DNA from: Struthio camelus
Taxonomy: Eukaryota; Chordata; Aves; Struthioniformes; Struthionidae
Direction: 5' to 3'
Length of the DNA stretch: 64,000 nt
Assembly: GCF_040807025.1 (NCBI RefSeq)
Contig: NC_090953.1
Span: forward strand, 26,458,997-26,522,996
The first letter of the stretch is position 1; every line of letters starts with the position of its first letter. Shown in pieces: positions 1-64,000 of the stretch. The position numbers and the translations under genes are program-made. The notes under the pieces are model-generated. The model did no database searches, was not told the origin of the DNA, and saw only the letters and a list, made by a program, of their open reading frames with translations.

Positions 1-1647
1 GCCGGCCCAACAGTCCCAGCTCTCCCAGCCTCTGCTCGCAGCACAGGCGCTCCAGCCCCTTCATCATCTTTGTGGCCCTTTGCTGGGCTTGCTGCAGAAG
101 GGCCGCGTCTTTCTTGCCCTGGGGAGCCCAGAGCTGGACGCAGCCCTCCGGATGCGCTCTCGCCAGCGCCGTGCAGAGGGCAGTCATCAACGCCCTCGAC
201 CTGGGGGCTCTTTGGGATGCAGCTAAAGGATGACGCTGGCCGCCTGGCTGCGAAGGAACGTTGCTGGCTCATGTTCAACTCGCTCTCCCCCGCCGCCGCC
301 CCCCGGACCCTTCGCTCCTTCTCTGCAAAGCTGCTTTCCAGGCGGTCGGCCCCGAACACACACTGGTGCATGGGGTTATGAACGTTGAGGTCCCTGCGGG
401 TGGCAGTACACCCTCGCGGTGTATCAGCCACCCCTCCCAGTTGCGTATGAGCTGCAAAGCTGCTGAGGGTGCACGGGGGTGCCTTCATTAATGAAGAGGT
501 CATTAATGAAGAGGCTGGACAGCACAGCACCCAGAATCGAGCCCCTGGGGGACGCCAGTGGTGGCTGGCCTCCAGCCGGTCTTTGTGCGGCTGATCACAG
601 CCCTCGTGATGAACAGCATCTGCTGCTCTCCCCTCACCCACCAACTCCGCCATCTCATCGTAGAAGGCCCGTGCACTCGTGCATGTCCAGTTTGTTTAAA
701 TATTCCCCAACCTGATCCTCCTCCACCGAGGGCAAGTCTGCCTCAGCCTGCACTGCCCCCTGGTTTCAGGGCGCGGGCATGCCTGACGTGCGGTCGTCCT
801 GGCAAAGCCCAAGGCAAAGACGGCCTTCAGTGCCTTGGCCTTTTCTTTGTCCTTTGGCACCAGCTCCCCATTCCCAGTCAGCAGAGGGCCCACATTTTCT
901 CTGCTCTGTCTTTTGCCGCTGAGGTACCCGTAGAAACACCTCTTGTTGCCCTTCACGTCCCTCGTCAGATTAAGCCCCAGGTGGCCTTTGGCCTTCCTAA
1001 CCCCATCCCTGCCTGCTTGGACAGTGTCTCTGTATTCTTCCCAGGGCACATGTCCCTGCCTCCACCTCCCGTACGCTTCCTTGGAACGTCTGAGTTGGGC
1101 CAGGAGCTCCTTATGCCTCCACGCAGGCCTCCTGCCGCCTTAGCTTGTTGGGATGGACCATTCTGGAGCTTGGAGGAGGTGATCCCTGAAACTCAGCCAT
1201 CCCTCCTGGACCCGCTCCTCTCTCCAGGATGGTGTGCCAGGGGATTCTCCCGAGCAGAGCCCGGAAGAGGCCACAGTCTGCTCTTCTGAAGTCCAGGGCT
1301 GTGCTCGTGGTTCGGGGCTTTTCTTCCTCCCGTCCGGAGCCCGAACTCCATCTGCTGATCACTGTGCCGGGGTTGCTCCCAGCCTTCCCGGTCCCGACCA
1401 CTTAGATCTTCCTTGTGTGCAAGCATGAGGTCCAGCAGAGCGCCTGCCCTCGTCAGCGCCTCCCGTCACCTGTGTCAGGAACTTGTCGTCAAGGCCCTCC
1501 AGAAGCCTCCTGGGTTGCCCGTCTTGGACAGGGAGCTTTCTGTGATGAAAGCCCACAGCACAGGCGTTTCTGCAAGGTGAATGCAGGATCTCCTCCTGAC
1601 AGCGAAGGCAGTTAAAGCAGTCCATGGGTGGCCCCTACTTGCTTGGC
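1..1647 (-). mobile_element. CR1 LINE ORF2 relic (cut by window edge)
   Basis: Minus-strand translations give degraded CR1 ORF2 in pieces across several frames. From high to low coordinates they are the end of the endonuclease region and linker (1111-1625, e.g. LDFRRADCGLFRALLG), the segment between endonuclease and reverse transcriptase (696-1049, WEEYRDTVQAGRDG), reverse-transcriptase pieces (about 260-660, TQLGGVADTPRG) and the C-terminal domain (1-240, QRATKMMKGLER). Frameshifts and stops make it non-functional. CR1 is the dominant LINE of bird genomes. Confidence 0.9.
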
Positions 1648-2264
1648 CAGCCTCTGAGAGGAGAAGCAGAGCAGCCTGATGCTCCCCGGCGGAGGCATCG
1701 GAAGCAGCTGTGACGCCAAGCACAGCACTTCTCCCCGCACCCGACCTCCAGTCCGCTTCCTTTGTCCCCCACTGCCCCGTGAGCGCAAGCGCTCCAGAAG
1801 GCAGCCCCCAGGAGTGACGGCGCTCCCTCCCTCTGCGCTCTGGAAGTGGAGCTGTGAGTCCAGATCTCAGTGGGAGCTCAAGCTTCTGCCTCACGGGCGG
1901 CTTTCTTTGGCGCCCTTGCGTTTTCACACCCCTTTTTTGACCACCCTCACAGTAAAGCAGTCGTCTGCTGTGTGTTCAAGCGGGATTTGCGGGATTTCAG
2001 CTTGTGCCTACTACTGCTTGGCCTCTCGTGGGGCACCAGTGAGAAGCAGCTGGCTCTTTCTTCTTTACTCCCCTGCCCCTGCCCCTGCCCCCTCCACCGC
2101 CTCAGGGATGGACACGTATCGATAAGGTCCCCCCGAGCCTGCTCTTCTCCAAGCTAAACCCTGCCTCCTCAGCTCCCGGCTGACCGGCAGAGCGCGGTAA
2201 GCGCAGGACAGAGGGGAGCGCTTTTCCACGCAGAGCGGGCGGCTAACGGAGGCTGGAGGAGAAA
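1648..2264. other. Spacer between CR1 relic and keratin 3' end
   Basis: About 620 bp with no recognisable gene. It contains a short CCCCTG hexamer run at about 2069-2090 (three copies here, four in units 5-8) and CT-rich stretches. The part from about 2180 is related to 62138-62196 and 63348-63402 in the right flank, so it belongs to the old keratin-gene downstream region. The same stretch recurs in every unit. Confidence 0.6.
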
Positions 2265-2310
2265 GAAACACCACCACAAGTCTCCAGCTATGCTGCACCA
2301 CGTCTTTAAT
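2265..2310 (-). terminator. Poly(A) signal and downstream element, K1
   Basis: On the minus strand ATTAAA lies at 2310-2305, about 305 nt after the K1 stop codon. It is followed 25 nt later by a GT-rich stretch (TTGTGGTGGTGTTTC, within 2280-2265), which is the usual arrangement around a cleavage site, so the transcript should end near 2285-2295. Confidence 0.75.
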
Positions 2311-2615
2311 GAGAAGGAAGGAAAAAAGGCAGTGAAGCAGTACAGAGACCAAGACACCCGTTTGCAGGGTTCAAGAGGAGAGTCAGCCAAGCGGAAGAGC
2401 AGGAGCTCTTTCTCAAGGAGCTCCGAGTAAAGCAGAGCCAGAGGCAGCGTGGCAAGCCCGGCCATGCAGCGAGAAGCAGCTGGCACCGTTCCCTCGCCCC
2501 CGGGGGGCCGGGCGTACCCAGCTCATCTGCAAGCCATGGCCATGCTTGCAGCCTCGGCTCCCCATTTCCTTCCAGGTTCCTGGCTGGTGGCTCCGAAGGG
2601 GATGATCCGCTGGCT

Positions 2616-2933
2616 TCAGCAGTTTAGACTGCAGCGGGGGGGAGGCAGACACAGTCCGACGCCCCCCAGATCGAGGGAGCCCCCCGATGCGATGGGCACC
2701 CCGCCAGCGCTGAGGGAGCTCCCAACAGCAGCTGACAGAGAGGATCCCACGGCTGTGCTCTGAGGGAAGGAGGTGAGAATGGGGCCAGGCAGGGTCACCA
2801 CGACCGGGGAGGCCTGGATGGCAACCGTCGAGTCAGCGCAGCGGGCGACGCACGGCTCGCTGCAGCTGCTTGCCAGTGGGGTTGGGCCAGAGGTGCCGCA
2901 GGGGCGTGGCAGGCAGGGTCTGAAGCAAGACAT
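2616..2933 (-). CDS. Feather beta-keratin K1 (corneous beta-protein)
   Basis: This encodes a 105-residue feather-type beta-keratin, the filament-forming protein that packs into the dead cells of barbs and barbules. The N-terminus begins MSCF and holds Cys3, 7, 12, 24, 28 and 32. The beta-sheet core covers about residues 34-67 with the family hallmarks [12 protein letters not shown] and SFPQ. A Ser/Gly/Val segment follows, and the tail carries Cys95, 101 and 105. Tyr, Trp and the GGX repeats of scale and claw keratins are absent. It is several residues longer than typical feather keratins (about 97-98), from extra residues around 8-16 and in the tail. The ATG at 2933 is chosen because it begins MSC and lies 21 nt after a good acceptor (TGTTTCAG, ending at 2955). 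An intron (2955-3763) links to a non-coding exon 1. The protein family is certain; feather versus feather-like subclass is inferred. Confidence 0.95.
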
Positions 2934-2954
2934 CTCTCTGTGAGGCAGGCAAAG

Positions 2955-3763
2955 CTGAAACACAGGGCAGGGGAGGGAAAACAGGGCAGAAGTTGGAGGA
3001 GCCCGGACAGCGCAGAGCGCACGGCAACTGCCCAGCCCCTGCGTTTGGAGCACAACCGGTTTAGCAAAGCCAGCCCCATGCTCGAAGGAGAACCCACAAG
3101 GAGCTGCAGGCATGGTTTGGGCAAGCCCGCAATGCCTTCCCCTTCCCCTTGCTCCCCCCTCACCTCCCCCCTCCCCCGCCCCCCGCCACGCAGGCCTTGC
3201 CCTGGCGCTGTCCTGTTAGAAACGGCCGAGCTGGAAGAGCTCTGCTCCCTCTTCTCACGCCTGCCCTCCTCACTGAGAGCGGGCCGAGGCTGCTGAGGCC
3301 TCCCTTCACCCCTGCTTTCAGAGTGACCTCAGGAGGCATGGTCGCGTGTCCTCCGAGCGACACAGCACGGGGCTGCTGACCAGCTTCCCCCATGAAATCC
3401 ATCAGAGTGCACTTAAAGCACCTGTGGAAACCGGTGGGTCATGCCACATCTCCAGAACGAACGCTTCCGCGTTCAAGATGGCAGAGGCTGCCCTTGGCTG
3501 TTTGCTTAGCGACGACCTGCTGCAGGTGGAAATTCTGGGCTACTCGCGTGCACGCAGCTGAACCCAGAGCTCCCCCTTCTGCTCTGAAAGAGCCCTCCTC
3601 TTCCCAGCGCTCCATCACCCAGCGCTCTTGCAAAGAGAAAGAGGCAGAGCTCCTGAAACGTTTCTTCCCAAGGGCCAAGCTCATCAGCCACGTTATCCAA
3701 GCTGAGTAGCCACCGTGACGGCAATTGGGCCCGTTGGAAGAGAGCGCGCGCACCCAGGCTTAC
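2955..3763 (-). other. 5' UTR intron of K1
   Basis: On the minus strand the donor is CTAG|GTAAGC (exon ends at 3764) and the acceptor is CCCTCCCCTGCCCTGTTTCAG-like, with AG at 2956-2955. A single intron in the 5' UTR just before the coding exon is the standard structure of feather-keratin genes. A G-rich run on the transcribed strand (C-rich on plus, 3136-3187) varies between units. The base at 2971, inside the pyrimidine tract, is G on plus here and in K8 but C in K2-K7. Confidence 0.85.
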
Positions 3764-3832
3764 CTAGTTCCCCAAGGAAAGTGAGGCAAAGAGAGGAGGA
3801 TGGCAGAGCCTGGCGCAGCACAGGCTTTTATG
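3764..3832 (-). promoter_or_regulatory. TATA core promoter and non-coding exon 1 of K1
   Basis: CATAAAAG on the minus strand at 3832-3825 is a TATA box. About 30 nt downstream is an initiator-like CCATCC with A at 3801, the probable transcription start. Exon 1 then runs to the donor at 3764 (38 nt, no ATG). Joined to the 21 nt before the start codon, the 5' UTR is about 59 nt, as in known feather-keratin genes. Confidence 0.8.
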
Positions 3833-5204
3833 CTGTGTCCCAGAGCCCCAGGGGACCCAAAACATTCCTTGCGCGTGAAGCACCTGGACGCATGGTTGTT
3901 GCTGCTGCTTGCAGAGGTCTCGCTGGTGACTAAGGCCTGGCCTCTCTCACCTGAAATGTTTTGCTCCCCCGTCATACGAGTTGACGTTGAGATGACTAGT
4001 CTGTGTCCCAGCCACCGCTCGGGGCTCCTAGGGCCCGCCAACTCGGAGGTCTCAGGCTAGCTGTCCGTAGGGGTTTTAAGTGGCTTTGCGTCATGCCGAT
4101 GGCCTTTGGCTCATCCCCCTCTTTGTGGTGAGCACGGCCATCAGGCATGGCGAAAGTCAGCCGTGAAGGACACCTCAAGTCAGCTCTCGAGTGCTTTTGG
4201 TGGAGGGACTCAGGCTGACCCTGAGAGACATCCCTCCCCGCAGGTGACGCATGGCAGACGCTGAGGAGATGGTGGGCTAAGTTCAGGGAGGGAGGACGTG
4301 AAGACTGCACAGGCCCGTGAGGGAGAGGAGACTCAAGCCTCCAGGCTCGTGGCAAAGCCCAACAGCAAGGAAGGAGCCTTGCGAGCTGCAGGGAAGCGCC
4401 CTTGGGGCAGCAGTGAGGGCCGTGATGATGTTGCTGGAGCTGGTCAGGCTGCGCCACAGCCTCTTTCTGCTGCCTTGGAGCGTGGGCACGAAGGCAGGTT
4501 CATGACGAGGAAGACAAAGCCAGAGAGCGGGGCAGTCCCCTCCAGGGCGGAAAGGGCAAGCGGTGGCTCTCGGGGAGCGCCAGAGCCCTGTGCTTTGGGG
4601 ACTTGCCTGGGCCTTCGTGCTCCTTCCAGCCGGGGGTCTGGGCTCTGCTCGGGCAGTGGAGAAGCTCGTGGAAACAAGCAGCTCAAGGTGTAGGAGGGAG
4701 ATCAAAGAGGCTCCTGCGTCCTTCCCTGGAAGGAAAGCGGCCCCCACCCAAATGGCCCCGTTTTGCCCAGCAAGTTCGTCCCGGAGGCCAAAAGCCTGCA
4801 CGGCCTGCTTTTTAGGAGTGGCTCGGAGCAGCGAGCCACAAGCTCACGGCCGTTTCTCCTGGGTCAGGGATGGCGTGGCCCGTTCAAGGCATTTTCATTC
4901 CAGAGCAACGCTGGATGAGGCTCCCGGAGCAGGTGGGAGCGAGCCTTCGTACTGTGGGAGAGTTGGGAAAATCCCTGAACTCCAGGGAAACGTGAGTCAC
5001 CCTGCTGTTGGCTTCAGGGAGGACGGTGTCCTGGCCTCGGCCGTGCCCGGGATACCGAGCTCACGTCCTCATTCTTCCTGAAGTGCCGCTTTCCTGAAGG
5101 GCATTTCCAAGCGGTTTGCATTACTGCTGAAACCACTGGTGCCTCGGTGCAGTCTCGTGCTCCTGCCTTCCAGCCTTTTTGTGGCTGGGCAAGGGCCCGG
5201 GTGA
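3833..5204. other. Keratin upstream spacer
   Basis: About 1.2 kb up to the unit edge at 5051, and a further 150 bp in the next unit before CR1 resumes. No conserved protein, RNA gene or transposon was recognised, and open frames on both strands look like chance frames of GC-rich DNA. As the sequence directly upstream of the promoter it is the likeliest place for gene-specific enhancers. About 60 bp of it (4172-4236) has a diverged relative at 61858-61918. Confidence 0.5.
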
Positions 5205-6300
5205 CTCAGCGCGTTGCAAAACAGTCACGGTGGGAAGGAACCTCTAAAGGTCCTCAGGGCCGACCTCCTGCTCCAAGCAGGCCGAACTTCCCAGCTACAT
5301 CGGGAGGCTCGGAGTCGGAACACCGACACACACACACACACGGAGATGCCGGCGTCCCTCGCGCAGCCTGTTCCAGGGCGGCACCGTACTCTCTGAGACT
5401 TGTGTTTCCATTGCAGCAGCTGGGTTTTCCCTTCCCCTCCTGCCCCCTCGGCCTCTCCTCCTGCGGCACGTGCTTCAGCCCCAGCCGACTCGGTCTGGCC
5501 CTGGGCCTGGAGCTCTCTCCAGGTTTTTGGCATGTCTCTCTCTGGTCCGGGGGGACCCAAACTGGGCACTGCAGTTCCGGAGTTGCCCCAGCAGTGAGGA
5601 GGGAAGAGCGTGGCTCGCTTTGCTCAGCTTGCGTTGAACCGTTTGAGTTGGAAGGGGCCTCTGGAAGTGAGCTGGTCCCACCCCTTGCTCGAAGCAGGGG
5701 CGCCTAGGTCGGCTGGCTCACGGACGTGTCTAGGCAAGTTCTTGCCTCTCTCCAAGAACGGCAAGCCAACAACCCCGCTCTTCCAAAGCCTGGCCATCCC
5801 CATGCTGCAACAGAGTCTCAAGCTTAATCTATGTTCTATCTAGGGGGATGTCACCGTGTTACAACTTGTGTCCTTTGCTCCTTGTCCTATCGCTGTGACA
5901 TCCTTCAGAAGGAGTCTGGCTCCTCCTTCTCTTTCTGCTCCCACGGGGCAACCGCAGAGAGCAATAAGATCTCCCCGAGCCTTCTCTTCCTAGGGCTGCA
6001 TGCAACGAGGTCTCCCAGCCTCTCCTCCTATGTCCCATGCATCAGACCCCAATCACCCTGCTGACCCTGTCCGCCTCGCCGGCACTCGCTCCACAAGGGC
6101 AAGGTCTTCCCAGGCCGCGAGATTCAAGACTGGACGCCCTGTTGCGCACGCAGCCTCCCAAGCGCCAAGGAGAGGGGGAGGATCCCTGCCCTCGCCCTGC
6201 TGGCTGCACTCTTGCCAACCAGGACGTGGCTGTCCGTCCTCGCAGCCAGGGCGCGCTGCTGACCCAGGGCTGGCTTCTTGTCCTCCTGCACGCCCAACCG
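5205..6300 (-). mobile_element. Two adjacent CR1 fragments, minus strand
   Basis: The first (about 5205-5630) begins with a CR1 3' end (GGAAGGAACCTCTAAAGGTC on plus, the complement of the CR1 tail) and passes into the C-terminal ORF2 region. A short CA run (5327-5342) interrupts it. The second (about 5630-6300) starts with another 3' tail (GTTGGAAGGGGCCTCTGGAA) and continues back into ORF2. Both are heavily diverged. Each 3'-tail restart marks a separate insertion event. Confidence 0.75.
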
Positions 6301-6321
6301 CCCTGCCCACCCCTCCCCCCT

Positions 6322-6349
6322 ACCACCACCACCCCCACCACCACCACCC
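6322..6349. repeat. CCA/ACC triplet tract
   Basis: An imperfect (ACC)n microsatellite broken by one C run. It appears at the same place in every unit (13175, 20028, 26889, 33759, 40629 and 47488 onward) with no length change visible. Confidence 0.8.
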
Positions 6350-6419
6350 GAGATGCTTTGAAGCACGCTGCTCTCTCGCCAGTCAGCCTCCAGCCTGCCC
6401 GGTGTTATTGCAGGCCAGG

Positions 6420-8500
6420 GCAGGACGAGCCTTTGCCGTTGTTGAACTGCAGGCACCTCCTGTCAGCCCCTTTCTCCAGCCCGGGCAGTTTCCCCTGAAC
6501 ACCAGCCCGGGCCCCCAGTGCGTCAGCTGCCTGCCCCCTGACTGGCCTCTTGCAAAAGTGTGCTGAAAGCACCCTGTTGCACCGTTCACGTTGCTCAGGA
6601 CACTGTCCAGTCAGGTTTTGAAGGTCTCCAGGGATGGAGACTCCGCAACCGCTGTGGGCAGCGTGTCCCAGTGCTTGGCCAGCCTCACCACTCACAAGTT
6701 TTCTCTTATGTTCGGATGAAATGTTCTGGGTCTCGGTTTGTGCCTGTTGCCCCTGGTCTGTTCACCGCATAACACTGAAAAGAATCTGGCGCCATCTTTG
6801 CTACAGCCTGCCACCGGTGTTCGTGCACCCTGACAAGATCCCCCGAGCCTTCTGCCGGCCCAACAGTCCCAGCTCTCCCAGCCTCTGCTCGCAGCACAGG
6901 CGCTCCAGCCCCTTCATCATCTTTGTGGCCCTTTGCTGGGCTTGCTGCAGAAGGGCCGCGTCTTTCTTGCCCTGGGGAGCCCAGAGCTGGACGCAGCCCT
7001 CCGGATGCGCTCTCGCCAGCGCCGTGCAGAGGGCAGTCATCAACGCCCTCGACCTGGGGGCTCTTTGGGATGCAGCTAAAGGATGACGCTGGCCGCCTGG
7101 CTGCGAAGGAACGTTGCTGGCTCATGTTCAACTCGCTCTCCCCCGCCGCCGCCCCCCGGACCCTTCGCTCCTTCTCTGCAAAGCTGCTTTCCAGGCGGTC
7201 GGCCCCGAACACACACTGGTGCATGGGGTTATGAACGTTGAGGTCCCTGCGGGTGGCAGTACACCCTCGCGGTGTATCAGCCACCCCTCCCAGTTGCGTA
7301 TGAGCTGCAAAGCTGCTGAGGGTGCACGGGGGTGCCTTCATTAATGAAGAGGTCATTAATGAAGAGGCTGGACAGCACAGCACCCAGAATCGAGCCCCTG
7401 GGGGACGCCAGTGGTGGCTGGCCTCCAGCCGGTCTTTGTGCGGCTGATCACAGCCCTCGTGATGAACAGCATCTGCTGCTCTCCCCTCACCCACCAACTC
7501 CGCCATCTCATCGTAGAAGGCCCGTGCACTCGTGCATGTCCAGTTTGTTTAAATATTCCCCAACCTGATCCTCCTCCACCGAGGGCAAGTCTGCCTCAGC
7601 CTGCACTGCCCCCTGGTTTCAGGGCGCGGGCATGCCTGACGTGCGGTCGTCCTGGCAAAGCCCAAGGCAAAGACGGCCTTCAGTGCCTTGGCCTTTTCTT
7701 TGTCCTTTGGCACCAGCTCCCCATTCCCAGTCAGCAGAGGGCCCACATTTTCTCTGCTCTGTCTTTTGCCGCTGAGGTACCCGTAGAAACACCTCTTGTT
7801 GCCCTTCACGTCCCTCGTCAGATTAAGCCCCAGGTGGCCTTTGGCCTTCCTAACCCCATCCCTGCCTGCTTGGACAGTGTCTCTGTATTCTTCCCAGGGC
7901 ACATGTCCCTGCCTCTACCTCCCGTACGCTTCCTTGGAACGTCTGAGTTGGGCCAGGAGCTCCTTATGCCTCCACGCAGGCCTCCTGCCGCCTTAGCTTG
8001 TTGGGATGGACCATTCTGGAGCTTGGAGGAGGTGATCCCTGAAACTCAGCCATCCCTCCTGGACCCGCTCCTCTCTCCAGGATGGTGTGCCAGGGGATTC
8101 TCCCGAGCAGAGCCCGGAAGAGGCCACAGTCTGCTCTTCTGAAGTCCAGGGCTGTGCTCGTGGTTCGGGGCTTTTCTTCCTCCCGTCCGGAGCCCGAACT
8201 CCATCTGCTGATCACTGTGCCGGGGTTGCTCCCAGCCTTCCCGGTCCCGACCACTTAGATCTTCCTTGTGTGCAAGCATGAGGTCCAGCAGAGCGCCTGC
8301 CCTCGTCAGCGCCTCCCGTCACCTGTGTCAGGAACTTGTCGTCAAGGCCCTCCAGAAGCCTCCTGGGTTGCCCGTCTTGGACAGGGAGCTTTCTGTGATG
8401 AAAGCCCACAGCACAGGCGTTTCTGCAAGGTGAATGCAGGATCTCCTCCTGACAGCGAAGGCAGTTAAAGCAGTCCATGGGTGGCCCCTACTTGCTTGGC
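6420..8500 (-). mobile_element. CR1 ORF2 relic spanning the unit, copy 2
   Basis: This is the best-preserved complete version of the relic. A short separate fragment (about 6420-6590, encoding LEKGADRRCLQFN on minus) abuts a near-complete ORF2. The ORF2 then runs, in plus-coordinate order, from the 3' end (about 6590) through the C-terminal domain, reverse transcriptase and linker to the end of the endonuclease near 8500. Stops and frameshifts are spread throughout. Confidence 0.88.
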
Positions 8501-9117
8501 CAGCCTCTGAGAGGAGAAGCAGAGCAGCCTGATGCTCCCCGGCGGAGGCATCGGAAGCAGCTGTGACGCCAAGCACAGCACTTCTCCCCGCACCCGACCT
8601 CCAGTCCGCTTCCTTTGTCCCCCACTGCCCCGTGAGCGCAAGCGCTCCAGAAGGCAGCCCCCAGGAGTGACGGCGCTCCCTCCCTCTGCGCTCTGGAAGT
8701 GGAGCTGTGAGTCCAGATCTCAGTGGGAGCTCAAGCTTCTGCCTCACGGGCGGCTTTCTTTGGCGCCCTTGCGTTTTCACACCCCTTTTTTGACCACCCT
8801 CACAGTAAAGCAGTCGTCTGCTGTGTGTTCAAGCGGGATTTGCGGGATTTCAGCTTGTGCCTACTACTGCTTGGCCTCTCGTGGGGCACCAGTGAGAAGC
8901 AGCTGGCTCTTTCTTCTTTACTCCCCTGCCCCTGCCCCTGCCCCCTCCACCGCCTCAGGGATGGACACGTATCGATAAGGTCCCCCCGAGCCTGCTCTTC
9001 TCCAAGCTAAACCCTGCCTCCTCAGCTCCCGGCTGACCGGCAGAGCGCGGTAAGCGCAGGACAGAGGGGAGCGCTTTTCCACGCAGAGCGGGCGGCTAAC
9101 GGAGGCTGGAGGAGAAA

Positions 9118-9163
9118 GAAACACCACCACAAGTCTCCAGCTATGCTGCACCACGTCTTTAAT
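9118..9163 (-). terminator. Poly(A) signal and downstream element, K2
   Basis: ATTAAA on minus at 9163-9158 with the GT-rich element ending at 9118. No change from K1. Confidence 0.75.
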
Positions 9164-9468
9164 GAGAAGGAAGGAAAAAAGGCAGTGAAGCAGTACAGAG
9201 ACCAAGACACCCGTTTGCAGGGTTCAAGAGGAGAGTCAGCCAAGCGGAAGAGCAGGAGCTCTTTCTCAAGGAGCTCCGAGTAAAGCAGAGCCAGAGGCAG
9301 CGTGGCAAGCCCGGCCATGCAGCGAGAAGCAGCTGGCACCGTTCCCTCGCCCCCGGGGGGCCGGGCGTACCCAGCTCATCTGCAAGCCATGGCCATGCTT
9401 GCAGCCTCGGCTCCCCATTTCCTTCCAGGTTCCTGGCTGGTGGCTCCGAAGGGGATGATCCGCTGGCT

Positions 9469-9786
9469 TCAGCAGTTTAGACTGCAGCGGGGGGGAGGCA
9501 GACACAGTCCGACGCCCCCCAGATCGAGGGAGCCCCCCGATGCGATGGGCACCCCGCCAGCGCTGAGGGAGCTCCCAACAGCAGCTGACAGAGAGGATCC
9601 CACGGCTGTGCTCTGAGGGAAGGAGGTGAGAATGGGGCCAGGCAGGGTCACCACGACCGGGGAGGCCTGGATGGCAACCGTCGAGTCAGCGCAGCGGGCG
9701 ACGCACGGCTCGCTGCAGCTGCTTGCCAGTGGGGTTGGGCCAGAGGTGCCGCAGGGGCGTGGCAGGCAGGGTCTGAAGCAAGACAT
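9469..9786 (-). CDS. Feather beta-keratin K2
   Basis: The 105-residue product is identical to K1, with all nine cysteines and the PGPIL/SFPQ core intact. The gene uses exon 1 at 10617-10654, an intron at 9808-10616 and a TATA box at 10678-10685. The pyrimidine tract before the acceptor has G instead of C at the minus-strand position matching 9824, a state shared with K3-K7. Nothing indicates a pseudogene. Confidence 0.95.
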
Positions 9787-10616
9787 CTCTCTGTGAGGCA
9801 GGCAAAGCTGAAACACAGGGCAGCGGAGGGAAAACAGGGCAGAAGTTGGAGGAGCCCGGACAGCGCAGAGCGCACGGCAACTGCCCAGCCCCTGCGTTTG
9901 GAGCACAACCGGTTTAGCAAAGCCAGCCCCATGCTCGGAGGAGAACCCACAAGGAGCTGCAGGCATGGTTTGGGCAAGCCCGCAATGCCTTCCCCTTCCC
10001 CTTGCTCCCCCCTCACCTCCCCCCTCCCCCGCCCCCCGCCACGCAGGCCTTGCCCTGGCGCTGTCCTGTTAGAAACGGCCGAGCTGGAAGAGCTCTGCTC
10101 CCTCTTCTCACGCCTGCCCTCCTCACTGAGAGCGGGCCGAGGCTGCTGAGGCCTCCCTTCACCCCTGCTTTCAGAGTGACCTCAGGAGGCATGGTCGCGT
10201 GTCCTCCGAGCGACACAGCACGGGGCTGCTGACCAGCTTCCCCCATGAAATCCATCAGAGTGCACTTAAAGCACCTGTGGAAACCGGTGGGTCATGCCAC
10301 ATCTCCAGAACGAACGCTTCCGCGTTCAAGATGGCAGAGGCTGCCCTTGGCTGTTTGCTTAGCGACGACCTGCTGCAGGTGGAAATTCTGGGCTACTCGC
10401 GTGCACGCAGCTGAACCCAGAGCTCCCCCTTCTGCTCTGAAAGAGCCCTCCTCTTCCCAGCGCTCCATCACCCAGCGCTCTTGCAAAGAGAAAGAGGCAG
10501 AGCTCCTGAAACGTTTCTTCCCAAGGGCCAAGCTCATCAGCCACGTTATCCAAGCTGAGTAGCCACCGTGACGGCAATTGGGCCCGTTGGAAGAGAGCGC
10601 GCGCACCCAGGCTTAC

Positions 10617-10685
10617 CTAGTTCCCCAAGGAAAGTGAGGCAAAGAGAGGAGGATGGCAGAGCCTGGCGCAGCACAGGCTTTTATG
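10617..10685 (-). promoter_or_regulatory. TATA core promoter and exon 1 of K2
   Basis: TATA box CATAAAAG at 10685-10678, probable start near 10654, donor CTAG|GTAAGC with the exon ending at 10617. Identical to K1. Confidence 0.8.
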
Positions 10686-12057
10686 CTGTGTCCCAGAGCC
10701 CCAGGGGACCCAAAACATTCCTTGCGCGTGAAGCACCTGGACGCATGGTTGTTGCTGCTGCTTGCAGAGGTCTCGCTGGTGACTAAGGCCTGGCCTCTCT
10801 CACCTGAAATGTTTTGCTCCCCCGTCATACGAGTTGACGTTGAGATGACTAGTCTGTGTCCCAGCCACCGCTCGGGGCTCCTAGGGCCCGCCAACTCGGA
10901 GGTCTCAGGCTAGCTGTCCGTAGGGGTTTTAAGTGGCTTTGCGTCATGCCGATGGCCTTTGGCTCATCCCCCTCTTTGTGGTGAGCACGGCCATCAGGCA
11001 TGGCGAAAGTCAGCCGTGAAGGACACCTCAAGTCAGCTCTCGAGTGCTTTTGGTGGAGGGACTCAGGCTGACCCTGAGAGACATCCCTCCCCGCAGGTGA
11101 CGCATGGCAGACGCTGAGGAGATGGTGGGCTAAGTTCAGGGAGGGAGGACGTGAAGACTGCACAGGCCCGTGAGGGAGAGGAGACTCAAGCCTCCAGGCT
11201 CGTGGCAAAGCCCAACAGCAAGGAAGGAGCCTTGCGAGCTGCAGGGAAGCGCCCTTGGGGCAGCAGTGAGGGCCGTGATGATGTTGCTGGAGCTGGTCAG
11301 GCTGCGCCACAGCCTCTTTCTGCTGCCTTGGAGCGTGGGCACGAAGGCAGGTTCATGACGAGGAAGACAAAGCCAGAGAGCGGGGCAGTCCCCTCCAGGG
11401 CGGAAAGGGCAAGCGGTGGCTCTCGGGGAGCGCCAGAGCCCTGTGCTTTGGGGACTTGCCTGGGCCTTCGTGCTCCTTCCAGCCGGGGGTCTGGGCTCTG
11501 CTCGGGCAGTGGAGAAGCTCGTGGAAACAAGCAGCTCAAGGTGTAGGAGGGAGATCAAAGAGGCTCCTGCGTCCTTCCCTGGAAGGAAAGCGGCCCCCAC
11601 CCAAATGGCCCCGTTTTGCCCAGCAAGTTCGTCCCGGAGGCCAAAAGCCTGCACGGCCTGCTTTTTAGGAGTGGCTCGGAGCAGCGAGCCACAAGCTCAC
11701 GGCCGTTTCTCCTGGGTCAGGGATGGCGTGGCCCGTTCAAGGCATTTTCATTCCAGAGCAACGCTGGATGAGGCTCCCGGAGCAGGTGGGAGCGAGCCTT
11801 CGTACTGTGGGAGAGTTGGGAAAATCCCTGAACTCCAGGGAAACGTGAGTCACCCTGCTGTTGGCTTCAGGGAGGACGGTGTCCTGGCCTCGGCCGTGCC
11901 CGGGATACCGAGCTCACGTCCTCATTCTTCCTGAAGTGCCGCTTTCCTGAAGGGCATTTCCAAGCGGTTTGCATTACTGCTGAAACCACTGGTGCCTCGG
12001 TGCAGTCTCGTGCTCCTGCCTTCCAGCCTTTTTGTGGCTGGGCAAGGGCCCGGGTGA

Positions 12058-13153
12058 CTCAGCGCGTTGCAAAACAGTCACGGTGGGAAGGAACCTCTAA
12101 AGGTCCTCAGGGCCGACCTCCTGCTCCAAGCAGGCCGAACTTCCCAGCTACATCGGGAGGCTCGGAGTCGGAACACCGACACACACACACACACGGAGAT
12201 GCCGGCGTCCCTCGCGCAGCCTGTTCCAGGGCGGCACCGTACTCTCTGAGACTTGTGTTTCCATTGCAGCAGCTGGGTTTTCCCTTCCCCTCCTGCCCCC
12301 TCGGCCTCTCCTCCTGCGGCACGTGCTTCAGCCCCAGCCGACTCGGTCTGGCCCTGGGCCTGGAGCTCTCTCCAGGTTTTTGGCATGTCTCTCTCTGGTC
12401 CGGGGGGACCCAAACTGGGCACTGCAGTTCCGGAGTTGCCCCAGCAGTGAGGAGGGAAGAGCGTGGCTCGCTTTGCTCAGCTTGCGTTGAACCGTTTGAG
12501 TTGGAAGGGGCCTCTGGAAGTGAGCTGGTCCCACCCCTTGCTCGAAGCAGGGGCGCCTAGGTCGGCTGGCTCACGGACGTGTCTAGGCAAGTTCTTGCCT
12601 CTCTCCAAGAACGGCAAGCCAACAACCCCGCTCTTCCAAAGCCTGGCCATCCCCATGCTGCAACAGAGTCTCAAGCTTAATCTATGTTCTATCTAGGGGG
12701 ATGTCACCGTGTTACAACTTGTGTCCTTTGCTCCTTGTCCTATCGCTGTGACATCCTTCAGAAGGAGTCTGGCTCCTCCTTCTCTTTCTGCTCCCACGGG
12801 GCAACCGCAGAGAGCAATAAGATCTCCCCGAGCCTTCTCTTCCTAGGGCTGCATGCAACGAGGTCTCCCAGCCTCTCCTCCTATGTCCCATGCATCAGAC
12901 CCCAATCACCCTGCTGACCCTGTCCGCCTCGCCGGCACTCGCTCCACAAGGGCAAGGTCTTCCCAGGCCGCGAGATTCAAGACTGGACGCCCTGTTGCGC
13001 ACGCAGCCTCCCAAGCGCCAAGGAGAGGGGGAGGATCCCTGCCCTCGCCCTGCTGGCTGCACTCTTGCCAACCAGGACGTGGCTGTCCGTCCTCGCAGCC
13101 AGGGCGCGCTGCTGACCCAGGGCTGGCTTCTTGTCCTCCTGCACGCCCAACCG
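12058..13153 (-). mobile_element. Two adjacent CR1 fragments, copy in unit 3
   Basis: Same arrangement as at 5205-6300: two CR1 3'-tail restarts, near 12058 and 12483, each running back into degraded ORF2 on the minus strand. Confidence 0.75.
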
Positions 13154-13272
13154 CCCTGCCCACCCCTCCCCCCTACCACCACCACCCCCACCACCACCAC
13201 CCGAGATGCTTTGAAGCACGCTGCTCTCTCGCCAGTCAGCCTCCAGCCTGCCCGGTGTTATTGCAGGCCAGG

Positions 13273-15353
13273 GCAGGACGAGCCTTTGCCGTTGTTGAAC
13301 TGCAGGCACCTCCTGTCAGCCCCTTTCTCCAGCCCGGGCAGTTTCCCCTGAACACCAGCCCGGGCCCCCAGTGCGTCAGCTGCCTGCCCCCTGACTGGCC
13401 TCTTGCAAAAGTGTGCTGAAAGCACCCTGTTGCACCGTTCACGTTGCTCAGGACACTGTCCAGTCAGGTTTTGAAGGTCTCCAGGGATGGAGACTCCGCA
13501 ACCGCTGTGGGCAGCGTGTCCCAGTGCTTGGCCAGCCTCACCACTCACAAGTTTTCTCTTATGTTCGGATGAAATGTTCTGGGTCTCGGTTTGTGCCTGT
13601 TGCCCCTGGTCTGTTCACCGCATAACACTGAAAAGAATCTGGCGCCATCTTTGCTACAGCCTGCCACCGGTGTTCGTGCACCCTGACAAGATCCCCCGAG
13701 CCTTCTGCCGGCCCAACAGTCCCAGCTCTCCCAGCCTCTGCTCGCAGCACAGGCGCTCCAGCCCCTTCATCATCTTTGTGGCCCTTTGCTGGGCTTGCTG
13801 CAGAAGGGCCGCGTCTTTCTTGCCCTGGGGAGCCCAGAGCTGGACGCAGCCCTCCGGATGCGCTCTCGCCAGCGCCGTGCAGAGGGCAGTCATCAACGCC
13901 CTCGACCTGGGGGCTCTTTGGGATGCAGCTAAAGGATGACGCTGGCCGCCTGGCTGCGAAGGAACGTTGCTGGCTCATGTTCAACTCGCTCTCCCCCGCC
14001 GCCGCCCCCCGGACCCTTCGCTCCTTCTCTGCAAAGCTGCTTTCCAGGCGGTCGGCCCCGAACACACACTGGTGCATGGGGTTATGAACGTTGAGGTCCC
14101 TGCGGGTGGCAGTACACCCTCGCGGTGTATCAGCCACCCCTCCCAGTTGCGTATGAGCTGCAAAGCTGCTGAGGGTGCACGGGGGTGCCTTCATTAATGA
14201 AGAGGTCATTAATGAAGAGGCTGGACAGCACAGCACCCAGAATCGAGCCCCTGGGGGACGCCAGTGGTGGCTGGCCTCCAGCCGGTCTTTGTGCGGCTGA
14301 TCACAGCCCTCGTGATGAACAGCATCTGCTGCTCTCCCCTCACCCACCAACTCCGCCATCTCATCGTAGAAGGCCCGTGCACTCGTGCATGTCCAGTTTG
14401 TTTAAATATTCCCCAACCTGATCCTCCTCCACCGAGGGCAAGTCTGCCTCAGCCTGCACTGCCCCCTGGTTTCAGGGCGCGGGCATGCCTGACGTGCGGT
14501 CGTCCTGGCAAAGCCCAAGGCAAAGACGGCCTTCAGTGCCTTGGCCTTTTCTTTGTCCTTTGGCACCAGCTCCCCATTCCCAGTCAGCAGAGGGCCCACA
14601 TTTTCTCTGCTCTGTCTTTTGCCGCTGAGGTACCCGTAGAAACACCTCTTGTTGCCCTTCACGTCCCTCGTCAGATTAAGCCCCAGGTGGCCTTTGGCCT
14701 TCCTAACCCCATCCCTGCCTGCTTGGACAGTGTCTCTGTATTCTTCCCAGGGCACATGTCCCTGCCTCCACCTCCCGTACGCTTCCTTGGAACGTCTGAG
14801 TTGGGCCAGGAGCTCCTTATGCCTCCACGCAGGCCTCCTGCCGCCTTAGCTTGTTGGGATGGACCATTCTGGAGCTTGGAGGAGGTGATCCCTGAAACTC
14901 AGCCATCCCTCCTGGACCCGCTCCTCTCTCCAGGATGGTGTGCCAGGGGATTCTCCCGAGCAGAGCCCGGAAGAGGCCACAGTCTGCTCTTCTGAAGTCC
15001 AGGGCTGTGCTCATGGTTCGGGGCTTTTCTTCCTCCCGTCCGGAGCCCGAACTCCATCTGCTGATCACTGTGCCGGGGTTGCTCCCAGCCTTCCCGGTCC
15101 CGACCACTTAGATCTTCCTTGTGTGCAAGCATGAGGTCCAGCAGAGCGCCTGCCCTCGTCAGCGCCTCCCGTCACCTGTGTCAGGAACTTGTCGTCAAGG
15201 CCCTCCAGAAGCCTCCTGGGTTGCCCGTCTTGGACAGGGAGCTTTCTGTGATGAAAGCCCACAGCACAGGCGTTTCTGCAAGGTGAATGCAGGATCTCCT
15301 CCTGACAGCGAAGGCAGTTAAAGCAGTCCATGGGTGGCCCCTACTTGCTTGGC
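13273..15353 (-). mobile_element. CR1 ORF2 relic, copy in unit 3
   Basis: Same relic as 6420-8500. It has a private G-to-A change near 15013 and lacks the T found at 7916 in unit 2. Confidence 0.88.
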
Positions 15354-15970
15354 CAGCCTCTGAGAGGAGAAGCAGAGCAGCCTGATGCTCCCCGGCGGAG
15401 GCATCGGAAGCAGCTGTGACGCCAAGCACAGCACTTCTCCCCGCACCCGACCTCCAGTCCGCTTCCTTTGTCCCCCACTGCCCCGTGAGCGCAAGCGCTC
15501 CAGAAGGCAGCCCCCAGGAGTGACGGCGCTCCCTCCCTCTGCGCTCTGGAAGTGGAGCTGTGAGTCCAGATCTCAGTGGGAGCTCAAGCTTCTGCCTCAC
15601 GGGCGGCTTTCTTTGGCGCCCTTGCGTTTTCACACCCCTTTTTTGACCACCCTCACAGTAAAGCAGTCGTCTGCTGTGTGTTCAAGCGGGATTTGCGGGA
15701 TTTCAGCTTGTGCCTACTACTGCTTGGCCTCTCGTGGGGCACCAGTGAGAAGCAGCTGGCTCTTTCTTCTTTACTCCCCTGCCCCTGCCCCTGCCCCCTC
15801 CACCGCCTCAGGGATGGACACGTATCGATAAGGTCCCCCCGAGCCTGCTCTTCTCCAAGCTAAACCCTGCCTCCTCAGCTCCCGGCTGACCGGCAGAGCG
15901 CGGTAAGCGCAGGACAGAGGGGAGCGCTTTTCCACGCAGAGCGGGCGGCTAACGGAGGCTGGAGGAGAAA

Positions 15971-16016
15971 GAAACACCACCACAAGTCTCCAGCTATGCT
16001 GCACCACGTCTTTAAT
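15971..16016 (-). terminator. Poly(A) signal and downstream element, K3
   Basis: ATTAAA on minus at 16016-16011 with the GT-rich element ending at 15971. Confidence 0.75.
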
Positions 16017-16321
16017 GAGAAGGAAGGAAAAAAGGCAGTGAAGCAGTACAGAGACCAAGACACCCGTTTGCAGGGTTCAAGAGGAGAGTCAGCCAAGCGG
16101 AAGAGCAGGAGCTCTTTCTCAAGGAGCTCCGAGTAAAGCAGAGCCAGAGGCAGCGTGGCAAGCCCGGCCATGCAGCGAGAAGCAGCTGGCACCGTTCCCT
16201 CGCCCCCGGGGGGCCGGGCGTACCCAGCTCATCTGCAAGCCATGGCCATGCTTGCAGCCTCGGCTCCCCATTTCCTTCCAGGTTCCTGGCTGGTGGCTCC
16301 GAAGGGGATGATCCGCTGGCT

Positions 16322-16639
16322 TCAGCAGTTTAGACTGCAGCGGGGGGGAGGCAGACACAGTCCGACGCCCCCCAGATCGAGGGAGCCCCCCGATGCGATG
16401 GGCACCCCGCCAGCGCTGAGGGAGCTCCCAACAGCAGCTGACAGAGAGGATCCCACGGCTGTGCTCTGAGGGAAGGAGGTGAGAATGGGGCCAGGCAGGG
16501 TCACCACGACCGGGGAGGCCTGGATGGCAACCGTCGAGTCAGCGCAGCGGGCGACGCACGGCTCGCTGCAGCTGCTTGCCAGTGGGGTTGGGCCAGAGGT
16601 GCCGCAGGGGCGTGGCAGGCAGGGTCTGAAGCAAGACAT
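16322..16639 (-). CDS. Feather beta-keratin K3
   Basis: Intact 105-codon frame, product identical to K1. Exon 1 lies at 17470-17507, the intron at 16661-17469 and the TATA box at 17531-17538. The intronic C-tract near 16872-16898 has the TCCCC form shared with K4, K6 and K7 rather than the GCCCCCC form of K1 and K2. Confidence 0.95.
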
Positions 16640-17469
16640 CTCTCTGTGAGGCAGGCAAAGCTGAAACACAGGGCAGCGGAGGGAAAACAGGGCAGAAGTT
16701 GGAGGAGCCCGGACAGCGCAGAGCGCACGGCAACTGCCCAGCCCCTGCGTTTGGAGCACAACCGGTTTAGCAAAGCCAGCCCCATGCTCGGAGGAGAACC
16801 CACAAGGAGCTGCAGGCATGGTTTGGGCAAGCCCGCAATGCCTTCCCCTTCCCCTTGCTCCCCCCTCACCTCCCCCCTCCCCCCCTCCCCGCCACGCAGG
16901 CCTTGCCCTGGCGCTGTCCTGTTAGAAACGGCCGAGCTGGAAGAGCTCTGCTCCCTCTTCTCACGCCTGCCCTCCTCACTGAGAGCGGGCCGAGGCTGCT
17001 GAGGCCTCCCTTCACCCCTGCTTTCAGAGTGACCTCAGGAGGCATGGTCGCGTGTCCTCCGAGCGACACAGCACGGGGCTGCTGACCAGCTTCCCCCATG
17101 AAATCCATCAGAGTGCACTTAAAGCACCTGTGGAAACCGGTGGGTCATGCCACATCTCCAGAACGAACGCTTCCGCGTTCAAGATGGCAGAGGCTGCCCT
17201 TGGCTGTTTGCTTAGCGACGACCTGCTGCAGGTGGAAATTCTGGGCTACTCGCGTGCACGCAGCTGAACCCAGAGCTCCCCCTTCTGCTCTGAAAGAGCC
17301 CTCCTCTTCCCAGCGCTCCATCACCCAGCGCTCTTGCAAAGAGAAAGAGGCAGAGCTCCTGAAACGTTTCTTCCCAAGGGCCAAGCTCATCAGCCACGTT
17401 ATCCAAGCTGAGTAGCCACCGTGACGGCAATTGGGCCCGTTGGAAGAGAGCGCGCGCACCCAGGCTTAC

Positions 17470-17538
17470 CTAGTTCCCCAAGGAAAGTGAGGCAAAGAGA
17501 GGAGGATGGCAGAGCCTGGCGCAGCACAGGCTTTTATG
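17470..17538 (-). promoter_or_regulatory. TATA core promoter and exon 1 of K3
   Basis: TATA box at 17538-17531, probable start near 17507, donor with the exon ending at 17470. Unchanged. Confidence 0.8.
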
Positions 17539-18910
17539 CTGTGTCCCAGAGCCCCAGGGGACCCAAAACATTCCTTGCGCGTGAAGCACCTGGACGCATG
17601 GTTGTTGCTGCTGCTTGCAGAGGTCTCGCTGGTGACTAAGGCCTGGCCTCTCTCACCTGAAATGTTTTGCTCCCCCGTCATACGAGTTGACGTTGAGATG
17701 ACTAGTCTGTGTCCCAGCCACCGCTCGGGGCTCCTAGGGCCCGCCAACTCGGAGGTCTCAGGCTAGCTGTCCGTAGGGGTTTTAAGTGGCTTTGCGTCAT
17801 GCCGATGGCCTTTGGCTCATCCCCCTCTTTGTGGTGAGCACGGCCATCAGGCATGGCGAAAGTCAGCCGTGAAGGACACCTCAAGTCAGCTCTCGAGTGC
17901 TTTTGGTGGAGGGACTCAGGCTGACCCTGAGAGACATCCCTCCCCGCAGGTGACGCATGGCAGACGCTGAGGAGATGGTGGGCTAAGTTCAGGGAGGGAG
18001 GACGTGAAGACTGCACAGGCCCGTGAGGGAGAGGAGACTCAAGCCTCCAGGCTCGTGGCAAAGCCCAACAGCAAGGAAGGAGCCTTGCGAGCTGCAGGGA
18101 AGCGCCCTTGGGGCAGCAGTGAGGGCCGTGATGATGTTGCTGGAGCTGGTCAGGCTGCGCCACAGCCTCTTTCTGCTGCCTTGGAGCGTGGGCACGAAGG
18201 CAGGTTCATGACGAGGAATACAAAGCCAGAGAGCGGGGCAGTCCCCTCCAGGGCGGAAAGGGCAAGCGGTGGCTCTCGGGGAGCGCCAGAGCCCTGTGCT
18301 TTGGAGACTTGCCTGGGCCTTCGTGCTCCTTCCAGCCGGGGGTCTGGGCTCTGCTCGGGCAGTGGAGAAGCTCGTGGAAACAAGCAGCTCAAGGTGTAGG
18401 AGGGAGATCAAAGAGGCTCCTGCGTCCTTCCCTGGAAGGAAAGCGGCCCCCACCCAAATGGCCCCGTTTTGCCCAGCAAGTTCGTCCCGGAGGCCAAAAG
18501 CCTGCACGGCCTGCTTTTTAGGAGTGGCTCGGAGCAGCGAGCCACAAGCTCACGGCCGTTTCTCCTGGGTCAGGGATGGCGTGGCCCGTTCAAGGCATTT
18601 TCATTCCAGAGCAACGCTGGATGAGGCTCCCGGAGCAGGTGGGAGCGAGCCTTCGTACTGTGGGAGAGTTGGGAAAATCCCTGAACTCCAGGGAAACGTG
18701 AGTCACCCTGCTGTTGGCTTCAGGGAGGACGGTGTCCTGGCCTCGGCCGTGCCCGGGATACCGAGCTCACGTCCTCATTCTTCCTGAAGTGCCGCTTTCC
18801 TGAAGGGCATTTCCAAGCGGTTTGCATTACTGCTGAAACCACTGGTGCCTCGGTGCAGTCTCGTGCTCCTGCCTTCCAGCCTTTTTGTGGCTGGGCAAGG
18901 GCCCGGGTGA

Positions 18911-20006
18911 CTCAGCGCGTTGCAAAACAGTCACGGTGGGAAGGAACCTCTAAAGGTCCTCAGGGCCGACCTCCTGCTCCAAGCAGGCCGAACTTCCCAG
19001 CTACATCGGGAGGCTCGGAGTCGGAACACCGACACACACACACACACGGAGATGCCGGCGTCCCTCGCGCAGCCTGTTCCAGGGCGGCACCGTACTCTCT
19101 GAGACTTGTGTTTCCATTGCAGCAGCTGGGTTTTCCCTTCCCCTCCTGCCCCCTCGGCCTCTCCTCCTGCGGCACGTGCTTCAGCCCCAGCCGACTCGGT
19201 CTGGCCCTGGGCCTGGAGCTCTCTCCAGGTTTTTGGCATGTCTCTCTCTGGTCCGGGGGGACCCAAACTGGGCACTGCAGTTCCGGAGTTGCCCCAGCAG
19301 TGAGGAGGGAAGAGCGTGGCTCGCTTTGCTCAGCTTGCGTTGAACCGTTTGAGTTGGAAGGGGCCTCTGGAAGTGAGCTGGTCCCACCCCTTGCTCGAAG
19401 CAGGGGCGCCTAGGTCGGCTGGCTCACGGACGTGTCTAGGCAAGTTCTTGCCTCTCTCCAAGAACGGCAAGCCAACAACCCCGCTCTTCCAAAGCCTGGC
19501 CATCCCCATGCTGCAACAGAGTCTCAAGCTTAATCTATGTTCTATCTAGGGGGATGTCACCGTGTTACAACTTGTGTCCTTTGCTCCTTGTCCTATCGCT
19601 GTGACATCCTTCAGAAGGAGTCTGGCTCCTCCTTCTCTTTCTGCTCCCACGGGGCAACCGCAGAGAGCAATAAGATCTCCCCGAGCCTTCTCTTCCTAGG
19701 GCTGCATGCAACGAGGTCTCCCAGCCTCTCCTCCTATGTCCCATGCATCAGACCCCAATCACCCTGCTGACCCTGTCCGCCTCGCCGGCACTCGCTCCAC
19801 AAGGGCAAGGTCTTCCCAGGCCGCGGGATTCAAGACTGGACGCCCTGTTGCGCACGCAGCCTCCCAAGCGCCAAGGAGAGGGGGAGGATCCCTGCCCTCG
19901 CCCTGCTGGCTGCACTCTTGCCAACCAGGACGTGGCTGTCCGTCCTCGCAGCCAGGGCGCGCTGCTGACCCAGGGCTGGCTTCTTGTCCTCCTGCACGCC
20001 CAACCG
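18911..20006 (-). mobile_element. Two adjacent CR1 fragments, copy in unit 4
   Basis: Same pair of fragments as at 5205-6300. A G replaces A near 19827, a state shared with units 5 and 6. Confidence 0.75.
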
Positions 20007-20125
20007 CCCTGCCCACCCCTCCCCCCTACCACCACCACCCCCACCACCACCACCCGAGATGCTTTGAAGCACGCTGCTCTCTCGCCAGTCAGCCTCCAGC
20101 CTGCCCGGTGTTATTGCAGGCCAGG

Positions 20126-22217
20126 GCAGGACGAGCCTTTGCCGTTGTTGAACTGCAGGCACCTCCTGTCAGCCCCTTTCTCCAGCCCGGGCAGTTTCCC
20201 CTGAACACCAGCCTGGGCCCCCAGTGCGTCAGCTGCCTGCCCCCTGACTGGCCTCTTGCAAAAGTGTGCTGAAAGCACCCTGTTGCACCGTTCACGTTGC
20301 TCAGGACACTGTCCAGTCAGGTTTTGAAGGTCTCCAGGGATGGAGACTCCGCAACCGCTGTGGGCAGCGTGTCCCAGTGCTTGGCCAGCCTCACCACTCA
20401 CAAATTTTCTCTTATGTTCGGATGAAATGTTCTGGGTCTCGGTTTGTGCCTGTTGCCCCTGGTCTGTTCACCGCATAACACTGAAAAGAATCTGGCGCCA
20501 TCTTTGCTACAGCCTGCCACCGGTGTTCGTGCACCCTGACAAGATCCCCCGAGCCTTCTGCCGGCCCAACAGTCCCAGCTCTCCCAGCCTCTGCTCGCAG
20601 CACAGGCGCTCCAGCCCCTTCATCATCTTTGTGGCCCTTTGCTGGGCTTGCTGCAGAAGGGCCGCGTCTTTCTTGCCCTGGGGAGCCCAGAGCTGGACGC
20701 AGCCCTCCGGATGCGCTCTCGCCAGCGCCGTGCAGAGGGCAGTCATCAACGCCCTCGACCTGGGGGCTCTTTGGAATGCAGCTAAAGGATGACGCTGGCC
20801 GCCTGGCTGCGAAGGAACGTTGCTGGCTCATGTTCAACTCACTCTCCCCCGCCGCCGCCCCCCGGACCCTTCGCTCCTTCTCTGCAAAGCTGCTTTCCAG
20901 GCGGTCGGCCCCGAACACGCACTGGTGCATGGGGTTATGAACGTTGAGGTCCCTGCGGGTATCTGAGGGTATCCCTGATACCCTCGCGGTGTATCAGCCA
21001 CCCCTCCCAGTTGCGTATGAGCTGCAAAGCTGCTGAGGGTGCACGGGGGTGCCTTCATTAATGAAGAGGTCATTAATGAAGAGGCTGGACAGCACAGCAC
21101 CCAGAATCGAGCCCCTGGGGGACGCCAGTGGTGGCTGGCCTCCAGCCGGTCTTTGTGCGGCTGATCACAGCCCTCGTGATGAACAGCATCTGCTGCTCTC
21201 CCCTCACCCACCAACTCCGCCATCTCATCGTAGAAGGCCCGTGCACTCGTGCATGTCCAGTTTGTTTAAATATTCCCCAACCTGATCCTCCTCCACCGAG
21301 GGCAAGTCTGCCTCAGCCTGCACTGCCCCCTGGTTTCAGGGCGCGGGCATGCCTGACGTGCGGTCGTCCTGGCAAAGCCCAAGGCAAAGACGGCCTTCAG
21401 TGCCTTGGCCTTTTCTTTGTCCTTTGGCACCAGCTCCCCATTCCCAGTCAGCAGAGGGCCCACATTTTCTCTGCTCTGTCTTTTGCCGCTGAGGTACCCG
21501 TAGAAACACCTCTTGTTGCCCTTCACGTCCCTCGTCAGATTAAGCCCCAGGTGGCCTTTGGCCTTCCTAACCCCATCCCTGCCTGCTTGGACAGTGTCTC
21601 TGTATTCTTCCCAGGGCACATGTCCCTGCCTCCACCTCCCGTACGCTTCCTTGGAACGTCTGAGTTGGGCCAGGAGCTCCTTATGCCTCCACGCAGGCCT
21701 CCTGCCGCCTTAGCTTGTTGGGATGGACCATTCTGGAGCTTGGAGGAGGTGATCCCTGAAACTCAGCCATCCCTCCTGGACCCGCTCCTCTCTCCAGGAT
21801 GGTGTGCCAGGGGATTCTCCCGAGCAGAGCCCGGAAGAGGCCACAGTCTGCTCTTCTGAAGTCCAGGGCTGTGCTCGTGGTTCGGGGCTTTTCTTCCTCC
21901 CGTCCGGAGCCCGAACTCCATCTGCTGATCACTGTGCCGGGGTTGCTCCCAGCCTTCCCGGTCCCGACCACTTAGATCTTCCTTGTGTGCAAGCATGAGG
22001 TCCAGCAGAGCGCCTGCCCTCGTCAGCGCCTCCCGTCACCTGTGTCAGGAACTTGTCGTCAAGGCCCTCCAGAAGCCTCCTGGGTTGCCCGTCTTGGACA
22101 GGGAGCTTTCTGTGATGAAAGCCCACAGCACAGGCGTTTCTGCAAGGTGAATGCAGGATCTCCTCCTGACAGCGAAGGCAGTTAAAGCAGTCCATGGGTG
22201 GCCCCTACTTGCTTGGC
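20126..22217 (-). mobile_element. CR1 ORF2 relic with hairpin replacement, copy in unit 4
   Basis: Same relic as in units 2 and 3, but the reverse-transcriptase part near 20961 has 20 bp in place of 9 bp. On the minus strand the other units read through a peptide close to the CR1 consensus here, so this form is the derived one. Confidence 0.88.
20965..20985. repeat. Perfect 9-bp inverted repeat, unit 4
   Basis: GAGGGTATC at 20965-20973, loop CCT, GATACCCTC at 20977-20985. It is absent from units 1-3, 7 and 8 and present in units 5 (27826-27846) and 6 (34696-34716). Confidence 0.9.
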
Positions 22218-22834
22218 CAGCCTCTGAGAGGAGAAGCAGAGCAGCCTGATGCTCCCCGGCGGAGGCATCGGAAGCAGCTGTGACGCCAAGCACAGCACTT
22301 CTCCCCGCACCCGACCTCCAGTCCGCTTCCTTTGTCCCCCACTGCCCCGTGAGCGCAAGCGCTCCAGAAGGCAGCCCCCAGGAGTGACGGCGCTCCCTCC
22401 CTCTGCGCTCTGGAAGTGGAGCTGTGAGTCCAGATCTCAGTGGGAGCTCAAGCTTCTGCCTCACGGGCGGCTTTCTTTGGCGCCCTTGCGTTTTCACACC
22501 CCTTTTTTGACCACCCTCACAGTAAAGCAGTCGTCTGCTGTGTGTTCAAGCGGGATTTGCGGGATTTCAGCTTGTGCCTACTACTGCTTGGCCTCTCGTG
22601 GGGCACCAGTGAGAAGCAGCTGGCTCTTTCTTCTTTACTCCCCTGCCCCTGCCCCTGCCCCCTCCACCGCCTCAGGGATGGACACGTATCGATAAGGTCC
22701 CCCCGAGCCTGCTCTTCTCCAAGCTAAACCCTGCCTCCTCAGCTCCCGGCTGACCGGCAGAGCGCGGTAAGCGCAGGACAGAGGGGAGCGCTTTTCCACG
22801 CAGAGCGGGCGGCTAACGGAGGCTGGAGGAGAAA

Positions 22835-22880
22835 GAAACACCACCACAAGTCTCCAGCTATGCTGCACCACGTCTTTAAT
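22835..22880 (-). terminator. Poly(A) signal and downstream element, K4
   Basis: ATTAAA on minus at 22880-22875 with the GT-rich element ending at 22835. Confidence 0.75.
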
Positions 22881-23185
22881 GAGAAGGAAGGAAAAAAGGC
22901 AGTGAAGCAGTACAGAGACCAAGACACCCGTTTGCAGGGTTCAAGAGGAGAGTCAGCCAAGCGGAAGAGCAGGAGCTCTTTCTCAAGGAGCTCCGAGTAA
23001 AGCAGAGCCAGAGGCAGCGTGGCAAGCCCGGCCATGCAGCGAGAAGCAGCTGGCACCGTTCCCTCGCCCCCGGGGGGCCGGGCGTACCCAGCTCATCTGC
23101 AAGCCATGGCCATGCTTGCAGCCTCGGCTCCCCATTTCCTTCCAGGTTCCTGGCTGGTGGCTCCGAAGGGGATGATCCGCTGGCT

Positions 23186-23503
23186 TCAGCAGTTTAGACT
23201 GCAGCGGGGGGGAGGCAGACACAGTCCGACGCCCCCCAGATCGAGGGAGCCCCCCGATGCGATGGGCACCCCGCCAGCGCTGAGGGAGCTCCCAACAGCA
23301 GCTGACAGAGAGGATCCCACGGCTGTGCTCTGAGGGAAGGAGGTGAGAATGGGGCCAGGCAGGGTCACCACGACCGGGGAGGCCTGGATGGCAACCGTCG
23401 AGTCAGCGCAGCGGGCGACGCACGGCTCGCTGCAGCTGCTTGCCAGTGGGGTTGGGCCAGAGGTGCCGCAGGGGCGTGGCAGGCAGGGTCTGAAGCAAGA
23501 CAT
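23186..23503 (-). CDS. Feather beta-keratin K4
   Basis: Intact frame, product identical to K1. Exon 1 lies at 24334-24371, the intron at 23525-24333 and the TATA box at 24395-24402. The gene and its intron match K3; the differences of this unit lie in the CR1 half. Confidence 0.95.
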
Positions 23504-24333
23504 CTCTCTGTGAGGCAGGCAAAGCTGAAACACAGGGCAGCGGAGGGAAAACAGGGCAGAAGTTGGAGGAGCCCGGACAGCGCAGAGCGCACGGCAACTG
23601 CCCAGCCCCTGCGTTTGGAGCACAACCGGTTTAGCAAAGCCAGCCCCATGCTCGGAGGAGAACCCACAAGGAGCTGCAGGCATGGTTTGGGCAAGCCCGC
23701 AATGCCTTCCCCTTCCCCTTGCTCCCCCCTCACCTCCCCCCTCCCCCCCTCCCCGCCACGCAGGCCTTGCCCTGGCGCTGTCCTGTTAGAAACGGCCGAG
23801 CTGGAAGAGCTCTGCTCCCTCTTCTCACGCCTGCCCTCCTCACTGAGAGCGGGCCGAGGCTGCTGAGGCCTCCCTTCACCCCTGCTTTCAGAGTGACCTC
23901 AGGAGGCATGGTCGCGTGTCCTCCGAGCGACACAGCACGGGGCTGCTGACCAGCTTCCCCCATGAAATCCATCAGAGTGCACTTAAAGCACCTGTGGAAA
24001 CCGGTGGGTCATGCCACATCTCCAGAACGAACGCTTCCGCGTTCAAGATGGCAGAGGCTGCCCTTGGCTGTTTGCTTAGCGACGACCTGCTGCAGGTGGA
24101 AATTCTGGGCTACTCGCGTGCACGCAGCTGAACCCAGAGCTCCCCCTTCTGCTCTGAAAGAGCCCTCCTCTTCCCAGCGCTCCATCACCCAGCGCTCTTG
24201 CAAAGAGAAAGAGGCAGAGCTCCTGAAACGTTTCTTCCCAAGGGCCAAGCTCATCAGCCACGTTATCCAAGCTGAGTAGCCACCGTGACGGCAATTGGGC
24301 CCGTTGGAAGAGAGCGCGCGCACCCAGGCTTAC

Positions 24334-24402
24334 CTAGTTCCCCAAGGAAAGTGAGGCAAAGAGAGGAGGATGGCAGAGCCTGGCGCAGCACAGGCTTTTA
24401 TG
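24334..24402 (-). promoter_or_regulatory. TATA core promoter and exon 1 of K4
   Basis: TATA box at 24402-24395, probable start near 24371, donor with the exon ending at 24334. Unchanged. Confidence 0.8.
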
Positions 24403-25774
24403 CTGTGTCCCAGAGCCCCAGGGGACCCAAAACATTCCTTGCGCGTGAAGCACCTGGACGCATGGTTGTTGCTGCTGCTTGCAGAGGTCTCGCTGGTGAC
24501 TAAGGCCTGGCCTCTCTCACCTGAAATGTTTTGCTCCCCCGTCATACGAGTTGACGTTGAGATGACTAGTCTGTGTCCCAGCCACCGCTCGGGGCTCCTA
24601 GGGCCCGCCAACTCGGAGGTCTCAGGCTAGCTGTCCGTAGGGGTTTTAAGTGGCTTTGCGTCATGCCGATGGCCTTTGGCTCATCCCCCTCTTTGTGGTG
24701 AGCACGGCCATCAGGCATGGCGAAAGTCAGCCGTGAAGGACACCTCAAGTCAGCTCTCGAGTGCTTTTGGTGGAGGGACTCAGGCTGACCCTGAGAGACA
24801 TCCCTCCCCGCAGGTGACGCATGGCAGACGCTGAGGAGATGGTGGGCTAAGTTCAGGGAGGGAGGACGTGAAGACTGCACAGGCCCGTGAGGGAGAGGAG
24901 ACTCAAGCCTCCAGGCTCGTGGCAAAGCCCAACAGCAAGGAAGGAGCCTTGCGAGCTGCAGGGAAGCGCCCTTGGGGCAGCAGTGAGGGCCGTGATGATG
25001 TTGCTGGAGCTGGTCAGGCTGCGCCACAGCCTCTTTCTGCTGCCTTGGAGCGTGGGCACGAAGGCAGGTTCATGACGAGGAAGACAAAGCCAGAGAGCGG
25101 GGCAGTCCCCTCCAGGGCGGAAAGGGCAAGCGGTGGCTCTCGGGGAGCGCCAGAGCCCTGTGCTTTGGGGACTTGCCTGGGCCTTCGTGCTCCTTCCAGC
25201 CGGGGGTCTGGGCTCTGCTCGGGCAGTGGAGAAGCTCGTGGAAACAAGCAGCTCAAGGTGTAGGAGGGAGATCAAAGAGGCTCCTGCGTCCTTCCCTGGA
25301 AGGAAAGCGGCCCCCACCCAAATGGCCCCGTTTTGCCCAGCAAGTTCGTCCCGGAGGCCAAAAGCCTGCACGGCCTGCTTTTTAGGAGTGGCTCGGAGCA
25401 GCGAGCCACAAGCTCACGGCCGTTTCTCCTGGGTCAGGGATGGCGTGGCCCGTTCAAGGCATTTTCATTCCAGAGCAACGCTGGATGAGGCTCCCGGAGC
25501 AGGTGGGAGCGAGCCTTCGTACTGTGGGAGAGTTGGGAAAATCCCTGAACTCCAGGGAAACGTGAGTCACCCTGCTGTTGGCTTCAGGGAGGACGGTGTC
25601 CTGGCCTCGGCCGTGCCCGGGATACCGAGCTCACGTCCTCATTCTTCCTGAAGTGCCGCTTTCCTGAAGGGCATTTCCAAGCGGTTTGCATTACTGCTGA
25701 AACCACTGGTGCCTCGGTGCAGTCTCGTGCTCCTGCCTTCCAGCCTTTTTGTGGCTGGGCAAGGGCCCGGGTGA

Positions 25775-26867
25775 CTCAGCGCGTTGCAAAACAGTCACGG
25801 TGGGAAGGAACCTCTAAAGGTCCTCAGGGCCGACCTCCTGCTCCAAGCAGGCCGAACTTCCCAGCTACATCGGGAGGCTCGGAGTCGGAACACCGACACA
25901 CACACACACACGGAGATGCCGGCGTCCCTCGCGCAGCCTGTTCCAGGGCGGCACCGTACTCTCTGAGACTTGTGTTTCCATTGCAGCAGCTGGGTTTTCC
26001 CTTCCCCTCCTGCCCCCTCGGCCTCTCCTCCTGCGGCACGTGCTTCAGCCCCAGCCGACTCGGTCTGGCCCTGGGCCTGGAGCTCTCTCCAGGTTTTTGG
26101 CATGTCTCTCTCTGGTCCGGGGGGACCCAAACTGGGCACTGCAGTTCCGGAGTTGCCCCAGCAGTGAGGAGGGAAGAGCGTGGCTCGCTTTGCTCAGCTT
26201 GCGTTGAACCGTTTGAGTTGGAAGGGGCCTCTGGAAGTGAGCTGGTCCCACCCCTTGCTCGAAGCAGGGGCGCCTAGGTCGGCTGGCTCACGGACGTGTC
26301 TAGGCAAGTTCTTGCCTCTCTCCAAGAACGGCAAGCCAACAACCCCGCTCTTCCAAAGCCTGGCCATCCCCATGCTGCAACAGAGTCTCAAGCTTAATCT
26401 ATGTTCTATCTAGGGGGATGTCACCGTGTTACAACTTGTGTCCTTTGCTCCTTGTCCTATCGCTGTGACATCCTTCAGAAGGAGTCTGGCTCCTCCTCTT
26501 TCTGCTCCCACGGGGCAACCGCAGAGAGCAATAAGATCTCCCCGAGCCTTCTCTTCCTAGGGCTGCATGCAACGAGGTCTCCCAGCCTCTCCTCCTATGT
26601 CCCATGCATCAGACCCCAATCACCCTGCTGACCCTGTCCGCCTCGCCGGCACTCGCTCCACAAGGGCAAGGTCTTCCCAGGCCGCGGGATTCAAGACTGG
26701 ACGCCCTGTTGCGCACGCAGCCTCCCAAGCGCCAAGGAGAGGGGGAGGATCCCTGCCCTCGCCCTGCTGGCTGCACTCTTGCCAACCAGGACGTGGCTGT
26801 CCGTCCTCGCAGCCAGGGCGCGCTGCTGACCCAGGGCTGGCTTCTTGTCCTCCTGCACGCCCAACCG
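25775..26867 (-). mobile_element. Two adjacent CR1 fragments, copy in unit 5
   Basis: Same pair of fragments, but 3 bp shorter: one CTT-type step is lost near 26493 in a CT-rich stretch. Confidence 0.75.
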
Positions 26868-26986
26868 CCCTGCCCACCCCTCCCCCCTACCACCACCACC
26901 CCCACCACCACCACCCGAGATGCTTTGAAGCACGCTGCTCTCTCGCCAGTCAGCCTCCAGCCTGCCCGGTGTTATTGCAGGCCAGG

Positions 26987-29078
26987 GCAGGACGAGCCTT
27001 TGCCGTTGTTGAACTGCAGGCACCTCCTGTCAGCCCCTTTCTCCAGCCCGGGCAGTTTCCCCTGAACACCAGCCTGGGCCCCCAGTGCGTCAGCTGCCTG
27101 CCCCCTGACTGGCCTCTTGCAAAAGTGTGCTGAAAGCACCCTGTTGCACCGTTCACGTTGCTCAGGACACTGTCCAGTCAGGTTTTGAAGGTCTCCAGGG
27201 ATGGAGACTCCGCAACCGCTGTGGGCAGCGTGTCCCAGTGCTTGGCCAGCCTCACCACTCACAAATTTTCTCTTATGTTCGGATGAAATGTTCTGGGTCT
27301 CGGTTTGTGCCTGTTGCCCCTGGTCTGTTCACCGCATAACACTGAAAAGAATCTGGCGCCATCTTTGCTACAGCCTGCCACCGGTGTTCGTGCACCCTGA
27401 CAAGATCCCCCGAGCCTTCTGCCGGCCCAACAGTCCCAGCTCTCCCAGCCTCTGCTCGCAGCACAGGCGCTCCAGCCCCTTCATCATCTTTGTGGCCCTT
27501 TGCTGGGCTTGCTGCAGAAGGGCCGCGTCTTTCTTGCCCTGGGGAGCCCAGAGCTGGACGCAGCCCTCCGGATGCGCTCTCGCCAGCGCCGTGCAGAGGG
27601 CAGTCATCAACGCCCTCGACCTGGGGGCTCTTTGGAATGCAGCTAAAGGATGACGCTGGCCGCCTGGCTGCGAAGGAACGTTGCTGGCTCATGTTCAACT
27701 CGCTCTCCCCCGCCGCCGCCCCCCGGACCCTTCGCTCCTTCTCTGCAAAGCTGCTTTCCAGGCGGTCGGCCCCGAACACGCACTGGTGCATGGGGTTATG
27801 AACGTTGAGGTCCCTGCGGGTATCTGAGGGTATCCCTGATACCCTCGCGGTGTATCAGCCACCCCTCCCAGTTGCGTATGAGCTGCAAAGCTGCTGAGGG
27901 TGCACGGGGGTGCCTTCATTAATGAAGAGGTCATTAATGAAGAGGCTGGACAGCACAGCACCCAGAATCGAGCCCCTGGGGGACGCCAGTGGTGGCTGGC
28001 CTCCAGCCGGTCTTTGTGCGGCTGATCACAGCCCTCGTGATGAACAGCATCTGCTGCTCTCCCCTCACCCACCAACTCCGCCATCTCATCGTAGAAGGCC
28101 CGTGCACTCGTGCATGTCCAGTTTGTTTAAATATTCCCCAACCTGATCCTCCTCCACCGAGGGCAAGTCTGCCTCAGCCTGCACTGCCCCCTGGTTTCAG
28201 GGCGCGGGCATGCCTGACGTGCGGTCGTCCTGGCAAAGCCCAAGGCAAAGACGGCCTTCAGTGCCTTGGCCTTTTCTTTGTCCTTTGGCACCAGCTCCCC
28301 ATTCCCAGTCAGCAGAGGGCCCACATTTTCTCTGCTCTGTCTTTTGCCGCTGAGGTACCCGTAGAAACACCTCTTGTTGCCCTTCACGTCCCTCGTCAGA
28401 TTAAGCCCCAGGTGGCCTTTGGCCTTCCTAACCCCATCCCTGCCTGCTTGGACAGTGTCTCTGTATTCTTCCCAGGGCACATGTCCCTGCCTCCACCTCC
28501 CGTACGCTTCCTTGGAACGTCTGAGTTGGGCCAGGAGCTCCTTATGCCTCCACGCAGGCCTCCTGCCGCCTTAGCTTGTTGGGATGGACCATTCTGGAGC
28601 TTGGAGGAGGTGATCCCTGAAACTCAGCCATCCCTCCTGGACCCGCTCCTCTCTCCAGGATGGTGTGCCAGGGGATTCTCCCGAGCAGAGCCCGGAAGAG
28701 GCCACAGTCTGCTCTTCTGAAGTCCAGGGCTGTGCTCGTGGTTCGGGGCTTTTCTTCCTCCCGTCCGGAGCCCGAACTCCATCTGCTGATCACTGTGCCG
28801 GGGTTGCTCCCAGCCTTCCCGGTCCCGACCACTTAGATCTTCCTTGTGTGCAAGCATGAGGTCCAGCAGAGCGCCTGCCCTCGTCAGCGCCTCCCGTCAC
28901 CTGTGTCAGGAACTTGTCGTCAAGGCCCTCCAGAAGCCTCCTGGGTTGCCCGTCTTGGACAGGGAGCTTTCTGTGATGAAAGCCCACAGCACAGGCGTTT
29001 CTGCAAGGTGAATGCAGGATCTCCTCCTGACAGCGAAGGCAGTTAAAGCAGTCCATGGGTGGCCCCTACTTGCTTGGC
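26987..29078 (-). mobile_element. CR1 ORF2 relic with hairpin replacement, copy in unit 5
   Basis: Same as in unit 4, with the inverted repeat at 27826-27846. Confidence 0.88.
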
Positions 29079-29701
29079 CAGCCTCTGAGAGGAGAAGCAG
29101 AGCAGCCTGATGCTCCCCGGCGGAGGCATCGGAAGCAGCTGTGACGCCAAGCACAGCACTTCTCCCCGCACCCGACCTCCAGTCCGCTTCCTTTGTCCCC
29201 CACTGCCCCGTGAGCGCAAGCGCTCCAGAAGGCAGCCCCCAGGAGTGACGGCGCTCCCTCCCTCTGCGCTCTGGAAGTGGAGCTGTGAGTCCAGATCTCA
29301 GTGGGAGCTCAAGCTTCTGCCTCACGGGCGGCTTTCTTTGGCGCCCTTGCGTTTTCACACCCCTTTTTTGACCACCCTCACAGTAAAGCAGTCGTCTGCT
29401 GTGTGTTCAAGCGGGATTTGCGGGATTTCAGCTTGTGCCTACTACTGCTTGGCCTCTCGTGGGGCACCAGTGAGAAGCAGCTGGCTCTTTCTTCTTTACT
29501 CCCCTGCCCCTGCCCCTGCCCCTGCCCCCTCCACCGCCTCAGGGATGGACACGTATCGATAAGGTCCCCCCGAGCCTGCTCTTCTCCAAGCTAAACCCTG
29601 CCTCCTCAGCTCCCGGCTGACCGGCAGAGCGCGGTAAGCGCAGGACAGAGGGGAGCGCTTTTCCACGCAGAGCGGGCGGCTAACGGAGGCTGGAGGAGAA
29701 A

Positions 29702-29747
29702 GAAACACCACCACAAGTCTCCAGCTATGCTGCACCACGTCTTTAAT
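29702..29747 (-). terminator. Poly(A) signal and downstream element, K5
   Basis: ATTAAA on minus at 29747-29742 with the GT-rich element ending at 29702. Confidence 0.75.
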
Positions 29748-30052
29748 GAGAAGGAAGGAAAAAAGGCAGTGAAGCAGTACAGAGACCAAGACACCCGTTT
29801 GCAGGGTTCAAGAGGAGAGTCAGCCAAGAGGAAGAGCAGGAGCTCTTTCTCAAGGAGCTCCGAGTAAAGCAGAGCCAGAGGCAGCGTGGCAAGCCCGGCC
29901 ATGCAGCGAGAAGCAGCTGGCACCGTTCCCTCGCCCCCGGGGGGCCGGGCGTACCCAGCTCATCTGCAAGCCATGGCCATGCTTGCAGCCTCGGCTCCCC
30001 ATTTCCTTCCAGGTTCCTGGCTGGTGGCTCCGAAGGGGATGATCCGCTGGCT

Positions 30053-30370
30053 TCAGCAGTTTAGACTGCAGCGGGGGGGAGGCAGACACAGTCCGACGCC
30101 CCCCAGATCGAGGGAGCCCCCCGATGCGATGGGCACCCCGCCAGCGCTGAGGGAGCTCCCAACAGCAGCTGACAGAGAGGATCCCACGGCTGTGCTCTGA
30201 GGGAAGGAGGTGAGAATGGGGCCAGGCAGGGTCACCACGACCGGGGAGGCCTGGATGGCAACCGTCGAGTCAGCGCAGCGGGCGACGCACGGCTCGCTGC
30301 AGCTGCTTGCCAGTGGGGTTGGGCCAGAGGTGCCGCAGGGGCGTGGCAGGCAGGGTCTGAAGCAAGACAT
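30053..30370 (-). CDS. Feather beta-keratin K5
   Basis: Intact frame, product identical to K1. Exon 1 lies at 31201-31238, the intron at 30392-31200 and the TATA box at 31262-31269. The intronic C-tract is an almost unbroken run of C on plus. A C at about 31119 in the intron is shared with K6 and K7 only. The 3' UTR has a private C-to-A near 29829. Confidence 0.95.
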
Positions 30371-31200
30371 CTCTCTGTGAGGCAGGCAAAGCTGAAACAC
30401 AGGGCAGCGGAGGGAAAACAGGGCAGAAGTTGGAGGAGCCCGGACAGCGCAGAGCGCACGGCAACTGCCCAGCCCCTGCGTTTGGAGCACAACCGGTTTA
30501 GCAAAGCCAGCCCCATGCTCGGAGGAGAACCCACAAGGAGCTGCAGGCATGGTTTGGGCAAGCCCGCAATGCCTTCCCCTTCCCCTTGCTCCCCCCTCAC
30601 CTCCCCCCTCCCCCCCCCCCCGCCACGCAGGCCTTGCCCTGGCGCTGTCCTGTTAGAAACGGCCGAGCTGGAAGAGCTCTGCTCCCTCTTCTCACGCCTG
30701 CCCTCCTCACTGAGAGCGGGCCGAGGCTGCTGAGGCCTCCCTTCACCCCTGCTTTCAGAGTGACCTCAGGAGGCATGGTCGCGTGTCCTCCGAGCGACAC
30801 AGCACGGGGCTGCTGACCAGCTTCCCCCATGAAATCCATCAGAGTGCACTTAAAGCACCTGTGGAAACCGGTGGGTCATGCCACATCTCCAGAACGAACG
30901 CTTCCGCGTTCAAGATGGCAGAGGCTGCCCTTGGCTGTTTGCTTAGCGACGACCTGCTGCAGGTGGAAATTCTGGGCTACTCGCGTGCACGCAGCTGAAC
31001 CCAGAGCTCCCCCTTCTGCTCTGAAAGAGCCCTCCTCTTCCCAGCGCTCCATCACCCAGCGCTCTTGCAAAGAGAAAGAGGCAGAGCTCCTGAAACGTTT
31101 CTTCCCAAGGGCCAAGCCCATCAGCCACGTTATCCAAGCTGAGTAGCCACCGTGACGGCAATTGGGCCCGTTGGAAGAGAGCGCGCGCACCCAGGCTTAC

Positions 31201-31269
31201 CTAGTTCCCCAAGGAAAGTGAGGCAAAGAGAGGAGGATGGCAGAGCCTGGCGCAGCACAGGCTTTTATG
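31201..31269 (-). promoter_or_regulatory. TATA core promoter and exon 1 of K5
   Basis: TATA box at 31269-31262, probable start near 31238, donor with the exon ending at 31201. Unchanged. Confidence 0.8.
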
Positions 31270-32641
31270 CTGTGTCCCAGAGCCCCAGGGGACCCAAAAC
31301 ATTCCTTGCGCGTGAAGCACCTGGACGCATGGTTGTTGCTGCTGCTTGCAGAGGTCTCGCTGGTGACTAAGGCCTGGCCTCTCTCACCTGAAATGTTTTG
31401 CTCCCCCGTCATACGAGTTGACGTTGAGATGACTAGTCTGTGTCCCAGCCACCGCTCGGGGCTCCTAGGGCCCGCCAACTCGGAGGTCTCAGGCTAGCTG
31501 TCCGTAGGGGTTTTAAGTGGCTTTGCGTCATGCCGATGGCCTTTGGCTCATCCCCCTCTTTGTGGTGAGCACGGCCATCAGGCATGGCGAAAGTCAGCCG
31601 TGAAGGACACCTCAAGTCAGCTCTCGAGTGCTTTTGGTGGAGGGACTCAGGCTGACCCTGAGAGACATCCCTCCCCGCAGGTGACGCATGGCAGACGCTG
31701 AGGAGATGGTGGGCTAAGTTCAGGGAGGGAGGACGTGAAGACTGCACAGGCCCGTGAGGGAGAGGAGACTCAAGCCTCCAGGCTCGTGGCAAAGCCCAAC
31801 AGCAAGGAAGGAGCCTTGCGAGCTGCAGGGAAGCGCCCTTGGGGCAGCAGTGAGGGCCGTGATGATGTTGCTGGAGCTGGTCAGGCTGCGCCACAGCCTC
31901 TTTCTGCTGCCTTGGAGCGTGGGCACGAAGGCAGGTTCATGACGAGGAAGACAAAGCCAGAGAGCGGGGCAGTCCCCTCCAGGGCGGAAAGGGCAAGCGG
32001 TGGCTCTCGGGGAGCGCCAGAGCCCTGTGCTTTGGGGACTTGCCTGGGCCTTCGTGCTCCTTCCAGCCGGGGGTCTGGGCTCTGCTCGGGCAGTGGAGAA
32101 GCTCGTGGAAACAAGCAGCTCAAGGTGTAGGAGGGAGATCAAAGAGGCTCCTGCGTCCTTCCCTGGAAGGAAAGCGGCCCCCACCCAAATGGCCCCGTTT
32201 TGCCCAGCAAGTTCGTCCCGGAGGCCAAAAGCCTGCACGGCCTGCTTTTTAGGAGTGGCTCGGAGCAGCGAGCCACAAGCTCACGGCCGTTTCTCCTGGG
32301 TCAGGGATGGCGTGGCCCGTTCAAGGCATTTTCATTCCAGAGCAACGCTGGATGAGGCTCCCGGAGCAGGTGGGAGCGAGCCTTCGTACTGTGGGAGAGT
32401 TGGGAAAATCCCTGAACTCCAGGGAAACGTGAGTCACCCTGCTGTTGGCTTCAGGGAGGACGGTGTCCTGGCCTCGGCCGTGCCCGGGATACCGAGCTCA
32501 CGTCCTCATTCTTCCTGAAGTGCCGCTTTCCTGAAGGGCATTTCCAAGCGGTTTGCATTACTGCTGAAACCACTGGTGCCTCGGTGCAGTCTCGTGCTCC
32601 TGCCTTCCAGCCTTTTTGTGGCTGGGCAAGGGCCCGGGTGA

Positions 32642-33737
32642 CTCAGCGCGTTGCAAAACAGTCACGGTGGGAAGGAACCTCTAAAGGTCCTCAGGGCCGA
32701 CCTCCTGCTCCAAGCAGGCCGAACTTCCCAGCTACATCGGGAGGCTCGGAGTCGGAACACCGACACACACACACACACGGAGATGCCGGCGTCCCTCGCG
32801 CAGCCTGTTCCAGGGCGGCACCGTACTCTCTGAGACTTGTGTTTCCATTGCAGCAGCTGGGTTTTCCCTTCCCCTCCTGCCCCCTCGGCCTCTCCTCCTG
32901 CGGCACGTGCTTCAGCCCCAGCCGACTCGGTCTGGCCCTGGGCCTGGAGCTCTCTCCAGGTTTTTGGCATGTCTCTCTCTGGTCCGGGGGGACCCAAACT
33001 GGGCACTGCAGTTCCGGAGTTGCCCCAGCAGTGAGGAGGGAAGAGCGTGGCTCGCTTTGCTCAGCTTGCGTTGAACCGTTTGAGTTGGAAGGGGCCTCTG
33101 GAAGTGAGCTGGTCCCACCCCTTGCTCGAAGCAGGGGCGCCTAGGTCGGCTGGCTCACGGACGTGTCTAGGCAAGTTCTTGCCTCTCTCCAAGAACGGCA
33201 AGCCAACAACCCCGCTCTTCCAAAGCCTGGCCATCCCCATGCTGCAACAGAGTCTCAAGCTTAATCTATGTTCTATCTAGGGGGATGTCACCGTGTTACA
33301 ACTTGTGTCCTTTGCTCCTTGTCCTATCGCTGTGACATCCTTCAGAAGGAGTCTGGCTCCTCCTTCTCTTTCTGCTCCCACGGGGCAACCGCAGAGAGCA
33401 ATAAGATCTCCCCGAGCCTTCTCTTCCTAGGGCTGCATGCAACGAGGTCTCCCAGCCTCTCCTCCTATGTCCCATGCATCAGACCCCAATCACCCTGCTG
33501 ACCCTGTCCGCCTCGCCGGCACTCGCTCCACAAGGGCAAGGTCTTCCCAGGCCGCGGGATTCAAGACTGGACGCCCTGTTGCGCACGCAGCCTCCCAAGC
33601 GCCAAGGAGAGGGGGAGGATCCCTGCCCTCGCCCTGCTGGCTGCACTCTTGCCAACCAGGACGTGGCTGTCCGTCCTCGCAGCCAGGGCGCGCTGCTGAC
33701 CCAGGGCTGGCTTCTTGTCCTCCTGCACGCCCAACCG
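32642..33737 (-). mobile_element. Two adjacent CR1 fragments, copy in unit 6
   Basis: Same pair of fragments at full length (the 3-bp loss of unit 5 is absent). Confidence 0.75.
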
Positions 33738-33856
33738 CCCTGCCCACCCCTCCCCCCTACCACCACCACCCCCACCACCACCACCCGAGATGCTTTGAAG
33801 CACGCTGCTCTCTCGCCAGTCAGCCTCCAGCCTGCCCGGTGTTATTGCAGGCCAGG

Positions 33857-35948
33857 GCAGGACGAGCCTTTGCCGTTGTTGAACTGCAGGCACCTCCTGT
33901 CAGCCCCTTTCTCCAGCCCGGGCAGTTTCCCCTGAACACCAGCCCGGGCCCCCAGTGCGTCAGCTGCCTGCCCCCTGACTGGCCTCTTGCAAAAGTGTGC
34001 TGAAAGCACCCTGTTGCACCGTTCACGTTGCTCAGGACACTGTCCAGTCAGGTTTTGAAGGTCTCCAGGGATGGAGACTCCGCAACCGCTGTGGGCAGCG
34101 TGTCCCAGTGCTTGGCCAGCCTCACCACTCACAAGTTTTCTCTTATGTTCGGATGAAATGTTCTGGGTCTCGGTTTGTGCCTGTTGCCCCTGGTCTGTTC
34201 ACCGCATAACACTGAAAAGAATCTGGCGCCATCTTTGCTACAGCCTGCCACCGGTGTTCGTGCACCCTGACAAGATCCCCCGAGCCTTCTGCCGGCCCAA
34301 CAGTCCCAGCTCTCCCAGCCTCTGCTCGCAGCACAGGCGCTCCAGCCCCTTCATCATCTTTGTGGCCCTTTGCTGGGCTTGCTGCAGAAGGGCCGCGTCT
34401 TTCTTGCCCTGGGGAGCCCAGAGCTGGACGCAGCCCTCCGGATGCGCTCTCGCCAGCGCCGTGCAGAGGGCAGTCATCAACGCCCTCGACCTGGGGGCTC
34501 TTTGGAATGCAGCTAAAGGATGACGCTGGCCGCCTGGCTGCGAAGGAACGTTGCTGGCTCATGTTCAACTCACTCTCCCCCGCCGCCGCCCCCCGGACCC
34601 TTCGCTCCTTCTCTGCAAAGCTGCTTTCCAGGCGGTCGGCCCCGAACACGCACTGGTGCATGGGGTTATGAACGTTGAGGTCCCTGCGGGTATCTGAGGG
34701 TATCCCTGATACCCTCGCGGTGTATCAGCCACCCCTCCCAGTTGCGTATGAGCTGCAAAGCTGCTGAGGGTGCACGGGGGTGCCTTCATTAATGAAGAGG
34801 TCATTAATGAAGAGGCTGGACAGCACAGCACCCAGAATCGAGCCCCTGGGGGACGCCAGTGGTGGCTGGCCTCCAGCCGGTCTTTGTGCGGCTGATCACA
34901 GCCCTCGTGATGAACAGCATCTGCTGCTCTCCCCTCACCCACCAACTCCGCCATCTCATCGTAGAAGGCCCGTGCACTCGTGCATGTCCAGTTTGTTTAA
35001 ATATTCCCCAACCTGATCCTCCTCCACCGAGGGCAAGTCTGCCTCAGCCTGCACTGCCCCCTGGTTTCAGGGCGCGGGCATGCCTGACGTGCGGTCGTCC
35101 TGGCAAAGCCCAAGGCAAAGACGGCCTTCAGTGCCTTGGCCTTTTCTTTGTCCTTTGGCACCAGCTCCCCATTCCCAGTCAGCAGAGGGCCCACATTTTC
35201 TCTGCTCTGTCTTTTGCCGCTGAGGTACCCGTAGAAACACCTCTTGTTGCCCTTCACGTCCCTCGTCAGATTAAGCCCCAGGTGGCCTTTGGCCTTCCTA
35301 ACCCCATCCCTGCCTGCTTGGACAGTGTCTCTGTATTCTTCCCAGGGCACATGTCCCTGCCTCCACCTCCCGTACGCTTCCTTGGAACGTCTGAGTTGGG
35401 CCAGGAGCTCCTTATGCCTCCACGCAGGCCTCCTGCCGCCTTAGCTTGTTGGGATGGACCATTCTGGAGCTTGGAGGAGGTGATCCCTGAAACTCAGCCA
35501 TCCCTCCTGGACCCGCTCCTCTCTCCAGGATGGTGTGCCAGGGGATTCTCCCGAGCAGAGCCCGGAAGAGGCCACAGTCTGCTCTTCTGAAGTCCAGGGC
35601 TGTGCTCGTGGTTCGGGGCTTTTCTTCCTCCCGTCCGGAGCCCGAACTCCATCTGCTGATCACTGTGCCGGGGTTGCTCCCAGCCTTCCCGGTCCCGACC
35701 ACTTAGATCTTCCTTGTGTGCAAGCATGAGGTCCAGCAGAGCGCCTGCCCTCGTCAGCGCCTCCCGTCACCTGTGTCAGGAACTTGTCGTCAAGGCCCTC
35801 CAGAAGCCTCCTGGGTTGCCCGTCTTGGACAGGGAGCTTTCTGTGATGAAAGCCCACAGCACAGGCGTTTCTGCAAGGTGAATGCAGGATCTCCTCCTGA
35901 CAGCGAAGGCAGTTAAAGCAGTCCATGGGTGGCCCCTACTTGCTTGGC
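33857..35948 (-). mobile_element. CR1 ORF2 relic with hairpin replacement, copy in unit 6
   Basis: Same relic with the inverted repeat at 34696-34716. Just beyond it, in the spacer, a G-to-A near 36221 is private to this unit. Confidence 0.88.
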
Positions 35949-36571
35949 CAGCCTCTGAGAGGAGAAGCAGAGCAGCCTGATGCTCCCCGGCGGAGGCATC
36001 GGAAGCAGCTGTGACGCCAAGCACAGCACTTCTCCCCGCACCCGACCTCCAGTCCGCTTCCTTTGTCCCCCACTGCCCCGTGAGCGCAAGCGCTCCAGAA
36101 GGCAGCCCCCAGGAGTGACGGCGCTCCCTCCCTCTGCGCTCTGGAAGTGGAGCTGTGAGTCCAGATCTCAGTGGGAGCTCAAGCTTCTGCCTCACGGGCG
36201 GCTTTCTTTGGCGCCCTTGCATTTTCACACCCCTTTTTTGACCACCCTCACAGTAAAGCAGTCGTCTGCTGTGTGTTCAAGCGGGATTTGCGGGATTTCA
36301 GCTTGTGCCTACTACTGCTTGGCCTCTCGTGGGGCACCAGTGAGAAGCAGCTGGCTCTTTCTTCTTTACTCCCCTGCCCCTGCCCCTGCCCCTGCCCCCT
36401 CCACCGCCTCAGGGATGGACACGTATCGATAAGGTCCCCCCGAGCCTGCTCTTCTCCAAGCTAAACCCTGCCTCCTCAGCTCCCGGCTGACCGGCAGAGC
36501 GCGGTAAGCGCAGGACAGAGGGGAGCGCTTTTCCACGCAGAGCGGGCGGCTAACGGAGGCTGGAGGAGAAA

Positions 36572-36617
36572 GAAACACCACCACAAGTCTCCAGCTATGC
36601 TGCACCACGTCTTTAAT
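36572..36617 (-). terminator. Poly(A) signal and downstream element, K6
   Basis: ATTAAA on minus at 36617-36612 with the GT-rich element ending at 36572. Confidence 0.75.
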
Positions 36618-36922
36618 GAGAAGGAAGGAAAAAAGGCAGTGAAGCAGTACAGAGACCAAGACACCCGTTTGCAGGGTTCAAGAGGAGAGTCAGCCAAGCG
36701 GAAGAGCAGGAGCTCTTTCTCAAGGAGCTCCGAGTAAAGCAGAGCCAGAGGCAGCGTGGCAAGCCCGGCCATGCAGCGAGAAGCAGCTGGCACCGTTCCC
36801 TCGCCCCCGGGGGGCCGGGCGTACCCAGCTCATCTGCAAGCCATGGCCATGCTTGCAGCCTCGGCTCCCCATTTCCTTCCAGGTTCCTGGCTGGTGGCTC
36901 CGAAGGGGATGATCCGCTGGCT

Positions 36923-37240
36923 TCAGCAGTTTAGACTGCAGCGGGGGGGAGGCAGACACAGTCCGACGCCCCCCAGATCGAGGGAGCCCCCCGATGCGAT
37001 GGGCACCCCGCCAGCGCTGAGGGAGCTCCCAACAGCAGCTGACAGAGAGGATCCCACGGCTGTGCTCTGAGGGAAGGAGGTGAGAATGGGGCCAGGCAGG
37101 GTCACCACGACCGGGGAGGCCTGGATGGCAACCGTCGAGTCAGCGCAGCGGGCGACGCACGGCTCGCTGCAGCTGCTTGCCAGTGGGGTTGGGCCAGAGG
37201 TGCCGCAGGGGCGTGGCAGGCAGGGTCTGAAGCAAGACAT
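36923..37240 (-). CDS. Feather beta-keratin K6
   Basis: Intact frame, product identical to K1. Exon 1 lies at 38071-38108, the intron at 37262-38070 and the TATA box at 38132-38139. The C-tract has the K3/K4/K7 form; the intronic C shared with K5 and K7 is present. Confidence 0.95.
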
Positions 37241-38070
37241 CTCTCTGTGAGGCAGGCAAAGCTGAAACACAGGGCAGCGGAGGGAAAACAGGGCAGAAGT
37301 TGGAGGAGCCCGGACAGCGCAGAGCGCACGGCAACTGCCCAGCCCCTGCGTTTGGAGCACAACCGGTTTAGCAAAGCCAGCCCCATGCTCGGAGGAGAAC
37401 CCACAAGGAGCTGCAGGCATGGTTTGGGCAAGCCCGCAATGCCTTCCCCTTCCCCTTGCTCCCCCCTCACCTCCCCCCTCCCCCCCTCCCCGCCACGCAG
37501 GCCTTGCCCTGGCGCTGTCCTGTTAGAAACGGCCGAGCTGGAAGAGCTCTGCTCCCTCTTCTCACGCCTGCCCTCCTCACTGAGAGCGGGCCGAGGCTGC
37601 TGAGGCCTCCCTTCACCCCTGCTTTCAGAGTGACCTCAGGAGGCATGGTCGCGTGTCCTCCGAGCGACACAGCACGGGGCTGCTGACCAGCTTCCCCCAT
37701 GAAATCCATCAGAGTGCACTTAAAGCACCTGTGGAAACCGGTGGGTCATGCCACATCTCCAGAACGAACGCTTCCGCGTTCAAGATGGCAGAGGCTGCCC
37801 TTGGCTGTTTGCTTAGCGACGACCTGCTGCAGGTGGAAATTCTGGGCTACTCGCGTGCACGCAGCTGAACCCAGAGCTCCCCCTTCTGCTCTGAAAGAGC
37901 CCTCCTCTTCCCAGCGCTCCATCACCCAGCGCTCTTGCAAAGAGAAAGAGGCAGAGCTCCTGAAACGTTTCTTCCCAAGGGCCAAGCCCATCAGCCACGT
38001 TATCCAAGCTGAGTAGCCACCGTGACGGCAATTGGGCCCGTTGGAAGAGAGCGCGCGCACCCAGGCTTAC

Positions 38071-38139
38071 CTAGTTCCCCAAGGAAAGTGAGGCAAAGAG
38101 AGGAGGATGGCAGAGCCTGGCGCAGCACAGGCTTTTATG
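38071..38139 (-). promoter_or_regulatory. TATA core promoter and exon 1 of K6
   Basis: TATA box at 38139-38132, probable start near 38108, donor with the exon ending at 38071. Unchanged. Confidence 0.8.
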
Positions 38140-39511
38140 CTGTGTCCCAGAGCCCCAGGGGACCCAAAACATTCCTTGCGCGTGAAGCACCTGGACGCAT
38201 GGTTGTTGCTGCTGCTTGCAGAGGTCTCGCTGGTGACTAAGGCCTGGCCTCTCTCACCTGAAATGTTTTGCTCCCCCGTCATACGAGTTGACGTTGAGAT
38301 GACTAGTCTGTGTCCCAGCCACCGCTCGGGGCTCCTAGGGCCCGCCAACTCGGAGGTCTCAGGCTAGCTGTCCGTAGGGGTTTTAAGTGGCTTTGCGTCA
38401 TGCCGATGGCCTTTGGCTCATCCCCCTCTTTGTGGTGAGCACGGCCATCAGGCATGGCGAAAGTCAGCCGTGAAGGACACCTCAAGTCAGCTCTCGAGTG
38501 CTTTTGGTGGAGGGACTCAGGCTGACCCTGAGAGACATCCCTCCCCGCAGGTGACGCATGGCAGACGCTGAGGAGATGGTGGGCTAAGTTCAGGGAGGGA
38601 GGACGTGAAGACTGCACAGGCCCGTGAGGGAGAGGAGACTCAAGCCTCCAGGCTCGTGGCAAAGCCCAACAGCAAGGAAGGAGCCTTGCGAGCTGCAGGG
38701 AAGCGCCCTTGGGGCAGCAGTGAGGGCCGTGATGATGTTGCTGGAGCTGGTCAGGCTGCGCCACAGCCTCTTTCTGCTGCCTTGGAGCGTGGGCACGAAG
38801 GCAGGTTCATGACGAGGAAGACAAAGCCAGAGAGCGGGGCAGTCCCCTCCAGGGCGGAAAGGGCAAGCGGTGGCTCTCGGGGAGCGCCAGAGCCCTGTGC
38901 TTTGGGGACTTGCCTGGGCCTTCGTGCTCCTTCCAGCCGGGGGTCTGGGCTCTGCTCGGGCAGTGGAGAAGCTCGTGGAAACAAGCAGCTCAAGGTGTAG
39001 GAGGGAGATCAAAGAGGCTCCTGCGTCCTTCCCTGGAAGGAAAGCGGCCCCCACCCAAATGGCCCCGTTTTGCCCAGCAAGTTCGTCCCGGAGGCCAAAA
39101 GCCTGCACGGCCTGCTTTTTAGGAGTGGCTCGGAGCAGCGAGCCACAAGCTCACGGCCGTTTCTCCTGGGTCAGGGATGGCGTGGCCCGTTCAAGGCATT
39201 TTCATTCCAGAGCAACGCTGGATGAGGCTCCCGGAGCAGGTGGGAGCGAGCCTTCGTACCGTGGGAGAGTTGGGAAAATCCCTGAACTCCAGGGAAACGT
39301 GAGTCACCCTGCTGTTGGCTTCAGGGAGGACGGTGTCCTGGCCTCGGCCGTGCCCGGGATACCGAGCTCACGTCCTCATTCTTCCTGAAGTGCCGCTTTC
39401 CTGAAGGGCATTTCCAAGCGGTTTGCATTACTGCTGAAACCACTGGTGCCTCGGTGCAGTCTCGTGCTCCTGCCTTCCAGCCTTTTTGTGGCTGGGCAAG
39501 GGCCCGGGTGA

Positions 39512-40607
39512 CTCAGCGCGTTGCAAAACAGTCACGGTGGGAAGGAACCTCTAAAGGTCCTCAGGGCCGACCTCCTGCTCCAAGCAGGCCGAACTTCCCA
39601 GCTACATCGGGAGGCTCGGAGTCGGAACACCGACACACACACACACACGGAGATGCCGGCGTCCCTCGCGCAGCCTGTTCCAGGGCGGCACCGTACTCTC
39701 TGAGACTTGTGTTTCCATTGCAGCAGCTGGGTTTTCCCTTCCCCTCCTGCCCCCTCGGCCTCTCCTCCTGCGGCACGTGCTTCAGCCCCAGCCGACTCGG
39801 TCTGGCCCTGGGCCTGGAGCTCTCTCCAGGTTTTTGGCATGTCTCTCTCTGGTCCGGGGGGACCCAAACTGGGCACTGCAGTTCCGGAGTTGCCCCAGCA
39901 GTGAGGAGGGAAGAGCGTGGCTCGCTTTGCTCAGCTTGCGTTGAACCGTTTGAGTTGGAAGGGGCCTCTGGAAGTGAGCTGGTCCCACCCCTTGCTCGAA
40001 GCAGGGGCGCCTAGGTCGGCTGGCTCACGGACGTGTCTAGGCAAGTTCTTGCCTCTCTCCAAGAACGGCAAGCCAACAACCCCGCTCTTCCAAAGCCTGG
40101 CCATCCCCATGCTGCAACAGAGTCTCAAGCTTAATCTATGTTCTATCTAGGGGGATGTCACCGTGTTACAACTTGTGTCCTTTGCTCCTTGTCCTATCGC
40201 TGTGACATCCTTCAGAAGGAGTCTGGCTCCTCCTTCTCTTTCTGCTCCCACGGGGCAACCGCAGAGAGCAATAAGATCTCCCCGAGCCTTCTCTTCCTAG
40301 GGCTGCATGCAACGAGGTCTCCCAGCCTCTCCTCCTATGTCCCATGCATCAGACCCCAATCACCCTGCTGACCCTGTCCGCCTCGCCGGCACTCGCTCCA
40401 CAAGGGCAAGGTCTTCCCAGGCCGCGAGATTCAAGACTGGACGCCCTGTTGCGCACGCAGCCTCCCAAGCGCCAAGGAGAGGGGGAGGATCCCTGCCCTC
40501 GCCCTGCTGGCTGCACTCTTGCCAACCAGGACGTGGCTGTCCGTCCTCGCAGCCAGGGCGCGCTGCTGACCCAGGGCTGGCTTCTTGTCCTCCTGCACGC
40601 CCAACCG
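39512..40607 (-). mobile_element. Two adjacent CR1 fragments, copy in unit 7
   Basis: Same pair of fragments. Near 40427 it has the A state of units 2, 3 and 8 rather than the G of units 4-6. Confidence 0.75.
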
Positions 40608-40726
40608 CCCTGCCCACCCCTCCCCCCTACCACCACCACCCCCACCACCACCACCCGAGATGCTTTGAAGCACGCTGCTCTCTCGCCAGTCAGCCTCCAG
40701 CCTGCCCGGTGTTATTGCAGGCCAGG

Positions 40727-42807
40727 GCAGGACGAGCCTTTGCCGTTGTTGAACTGCAGGCACCTCCTGTCAGCCCCTTTCTCCAGCCCGGGCAGTTTCC
40801 CCTGAACACCAGCCCGGGCCCCCAGTGCGTCAGCTGCCTGCCCCCTGACTGGCCTCTTGCAAAAGTGTGCTGAAAGCACCCTGTTGCACCGTTCACGTTG
40901 CTCAGGACACTGTCCAGTCAGGTTTTGAAGGTCTCCAGGGATGGAGACTCCGCAACCGCTGTGGGCAGCGTGTCCCAGTGCTTGGCCAGCCTCACCACTC
41001 ACAAGTTTTCTCTTATGTTCGGATGAAATGTTCTGGGTCTCGGTTTGTGCCTGTTGCCCCTGGTCTGTTCACCGCATAACACTGAAAAGAATCTGGCGCC
41101 ATCTTTGCTACAGCCTGCCACCGGTGTTCGTGCACCCTGACAAGATCCCCCGAGCCTTCTGCCGGCCCAACAGTCCCAGCTCTCCCAGCCTCTGCTCGCA
41201 GCACAGGCGCTCCAGCCCCTTCATCATCTTTGTGGCCCTTTGCTGGGCTTGCTGCAGAAGGGCCGCGTCTTTCTTGCCCTGGGGAGCCCAGAGCTGGACG
41301 CAGCCCTCCGGATGCGCTCTCGCCAGCGCCGTGCAGAGGGCAGTCATCAACGCCCTCGACCTGGGGGCTCTTTGGGATGCAGCTAAAGGATGACGCTGGC
41401 CGCCTGGCTGCGAAGGAACGTTGCTGGCTCATGTTCAACTCGCTCTCCCCCGCCGCCGCCCCCCGGACCCTTCGCTCCTCCTCTGCAAAGCTGCTTTCCA
41501 GGCGGTCGGCCCCGAACACGCACTGGTGCATGGGGTTATGAACGTTGAGGTCCCTGCGGGTGGCAGTACACCCTCGCGGTGTATCAGCCACCCCTCCCAG
41601 TTGCGTATGAGCTGCAAAGCTGCTGAGGGTGCACGGGGGTGCCTTCATTAATGAAGAGGTCATTAATGAAGAGGCTGGACAGCACAGCACCCAGAATCGA
41701 GCCCCTGGGGGACGCCAGTGGTGGCTGGCCTCCAGCCGGTCTTTGTGCGGCTGATCACAGCCCTCGTGATGAACAGCATCTGCTGCTCTCCCCTCACCCA
41801 CCAACTCCGCCATCTCATCGTAGAAGGCCCGTGCACTCGTGCATGTCCAGTTTGTTTAAATATTCCCCAACCTGATCCTCCTCCACCGAGGGCAAGTCTG
41901 CCTCAGCCTGCACTGCCCCCTGGTTTCAGGGAGCGGGCATGCCTGACGTGCGGTCGTCCTGGCAAAGCCCAAGGCAAAGACGGCCTTCAGTGCCTTGGCC
42001 TTTTCTTCGTCCTTTGGCACCAGCTCCCCATTCCCAGTCAGCAGAGGGCCCACATTTTCTCTGCTCTGTCTTTTGCCGCTGAGGTACCCGTAGAAACACC
42101 TCTTGTTGCCCTTCACGTCCCTCGTCAGATTAAGCCCCAGGTGGCCTTTGGCCTTCCTAACCCCATCCCTGCCTGCTTGGACAGTGTCTCTGTATTCTTC
42201 CCAGGGCACATGTCCCTGCCTCTACCTCCCGTACGCTTCCTTGGAACGTCTGAGTTGGGCCAGGAGCTCCTTATGCCTCCACGCAGGCCTCCTGCCGCCT
42301 TAGCTTGTTGGGATGGACCATTCTGGAGCTTGGAGGAGGTGATCCCTGAAACTCAGCCATCCCTCCTGGACCCGCTCCTCTCTCCAGGATGGTGTGCCAG
42401 GGGATTCTCCCGAGCAGAGCCCGGAAGAGGCCACAGTCTGCTCTTCTGAAGTCCAGGGCTGTGCTCGTGGTTCGGGGCTTTTCTTCCTCCCGTCCGGAGC
42501 CCGAACTCCATCTGCTGATCACTGTGCCGGGGTTGCTCCCAGCCTTCCCGGTCCCGACCACTTAGATCTTCCTTGTGTGCAAGCATGAGGTCCAGCAGAG
42601 CGCCTGCCCTCGTCAGCGCCTCCCGTCACCTGTGTCAGGAACTTGTCGTCAAGGCCCTCCAGAAGCCTCCTGGGTTGCCCGTCTTGGACAGGGAGCTTTC
42701 TGTGATGAAAGCCCACAGCACAGGCGTTTCTGCAAGGTGAATGCAGGATCTCCTCCTGACAGCGAAGGCAGTTAAAGCAGTCCATGGGTGGCCCCTACTT
42801 GCTTGGC
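40727..42807 (-). mobile_element. CR1 ORF2 relic, copy in unit 7
   Basis: The form without the hairpin. It carries several substitutions shared only with unit 8, including changes near 41480, 41932 and 42008. This marks units 7 and 8 as a recent pair in this half. Confidence 0.88.
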
Positions 42808-43430
42808 CAGCCTCTGAGAGGAGAAGCAGAGCAGCCTGATGCTCCCCGGCGGAGGCATTGGAAGCAGCTGTGACGCCAAGCACAGCACTTCTCCCCGCAC
42901 CCGACCTCCAGTCCGCTTCCTTTGTCCCCCACTGCCCCGTGAGCGCAAGCGCTCCAGAAGGCAGCCCCCAGGAGTGACGGCGCTCCCTCCCTCTGCGCTC
43001 TGGAAGTGGAGCTGTGAGTCCAGATCTCAGTGGGAGCTCAAGCTTCTGCCTCACGGGCGGCTTTCTTTGGCGCCCTTGCGTTTTCACACCCCTTTTTTGA
43101 CCACCCTCACAGTAAAGCAGTCGTCTGCTGTGTGTTCAAGCGGGATTTGCGGGATTTCAGCTTGTGCCTACTACTGCTTGGCCTCTCGTGGGGCACCAGT
43201 GAGAAGCAGCTGGCTCTTTCTTCTTTACTCCCCTGCCCCTGCCCCTGCCCCTGCCCCCTCCACCGCCTCAGGGATGGACACGTATCGATAAGGTCCCCCC
43301 GAGCCTGCTCTTCTCCAAGCTAAACCCTGCCTCCTCAGCTCCCGGCTGACCGGCAGAGCGCGGTAAGCGCAGGACAGAGGGGAGCGCTTTTCCACGCAGA
43401 GCGGGCGGCTAACGGAGGCTGGAGGAGAAA

Positions 43431-43476
43431 GAAACACCACCACAAGTCTCCAGCTATGCTGCACCACGTCTTTAAT
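43431..43476 (-). terminator. Poly(A) signal and downstream element, K7
   Basis: ATTAAA on minus at 43476-43471 with the GT-rich element ending at 43431. Confidence 0.75.
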
Positions 43477-43781
43477 GAGAAGGAAGGAAAAAAGGCAGTG
43501 AAGCAGTACAGAGACCAAGACACCCGTTTGCAGGGTTCAAGAGGAGAGTCAGCCAAGCGGAAGAGCAGGAGCTCTTTCTCAAGGAGCTCCGAGTAAAGCA
43601 GAGCCAGAGGCAGCGTGGCAAGCCCGGCCATGCAGCGAGAAGCAGCTGGCACCGTTCCCTCGCCCCCGGGGGGCCGGGCGTACCCAGCTCATCTGCAAGC
43701 CATGGCCATGCTTGCAGCCTCGGCTCCCCATTTCCTTCCAGGTTCCTGGCTGGTGGCTCCGAAGGGGATGATCCGCTGGCT

Positions 43782-44099
43782 TCAGCAGTTTAGACTGCAG
43801 CGGGGGGGAGGCAGACACAGTCCGACGCCCCCCAGATCGAGGGAGCCCCCCGATGCGATGGGCACCCCGCCAGCGCTGAGGGAGCTCCCAACAGCAGCTG
43901 ACAGAGAGGATCCCACGGCTGTGCTCTGAGGGAAGGAGGTGAGAATGGGGCCAGGCAGGGTCACCACGACCGGGGAGGCCTGGATGGCAACCGTCGAGTC
44001 AGCGCAGCGGGCGACGCACGGCTCGCTGCAGCTGCTTGCCAGTGGGGTTGGGCCAGAGGTGCCGCAGGGGCGTGGCAGGCAGGGTCTGAAGCAAGACAT
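43782..44099 (-). CDS. Feather beta-keratin K7
   Basis: Intact frame, product identical to K1. Exon 1 lies at 44930-44967, the intron at 44121-44929 and the TATA box at 44991-44998. Its intron groups with K5 and K6, although the CR1 relic to its left groups with unit 8. The switch falls around this gene, somewhere between 42859 and about 44340. Confidence 0.95.
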
Positions 44100-44929
44100 C
44101 TCTCTGTGAGGCAGGCAAAGCTGAAACACAGGGCAGCGGAGGGAAAACAGGGCAGAAGTTGGAGGAGCCCGGACAGCGCAGAGCGCACGGCAACTGCCCA
44201 GCCCCTGCGTTTGGAGCACAACCGGTTTAGCAAAGCCAGCCCCATGCTCGGAGGAGAACCCACAAGGAGCTGCAGGCATGGTTTGGGCAAGCCCGCAATG
44301 CCTTCCCCTTCCCCTTGCTCCCCCCTCACCTCCCCCCTCCCCCCCTCCCCGCCACGCAGGCCTTGCCCTGGCGCTGTCCTGTTAGAAACGGCCGAGCTGG
44401 AAGAGCTCTGCTCCCTCTTCTCACGCCTGCCCTCCTCACTGAGAGCGGGCCGAGGCTGCTGAGGCCTCCCTTCACCCCTGCTTTCAGAGTGACCTCAGGA
44501 GGCATGGTCGCGTGTCCTCCGAGCGACACAGCACGGGGCTGCTGACCAGCTTCCCCCATGAAATCCATCAGAGTGCACTTAAAGCACCTGTGGAAACCGG
44601 TGGGTCATGCCACATCTCCAGAACGAACGCTTCCGCGTTCAAGATGGCAGAGGCTGCCCTTGGCTGTTTGCTTAGCGACGACCTGCTGCAGGTGGAAATT
44701 CTGGGCTACTCGCGTGCACGCAGCTGAACCCAGAGCTCCCCCTTCTGCTCTGAAAGAGCCCTCCTCTTCCCAGCGCTCCATCACCCAGCGCTCTTGCAAA
44801 GAGAAAGAGGCAGAGCTCCTGAAACGTTTCTTCCCAAGGGCCAAGCCCATCAGCCACGTTATCCAAGCTGAGTAGCCACCGTGACGGCAATTGGGCCCGT
44901 TGGAAGAGAGCGCGCGCACCCAGGCTTAC

Positions 44930-44998
44930 CTAGTTCCCCAAGGAAAGTGAGGCAAAGAGAGGAGGATGGCAGAGCCTGGCGCAGCACAGGCTTTTATG
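44930..44998 (-). promoter_or_regulatory. TATA core promoter and exon 1 of K7
   Basis: TATA box at 44998-44991, probable start near 44967, donor with the exon ending at 44930. Unchanged. Confidence 0.8.
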
Positions 44999-46370
44999 CT
45001 GTGTCCCAGAGCCCCAGGGGACCCAAAACATTCCTTGCGCGTGAAGCACCTGGACGCATGGTTGTTGCTGCTGCTTGCAGAGGTCTCGCTGGTGACTAAG
45101 GCCTGGCCTCTCTCACCTGAAATGTTTTGCTCCCCCGTCATACGAGTTGACGTTGAGATGACTAGTCTGTGTCCCAGCCACCGCTCGGGGCTCCTAGGGC
45201 CCGCCAACTCGGAGGTCTCAGGCTAGCTGTCCGTAGGGGTTTTAAGTGGCTTTGCGTCATGCCGATGGCCTTTGGCTCATCCCCCTCTTTGTGGTGAGCA
45301 CGGCCATCAGGCATGGCGAAAGTCAGCCGTGAAGGACACCTCAAGTCAGCTCTCGAGTGCTTTTGGTGGAGGGACTCAGGCTGACCCTGAGAGACATCCC
45401 TCCCCGCAGGTGACGCATGGCAGACGCTGAGGAGATGGTGGGCTAAGTTCAGGGAGGGAGGACGTGAAGACTGCACAGGCCCGTGAGGGAGAGGAGACTC
45501 AAGCCTCCAGGCTCGTGGCAAAGCCCAACAGCAAGGAAGGAGCCTTGCGAGCTGCAGGGAAGCGCCCTTGGGGCAGCAGTGAGGGCCGTGATGATGTTGC
45601 TGGAGCTGGTCAGGCTGCGCCACAGCCTCTTTCTGCTGCCTTGGAGCGTGGGCACGAAGGCAGGTTCATGACGAGGAAGACAAAGCCAGAGAGCGGGGCA
45701 GTCCCCTCCAGGGCGGAAAGGGCAAGCGGTGGCTCTCGGGGAGCGCCAGAGCCCTGTGCTTTGGGGACTTGCCTGGGCCTTCGTGCTCCTTCCAGCCGGG
45801 GGTCTGGGCTCTGCTCGGGCAGTGGAGAAGCTCGTGGAAACAAGCAGCTCAAGGTGTAGGAGGGAGATCAAAGAGGCTCCTGCGTCCTTCCCTGGAAGGA
45901 AAGCGGCCCCCACCCAAATGGCCCCGTTTTGCCCAGCAAGTTCGTCCCGGAGGCCAAAAGCCTGCACGGCCTGCTTTTTAGGAGTGGCTCGGAGCAGCGA
46001 GCCACAAGCTCACGGCCGTTTCTCCTGGGTCAGGGATGGCGTGGCCCGTTCAAGGCATTTTCATTCCAGAGCAACGCTGGATGAGGCTCCCGGAGCAGGT
46101 GGGAGCGAGCCTTCGTACCGTGGGAGAGTTGGGAAAATCCCTGAACTCCAGGGAAACGTGAGTCACCCTGCTGTTGGCTTCAGGGAGGACGGTGTCCTGG
46201 CCTCGGCCGTGCCCGGGATACCGAGCTCACGTCCTCATTCTTCCTGAAGTGCCGCTTTCCTGAAGGGCATTTCCAAGCGGTTTGCATTACTGCTGAAACC
46301 ACTGGTGCCTCGGTGCAGTCTCGTGCTCCTGCCTTCCAGCCTTTTTGTGGCTGGGCAAGGGCCCGGGTGA

Positions 46371-47466
46371 CTCAGCGCGTTGCAAAACAGTCACGGTGGG
46401 AAGGAACCTCTAAAGGTCCTCAGGGCCGACCTCCTGCTCCAAGCAGGCCGAACTTCCCAGCTACATCGGGAGGCTCGGAGTCGGAACACCGACACACACA
46501 CACACACGGAGATGCCGGCGTCCCTCGCGCAGCCTGTTCCAGGGCGGCACCGTACTCTCTGAGACTTGTGTTTCCATTGCAGCAGCTGGGTTTTCCCTTC
46601 CCCTCCTGCCCCCTCGGCCTCTCCTCCTGCGGCACGTGCTTCAGCCCCAGCCGACTCGGTCTGGCCCTGGGCCTGGAGCTCTCTCCAGGTTTTTGGCATG
46701 TCTCTCTCTGGTCCGGGGGGACCCAAACTGGGCACTGCAGTTCCGGAGTTGCCCCAGCAGTGAGGAGGGAAGAGCGTGGCTCGCTTTGCTCAGCTTGCGT
46801 TGAACCGTTTGAGTTGGAAGGGGCCTCTGGAAGTGAGCTGGTCCCACCCCTTGCTCGAAGCAGGGGCGCCTAGGTCGGCTGGCTCACGGACGTGTCTAGG
46901 CAAGTTCTTGCCTCTCTCCAAGAACGGCAAGCCAACAACCCCGCTCTTCCAAAGCCTGGCCATCCCCATGCTGCAACAGAGTCTCAAGCTTAATCTATGT
47001 TCTATCTAGGGGGATGTCACCGTGTTACAACTTGTGTCCTTTGCTCCTTGTCCTATCGCTGTGACATCCTTCAGAAGGAGTCTGGCTCCTCCTTCTCTTT
47101 CTGCTCCCACGGGGCAACCGCAGAGAGCAATAAGATCTCCCCGAGCCTTCTCTTCCTAGGGCTGCATGCAACGAGGTCTCCCAGCCTCTCCTCCTATGTC
47201 CCATGCATCAGACCCCAATCACCCTGCTGACCCTGTCCGCCTCGCCGGCACTCGCTCCACAAGGGCAAGGTCTTCCCAGGCCGCGAGATTCAAGACTGGA
47301 CGCCCTGTTGCGCACGCAGCCTCCCAAGCGCCAAGGAGAGGGGGAGGATCCCTGCCCTCGCCCTGCTGGCTGCACTCTTGCCAACCAGGACGTGGCTGTC
47401 CGTCCTCGCAGCCAGGGCGCGCTGCTGACCCAGGGCTGGCTTCTTGTCCTCCTGCACGCCCAACCG
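46371..47466 (-). mobile_element. Two adjacent CR1 fragments, copy in unit 8
   Basis: Same pair of fragments, in the unit 7 form. Confidence 0.75.
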
Positions 47467-47585
47467 CCCTGCCCACCCCTCCCCCCTACCACCACCACCC
47501 CCACCACCACCACCCGAGATGCTTTGAAGCACGCTGCTCTCTCGCCAGTCAGCCTCCAGCCTGCCCGGTGTTATTGCAGGCCAGG

Positions 47586-49666
47586 GCAGGACGAGCCTTT
47601 GCCGTTGTTGAACTGCAGGCACCTCCTGTCAGCCCCTTTCTCCAGCCCGGGCAGTTTCCCCTGAACACCAGCCCGGGCCCCCAGTGCGTCAGCTGCCTGC
47701 CCCCTGACTGGCCTCTTGCAAAAGTGTGCTGAAAGCACCCTGTTGCACCGTTCACGTTGCTCAGGACACTGTCCAGTCAGGTTTTGAAGGTCTCCAGGGA
47801 TGGAGACTCCGCAACCGCTGTGGGCAGCGTGTCCCAGTGCTTGGCCAGCCTCACCACTCACAAGTTTTCTCTTATGTTCGGATGAAATGTTCTGGGTCTC
47901 GGTTTGTGCCTGTTGCCCCTGGTCTGTTCACCGCATAACACTGAAAAGAATCTGGCGCCATCTTTGCTACAGCCTGCCACCGGTGTTCGTGCACCCTGAC
48001 AAGATCCCCCGAGCCTTCTGCCGGCCCAACAGTCCCAGCTCTCCCAGCCTCTGCTCGCAGCACAGGCGCTCCAGCCCCTTCATCATCTTTGTGGCCCTTT
48101 GCTGGGCTTGCTGCAGAAGGGCCGCGTCTTTCTTGCCCTGGGGAGCCCAGAGCTGGACGCAGCCCTCCGGATGCGCTCTCGCCAGCGCCGTGCAGAGGGC
48201 AGTCATCAACGCCCTCGACCTGGGGGCTCTTTGGGATGCAGCTAAAGGATGACGCTGGCCGCCTGGCTGCGAAGGAACGTTGCTGGCTCATGTTCAACTC
48301 GCTCTCCCCCGCCGCCGCCCCCCGGACCCTTCGCTCCTCCTCTGCAAAGCTGCTTTCCAGGCGGTCGGCCCCGAACACGCACTGGTGCATGGGGTTATGA
48401 ACGTTGAGGTCCCTGCGGGTGGCAGTACACCCTCGCGGTGTATCAGCCACCCCTCCCAGTTGCGTATGAGCTGCAAAGCTGCTGAGGGTGCACGGGGGTG
48501 CCTTCATTAATGAAGAGGTCATTAATGAAGAGGCTGGACAGCACAGCACCCAGAATCGAGCCCCTGGGGGACGCCAGTGGTGGCTGGCCTCCAGCCGGTC
48601 TTTGTGCGGCTGATCACAGCCCTCGTGATGAACAGCATCTGCTGCTCTCCCCTCACCCACCAACTCCGCCATCTCATCGTAGAAGGCCCGTGCACTCGTG
48701 CATGTCCAGTTTGTTTAAATATTCCCCAACCTGATCCTCCTCCACCGAGGGCAAGTCTGCCTCAGCCTGCACTGCCCCCTGGTTTCAGGGAGCGGGCATG
48801 CCTGACGTGCGGTCGTCCTGGCAAAGCCCAAGGCAAAGACGGCCTTCAGTGCCTTGGCCTTTTCTTCGTCCTTTGGCACCAGCTCCCCATTCCCAGTCAG
48901 CAGAGGGCCCACATTTTCTCTGCTCTGTCTTTTGCCGCTGAGGTACCCGTAGAAACACCTCTTGTTGCCCTTCACGTCCCTCGTCAGATTAAGCCCCAGG
49001 TGGCCTTTGGCCTTCCTAACCCCATCCCTGCCTGCTTGGACAGTGTCTCTGTATTCTTCCCAGGGCACATGTCCCTGCCTCTACCTCCCGTACGCTTCCT
49101 TGGAACGTCTGAGTTGGGCCAGGAGCTCCTTATGCCTCCACGCAGGCCTCCTGCCGCCTTAGCTTGTTGGGATGGACCATTCTGGAGCTTGGAGGAGGTG
49201 ATCCCTGAAACTCAGCCATCCCTCCTGGACCCGCTCCTCTCTCCAGGATGGTGTGCCAGGGGATTCTCCCGAGCAGAGCCCGGAAGAGGCCACAGTCTGC
49301 TCTTCTGAAGTCCAGGGCTGTGCTCGTGGTTCGGGGCTTTTCTTCCTCCCGTCCGGAGCCCGAACTCCATCTGCTGATCACTGTGCCGGGGTTGCTCCCA
49401 GCCTTCCCGGTCCCGACCACTTAGATCTTCCTTGTGTGCAAGCATGAGGTCCAGCAGAGCGCCTGCCCTCGTCAGCGCCTCCCGTCACCTGTGTCAGGAA
49501 CTTGTCGTCAAGGCCCTCCAGAAGCCTCCTGGGTTGCCCGTCTTGGACAGGGAGCTTTCTGTGATGAAAGCCCACAGCACAGGCGTTTCTGCAAGGTGAA
49601 TGCAGGATCTCCTCCTGACAGCGAAGGCAGTTAAAGCAGTCCATGGGTGGCCCCTACTTGCTTGGC
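47586..49666 (-). mobile_element. CR1 ORF2 relic, copy in unit 8
   Basis: No difference from the unit 7 copy was noticed, including the changes the two share exclusively. Confidence 0.88.
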
Positions 49667-50289
49667 CAGCCTCTGAGAGGAGAAGCAGAGCAGCCTGATG
49701 CTCCCCGGCGGAGGCATTGGAAGCAGCTGTGACGCCAAGCACAGCACTTCTCCCCGCACCCGACCTCCAGTCCGCTTCCTTTGTCCCCCACTGCCCCGTG
49801 AGCGCAAGCGCTCCAGAAGGCAGCCCCCAGGAGTGACGGCGCTCCCTCCCTCTGCGCTCTGGAAGTGGAGCTGTGAGTCCAGATCTCAGTGGGAGCTCAA
49901 GCTTCTGCCTCACGGGCGGCTTTCTTTGGCGCCCTTGCGTTTTCACACCCCTTTTTTGACCACCCTCACAGTAAAGCAGTCGTCTGCTGTGTGTTCAAGC
50001 GGGATTTGCGGGATTTCAGCTTGTGCCTACTACTGCTTGGCCTCTCGTGGGGCACCAGTGAGAAGCAGCTGGCTCTTTCTTCTTTACTCCCCTGCCCCTG
50101 CCCCTGCCCCTGCCCCCTCCACCGCCTCAGGGATGGACACGTATCGATAAGGTCCCCCCGAGCCTGCTCTTCTCCAAGCTAAACCCTGCCTCCTCAGCTC
50201 CCGGCTGACCGGCAGAGCGCGGTAAGCGCAGGACAGAGGGGAGCGCTTTTCCACGCAGAGCGGGCGGCTAACGGAGGCTGGAGGAGAAA

Positions 50290-50335
50290 GAAACACCACC
50301 ACAAGTCTCCAGCTATGCTGCACCACGTCTTTAAT
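50290..50335 (-). terminator. Poly(A) signal and downstream element, K8
   Basis: ATTAAA on minus at 50335-50330 with the GT-rich element ending at 50290. Confidence 0.75.
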
Positions 50336-50640
50336 GAGAAGGAAGGAAAAAAGGCAGTGAAGCAGTACAGAGACCAAGACACCCGTTTGCAGGGTTCAAG
50401 AGGAGAGTCAGCCAAGCGGAAGAGCAGGAGCTCTTTCTCAAGGAGCTCCGAGTAAAGCAGAGCCAGAGGCAGCGTGGCAAGCCCAGCCATGCAGCGAGAA
50501 GCAGCTGGCACCGTTCCCTCGCCCCCGGGGGGCCGGGCGTACCCAGCTCATCTGCAAGCCATGGCCATGCTTGCAGCCTCGGCTCCCCATTTCCTTCCAG
50601 GTTCCTGGCTGGTGGCTCCGAAGGGGATGATCCGCTGGCT

Positions 50641-50958
50641 TCAGCAGTTTAGACTGCAGCGGGGGGGAGGCAGACACAGTCCGACGCCCCCCAGATCGAG
50701 GGAGCCCCCCGATGCGATGGGCACCCCGCCAGCGCTGAGGGAGCTCCCAACAGCAGCTGACAGAGAGGATCCCACGGCTGTGCTCTGAGGGAAGGAGGTG
50801 AGAATGGGGCCAGGCAGGGTCACCACGACCGGGGAGGCCTGGATGGCAACCGTCGAGTCAGCGCAGCGGGCGACGCACGGCTCGCTGCAGCTGCTTGCCA
50901 GTGGGGTTGGGCCAGAGGTGCCGCAGGGGCGTGGCAGGCAGGGTCTGAAGCAAGACAT
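50641..50958 (-). CDS. Feather beta-keratin K8 (last gene of the array)
   Basis: Intact frame; read base by base from about 50658 to the ATG it is identical to K1. Exon 1 lies at 51790-51827, the intron at 50980-51789 (810 nt, one longer than the others because of an extra base in the C-tract) and the TATA box at 51851-51858. It keeps about 1.2 kb of upstream spacer before the array ends at 53077, so its proximal promoter is complete, but anything farther upstream that the other copies have is replaced by foreign sequence. The pyrimidine tract has the K1 state. Confidence 0.95.
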
Positions 50959-51789
50959 CTCTCTGTGAGGCAGGCAAAGCTGAAACACAGGGCAGGGGAG
51001 GGAAAACAGGGCAGAAGTTGGAGGAGCCCGGACAGCGCAGAGCGCACGGCAACTGCCCAGCCCCTGCGTTTGGAGCACAACCGGTTTAGCAAAGCCAGCC
51101 CCATGCTCGGAGGAGAACCCACAAGGAGCTGCAGGCATGGTTTGGGCAAGCCCGCAATGCCTTCCCCTTCCCCTTGCTCCCCCCTCACCTCCCCCTTCCC
51201 CCCCCTCCCCGCCACGCAGGCCTTGCCCTGGCGCTGTCCTGTTAGAAACGGCCGAGCTGGAAGAGCTCTGCTCCCTCTTCTCACGCCTGCCCTCCTCACT
51301 GAGAGCGGGCCGAGGCTGCTGAGGCCTCCCTTCACCCCTGCTTTCAGAGTGACCTCAGGAGGCATGGTCGCGTGTCCTCCGAGCGACACAGCACGGGGCT
51401 GCTGACCAGCTTCCCCCATGAAATCCATCAGAGTGCACTTAAAGCACCTGTGGAAACCGGTGGGTCATGCCACATCTCCAGAACGAACGCTTCCGCGTTC
51501 AAGATGGCAGAGGCTGCCCTTGGCTGTTTGCTTAGCGACGACCTGCTGCAGGTGGAAATTCTGGGCTACTCGCGTGCACGCAGCTGAGCCCAGAGCTCCC
51601 CCTTCTGCTCTGAAAGAGCCCTCCTCTTCCCAGCGCTCCATCACCCAGCGCTCTTGCAAAGAGAAAGAGGCAGAGCTCCTGAAACGTTTCTTCCCAAGGG
51701 CCAAGCTCATCAGCCACGTTATCCAAGCTGAGTAGCCACCGTGACGGCAATTGGGCCCGTTGGAAGAGAGCGCGCGCACCCAGGCTTAC

Positions 51790-51858
51790 CTAGTTCCCCA
51801 AGGAAAGTGAGGCAAAGAGAGGAGGATGGCAGAGCCTGGCGCAGCACAGGCTTTTATG
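51790..51858 (-). promoter_or_regulatory. TATA core promoter and exon 1 of K8
   Basis: TATA box at 51858-51851, probable start near 51827, donor with the exon ending at 51790. Unchanged. Confidence 0.8.
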
Positions 51859-53077
51859 CTGTGTCCCAGAGCCCCAGGGGACCCAAAACATTCCTTGCGC
51901 GTGAAGCACCTGGACGCATGGTTGTTGCTGCTGCTTGCAGAGGTCTCGCTGGTGACTAAGGCCTGGCCTCTCTCACCTGAAATGTTTTGCTCCCCCGTCA
52001 TACGAGTTGACGTTGAGATGACTAGTCTGTGTCCCAGCCACCGCTCGGGGCTCCTAGGGCCCGCCAACTCGGAGGTCTCAGGCTAGCTGTCCGTAGGGGT
52101 TTTAAGTGGCTTTGCGTCATGCCGATGGCCTTTGGCTCATCCCCCTCTTTGTGGTGAGCACGGCCATCAGGCATGGCGAAAGTCAGCCGTGAAGGACACC
52201 TCAAGTCAGCTCTCGAGTGCTTTTGGTGGAGGGACTCAGGCTGACCCTGAGAGACATCCCTCCCCGCAGGTGACGCATGGCAGACGCTGAGGAGATGGTG
52301 GGCTAAGTTCAGGGAGGGAGGACGTGAAGACTGCACAGGCCCGTGAGGGAGAGGAGACTCAAGCCTCCAGGCTCGTGGCAAAGCCCAACAGCAAGGAAGG
52401 AGCCTTGCGAGCTGCAGGGAAGCGCCCTTGGGGCAGCAGTGAGGGCCGTGATGATGTTGCTGGAGCTGGTCAGGCTGCGCCACAGCCTCTTTCTGCTGCC
52501 TTGGAGCGTGGGCACGAAGGCAGGTTCATGACGAGGAAGACAAAGCCAGAGAGCGGGGCAGTCCCCTCCAGGGCGGAAAGGGCAAGCGGTGGCTCTCGGG
52601 GAGCGCCAGAGCCCTGTGCTTTGGGGACTTGCCTGGGCCTTCGTGCTCCTTCCAGCCGGGGGTCTGGGCTCTGCTCGGGCAGTGGAGAAGCTCGTGGAAA
52701 CAAGCAGCTCAAGGTGTAGGAGGGAGATCAAAGAGGCTCCTGCGTCCTTCCCTGGAAGGAAAGCGGCCCCCACCCAAATGGCCCCGTTTTGCCCAGCAAG
52801 TTCGTCCCGGAGGCCAAAAGCCTGCACGGCCTGCTTTTTAGGAGTGGCTCGGAGCAGCGAGCCACAAGCTCACGGCCGTTTCTCCTGGGTCAGGGATGGC
52901 GTGGCCCGTTCAAGGCATTTTCATTCCAGAGCAACGCTGGATGAGGCTCCCGGAGCAGGTGGGAGCGAGCCTTCGTACTGTGGGAGAGTTGGGAAAATCC
53001 CTGAACTCCAGGGAAACGTGAGTCACCCTGCTGTTGGCTTCAGGGAGGACGGTGTCCTGGCCTCGGCCGTGCCCGGG

Positions 53078-53848
53078 GAGCTAGCAGATGTTACTGCTAG
53101 GCCACTCTCCATCATCTTGGAAAGATCTAGGAGAACAGCTCTCCACACTATGCATTTGGAGGACAAGAAGGTGATCAGGAGTAGTCAGCTCGGGTTCACC
53201 AAAGGGAAATCATGCTTGACCAATGTGATCGCCTTCTTGGCTATCTTGGCTTCTATCCTTTTCCTTGGCCTGCTTCCCCATCCCTCAGTGAGAAGGCTGT
53301 GGGGGAGGACTCTCCCTTCTCCTCATCTGGAGCACTGTGTCCAATTCTGGGCTCCCTAGTACAAGCCAGACATGGCCCTACTGGAGAGCGTCCAGCGGAG
53401 GGCTACGAAGGTGATGAGGGGACTGGAGCAGCTCTTCTCTGAAGAAAGGCTGAGAGAGCTGGGCCTGTTTAGCCTGTAGAAGAGAAGCCTGAGAGGCAAG
53501 CTGATCAATGTGTGCAAGTATCTGACGGGAGGGTGTCAAGAGGATGGAGCCGACATCTTCTGCGTTTTGCCCAACGACAAGACAAGAGGCAACAGGCACA
53601 AACTGAAACACAGGAGGTTCCCTCTGAACCTGAGGAAAAACTTCTTTCCTGGGAGGGTGGCAGAGCACTGGAAGAGGTTGCCCAGAGAGGTAGTGGAGTC
53701 TCCTTCCCTGGAGATATTCAAAACCCGCCTGGACGTGATCCTGTGCGATGTGCTCTCGATAACCCTGCTTGAGCGGGGGGGTTGGACTAGATGATCTCCA
53801 GAGGTCCCTTCCAACCTCAACGGTTCTGTGATACTGTGATTCTGTGAC
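53078..53848 (+). mobile_element. CR1 LINE copy with internal deletions, plus strand
   Basis: It starts inside the reverse transcriptase (ELADVTARPLSII, then GFTKGKSCLTN after a deletion), then jumps to the C-terminal domain (EHCVQFWAP, later RELGLF). It ends with a good CR1 3' end: GGTTGGACTAGATGATCTCC near 53779, and the terminal run of near-octamers (GTGATACTGTGATTCTGTGA) at about 53828-53847. It is less decayed than the CR1 relics inside the array and points the other way. Its left edge coincides with the end of the tandem array. Confidence 0.88.
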
Positions 53849-53849
53849 T

Positions 53850-54400
53850 TGCCTTTGCCTGCGTGGAACTGCAGGAGGTTCCTGTTGGCCCCTTTCTCCT
53901 GCCTTTTGAGGTTCTCCTAATACCAGCCCTGCCCTCCGGTCTCTCAACTGCCTTGCTCCAGTCTGGCCTCTTGTACAAATGTGCTGCAAGTACCCTCCGT
54001 CCCGCTGTCCAGGTCACCCCTTAAGACATTAAAGCCTGTTGGCACCCAAAGCGCTCCCCCAGGGACACCACTAGTAAGCAGCCACCAGTTGGCCTTTGTA
54101 CTGCTGAGCACAAGCCTTTGAGCCCAACAGTCCAGCCCATTTGCTGCACAAGTCAGCAGCCAGGTCTCCTCTCCACAACTCACCAGACTAGCTCCAAGGA
54201 TGCTATGAGGGACCATGCCAAAGGCCTTGCTGCACTCAGCGGTAAACAAACCCTGTTTTGCCCAAACAAGAGTGTTGCAGCAGTAAACGCTCTCCTTTTT
54301 GCCCTTGGTGTCCCTTGCCAGTCCCAACACAAGTCAAGCTTTGCCTTTCCCAAGACCATCGTGGCATGCCTGGGCAATGTGGCTTTATTCCTGCCGTTGC
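53850..54400 (-). mobile_element. CR1 reverse-transcriptase fragment, minus strand
   Basis: Minus-strand pieces match CR1 ORF2 in order: from about 54260 downward CSKAFGMVPHSIL, LDCWAQRLVLSS, WWLLTSGVPGGALW and DLDSGTEGT. Below 54000 the sequence is related to the short fragment at 6420-6590 of the amplicon. Several frameshifts; non-functional. Confidence 0.75.
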
Positions 54401-54779
54401 TTTCCATGTCTGCGGCCAAGCCTTCCTTGTTCATGAGGAGCAGGTCCAGCCTTGGCCTATGTTACATCTTGGGGATGCGCAAAGAAGTTTTCCCCAGCTC
54501 ATTCGGCTGGTCGGAGCAGGAGATGGATAAACAAGGGCCATGGCTCAGGCAGGGACTCTGGACAGGCCTATGGTCTGGGATAGCAGTTGAGGGACCTGCA
54601 GGTGTGCGCGCACATGCCACTACGGAACTCTAGTCCTGACCAGCCCACGGGGAGGAAAAGGATAGAGCCATTTGTGGTGGTGACGCCACTGTGAGTGCCA
54701 TTGCTGTTTCTGTGGGTGCTCATAAAGGCTCTGCTCTCTGTCTGCATTCATAGACGTGGCCAGGTCATGTGTGCGTATT

Positions 54780-54781
<2 letters not shown>
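54401..54781. other. Spacer, nothing recognised
   Basis: About 380 bp of non-repetitive sequence without a gene-like signal. Confidence 0.4.

Positions 54782-54812
<31 letters not shown>
54782..54812. repeat. (TG)n microsatellite
   Basis: About 15 uninterrupted TG dinucleotides. Confidence 0.95.
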
Positions 54813-54813
<1 letters not shown>

Positions 54814-55355
54814 ATGTACATTGTGCCCATTGTAAAACTGTGCTCAGCCTTGCCCCTGGCTGGACCTAATATGGGAATGGCAGCCAAGAGATTGGGGAGG
54901 AGAAATCGCCCGGGTCTTGCAGTCCACCGGATTTGTCTTTCCTGAACAAGCACCAACCTTCACCTCCTCCCCACCTGCAGAGCAGTGAAGGGTCCCACTC
55001 ACCATCAGGAAGCCGTGGATTTGGCTCCCTGAAGGGAAGGGAGAAACAGCTTTGTGCCCAGGACACCCACACTCTTGTGGGGCGACCTCTCTGTGGTCCA
55101 CTGCCTTGGTGATCCACAGCAGTCTCTGCCCCTCGGGGGCACTTTTGGAGGCCTGGATGCTAAGAAAGCAAAGGAGAAGGTGGGAGAAGATGCTGAGAAA
55201 GCAAAGGAGAACGCAGGAGGAGCACAGACAAGGGGCTGAGGAGTGGCACAGCCACCAACCAGCCCTGGCCAGTGACCTGGAGCGCAGCACTGCGGGGAGT
55301 GCTGGTGCACGTGCCCAAAGTGAGAGGCCCCACCTCTCAGGGAGCGGGGTGGGGC
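54813..55355. other. Spacer, nothing recognised
   Basis: About 540 bp; it contains a short direct repeat (GAAAGCAAAGGAGAA, near 55166 and 55197) but no gene. The long minus-strand open frame covering this part has no recognisable domain and runs across the tRNA gene, so it is taken as chance. Confidence 0.4.
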
Positions 55356-55365
55356 AAAAGGGCCA

Positions 55366-55437
55366 TAGCAGAGGATGGTTTCGATCCATCGACCTCTGGG
55401 TTATGGGCCCAGCACGCTTCCGCTGCGCCACTCTGCT
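55366..55437 (-). tRNA. Initiator tRNA-Met (CAT)
   Basis: 72 nt on the minus strand from 55437 to 55366. It folds as a complete cloverleaf with acceptor AGCAGAG, anticodon CAT, the GGG/CCC anticodon-stem pairs typical of initiators (GCTGGGCCCATAACCCAG) and the initiator-type T loop ATCGAAA. An A1:U72 pair is present. It matches the vertebrate initiator tRNA sequence as I know it, with no mismatch noticed. A TTTT terminator for RNA polymerase III follows on the minus strand at 55359-55356. No intron. Confidence 0.96.
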
Positions 55438-56280
55438 CCCCCCAGCAGCTTTGTGGGGAGATGTTAGGGCCCTCCCTGCCACTCCCAGGCACTGACCGTG
55501 CCAGCTCTTGGGCTCAGGGGGTTGCCGTTCCTCCTGCCTGGGCCTGGTCCCACAGAGGAAAAAAGTCTCCCCCGGGAAGCCCCAAGGCCGTGGGCCCGGG
55601 CTGAAGCCGCCTTGGTTTGCCCTTATGACGCCATCTCCTGCCTGGCACAGACCCAGGGGAAAGCGGGGAGTTTGTGTTTGCCCAACTGAGCTGCCTCTGC
55701 AGGGGAGGACAGAAACCCCAGAGCCAGGGGGCAGCCTGCCTGCCTGCATTGTGCTGGGAGCGCTTGCTTCCCAACGAGTGGATGAGTGTCTGATGCTCTC
55801 CTAGCCAGGAAAAGGCTCCCCTCCACCTGGAGTCACGTGCCTCTCCTGCACACAGTGCTTTCCTTGTGCAGGCTTGGTGAGCCCTGGGAGCCCCCGGTGG
55901 CTTTCTGCCCTGGAGAGGCAGGTTCCACCTCTGCTGGTGACCTGCTGCTGACACACTTCCTCAGAGCCGCTGCCCAGGCCAAGCCTGAAGAGCTGCGCTA
56001 GAGTGACCCCTGAGCCCAATGGATGCTCTCTTGCTGCCATCCCAAGGACATTTTTAGGCACCTCCATTTCTGTCTGCGGCAGAGGAAGGAGGAAGCCCCA
56101 AACCAAGTCAACCCTGCTGGCCCCTTGCTGCCCCACATGACTGAGTTGTGGCAGGGCACCCTGCCAAGGGGGAAAGCCCCATCACCTGGAAGGACTCAGG
56201 GACTGGCTCTGTCTCTTGCAAACTGCCCTGTGCTCACCAAAGACAGCAGCTGCGGTGCTTTAGTGCAAACCAGTGCTGGA
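55438..56280. other. Spacer, nothing recognised
   Basis: About 840 bp of GC-rich sequence without recognisable genes or transposons. Confidence 0.4.
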
Positions 56281-56328
56281 GGAAGGGAAGGGGAAGGGAG
56301 GGGAGGGGAGGCGAGGCGAGGCGAGGCA
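56281..56328. repeat. G-rich purine tract (GGGGA / GGCGA)n
   Basis: A run of GGGA and GGGGA steps passing into four GGCGA steps. It could form a G-quadruplex on the plus strand. Confidence 0.85.
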
Positions 56329-57849
56329 TTAAGTGATGTTAGGAACTGGTGCAGGCTAGAGCAACGATTCCCAGGCACTTTCCTGGCAGTGCCCTCTTTC
56401 CCAGGGTCCTGGACTTTTCTGCCTTGACAAATCTCTGCCTCAGATGTGCCTTCCAGGCCCGCCAGCCTTGGAGGAGTGTCAGGGCTCCTTGGCCTTGCTG
56501 GTGAGCTGACTGGCAGCTGTGTCCAACGCGGTGTCCCCACAGCTGTGTTCAACATGGTGTCCAGGCTCTCTGGCCTGGGGCCCAGAGGTGCGCCCCCTCC
56601 CCACGGAGCCCATAGTCTTCCTGGGTGGGAAGGAAACCCAGGCCTCCTGCATGTGCAGGAACCAGAGGAGCGCAGAGCTGGGCACTGCTTCCTCTCAGGC
56701 TGATGCAAGGGGAAGGAAAAATATCACTGTGGATGCCTTTTCCTGCATAGCGGAGGTGAGCAACTGTCTGGGAGAAAACAGCCTTACCTGTAAGGCAGTG
56801 GAGGAACCTGTGAGGGTGTGACCACCTTGAGAGCAGTGGTGCAGAGGGCACAGCGAGCTTAAACCTCGCCTGAAAAATGGGCTTGTTTCCCTCCCTCCCC
56901 ACTTACAGCTTACGCCAGGCAGCTTTGGGTGCCACTGTTATTGCAGGTGGAGGAAACAAACGCTGCACGGTCCCGTGCAGTGGAGAGACCTGTGAAGGTG
57001 CTCTAACTCCATTTCAGTCAGTGAGAGACAAAATTAAGTCGTCCATGTCACTCTTAAGCCCTTGTTGCTCTGATGTGTTGATCCATCTAAATATTGCACG
57101 GTGAACCCATGGTTTTCACAAGCTGAGACTGAGAGTAGGCTTGATATTCTTAGGTTATGTGATCAAAGCTCACCCCCCCCACACACAAAGGAGTGCAGGG
57201 AGTCATTGGCTGGTTGGGGAACCCGAATAGTACCTTGCCCCAGCTACTCCCAGGCCTATCACAGGAAAGCAATCAGCCCATCAGTGGCTCGTTTCCACAA
57301 GCACAGAAGAGTGCCGAGGCACAATGGCAGGTGAGGGAACCCAGACAGCCTGCCTACTGAGAGAAGGGACACCCTGTCTGGGCTCCTCCCCGGGCTTTCC
57401 CAGGACAGCATCAACCCCATTGGCCAGGTGTGAAACCCATCACGATGAGTCAACAGGAGTGGATCTCTGGGACACCTTTTGCCCAGAGGGGAGGTTCTGT
57501 CTGGAGGTACAGGGCACGTTCTGGGATGCAGGGGAAGAGCATTTGGGGATTGCATAAGACGTAACGTGGGATTTTCAGGGGAGGAACCAAAGGCAAAGGA
57601 AGGTGATTTGGGGAGGAATAAATGTGGGAAGATAGAGGGATATGAGGACAAAGAGGGGCTGGCTGAGCGTGAATGGGGCTGCTCAGTACGCTTCTCTGGC
57701 CGCGTCTTGCCTCTGATCAGCACAGTATGTCCTAGCTTCGTAAATTCCTTTCTGTATTTCCTATTCTGCATGCTTGTGTTTGCGTGGAGGTCTAAGTGCC
57801 ATGAACCGCAGTCAGACCACGGCGCACAGGGGCCTCTGTGTGTGTGTGG
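56329..57849. other. Spacer, nothing recognised
   Basis: About 1.5 kb. A short C-run (57172-57180) and scattered open frames are present, but no domain, RNA gene or transposon was recognised. Confidence 0.4.
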
Positions 57850-58283
57850 TGCCAGGAGCTGGAGAGAGCAGAATGAGTGAACTTAAGTGTCAGCAATGGG
57901 GTGGGGCAGGGCAGGGGGGCTGGTAGATCCCTGTGGCTGGAAGACCCCTGTGTCTGCGTTGCCAGCAACTGGAGCAAGTGAGGGTCTGATTGCCAGAAAC
58001 TGGAACGGGAATGTGGGTCAGAGGGTGCCTGTGCCTGGGGTATGAGCAACTGGAGCGAGCGAGGGTGCGCAAGTGAGTGTGCAATTGCTAGCAGACATCA
58101 AGCCAGACTAGCTGGCAAGTAGGTGAAGTGACCTGGGAGCCAGGTATGTGTGTGTGTCTCCAAGGGTGAGAGCACAGGGGAGCTGGCTACTGGGCATGTG
58201 AGGGGAGTCCTGGCTGACTGCCAGAGGGACCGTGGGATCCAGGGAGGGTCGACTGGGAGACTCACTTCAGTGTATGTCTGTCT

Positions 58284-58322
<39 letters not shown>

Positions 58323-58500
58323 TCTAAGGTTGAGACCCCAGGGGAGCTGGGTACCAGAGGGACCGGGGGAGTCCCAGCCAACTGCGAGAGGGACCGTGGG
58401 GTCGACTGAGAGCTCTGTGTGTGTGTGTAAGGATGAGTGTGAGTGTGAGGGTGCCTGTACTAGCAACTGGAGCGGGGCTGCGGGCTCTGGGGCCTCGTAC
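57850..58500. repeat. Degenerate GT-rich minisatellite region
   Basis: Variants of GCCAGCAACTGGAGCGAG recur (about 57961, 57992, 58044 and 58460), separated by GTGTGTG runs and GAGGGTGCCTGTG steps. Two longer blocks of about 105 bp (58150-58262 and 58310-58412) are imperfect copies of each other. They share GAGCTGG...GAGTCC...GAGAGGGACCGTGGG...GTCGACTG in order. Confidence 0.75.
58287..58322. repeat. (GT)n microsatellite
   Basis: About 17 uninterrupted GT dinucleotides within the minisatellite region. Confidence 0.95.
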
Positions 58501-59716
58501 GTCCATGTGCCAGCAGTTGGGGATGCCAGGAATCCAGGGGCAAGCTACTGGGCGGACTGAGTGTTTAAGCCTCCCTGCTGGAGGAATCCACATTACATAG
58601 ATGTATATATACGTCCCACTAACAGACCTCTTCCCATGTCAACGCTGTGTGCTAGCAGGGGCTGGGACCAGCTGCCAAGGGCCCTGCCACTGCCTGTGCT
58701 GTGCTCACCTGCGGCTCCCAGCTCGTCCTCCCTTGTGGCGCAGCCCTGCCTTTGCTGCCCCCTGACAGCCTGGTGGCTGCCCCTAACACTGCACCAGGCC
58801 CAAGGAAGTGACAGAAATGCCTCCTACCCACCCCTGGAGCGGTAGATTGGATTTCAGGCAAAATCAGCCTCTTGACTTGAGTTTTGGTCACCATCCACAC
58901 AAACCGCCACACCAGCAGACAGCGCTGTTTGTGTGTTTCCTCTTTCCACCATCTCAAAACTTCAGGACCGAGGTCCTTGGGTTCCTTGCAGTCTTTCCTC
59001 TTCAGCTCCTACTCTTGTTCTCTCTGCTTTCCCTCCCGTCTTAAAGACCTGACACATTTGCACTCCACCATCATGGGATGCCTCACGGGGCTCCCTTCTC
59101 TTCCTCCCCTCCAGCCACAGAGATACCAGAGGGAGAGTCAAACGATGCCCTGGTGTCAGCATATCCCAGGTGTCACCCTGATAACCAGGTGCTGGGGGCT
59201 GCTGCTGCAGCCCTGGGGTTACGCCTCTCAGGGCTTCTCAAACCCTGCATGCAGGCACTTCTCCTTCACAGTGCAGGTCCCAAGCCCAGGGCTTAGAGCC
59301 CCCAGCCCTCACAGGCAGACAGGGAGAAAAGACGCTGCACTTTGGGGAGGCAGGTGAAGCTCCAGGATTTCCCCAGCTCTGCTTCCTCCCCAGGGCTGGG
59401 CATCTGGTGGCACCTTCTGTCCAGTCCGCCTCACTCCACAGCAGGCACTGGGAGGTAAGTGAGACACTTCCCCTGGAGTCCCAGGTGTGGTGCCTCTGTT
59501 GGGGTGTATTGCAGCCCTCATGTTCCTGCCTGCTGCCCACGTCTGAATGCGCTCGTCTGTGGGTCTGTGCGTGCCCAGCTGTGGTGTGTCCAAAGAGTGC
59601 AAAGGAGAACTCCCCCCCCCCCCATCCCCCTAGTGCAGCCTGGCCCTGGAACTCGCAGCAGGCCGGACGACATTGCACAGGGCACGTGATCACTGCTGCT
59701 GAGAGGTTTGGGGCAG
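58501..59716. other. Spacer, nothing recognised
   Basis: About 1.2 kb including a C-run near 59611-59622. No gene-like signal. Confidence 0.4.
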
Positions 59717-59798
59717 GAAGCTGTGGCCGAGTGGGGAAGGCGATGGACGTGAAACGCATGGGGGTTTCCCTGCGCAGGTTCGAATCCTGCCAACTATG
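59717..59798 (+). pseudogene. tRNA-Ser pseudogene (TGA in anticodon position)
   Basis: 82 nt with clear serine-tRNA features: TGGCCGAGTGG in the D arm, a long variable arm (GGGGGTTTCCCTGC) and a perfect T arm (GCAGGTTCGAATCCTGC). It looks dead: position 33 is G instead of the invariant T, the anticodon stem has two mismatches (ATGGA against CGCAT), and the acceptor stem (GAAGCTG against CAACTAT) has two mismatches. No T-run follows directly. The internal promoter boxes are largely preserved, so polymerase III binding is still possible. Confidence 0.85.
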
Positions 59799-60298
59799 GG
59801 GCACCTGTCCCCTTTTGGGCTGCCTGGAGCGACCAGGCTCCAGCCCTGGACAAAGCCTCACAGCCACAGTCCCTCCAGCTGAACAGCGTGCCCGGTGAAC
59901 CCTCCATCCCTCTAGTCACCCTCAGCTTCCCCCCAGAGTCGCCAGGGCGCGTGCAAACCCCCTCTCTCCTTTCCCAGCCACACAGGCTCACACCTTTCCT
60001 GACAGAGACATGCTCTCCTCTGGGGACGGATGGATTTTCTTCTCAGGGGCATGTTTTTCCCACGGGGCCAGAGCTGAGATGCACGTGCTTCTGTGATGGG
60101 AAGGGAGGCGTCCTATGTGGAAACTTCTGCAAGTTTTTGCAGCATCAGGAGAAGAGGCAGGGGCAGGGCAATGCTGCTTCCTATTCTTTTTCCTTCTGCT
60201 GCATCTTTCTCCCCTCTCAGACTCCCGGGATAGTCTTGAAAGCTCAGCGAGGGTCAGAGAGTGCCTGGGACGAGCAGGAGGCGGGCATAGGTCTGCAT

Positions 60299-60370
60299 GC
60301 GTTGGTGGTATAGTGGTGAGCATAGCTGCCTTCCAAGCAGTTGACCCGGGTTCGATTCCCGGCCAACGCA
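60299..60370 (+). tRNA. tRNA-Gly (TCC)
   Basis: 72 nt, complete cloverleaf: acceptor GCGTTGG pairs with CCAACGC, anticodon loop CTTCCAA gives TCC, T arm CCGGGTTCGATTCCCGG, discriminator A. A TTTT terminator follows at 60378-60381. It agrees with the vertebrate tRNA-Gly(TCC) sequence as I know it. Confidence 0.96.
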
Positions 60371-60464
60371 CGCACGCTTTTCTTCTCCCAGGCGCCTGCA
60401 GAGGCCCTTCCACCTCCTGCCAGAAAAGAGCCCAGGCAGGGCTGCATGCACAGGCAGGGTGAGG

Positions 60465-60745
60465 CACCTTGACCTTCTCTGTGGCCTTTTGCTGTGCTCA
60501 CTCCAGTGTGGCCTTGTCTCTCTCGTACCGGGAAGCCCAGAAATGGACACAGCACTCCAGATGTGCTCTCACCAGTGCTGAGCAGAGGGGAAGGATCACA
60601 CCTCCCTCAGCCTGCTGGCAACGCTCTTCCTAACGCAGCCCAGGATGCTGCCAGCCGCCTTTGCTGCAAGGGCACGTTGCTGCCTCAAGTGCTGAAGGCC
60701 TTCCGGGACACAACAGCTCTGCTCTGAAATAAGTGCCCGTGAGAT
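60465..60745 (-). mobile_element. CR1 fragment, minus strand
   Basis: The plus strand reads as the complement of the CR1 C-terminal ORF2 region: a stretch with GCCCAGAAATGGACACAGCA, then CACCAGTGCTGAGCAGAGGG, then an 'AACGCAGCCCAGGATGC' segment. No intact frame. Confidence 0.75.
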
Positions 60746-61857
60746 ACCAAGCTCCTGGGGAGCTGACAGAGCCCCTAACTGCTGGAACCAGAAACATGAC
60801 GGCACCAGTGGAGTCCCTGCAAGGGCACCTGGCATGCAGATGCCCAGGGGCTCCTGCAGAGGGAGGAAGGACACTTTGAAGAGCCCTGTTCACTTGCTGC
60901 CAGGTGCGGACTGGCCCGAGAGGGAAGGCAGAGGCAACAGCCCTGAGTCCGCAGAAGAGCTCCACCTACTGCAAAGATGGTGTAACTCGAGCAGCAGTCC
61001 CTGCTGGGAGATGTGGGTGGTACAGCTTTGGGAAGAGTAATGCATGAACTGGGGGACTGAACAGTGACACGGGATGTGGCTTGGTGTTTGGCTGCATGCT
61101 TGTAAGTACGAGGCCTTGGTTTGCTCCTGAGCAGCCCCGGTGCTTCTTGCCTCCAGTGCCTCCTGTAAGTAACCACCTGTCTTAGCAAAAAAGAGACAAG
61201 GCCCGGAGTGTCTGATTCCCAAAGGAATGCCAGGTCTCCAGCTGAGATTCAGGCTCAGACGGGCAACTTGACCCTGCCTGTCAAGGGCACTGAAGGTGCC
61301 CTTCCACAGCTCAGCTGAGCACAAAATGTCCGCTTTTTGCTGCCGTGTCATTAACGCTCACCACTAAGGACGCGTTTTTGCCTGTCTGCTCTTCTTGGCA
61401 CAAACATTGCTCTTGGGAGACGCCAGGCCAGACAGGATACTGAAGTGCAGAAGGAGCACAAGGACTCATCAAATCCATCTTCCCCACTTCATTCCCTAGT
61501 GTATTTGCTGACTGCTGGAAATACCGATTGCCACCCTCCCTGGCATACTGCCTTATGCCCTCTGCCCCTCCGCCCCCTACACCTCCCAGTCCTGCCTCTC
61601 CTCAGCAGTACAGCAACCAGTGGGAAAAAGGTTCTCGGGCAAACGGCCAAAGGGTTCATGTCCTCCTCTGGCACAACAGGCAGCCTGGTGGGCTTTCAGA
61701 CCCATGGGAATATGTGGATGTCTAACACATAGTTCGTAACACTGCTGCTGTCTCCTACCCGGGGAAAATTAGGGCAGGCTGTGAAAAGCTGCTGCTTCCT
61801 GAGCACGCATGCAAGACCTGCTGAGTACATGGGCACAAGAAATGAAGACCCCCGCCC
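60746..61857. other. Spacer, nothing recognised
   Basis: About 1.1 kb without recognisable features. If an old keratin unit lay here (see 61858-61918) its coding part would be expected near its left edge, but no keratin-like peptide was found on the minus strand. Confidence 0.4.
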
Positions 61858-61918
61858 CCGAAGGCAGCTCTTGCGTGCTCTCCGAGGAGGGACTCAAGGC
61901 TGACCCTGAGAGACATCA
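61858..61918. repeat. Diverged copy of keratin upstream spacer
   Basis: About 60 bp resembling 4172-4236 of the amplicon in the same orientation; the best block is GACTCAAGGCTGACCCTGAG against GACTCAGGCTGACCCTGAG. It is a trace of an older, diverged keratin unit. Confidence 0.6.
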
Positions 61919-62137
61919 GGGTGCCCTGATCACCCACTTACAGAGTCACACTCCTGTTCTCGGAAGCCCACAAAGACAGAAACCTCACCTTTGCCTGTGG
62001 ACTTGATTGTCCTGGTTTTCTGTCTTTTTGTGCCTGTTGGCTTAGTTTTGGTGCGCTGGTATCCGTTTGGGGAGCTGCACTCAAATCGGGCAGTGCCCCA
62101 TGCTTACAGGTGGACTCGCTGTGATGGGGGAGAGGAG

Positions 62138-62196
62138 GTTTTCCCTCCCCGGTTTCCAGCAGAGAGAGGTAAGCTAGGGACAGAGGGGAATGCAGA
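62138..62196. repeat. Diverged copy of keratin downstream region
   Basis: About 58 bp (TTTTCCCTCC...CAGAGAGAGGTAAGCT...GACAGAGGGGAATGC) resembling both 63348-63402 and, more weakly, 2176-2226 of the amplicon. Sequence on either side is not shared. Confidence 0.6.
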
Positions 62197-62469
62197 GGAA
62201 CTGGTGGAGGCTGGAACTGGGAACAGCTCGTGCCTGGGTCATGGCAAGCCAGAGGTGCTGGGAGGTTTCCCAGGGAAGGGTCCATGCAGAGTGAGCTGGC
62301 AGAGCCTGTTGCTGAGGGCAAGGGAAGAGGCAGCTGGTGTGTGGGCTGGCTGACTGTGGCTGTGGCTGCTGCTTCTCTGTCCTGTGCACACACCAGAGTA
62401 GGGAGCAGCCAGGAAGAGGAAACAAAAGGCAAAAGAAAGACGGACACAAGGCTTGGTGTGGCCAAGGCT

Positions 62470-63345
62470 TGGTATTGACCCCGCAGGGGTCGATACAGGG
62501 CCCAATACTGCTCAACTTGTTCATTAATGACCTGGATGATGGGACCGAATGCACCCTCAGCAAGTTTGCTGATAAGAGAAAACCGGGAGGAGTACCTGAT
62601 ACGCCACAGGGTTGTGCTGCCGTTCAGACGGACCTCGGCAGGCTGGAGAAACGGGCAGACAGGAGCCGCAGGAAGTTCAGCAAGGCAAAGTGCAACGCCC
62701 TGCACCCGGCGAGGAATAACCCCAGGCACCCGGGGAGGAATAACACCCAGGCATGGTGGGGGCCGACCTGCTGGAAAGCAGCTTTGCAGAAAAGACCTGG
62801 GGGTCCTGGCACCCTACAAGCTGACCACAAGCCAGCAACGTGCCTTTGTGGCAAAGGCGGCCCACGGTAGGCTGGGCTGCGTGAGGAAGAGTGTTGCCAC
62901 CAGGTCAAGGGAAGTGGTGCTTTCCCCTCTACTCAGCGCTCCAGAGGCCACATCTGGAGCGCGGTCTCCAGTTCTGGGCTCCGCAGTGGAAGAAAGAGAG
63001 GGCCCTACCGGCACGAGTCCAGCAAAGAGGCACAAGGATGATTAGGGGCCTGGAGAACCTCTCATATGAGGAGAGGCTGAGAGAGTCGGGACTGTTGAGC
63101 CCGGAGAAGAGAAGGCTCACGGGGCATCTTACCAGTGCGTATAACTATCCAACGGGAGGGTCGAACGAAGACAGACCAAGGGAGTGGTGCCCCTCTTCTC
63201 GGTGGTGCCCACTGACAGGGCAAGAGTCATCGCACACAAACTGAACACGGGAAATTCAGCTTGAACGTGAGAAAATGCTTCTTTAGCGTGAGGCTGGCTG
63301 AACATTGGAACAGGTGGCCCAGAGAGGTTGTGGATTCTCCATCCT
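62470..63345 (+). mobile_element. CR1 LINE fragment, plus strand, lacking its 3' end
   Basis: Plus-strand pieces give the reverse transcriptase from SIQGPILLNLFINDLDDGTE through the C-terminal domain ([39 protein letters not shown]) with frameshifts. It then stops within the region before the 3' tail near 63345. The terminal octamers are missing. Confidence 0.85.
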
Positions 63346-64000
63346 TGGTTTTCCCTCCTCAGGTTCTGGCAGAGAGAGGTAAGCTCAGGACAGGGGGGAA
63401 TGCTTTCCTGTGCAGAGCGGGTGGCTAACGGAGGCTGGCGGAGAAAGAAACACCACCACGAGTCTCCAGCTATGCTGCACAACATCTTTAATGAGCAGGA
63501 AGGAAAAAAGGAAAAAAAGCAGCACAGAGACCAAGACACATGTTTCCTGGGTTGAGTGAGGCACAGAGAATTGCCCGTTTCCCCAGGACAAGCGGCATGC
63601 AAAGCGTTTGCCTTTTCCCATTCCAGCTCTACCTTGTGGCAATCACATCCTACCTACAGCAATTCCTAACCCCCAAACCGTCCTGCCGTCAGCAGGAGAC
63701 TCAGCAGAGCGGACGAGCACGAGCTCTTTCTCGAGGAGCTCAGAGTGCAGCAGAGCCAGAGGCAGCATGGCGAGGCCTGGCTCTGTGAGGTGGAGCTGGG
63801 AACTCAGTGCGCTCAGGCCTCCAGCCCTTTCAAGACCCCCACCAGATCAGCCTTTCTTTTCTTTCCTCATCTTTCTCTGTGCCCTCCAAATCCAGTTCTA
63901 GCTGCATGTCCCCGAGGGGCCTGCGGCTGGTTTTCTTAAAATGCACAACAAGCGTTACATCTCACCTTAAGGCTGGATTTGAGGGCCTGGCAGCAAAGAT
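63346..64000 (-). pseudogene. 3' end of a neighbouring feather-keratin gene (coding part beyond window)
   Basis: The segments 63348-63540 and 63697-63780 align with the 3' flank and 3' UTR of the array genes (about 2176-2360 and 2380-2460) at roughly 80-85% identity by eye. They include the ATTAAA signal on minus (63492-63487) and the GT-rich downstream element (63462-63447). About 150 bp unrelated to the array lies between them, and from 63790 to the edge no similarity was noticed. No keratin codons are reached. It is listed as pseudogene only because the part seen is a gene fragment; whether the gene beyond 64000 is functional cannot be judged. Confidence 0.6.

Follow-up and report, generated by a model that had tools for sequence, protein, structure and literature searches.

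A probable feather beta-keratin gene of the chromosome-10 type, in 40 tandem copies very probably kept alike by exchange between units

Introduction

The window analysed here, a stretch of 64,000 nucleotides, consists for the most part of near-identical units that each carry a short beta-keratin gene, which raises the question of what such an array represents and what keeps its copies alike. It is very probably the right end of a 276-kb, 40-copy array of a feather beta-keratin (corneous beta protein) gene, probably of the chromosome-10 type, whose units are kept alike by exchange. We regard the array as genuine and, by its features, apparently functional; it belongs to a gene family already known, and its copies evolve in concert.

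Extent and composition of the array

The array portion of the window is made up of eight head-to-tail units that measure approximately 6.86 kb and contain a single beta-keratin gene apiece, 105 codons long and on the minus strand (Table 1); units 1-7 measure 6853, 6853, 6853, 6861, 6870, 6870, and 6859 bp, and unit 8 is cut at 5058 bp. The initial annotation had described an array spanning 1..53077, which the self-comparison reproduced exactly, with at least eight identical genes and a continuation to the left of the window. The 318-nt CDS is indeed identical base for base in 8 of 8 window copies, and a search of the whole 1.45-Gb genome, represented by one assembly, revealed 40 genes within 276 kb (contig C12:26236148-26512073), so that the array does run on to the left and eight stands as a lower bound. 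Window copy 1 corresponds to genome copy 33 of 40, and window copy 8 is the last gene of the array.

Across the 40 copies the genes are spaced by 6853-6870 bp, with one exception of 8914 bp that is accounted for by a 2061-bp CR1-like insertion, present in one unit only. Thirty-eight of the 40 genes are identical, while two adjacent genes, copies 9 and 10, both carry V62M and V92I; these are the only two coding changes in the array, both altering amino acids, and none of the 40 keratin frames contains an internal stop. A few 24-mers at a half-unit offset hinted at a degenerate second keratin gene within the 6.86-kb unit, an idea that was rejected, as tblastn gave no second CDS.

On its right side the array is immediately followed by CR1-like DNA whose matches to the 2061-bp insertion fall within C12:26512074-26512839. 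Farther to the right there is a degenerate keratin unit, which matches the 3' UTR region in two stretches of 186 bp (86.6%) and 113 bp (78.8%), continues past the window as C12:26523146-26524589, and has no recognisable CDS or proximal promoter.

Table 1. Features of the window, with positions counted from its first nucleotide
Feature	Position	Strand	Basis or remark
Right-hand part of tandem array	1..53077	.	Self-comparison
Beta-keratin CDS, window copy 1, 105 aa + stop	2616..2933	-	Frame, Pfam match
Beta-keratin CDS, window copy 2, identical	9469..9786	-	Frame, CDS comparison
Beta-keratin CDS, window copy 3, identical	16322..16639	-	Frame, CDS comparison
Beta-keratin CDS, window copy 4, identical	23186..23503	-	Frame, CDS comparison
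Beta-keratin CDS, window copy 5, identical	30053..30370	-	Frame, CDS comparison
Beta-keratin CDS, window copy 6, identical	36923..37240	-	Frame, CDS comparison
Beta-keratin CDS, window copy 7, identical	43782..44099	-	Frame, CDS comparison
Beta-keratin CDS, window copy 8, identical	50641..50958	-	Frame, CDS comparison
ATTAAA poly(A) signal, copy 1	2305..2310	-	Present in 40/40 copies
5' UTR intron, copy 1, 809 bp	2955..3763	-	Predicted; exon 2 starts at 2954
Non-coding exon 1, copy 1	3764..3800	-	Predicted; 5' end approximate, ~25-30 bp past TATA box
TATA box CATAAAAG, copy 1	3825..3832	-	Present in 40/40 copies
Invariant 797 bp (intron start, exon 1, TATA box, upstream DNA)	3716..4512	-	No variable column in 40/40 units
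CR1-like DNA directly at right end of array	53078..53843	.	Three pieces matching the 2061-bp insertion
Degenerate flanking keratin unit, 3' part	63368..63799	-	Resembles 3' UTR region

Family identity and gene model

The protein had been assigned to the avian-type beta-keratins, and this is supported by its match to the Pfam Keratin family (PF02422; E = 5.2e-31, 106.6 bits over residues 3-84, with a cut-off of 25 bits) as well as by paralogous keratins elsewhere in the genome. The best matches outside the array in the same genome are copies on contig C25, with 72-76% identity over residues 1-94 or 1-95, and copies on C30, with 70-75% identity, both of which we take from their appearance to be typical feather keratins; the keratins on C2 show 62% identity to the array protein. 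At least 199 keratin matches are listed genome-wide, among them 70 on C25 and 66 on C2. Coding constraint is indicated by a dN/dS of 0.25-0.31 (NG86) in comparisons with three paralogues, from C25, C2, and C30 respectively, although dS was near or above 0.9. The search for relatives in the PDB returned a single match, to an unrelated enzyme (E = 0.79), and among viral contigs 42 stretches fitted the pattern, of which none was confirmed.

The gene model predicted from the sequence has the layout of avian beta-keratin genes, in which a single intron lies in the 5' UTR, exon 1 is non-coding, and exon 2 contains the whole CDS. In window copy 1, the end of exon 1 at 3764, the start of exon 2 at 2954, the TATA box, and the poly(A) signal were all found where the initial annotation had placed them, and the two-exon model that it proposed gains support from the matching layout in the C25 and C30 paralogues. 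These have the arrangement of TATA box and exon 1 in common with the array genes, and the exon-1 donor has its counterpart in GGGAACCAG/GT on C25 and in GTGAACAAG/GT on C30. In the array, both the exon-1 splice donor and the acceptor core TGTTTCAG are present in 40 of 40 copies. Each 6.86-kb unit is an apparently complete transcription unit, composed of a TATA promoter, exon 1, a 0.8-kb intron, exon 2 with the full 105-aa frame, and the ATTAAA signal.

Homogenisation and exchange between copies

The units differ on average by 0.145%, which amounts to 9.9 pairwise differences per unit, and the 40 units together have 83 substitution columns; the eight units of the window have 30 such columns in addition to indels, none of them in the CDS. 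Neighbouring units are more alike than others (Mantel r 0.36, with 0 of 5000 permutations as high), and the four-gamete test is failed by 109 of 780 site pairs, sites at 3155-3200 having been dropped. A complex block, consisting of five substitutions and an 11-bp insertion, is common to units 17, 31, and 35-37, which demonstrates sub-unit exchange between copies. Unit-wide near-identity, four-gamete failures, a common complex block, and a neighbour effect are thus all found here, as in an array under concerted evolution, and the homogenised tandem array of the initial annotation is upheld, with whole units, gene included, being homogenised. Copy-to-copy exchange, over whole units as well as sub-unit tracts, would keep the copies near-identical.

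Dosage and competing explanations

The most likely role of the array, judging from the gene family and from the chicken chromosome-10 genes, would be to supply many equivalent templates from which a single structural protein is made in feather keratinisation. The initial annotation saw in it a dosage amplification of one keratin variant. In the selected form of this reading, 40 copies are kept identical for very high output of exactly one keratin, which we consider a serious contender, if slightly short of probable. The reading draws on the intact frames and signals of all 40 copies, on the long-term dN/dS of 0.25-0.31, and on the expression of the chicken chromosome-10 feather keratins in keratinising feathers (PMC11099144). 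Yet gene and spacer are homogenised alike, the CDS having 2 variable sites versus 3.84 expected (P = 0.26), which gives no significant extra constraint among the copies at this sample size, and the sole two coding changes both replace amino acids. Because the CDS is not significantly poorer in changes, identical proteins alone are no proof of dosage selection; they are explained by ordinary whole-unit concerted evolution, with which dosage amplification is compatible, yet from which it is inseparable.

An unexpected feature is the 797-bp invariance around exon 1 and the promoter in all 40 copies (P approximately 0.001, post hoc). Low CpG content is ruled out as its cause, the CpG share being close to the unit average, while germline hypomethylation is a possible cause, because 48 of the 83 changes are at CpG. 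Comparison with the C30, C25, and C2 paralogues gave no sign that the full 0.8 kb has been conserved over the long term: 95 bp align at the TATA box and exon 1 with the C30 paralogue, and the C25 and C2 paralogues give nothing significant there. An improbable proposal is that homogenisation is centred on the promoter, with gene conversion starting at open promoters, so that the 797 bp are identical while intron and spacer vary. Recombination hotspots at transcription starts are the expected setting for such promoter-initiated conversion, and PRDM9 is not known from birds. If this were true, keratin arrays would owe their uniformity to their own promoters, and the regulatory region, not the protein, would be most constant.

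The 40-copy array maintained by exchange also has to be weighed against an assembly artefact, in which one or a few real units were falsely multiplied by the assembler, and this is very unlikely. Divergence among the units is only about 0.15%, the pairs 24/25 and 29/30 have zero differences at substitution columns, and false duplications occur even in long-read assemblies; however, the source for the latter (PMC9516828) names gaps between false duplicates as characteristic, whereas the 276-kb array contains no N runs. In addition, 36 distinct substitution haplotypes occur among the 39 complete units, one unit bears the 2061-bp insertion, neighbour similarity is ordered along the array, and a false haplotype duplication would be expected to give about 2 copies, not 40. 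Least credible of all is a pseudogene or satellite array, amplified passively with none or few copies expressed, which would fit the old flanking unit devoid of CDS and proximal promoter but not the intact frames and signals in 40 of 40 copies or the low dN/dS.

Chromosomal setting and comparison with chicken clusters

Contig C12 (27 Mb) also carries matches to CLN6 (5 exon hits) and to an FAH-type gene (1 hit). As both genes lie on chicken chromosome 10, these two markers make C12 the probable homologue of that chromosome, in which case the array has the location of the chicken Chr10_FK cluster. A subtelomeric position was unsupported by a check of contig ends, as no telomere repeat was found in the last 600 bp of C12, C2, C30, or C19, and the first 600 bp of C25 are N. 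Genome-wide, the telomere pattern occurs on contig C1 only, among the matches listed.

Feather keratin arrays are difficult to assemble, as noted for chicken (PMC4202321), and in a survey of 48 birds the number of complete genes averaged about 34 and reached 149 at most, with no significant correlation between the counts and coverage or N50 (PMC4264316). A 40-copy array free of N, together with the at least 199 keratin matches listed, suggests that these survey counts were low.

Chicken chromosome 2 holds 13 feather keratin genes (PMC4202321), of which the tandem array on C2 is possibly the counterpart. The C2 array differs from that on C12 in its spacing, approximately 4.37 kb through most of its right-hand part, and in having more protein variants (95-100% identity to one member, with one match from residue 8). 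On chicken chromosome 27, 47 feather beta-keratin CDS have been placed over approximately 578 kb (PMC4202321); the array described here is likewise a long tandem feather keratin array, but on another chromosome and of another subfamily, and the C25 copies may be the counterpart of the chromosome 27 array. A third comparison is with Chr10_FK, the 6 feather beta-keratins of chicken chromosome 10 (PMC4202321), likewise a feather beta-keratin cluster, on what the marker genes suggest to be the homologous chromosome; it has 6 genes where 40 near-identical copies are found here.

Extent and composition of the keratin array

The tandem repeat extends over C12:26236148-26512073 (275,926 bp) on the contig that carries the window, which lies at C12:26458997-26522996 and holds the right-hand end of the array as eight head-to-tail units (1-53077), each containing one 105-codon minus-strand frame. 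The 318-nt coding sequences of these eight copies are identical, and the product matches the Pfam Keratin family (PF02422, E 5.2e-31), so that the initial annotation, which described at least eight tandem beta-keratin genes, one per unit, with identical products, a 5' UTR intron, a TATA box and a poly(A) signal, is right both in the finding and in the gene family, all of these signals having been located in the sequence. Its further statement that the array runs on leftwards with a higher true copy number is borne out by blastn of C12:26210001-26459000, the window and 26522901-26530000, joined into 320 kb, which contains exactly 40 copies (26240163 to 26509954), five times the number visible in the window. 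No N bases occur within the array, the sole N run of the 320 kb (74 bases, 26227803-26227876) lying outside it, and the copy-to-copy spacing is 6853-6870 bp with a single exception of 8914 bp, caused by a 2061-bp insertion.

Features of the repeat units and of the array's surroundings (window positions unless C12 is named)
Feature	Position	Strand	Detail
Window units, in order	1-53077		6853, 6853, 6853, 6861, 6870, 6870, 6859, partial 5058 bp
Non-coding exon 1, window copy 1	ends 3764	minus	
Intron, window copy 1		minus	809 bp, GT...AG ends
Exon 2, window copy 1	from 2954	minus	
TATA box, window copy 1	3825-3832	minus	CATAAAAG
Poly(A) signal, window copy 1	2305-2310	minus	ATTAAA
Insertion	C12:26424167-26426227		2061 bp
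tRNA-Met(CAT)	55366-55437	minus	within 11 kb right of array
tRNA-Gly(TCC)	60299-60371	plus	within 11 kb right of array
Degenerate keratin unit, 3' UTR-like DNA	63368-63799		86.6% over 186 bp, 78.8% over 113 bp
Degenerate keratin unit, remainder	beyond window		intron/exon 1 68.8%; far upstream 68.6%

Across the array, 38 of the 40 copies have the same sequence; the other two, copies 9 and 10, carry two differences in common (V62M and V92I). None of the 40 contains an internal stop. The contexts of the TATA box, donor and poly(A) signal are present in every copy, as is the AG core of the acceptor, the long acceptor string being matched in 20/40, which fits a polymorphism in the pyrimidine tract at phase 2971 (phase being the position within the unit, numbered as in window copy 1). 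Among the paralogues on other contigs, those of C25 and C30 carry TATAAAAGCC in the TATA region and end exon 1 with GGGAACCAG/GT and GTGAACAAG/GT, respectively, and the C2 paralogue has CATAAAAGCC.

Homogenization and exchange between copies

Units were cut at the low-coordinate end of every CDS, each running from one gene up to just before the next, and all 40, of which 39 are complete and one is partial, were aligned over 6872 columns with the 2061-bp insertion omitted. Substitutions occur in 83 columns of this alignment, of which 38 are singletons, and the pairwise difference per unit averages 9.9 (about 0.145%; maximum 22), which, for neutral change at about 2e-9 per site per year, corresponds, as a rough figure, to some 0.4 million years. 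Of the 83 columns, 2 fall in the CDS, where 3.84 would be expected (P = 0.26), and 0/30 do so in the window units alone (P = 0.24); since the CDS is not significantly depleted of changes, the identical proteins are a consequence of homogenization of the whole unit and are, by themselves, no sign of selection. Long-term constraint on the C12 keratin is visible against single paralogues from C25, C2 and C30, with dN/dS of 0.31, 0.25 and 0.26, respectively, which are NG86 estimates and uncertain, as dS is near or above 0.9. Dosage amplification is a plausible hypothesis for the array.

Similarity declines with the distance between copies (Mantel r 0.36; 0/5000 permutations as high), adjacent copies differing on average at 6.3 positions vs 10.1 overall (39 complete units). 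Among the 14 informative sites with a score in every one of the 40 units, 19/91 pairs show all four gametes. When five sites in a low-complexity C tract (phase 3155-3200), where recurrent change is likely, were dropped, this held for 4/36 pairs in the 40 units and for 109/780 pairs (40 informative sites) in the 39 complete ones. A complex block at phase 402-409, comprising five substitutions and an 11-bp insertion, is shared by units 17, 31 and 35-37 (the last three being window units 4-6) and absent from the remaining complete units. Recurrent mutation is a very unlikely source of this sharing, which therefore shows that exchange tracts shorter than a unit pass between copies. The block has spread to distant units, and it perhaps originated by a template switch. 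From identical or near-identical neighbors, such as units 24/25 and 29/30 with zero differing substitution columns, we infer unequal crossing over in addition.

An invariant promoter stretch

The longest run without a variable column in the 40-unit alignment spans 797 bp (phase 3716-4512) and covers the intron start, exon 1, the TATA box and roughly 680 bp of DNA upstream of the box. Such a length was attained in about 0.1% of 20,000 random-scatter simulations of 89 events, in a post hoc test on a stretch picked after inspection and under a model of equal mutability. Its CpG content is close to the unit average, and 48 of the 83 changes fall at CpG sites, so that an unmethylated germline promoter could account for part of the invariance. 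The paralogues argue against long-term selection on the whole stretch, as just 95 bp, at the TATA box and exon 1, align with the C30 paralogue and no significant alignment to those of C25 or C2 was found within it. The stretch is best regarded as a lead.

Insertion and right flank

The CR1-like 2061-bp insertion is present in one of the 40 otherwise homogenized units and terminates in a CTGTGATT repeat, as is typical of CR1 elements; a copy in the left flank is 93% like it, and CR1-like DNA adjoins the right end of the array. Together with the 1.45-Gb genome size, the insertion hints at fairly recent CR1 activity. CR1-like elements and feather-type keratins are both traits that point to a bird as the source. 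The degenerate unit of the right flank has no recognizable CDS and carries 19 bp in place of the array unit's 633-bp proximal promoter.

Genomic context and comparison with other birds

The window's own assembly (1.452 Gb, 262 contigs) was searched with the keratin protein, the best 150 of 587 first-look candidates being scored, so that counts are lower bounds. At least 66 matches lie on C2 and at least 70, in two blocks, on C25 (best 150 of 411), and at least 22 on C30 (best 150 of 414 candidates); one C19 match among those listed resembles the C12 type and is without the usual cysteine tail. This single frame (C19:15278400-15278850) has a 13-residue stretch in common with the C12 protein and is perhaps a relict relative. 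At C30:4939591-4964673, the strands of the matches mostly alternate at regular spacing, which looks like an inverted gene pair as the unit. Among the matches listed, keratins on all five contigs (C12, C2, C25, C30 and C19) are no more than about 1.9 Mb away from one end of their contig (0.41 Mb on C12, 1.5-1.8 Mb on C2); no telomere repeat was found at the contig ends examined.

C12 (26.92 Mb) carries CLN6 (five exon hits) and an FAH-type hit. Both genes map to 15q in human and to chromosome 10 in chicken; C12 is therefore probably the counterpart of that chicken chromosome. Including the 40 C12 copies, the genome has at least 199 keratin matches, those outside C12 being matches as listed rather than confirmed complete frames. 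In a survey of 48 birds, complete genes numbered 33.8 on average and 149 at most, and these counts showed no significant correlation with coverage or N50 (PMC4264316). No such array on a chromosome of the chicken-10 type was described in the titles and abstract openings, mostly open-access, covered by a literature search. The chicken chromosome 10 keratin genes are, according to PMC11099144, expressed in keratinizing down and juvenile feathers. The array belongs with the known tandem arrays of feather keratin genes that undergo concerted evolution. It differs from the chicken chromosome 10 cluster, for which PMC4202321 gives six feather beta-keratin genes, in having 40 copies.
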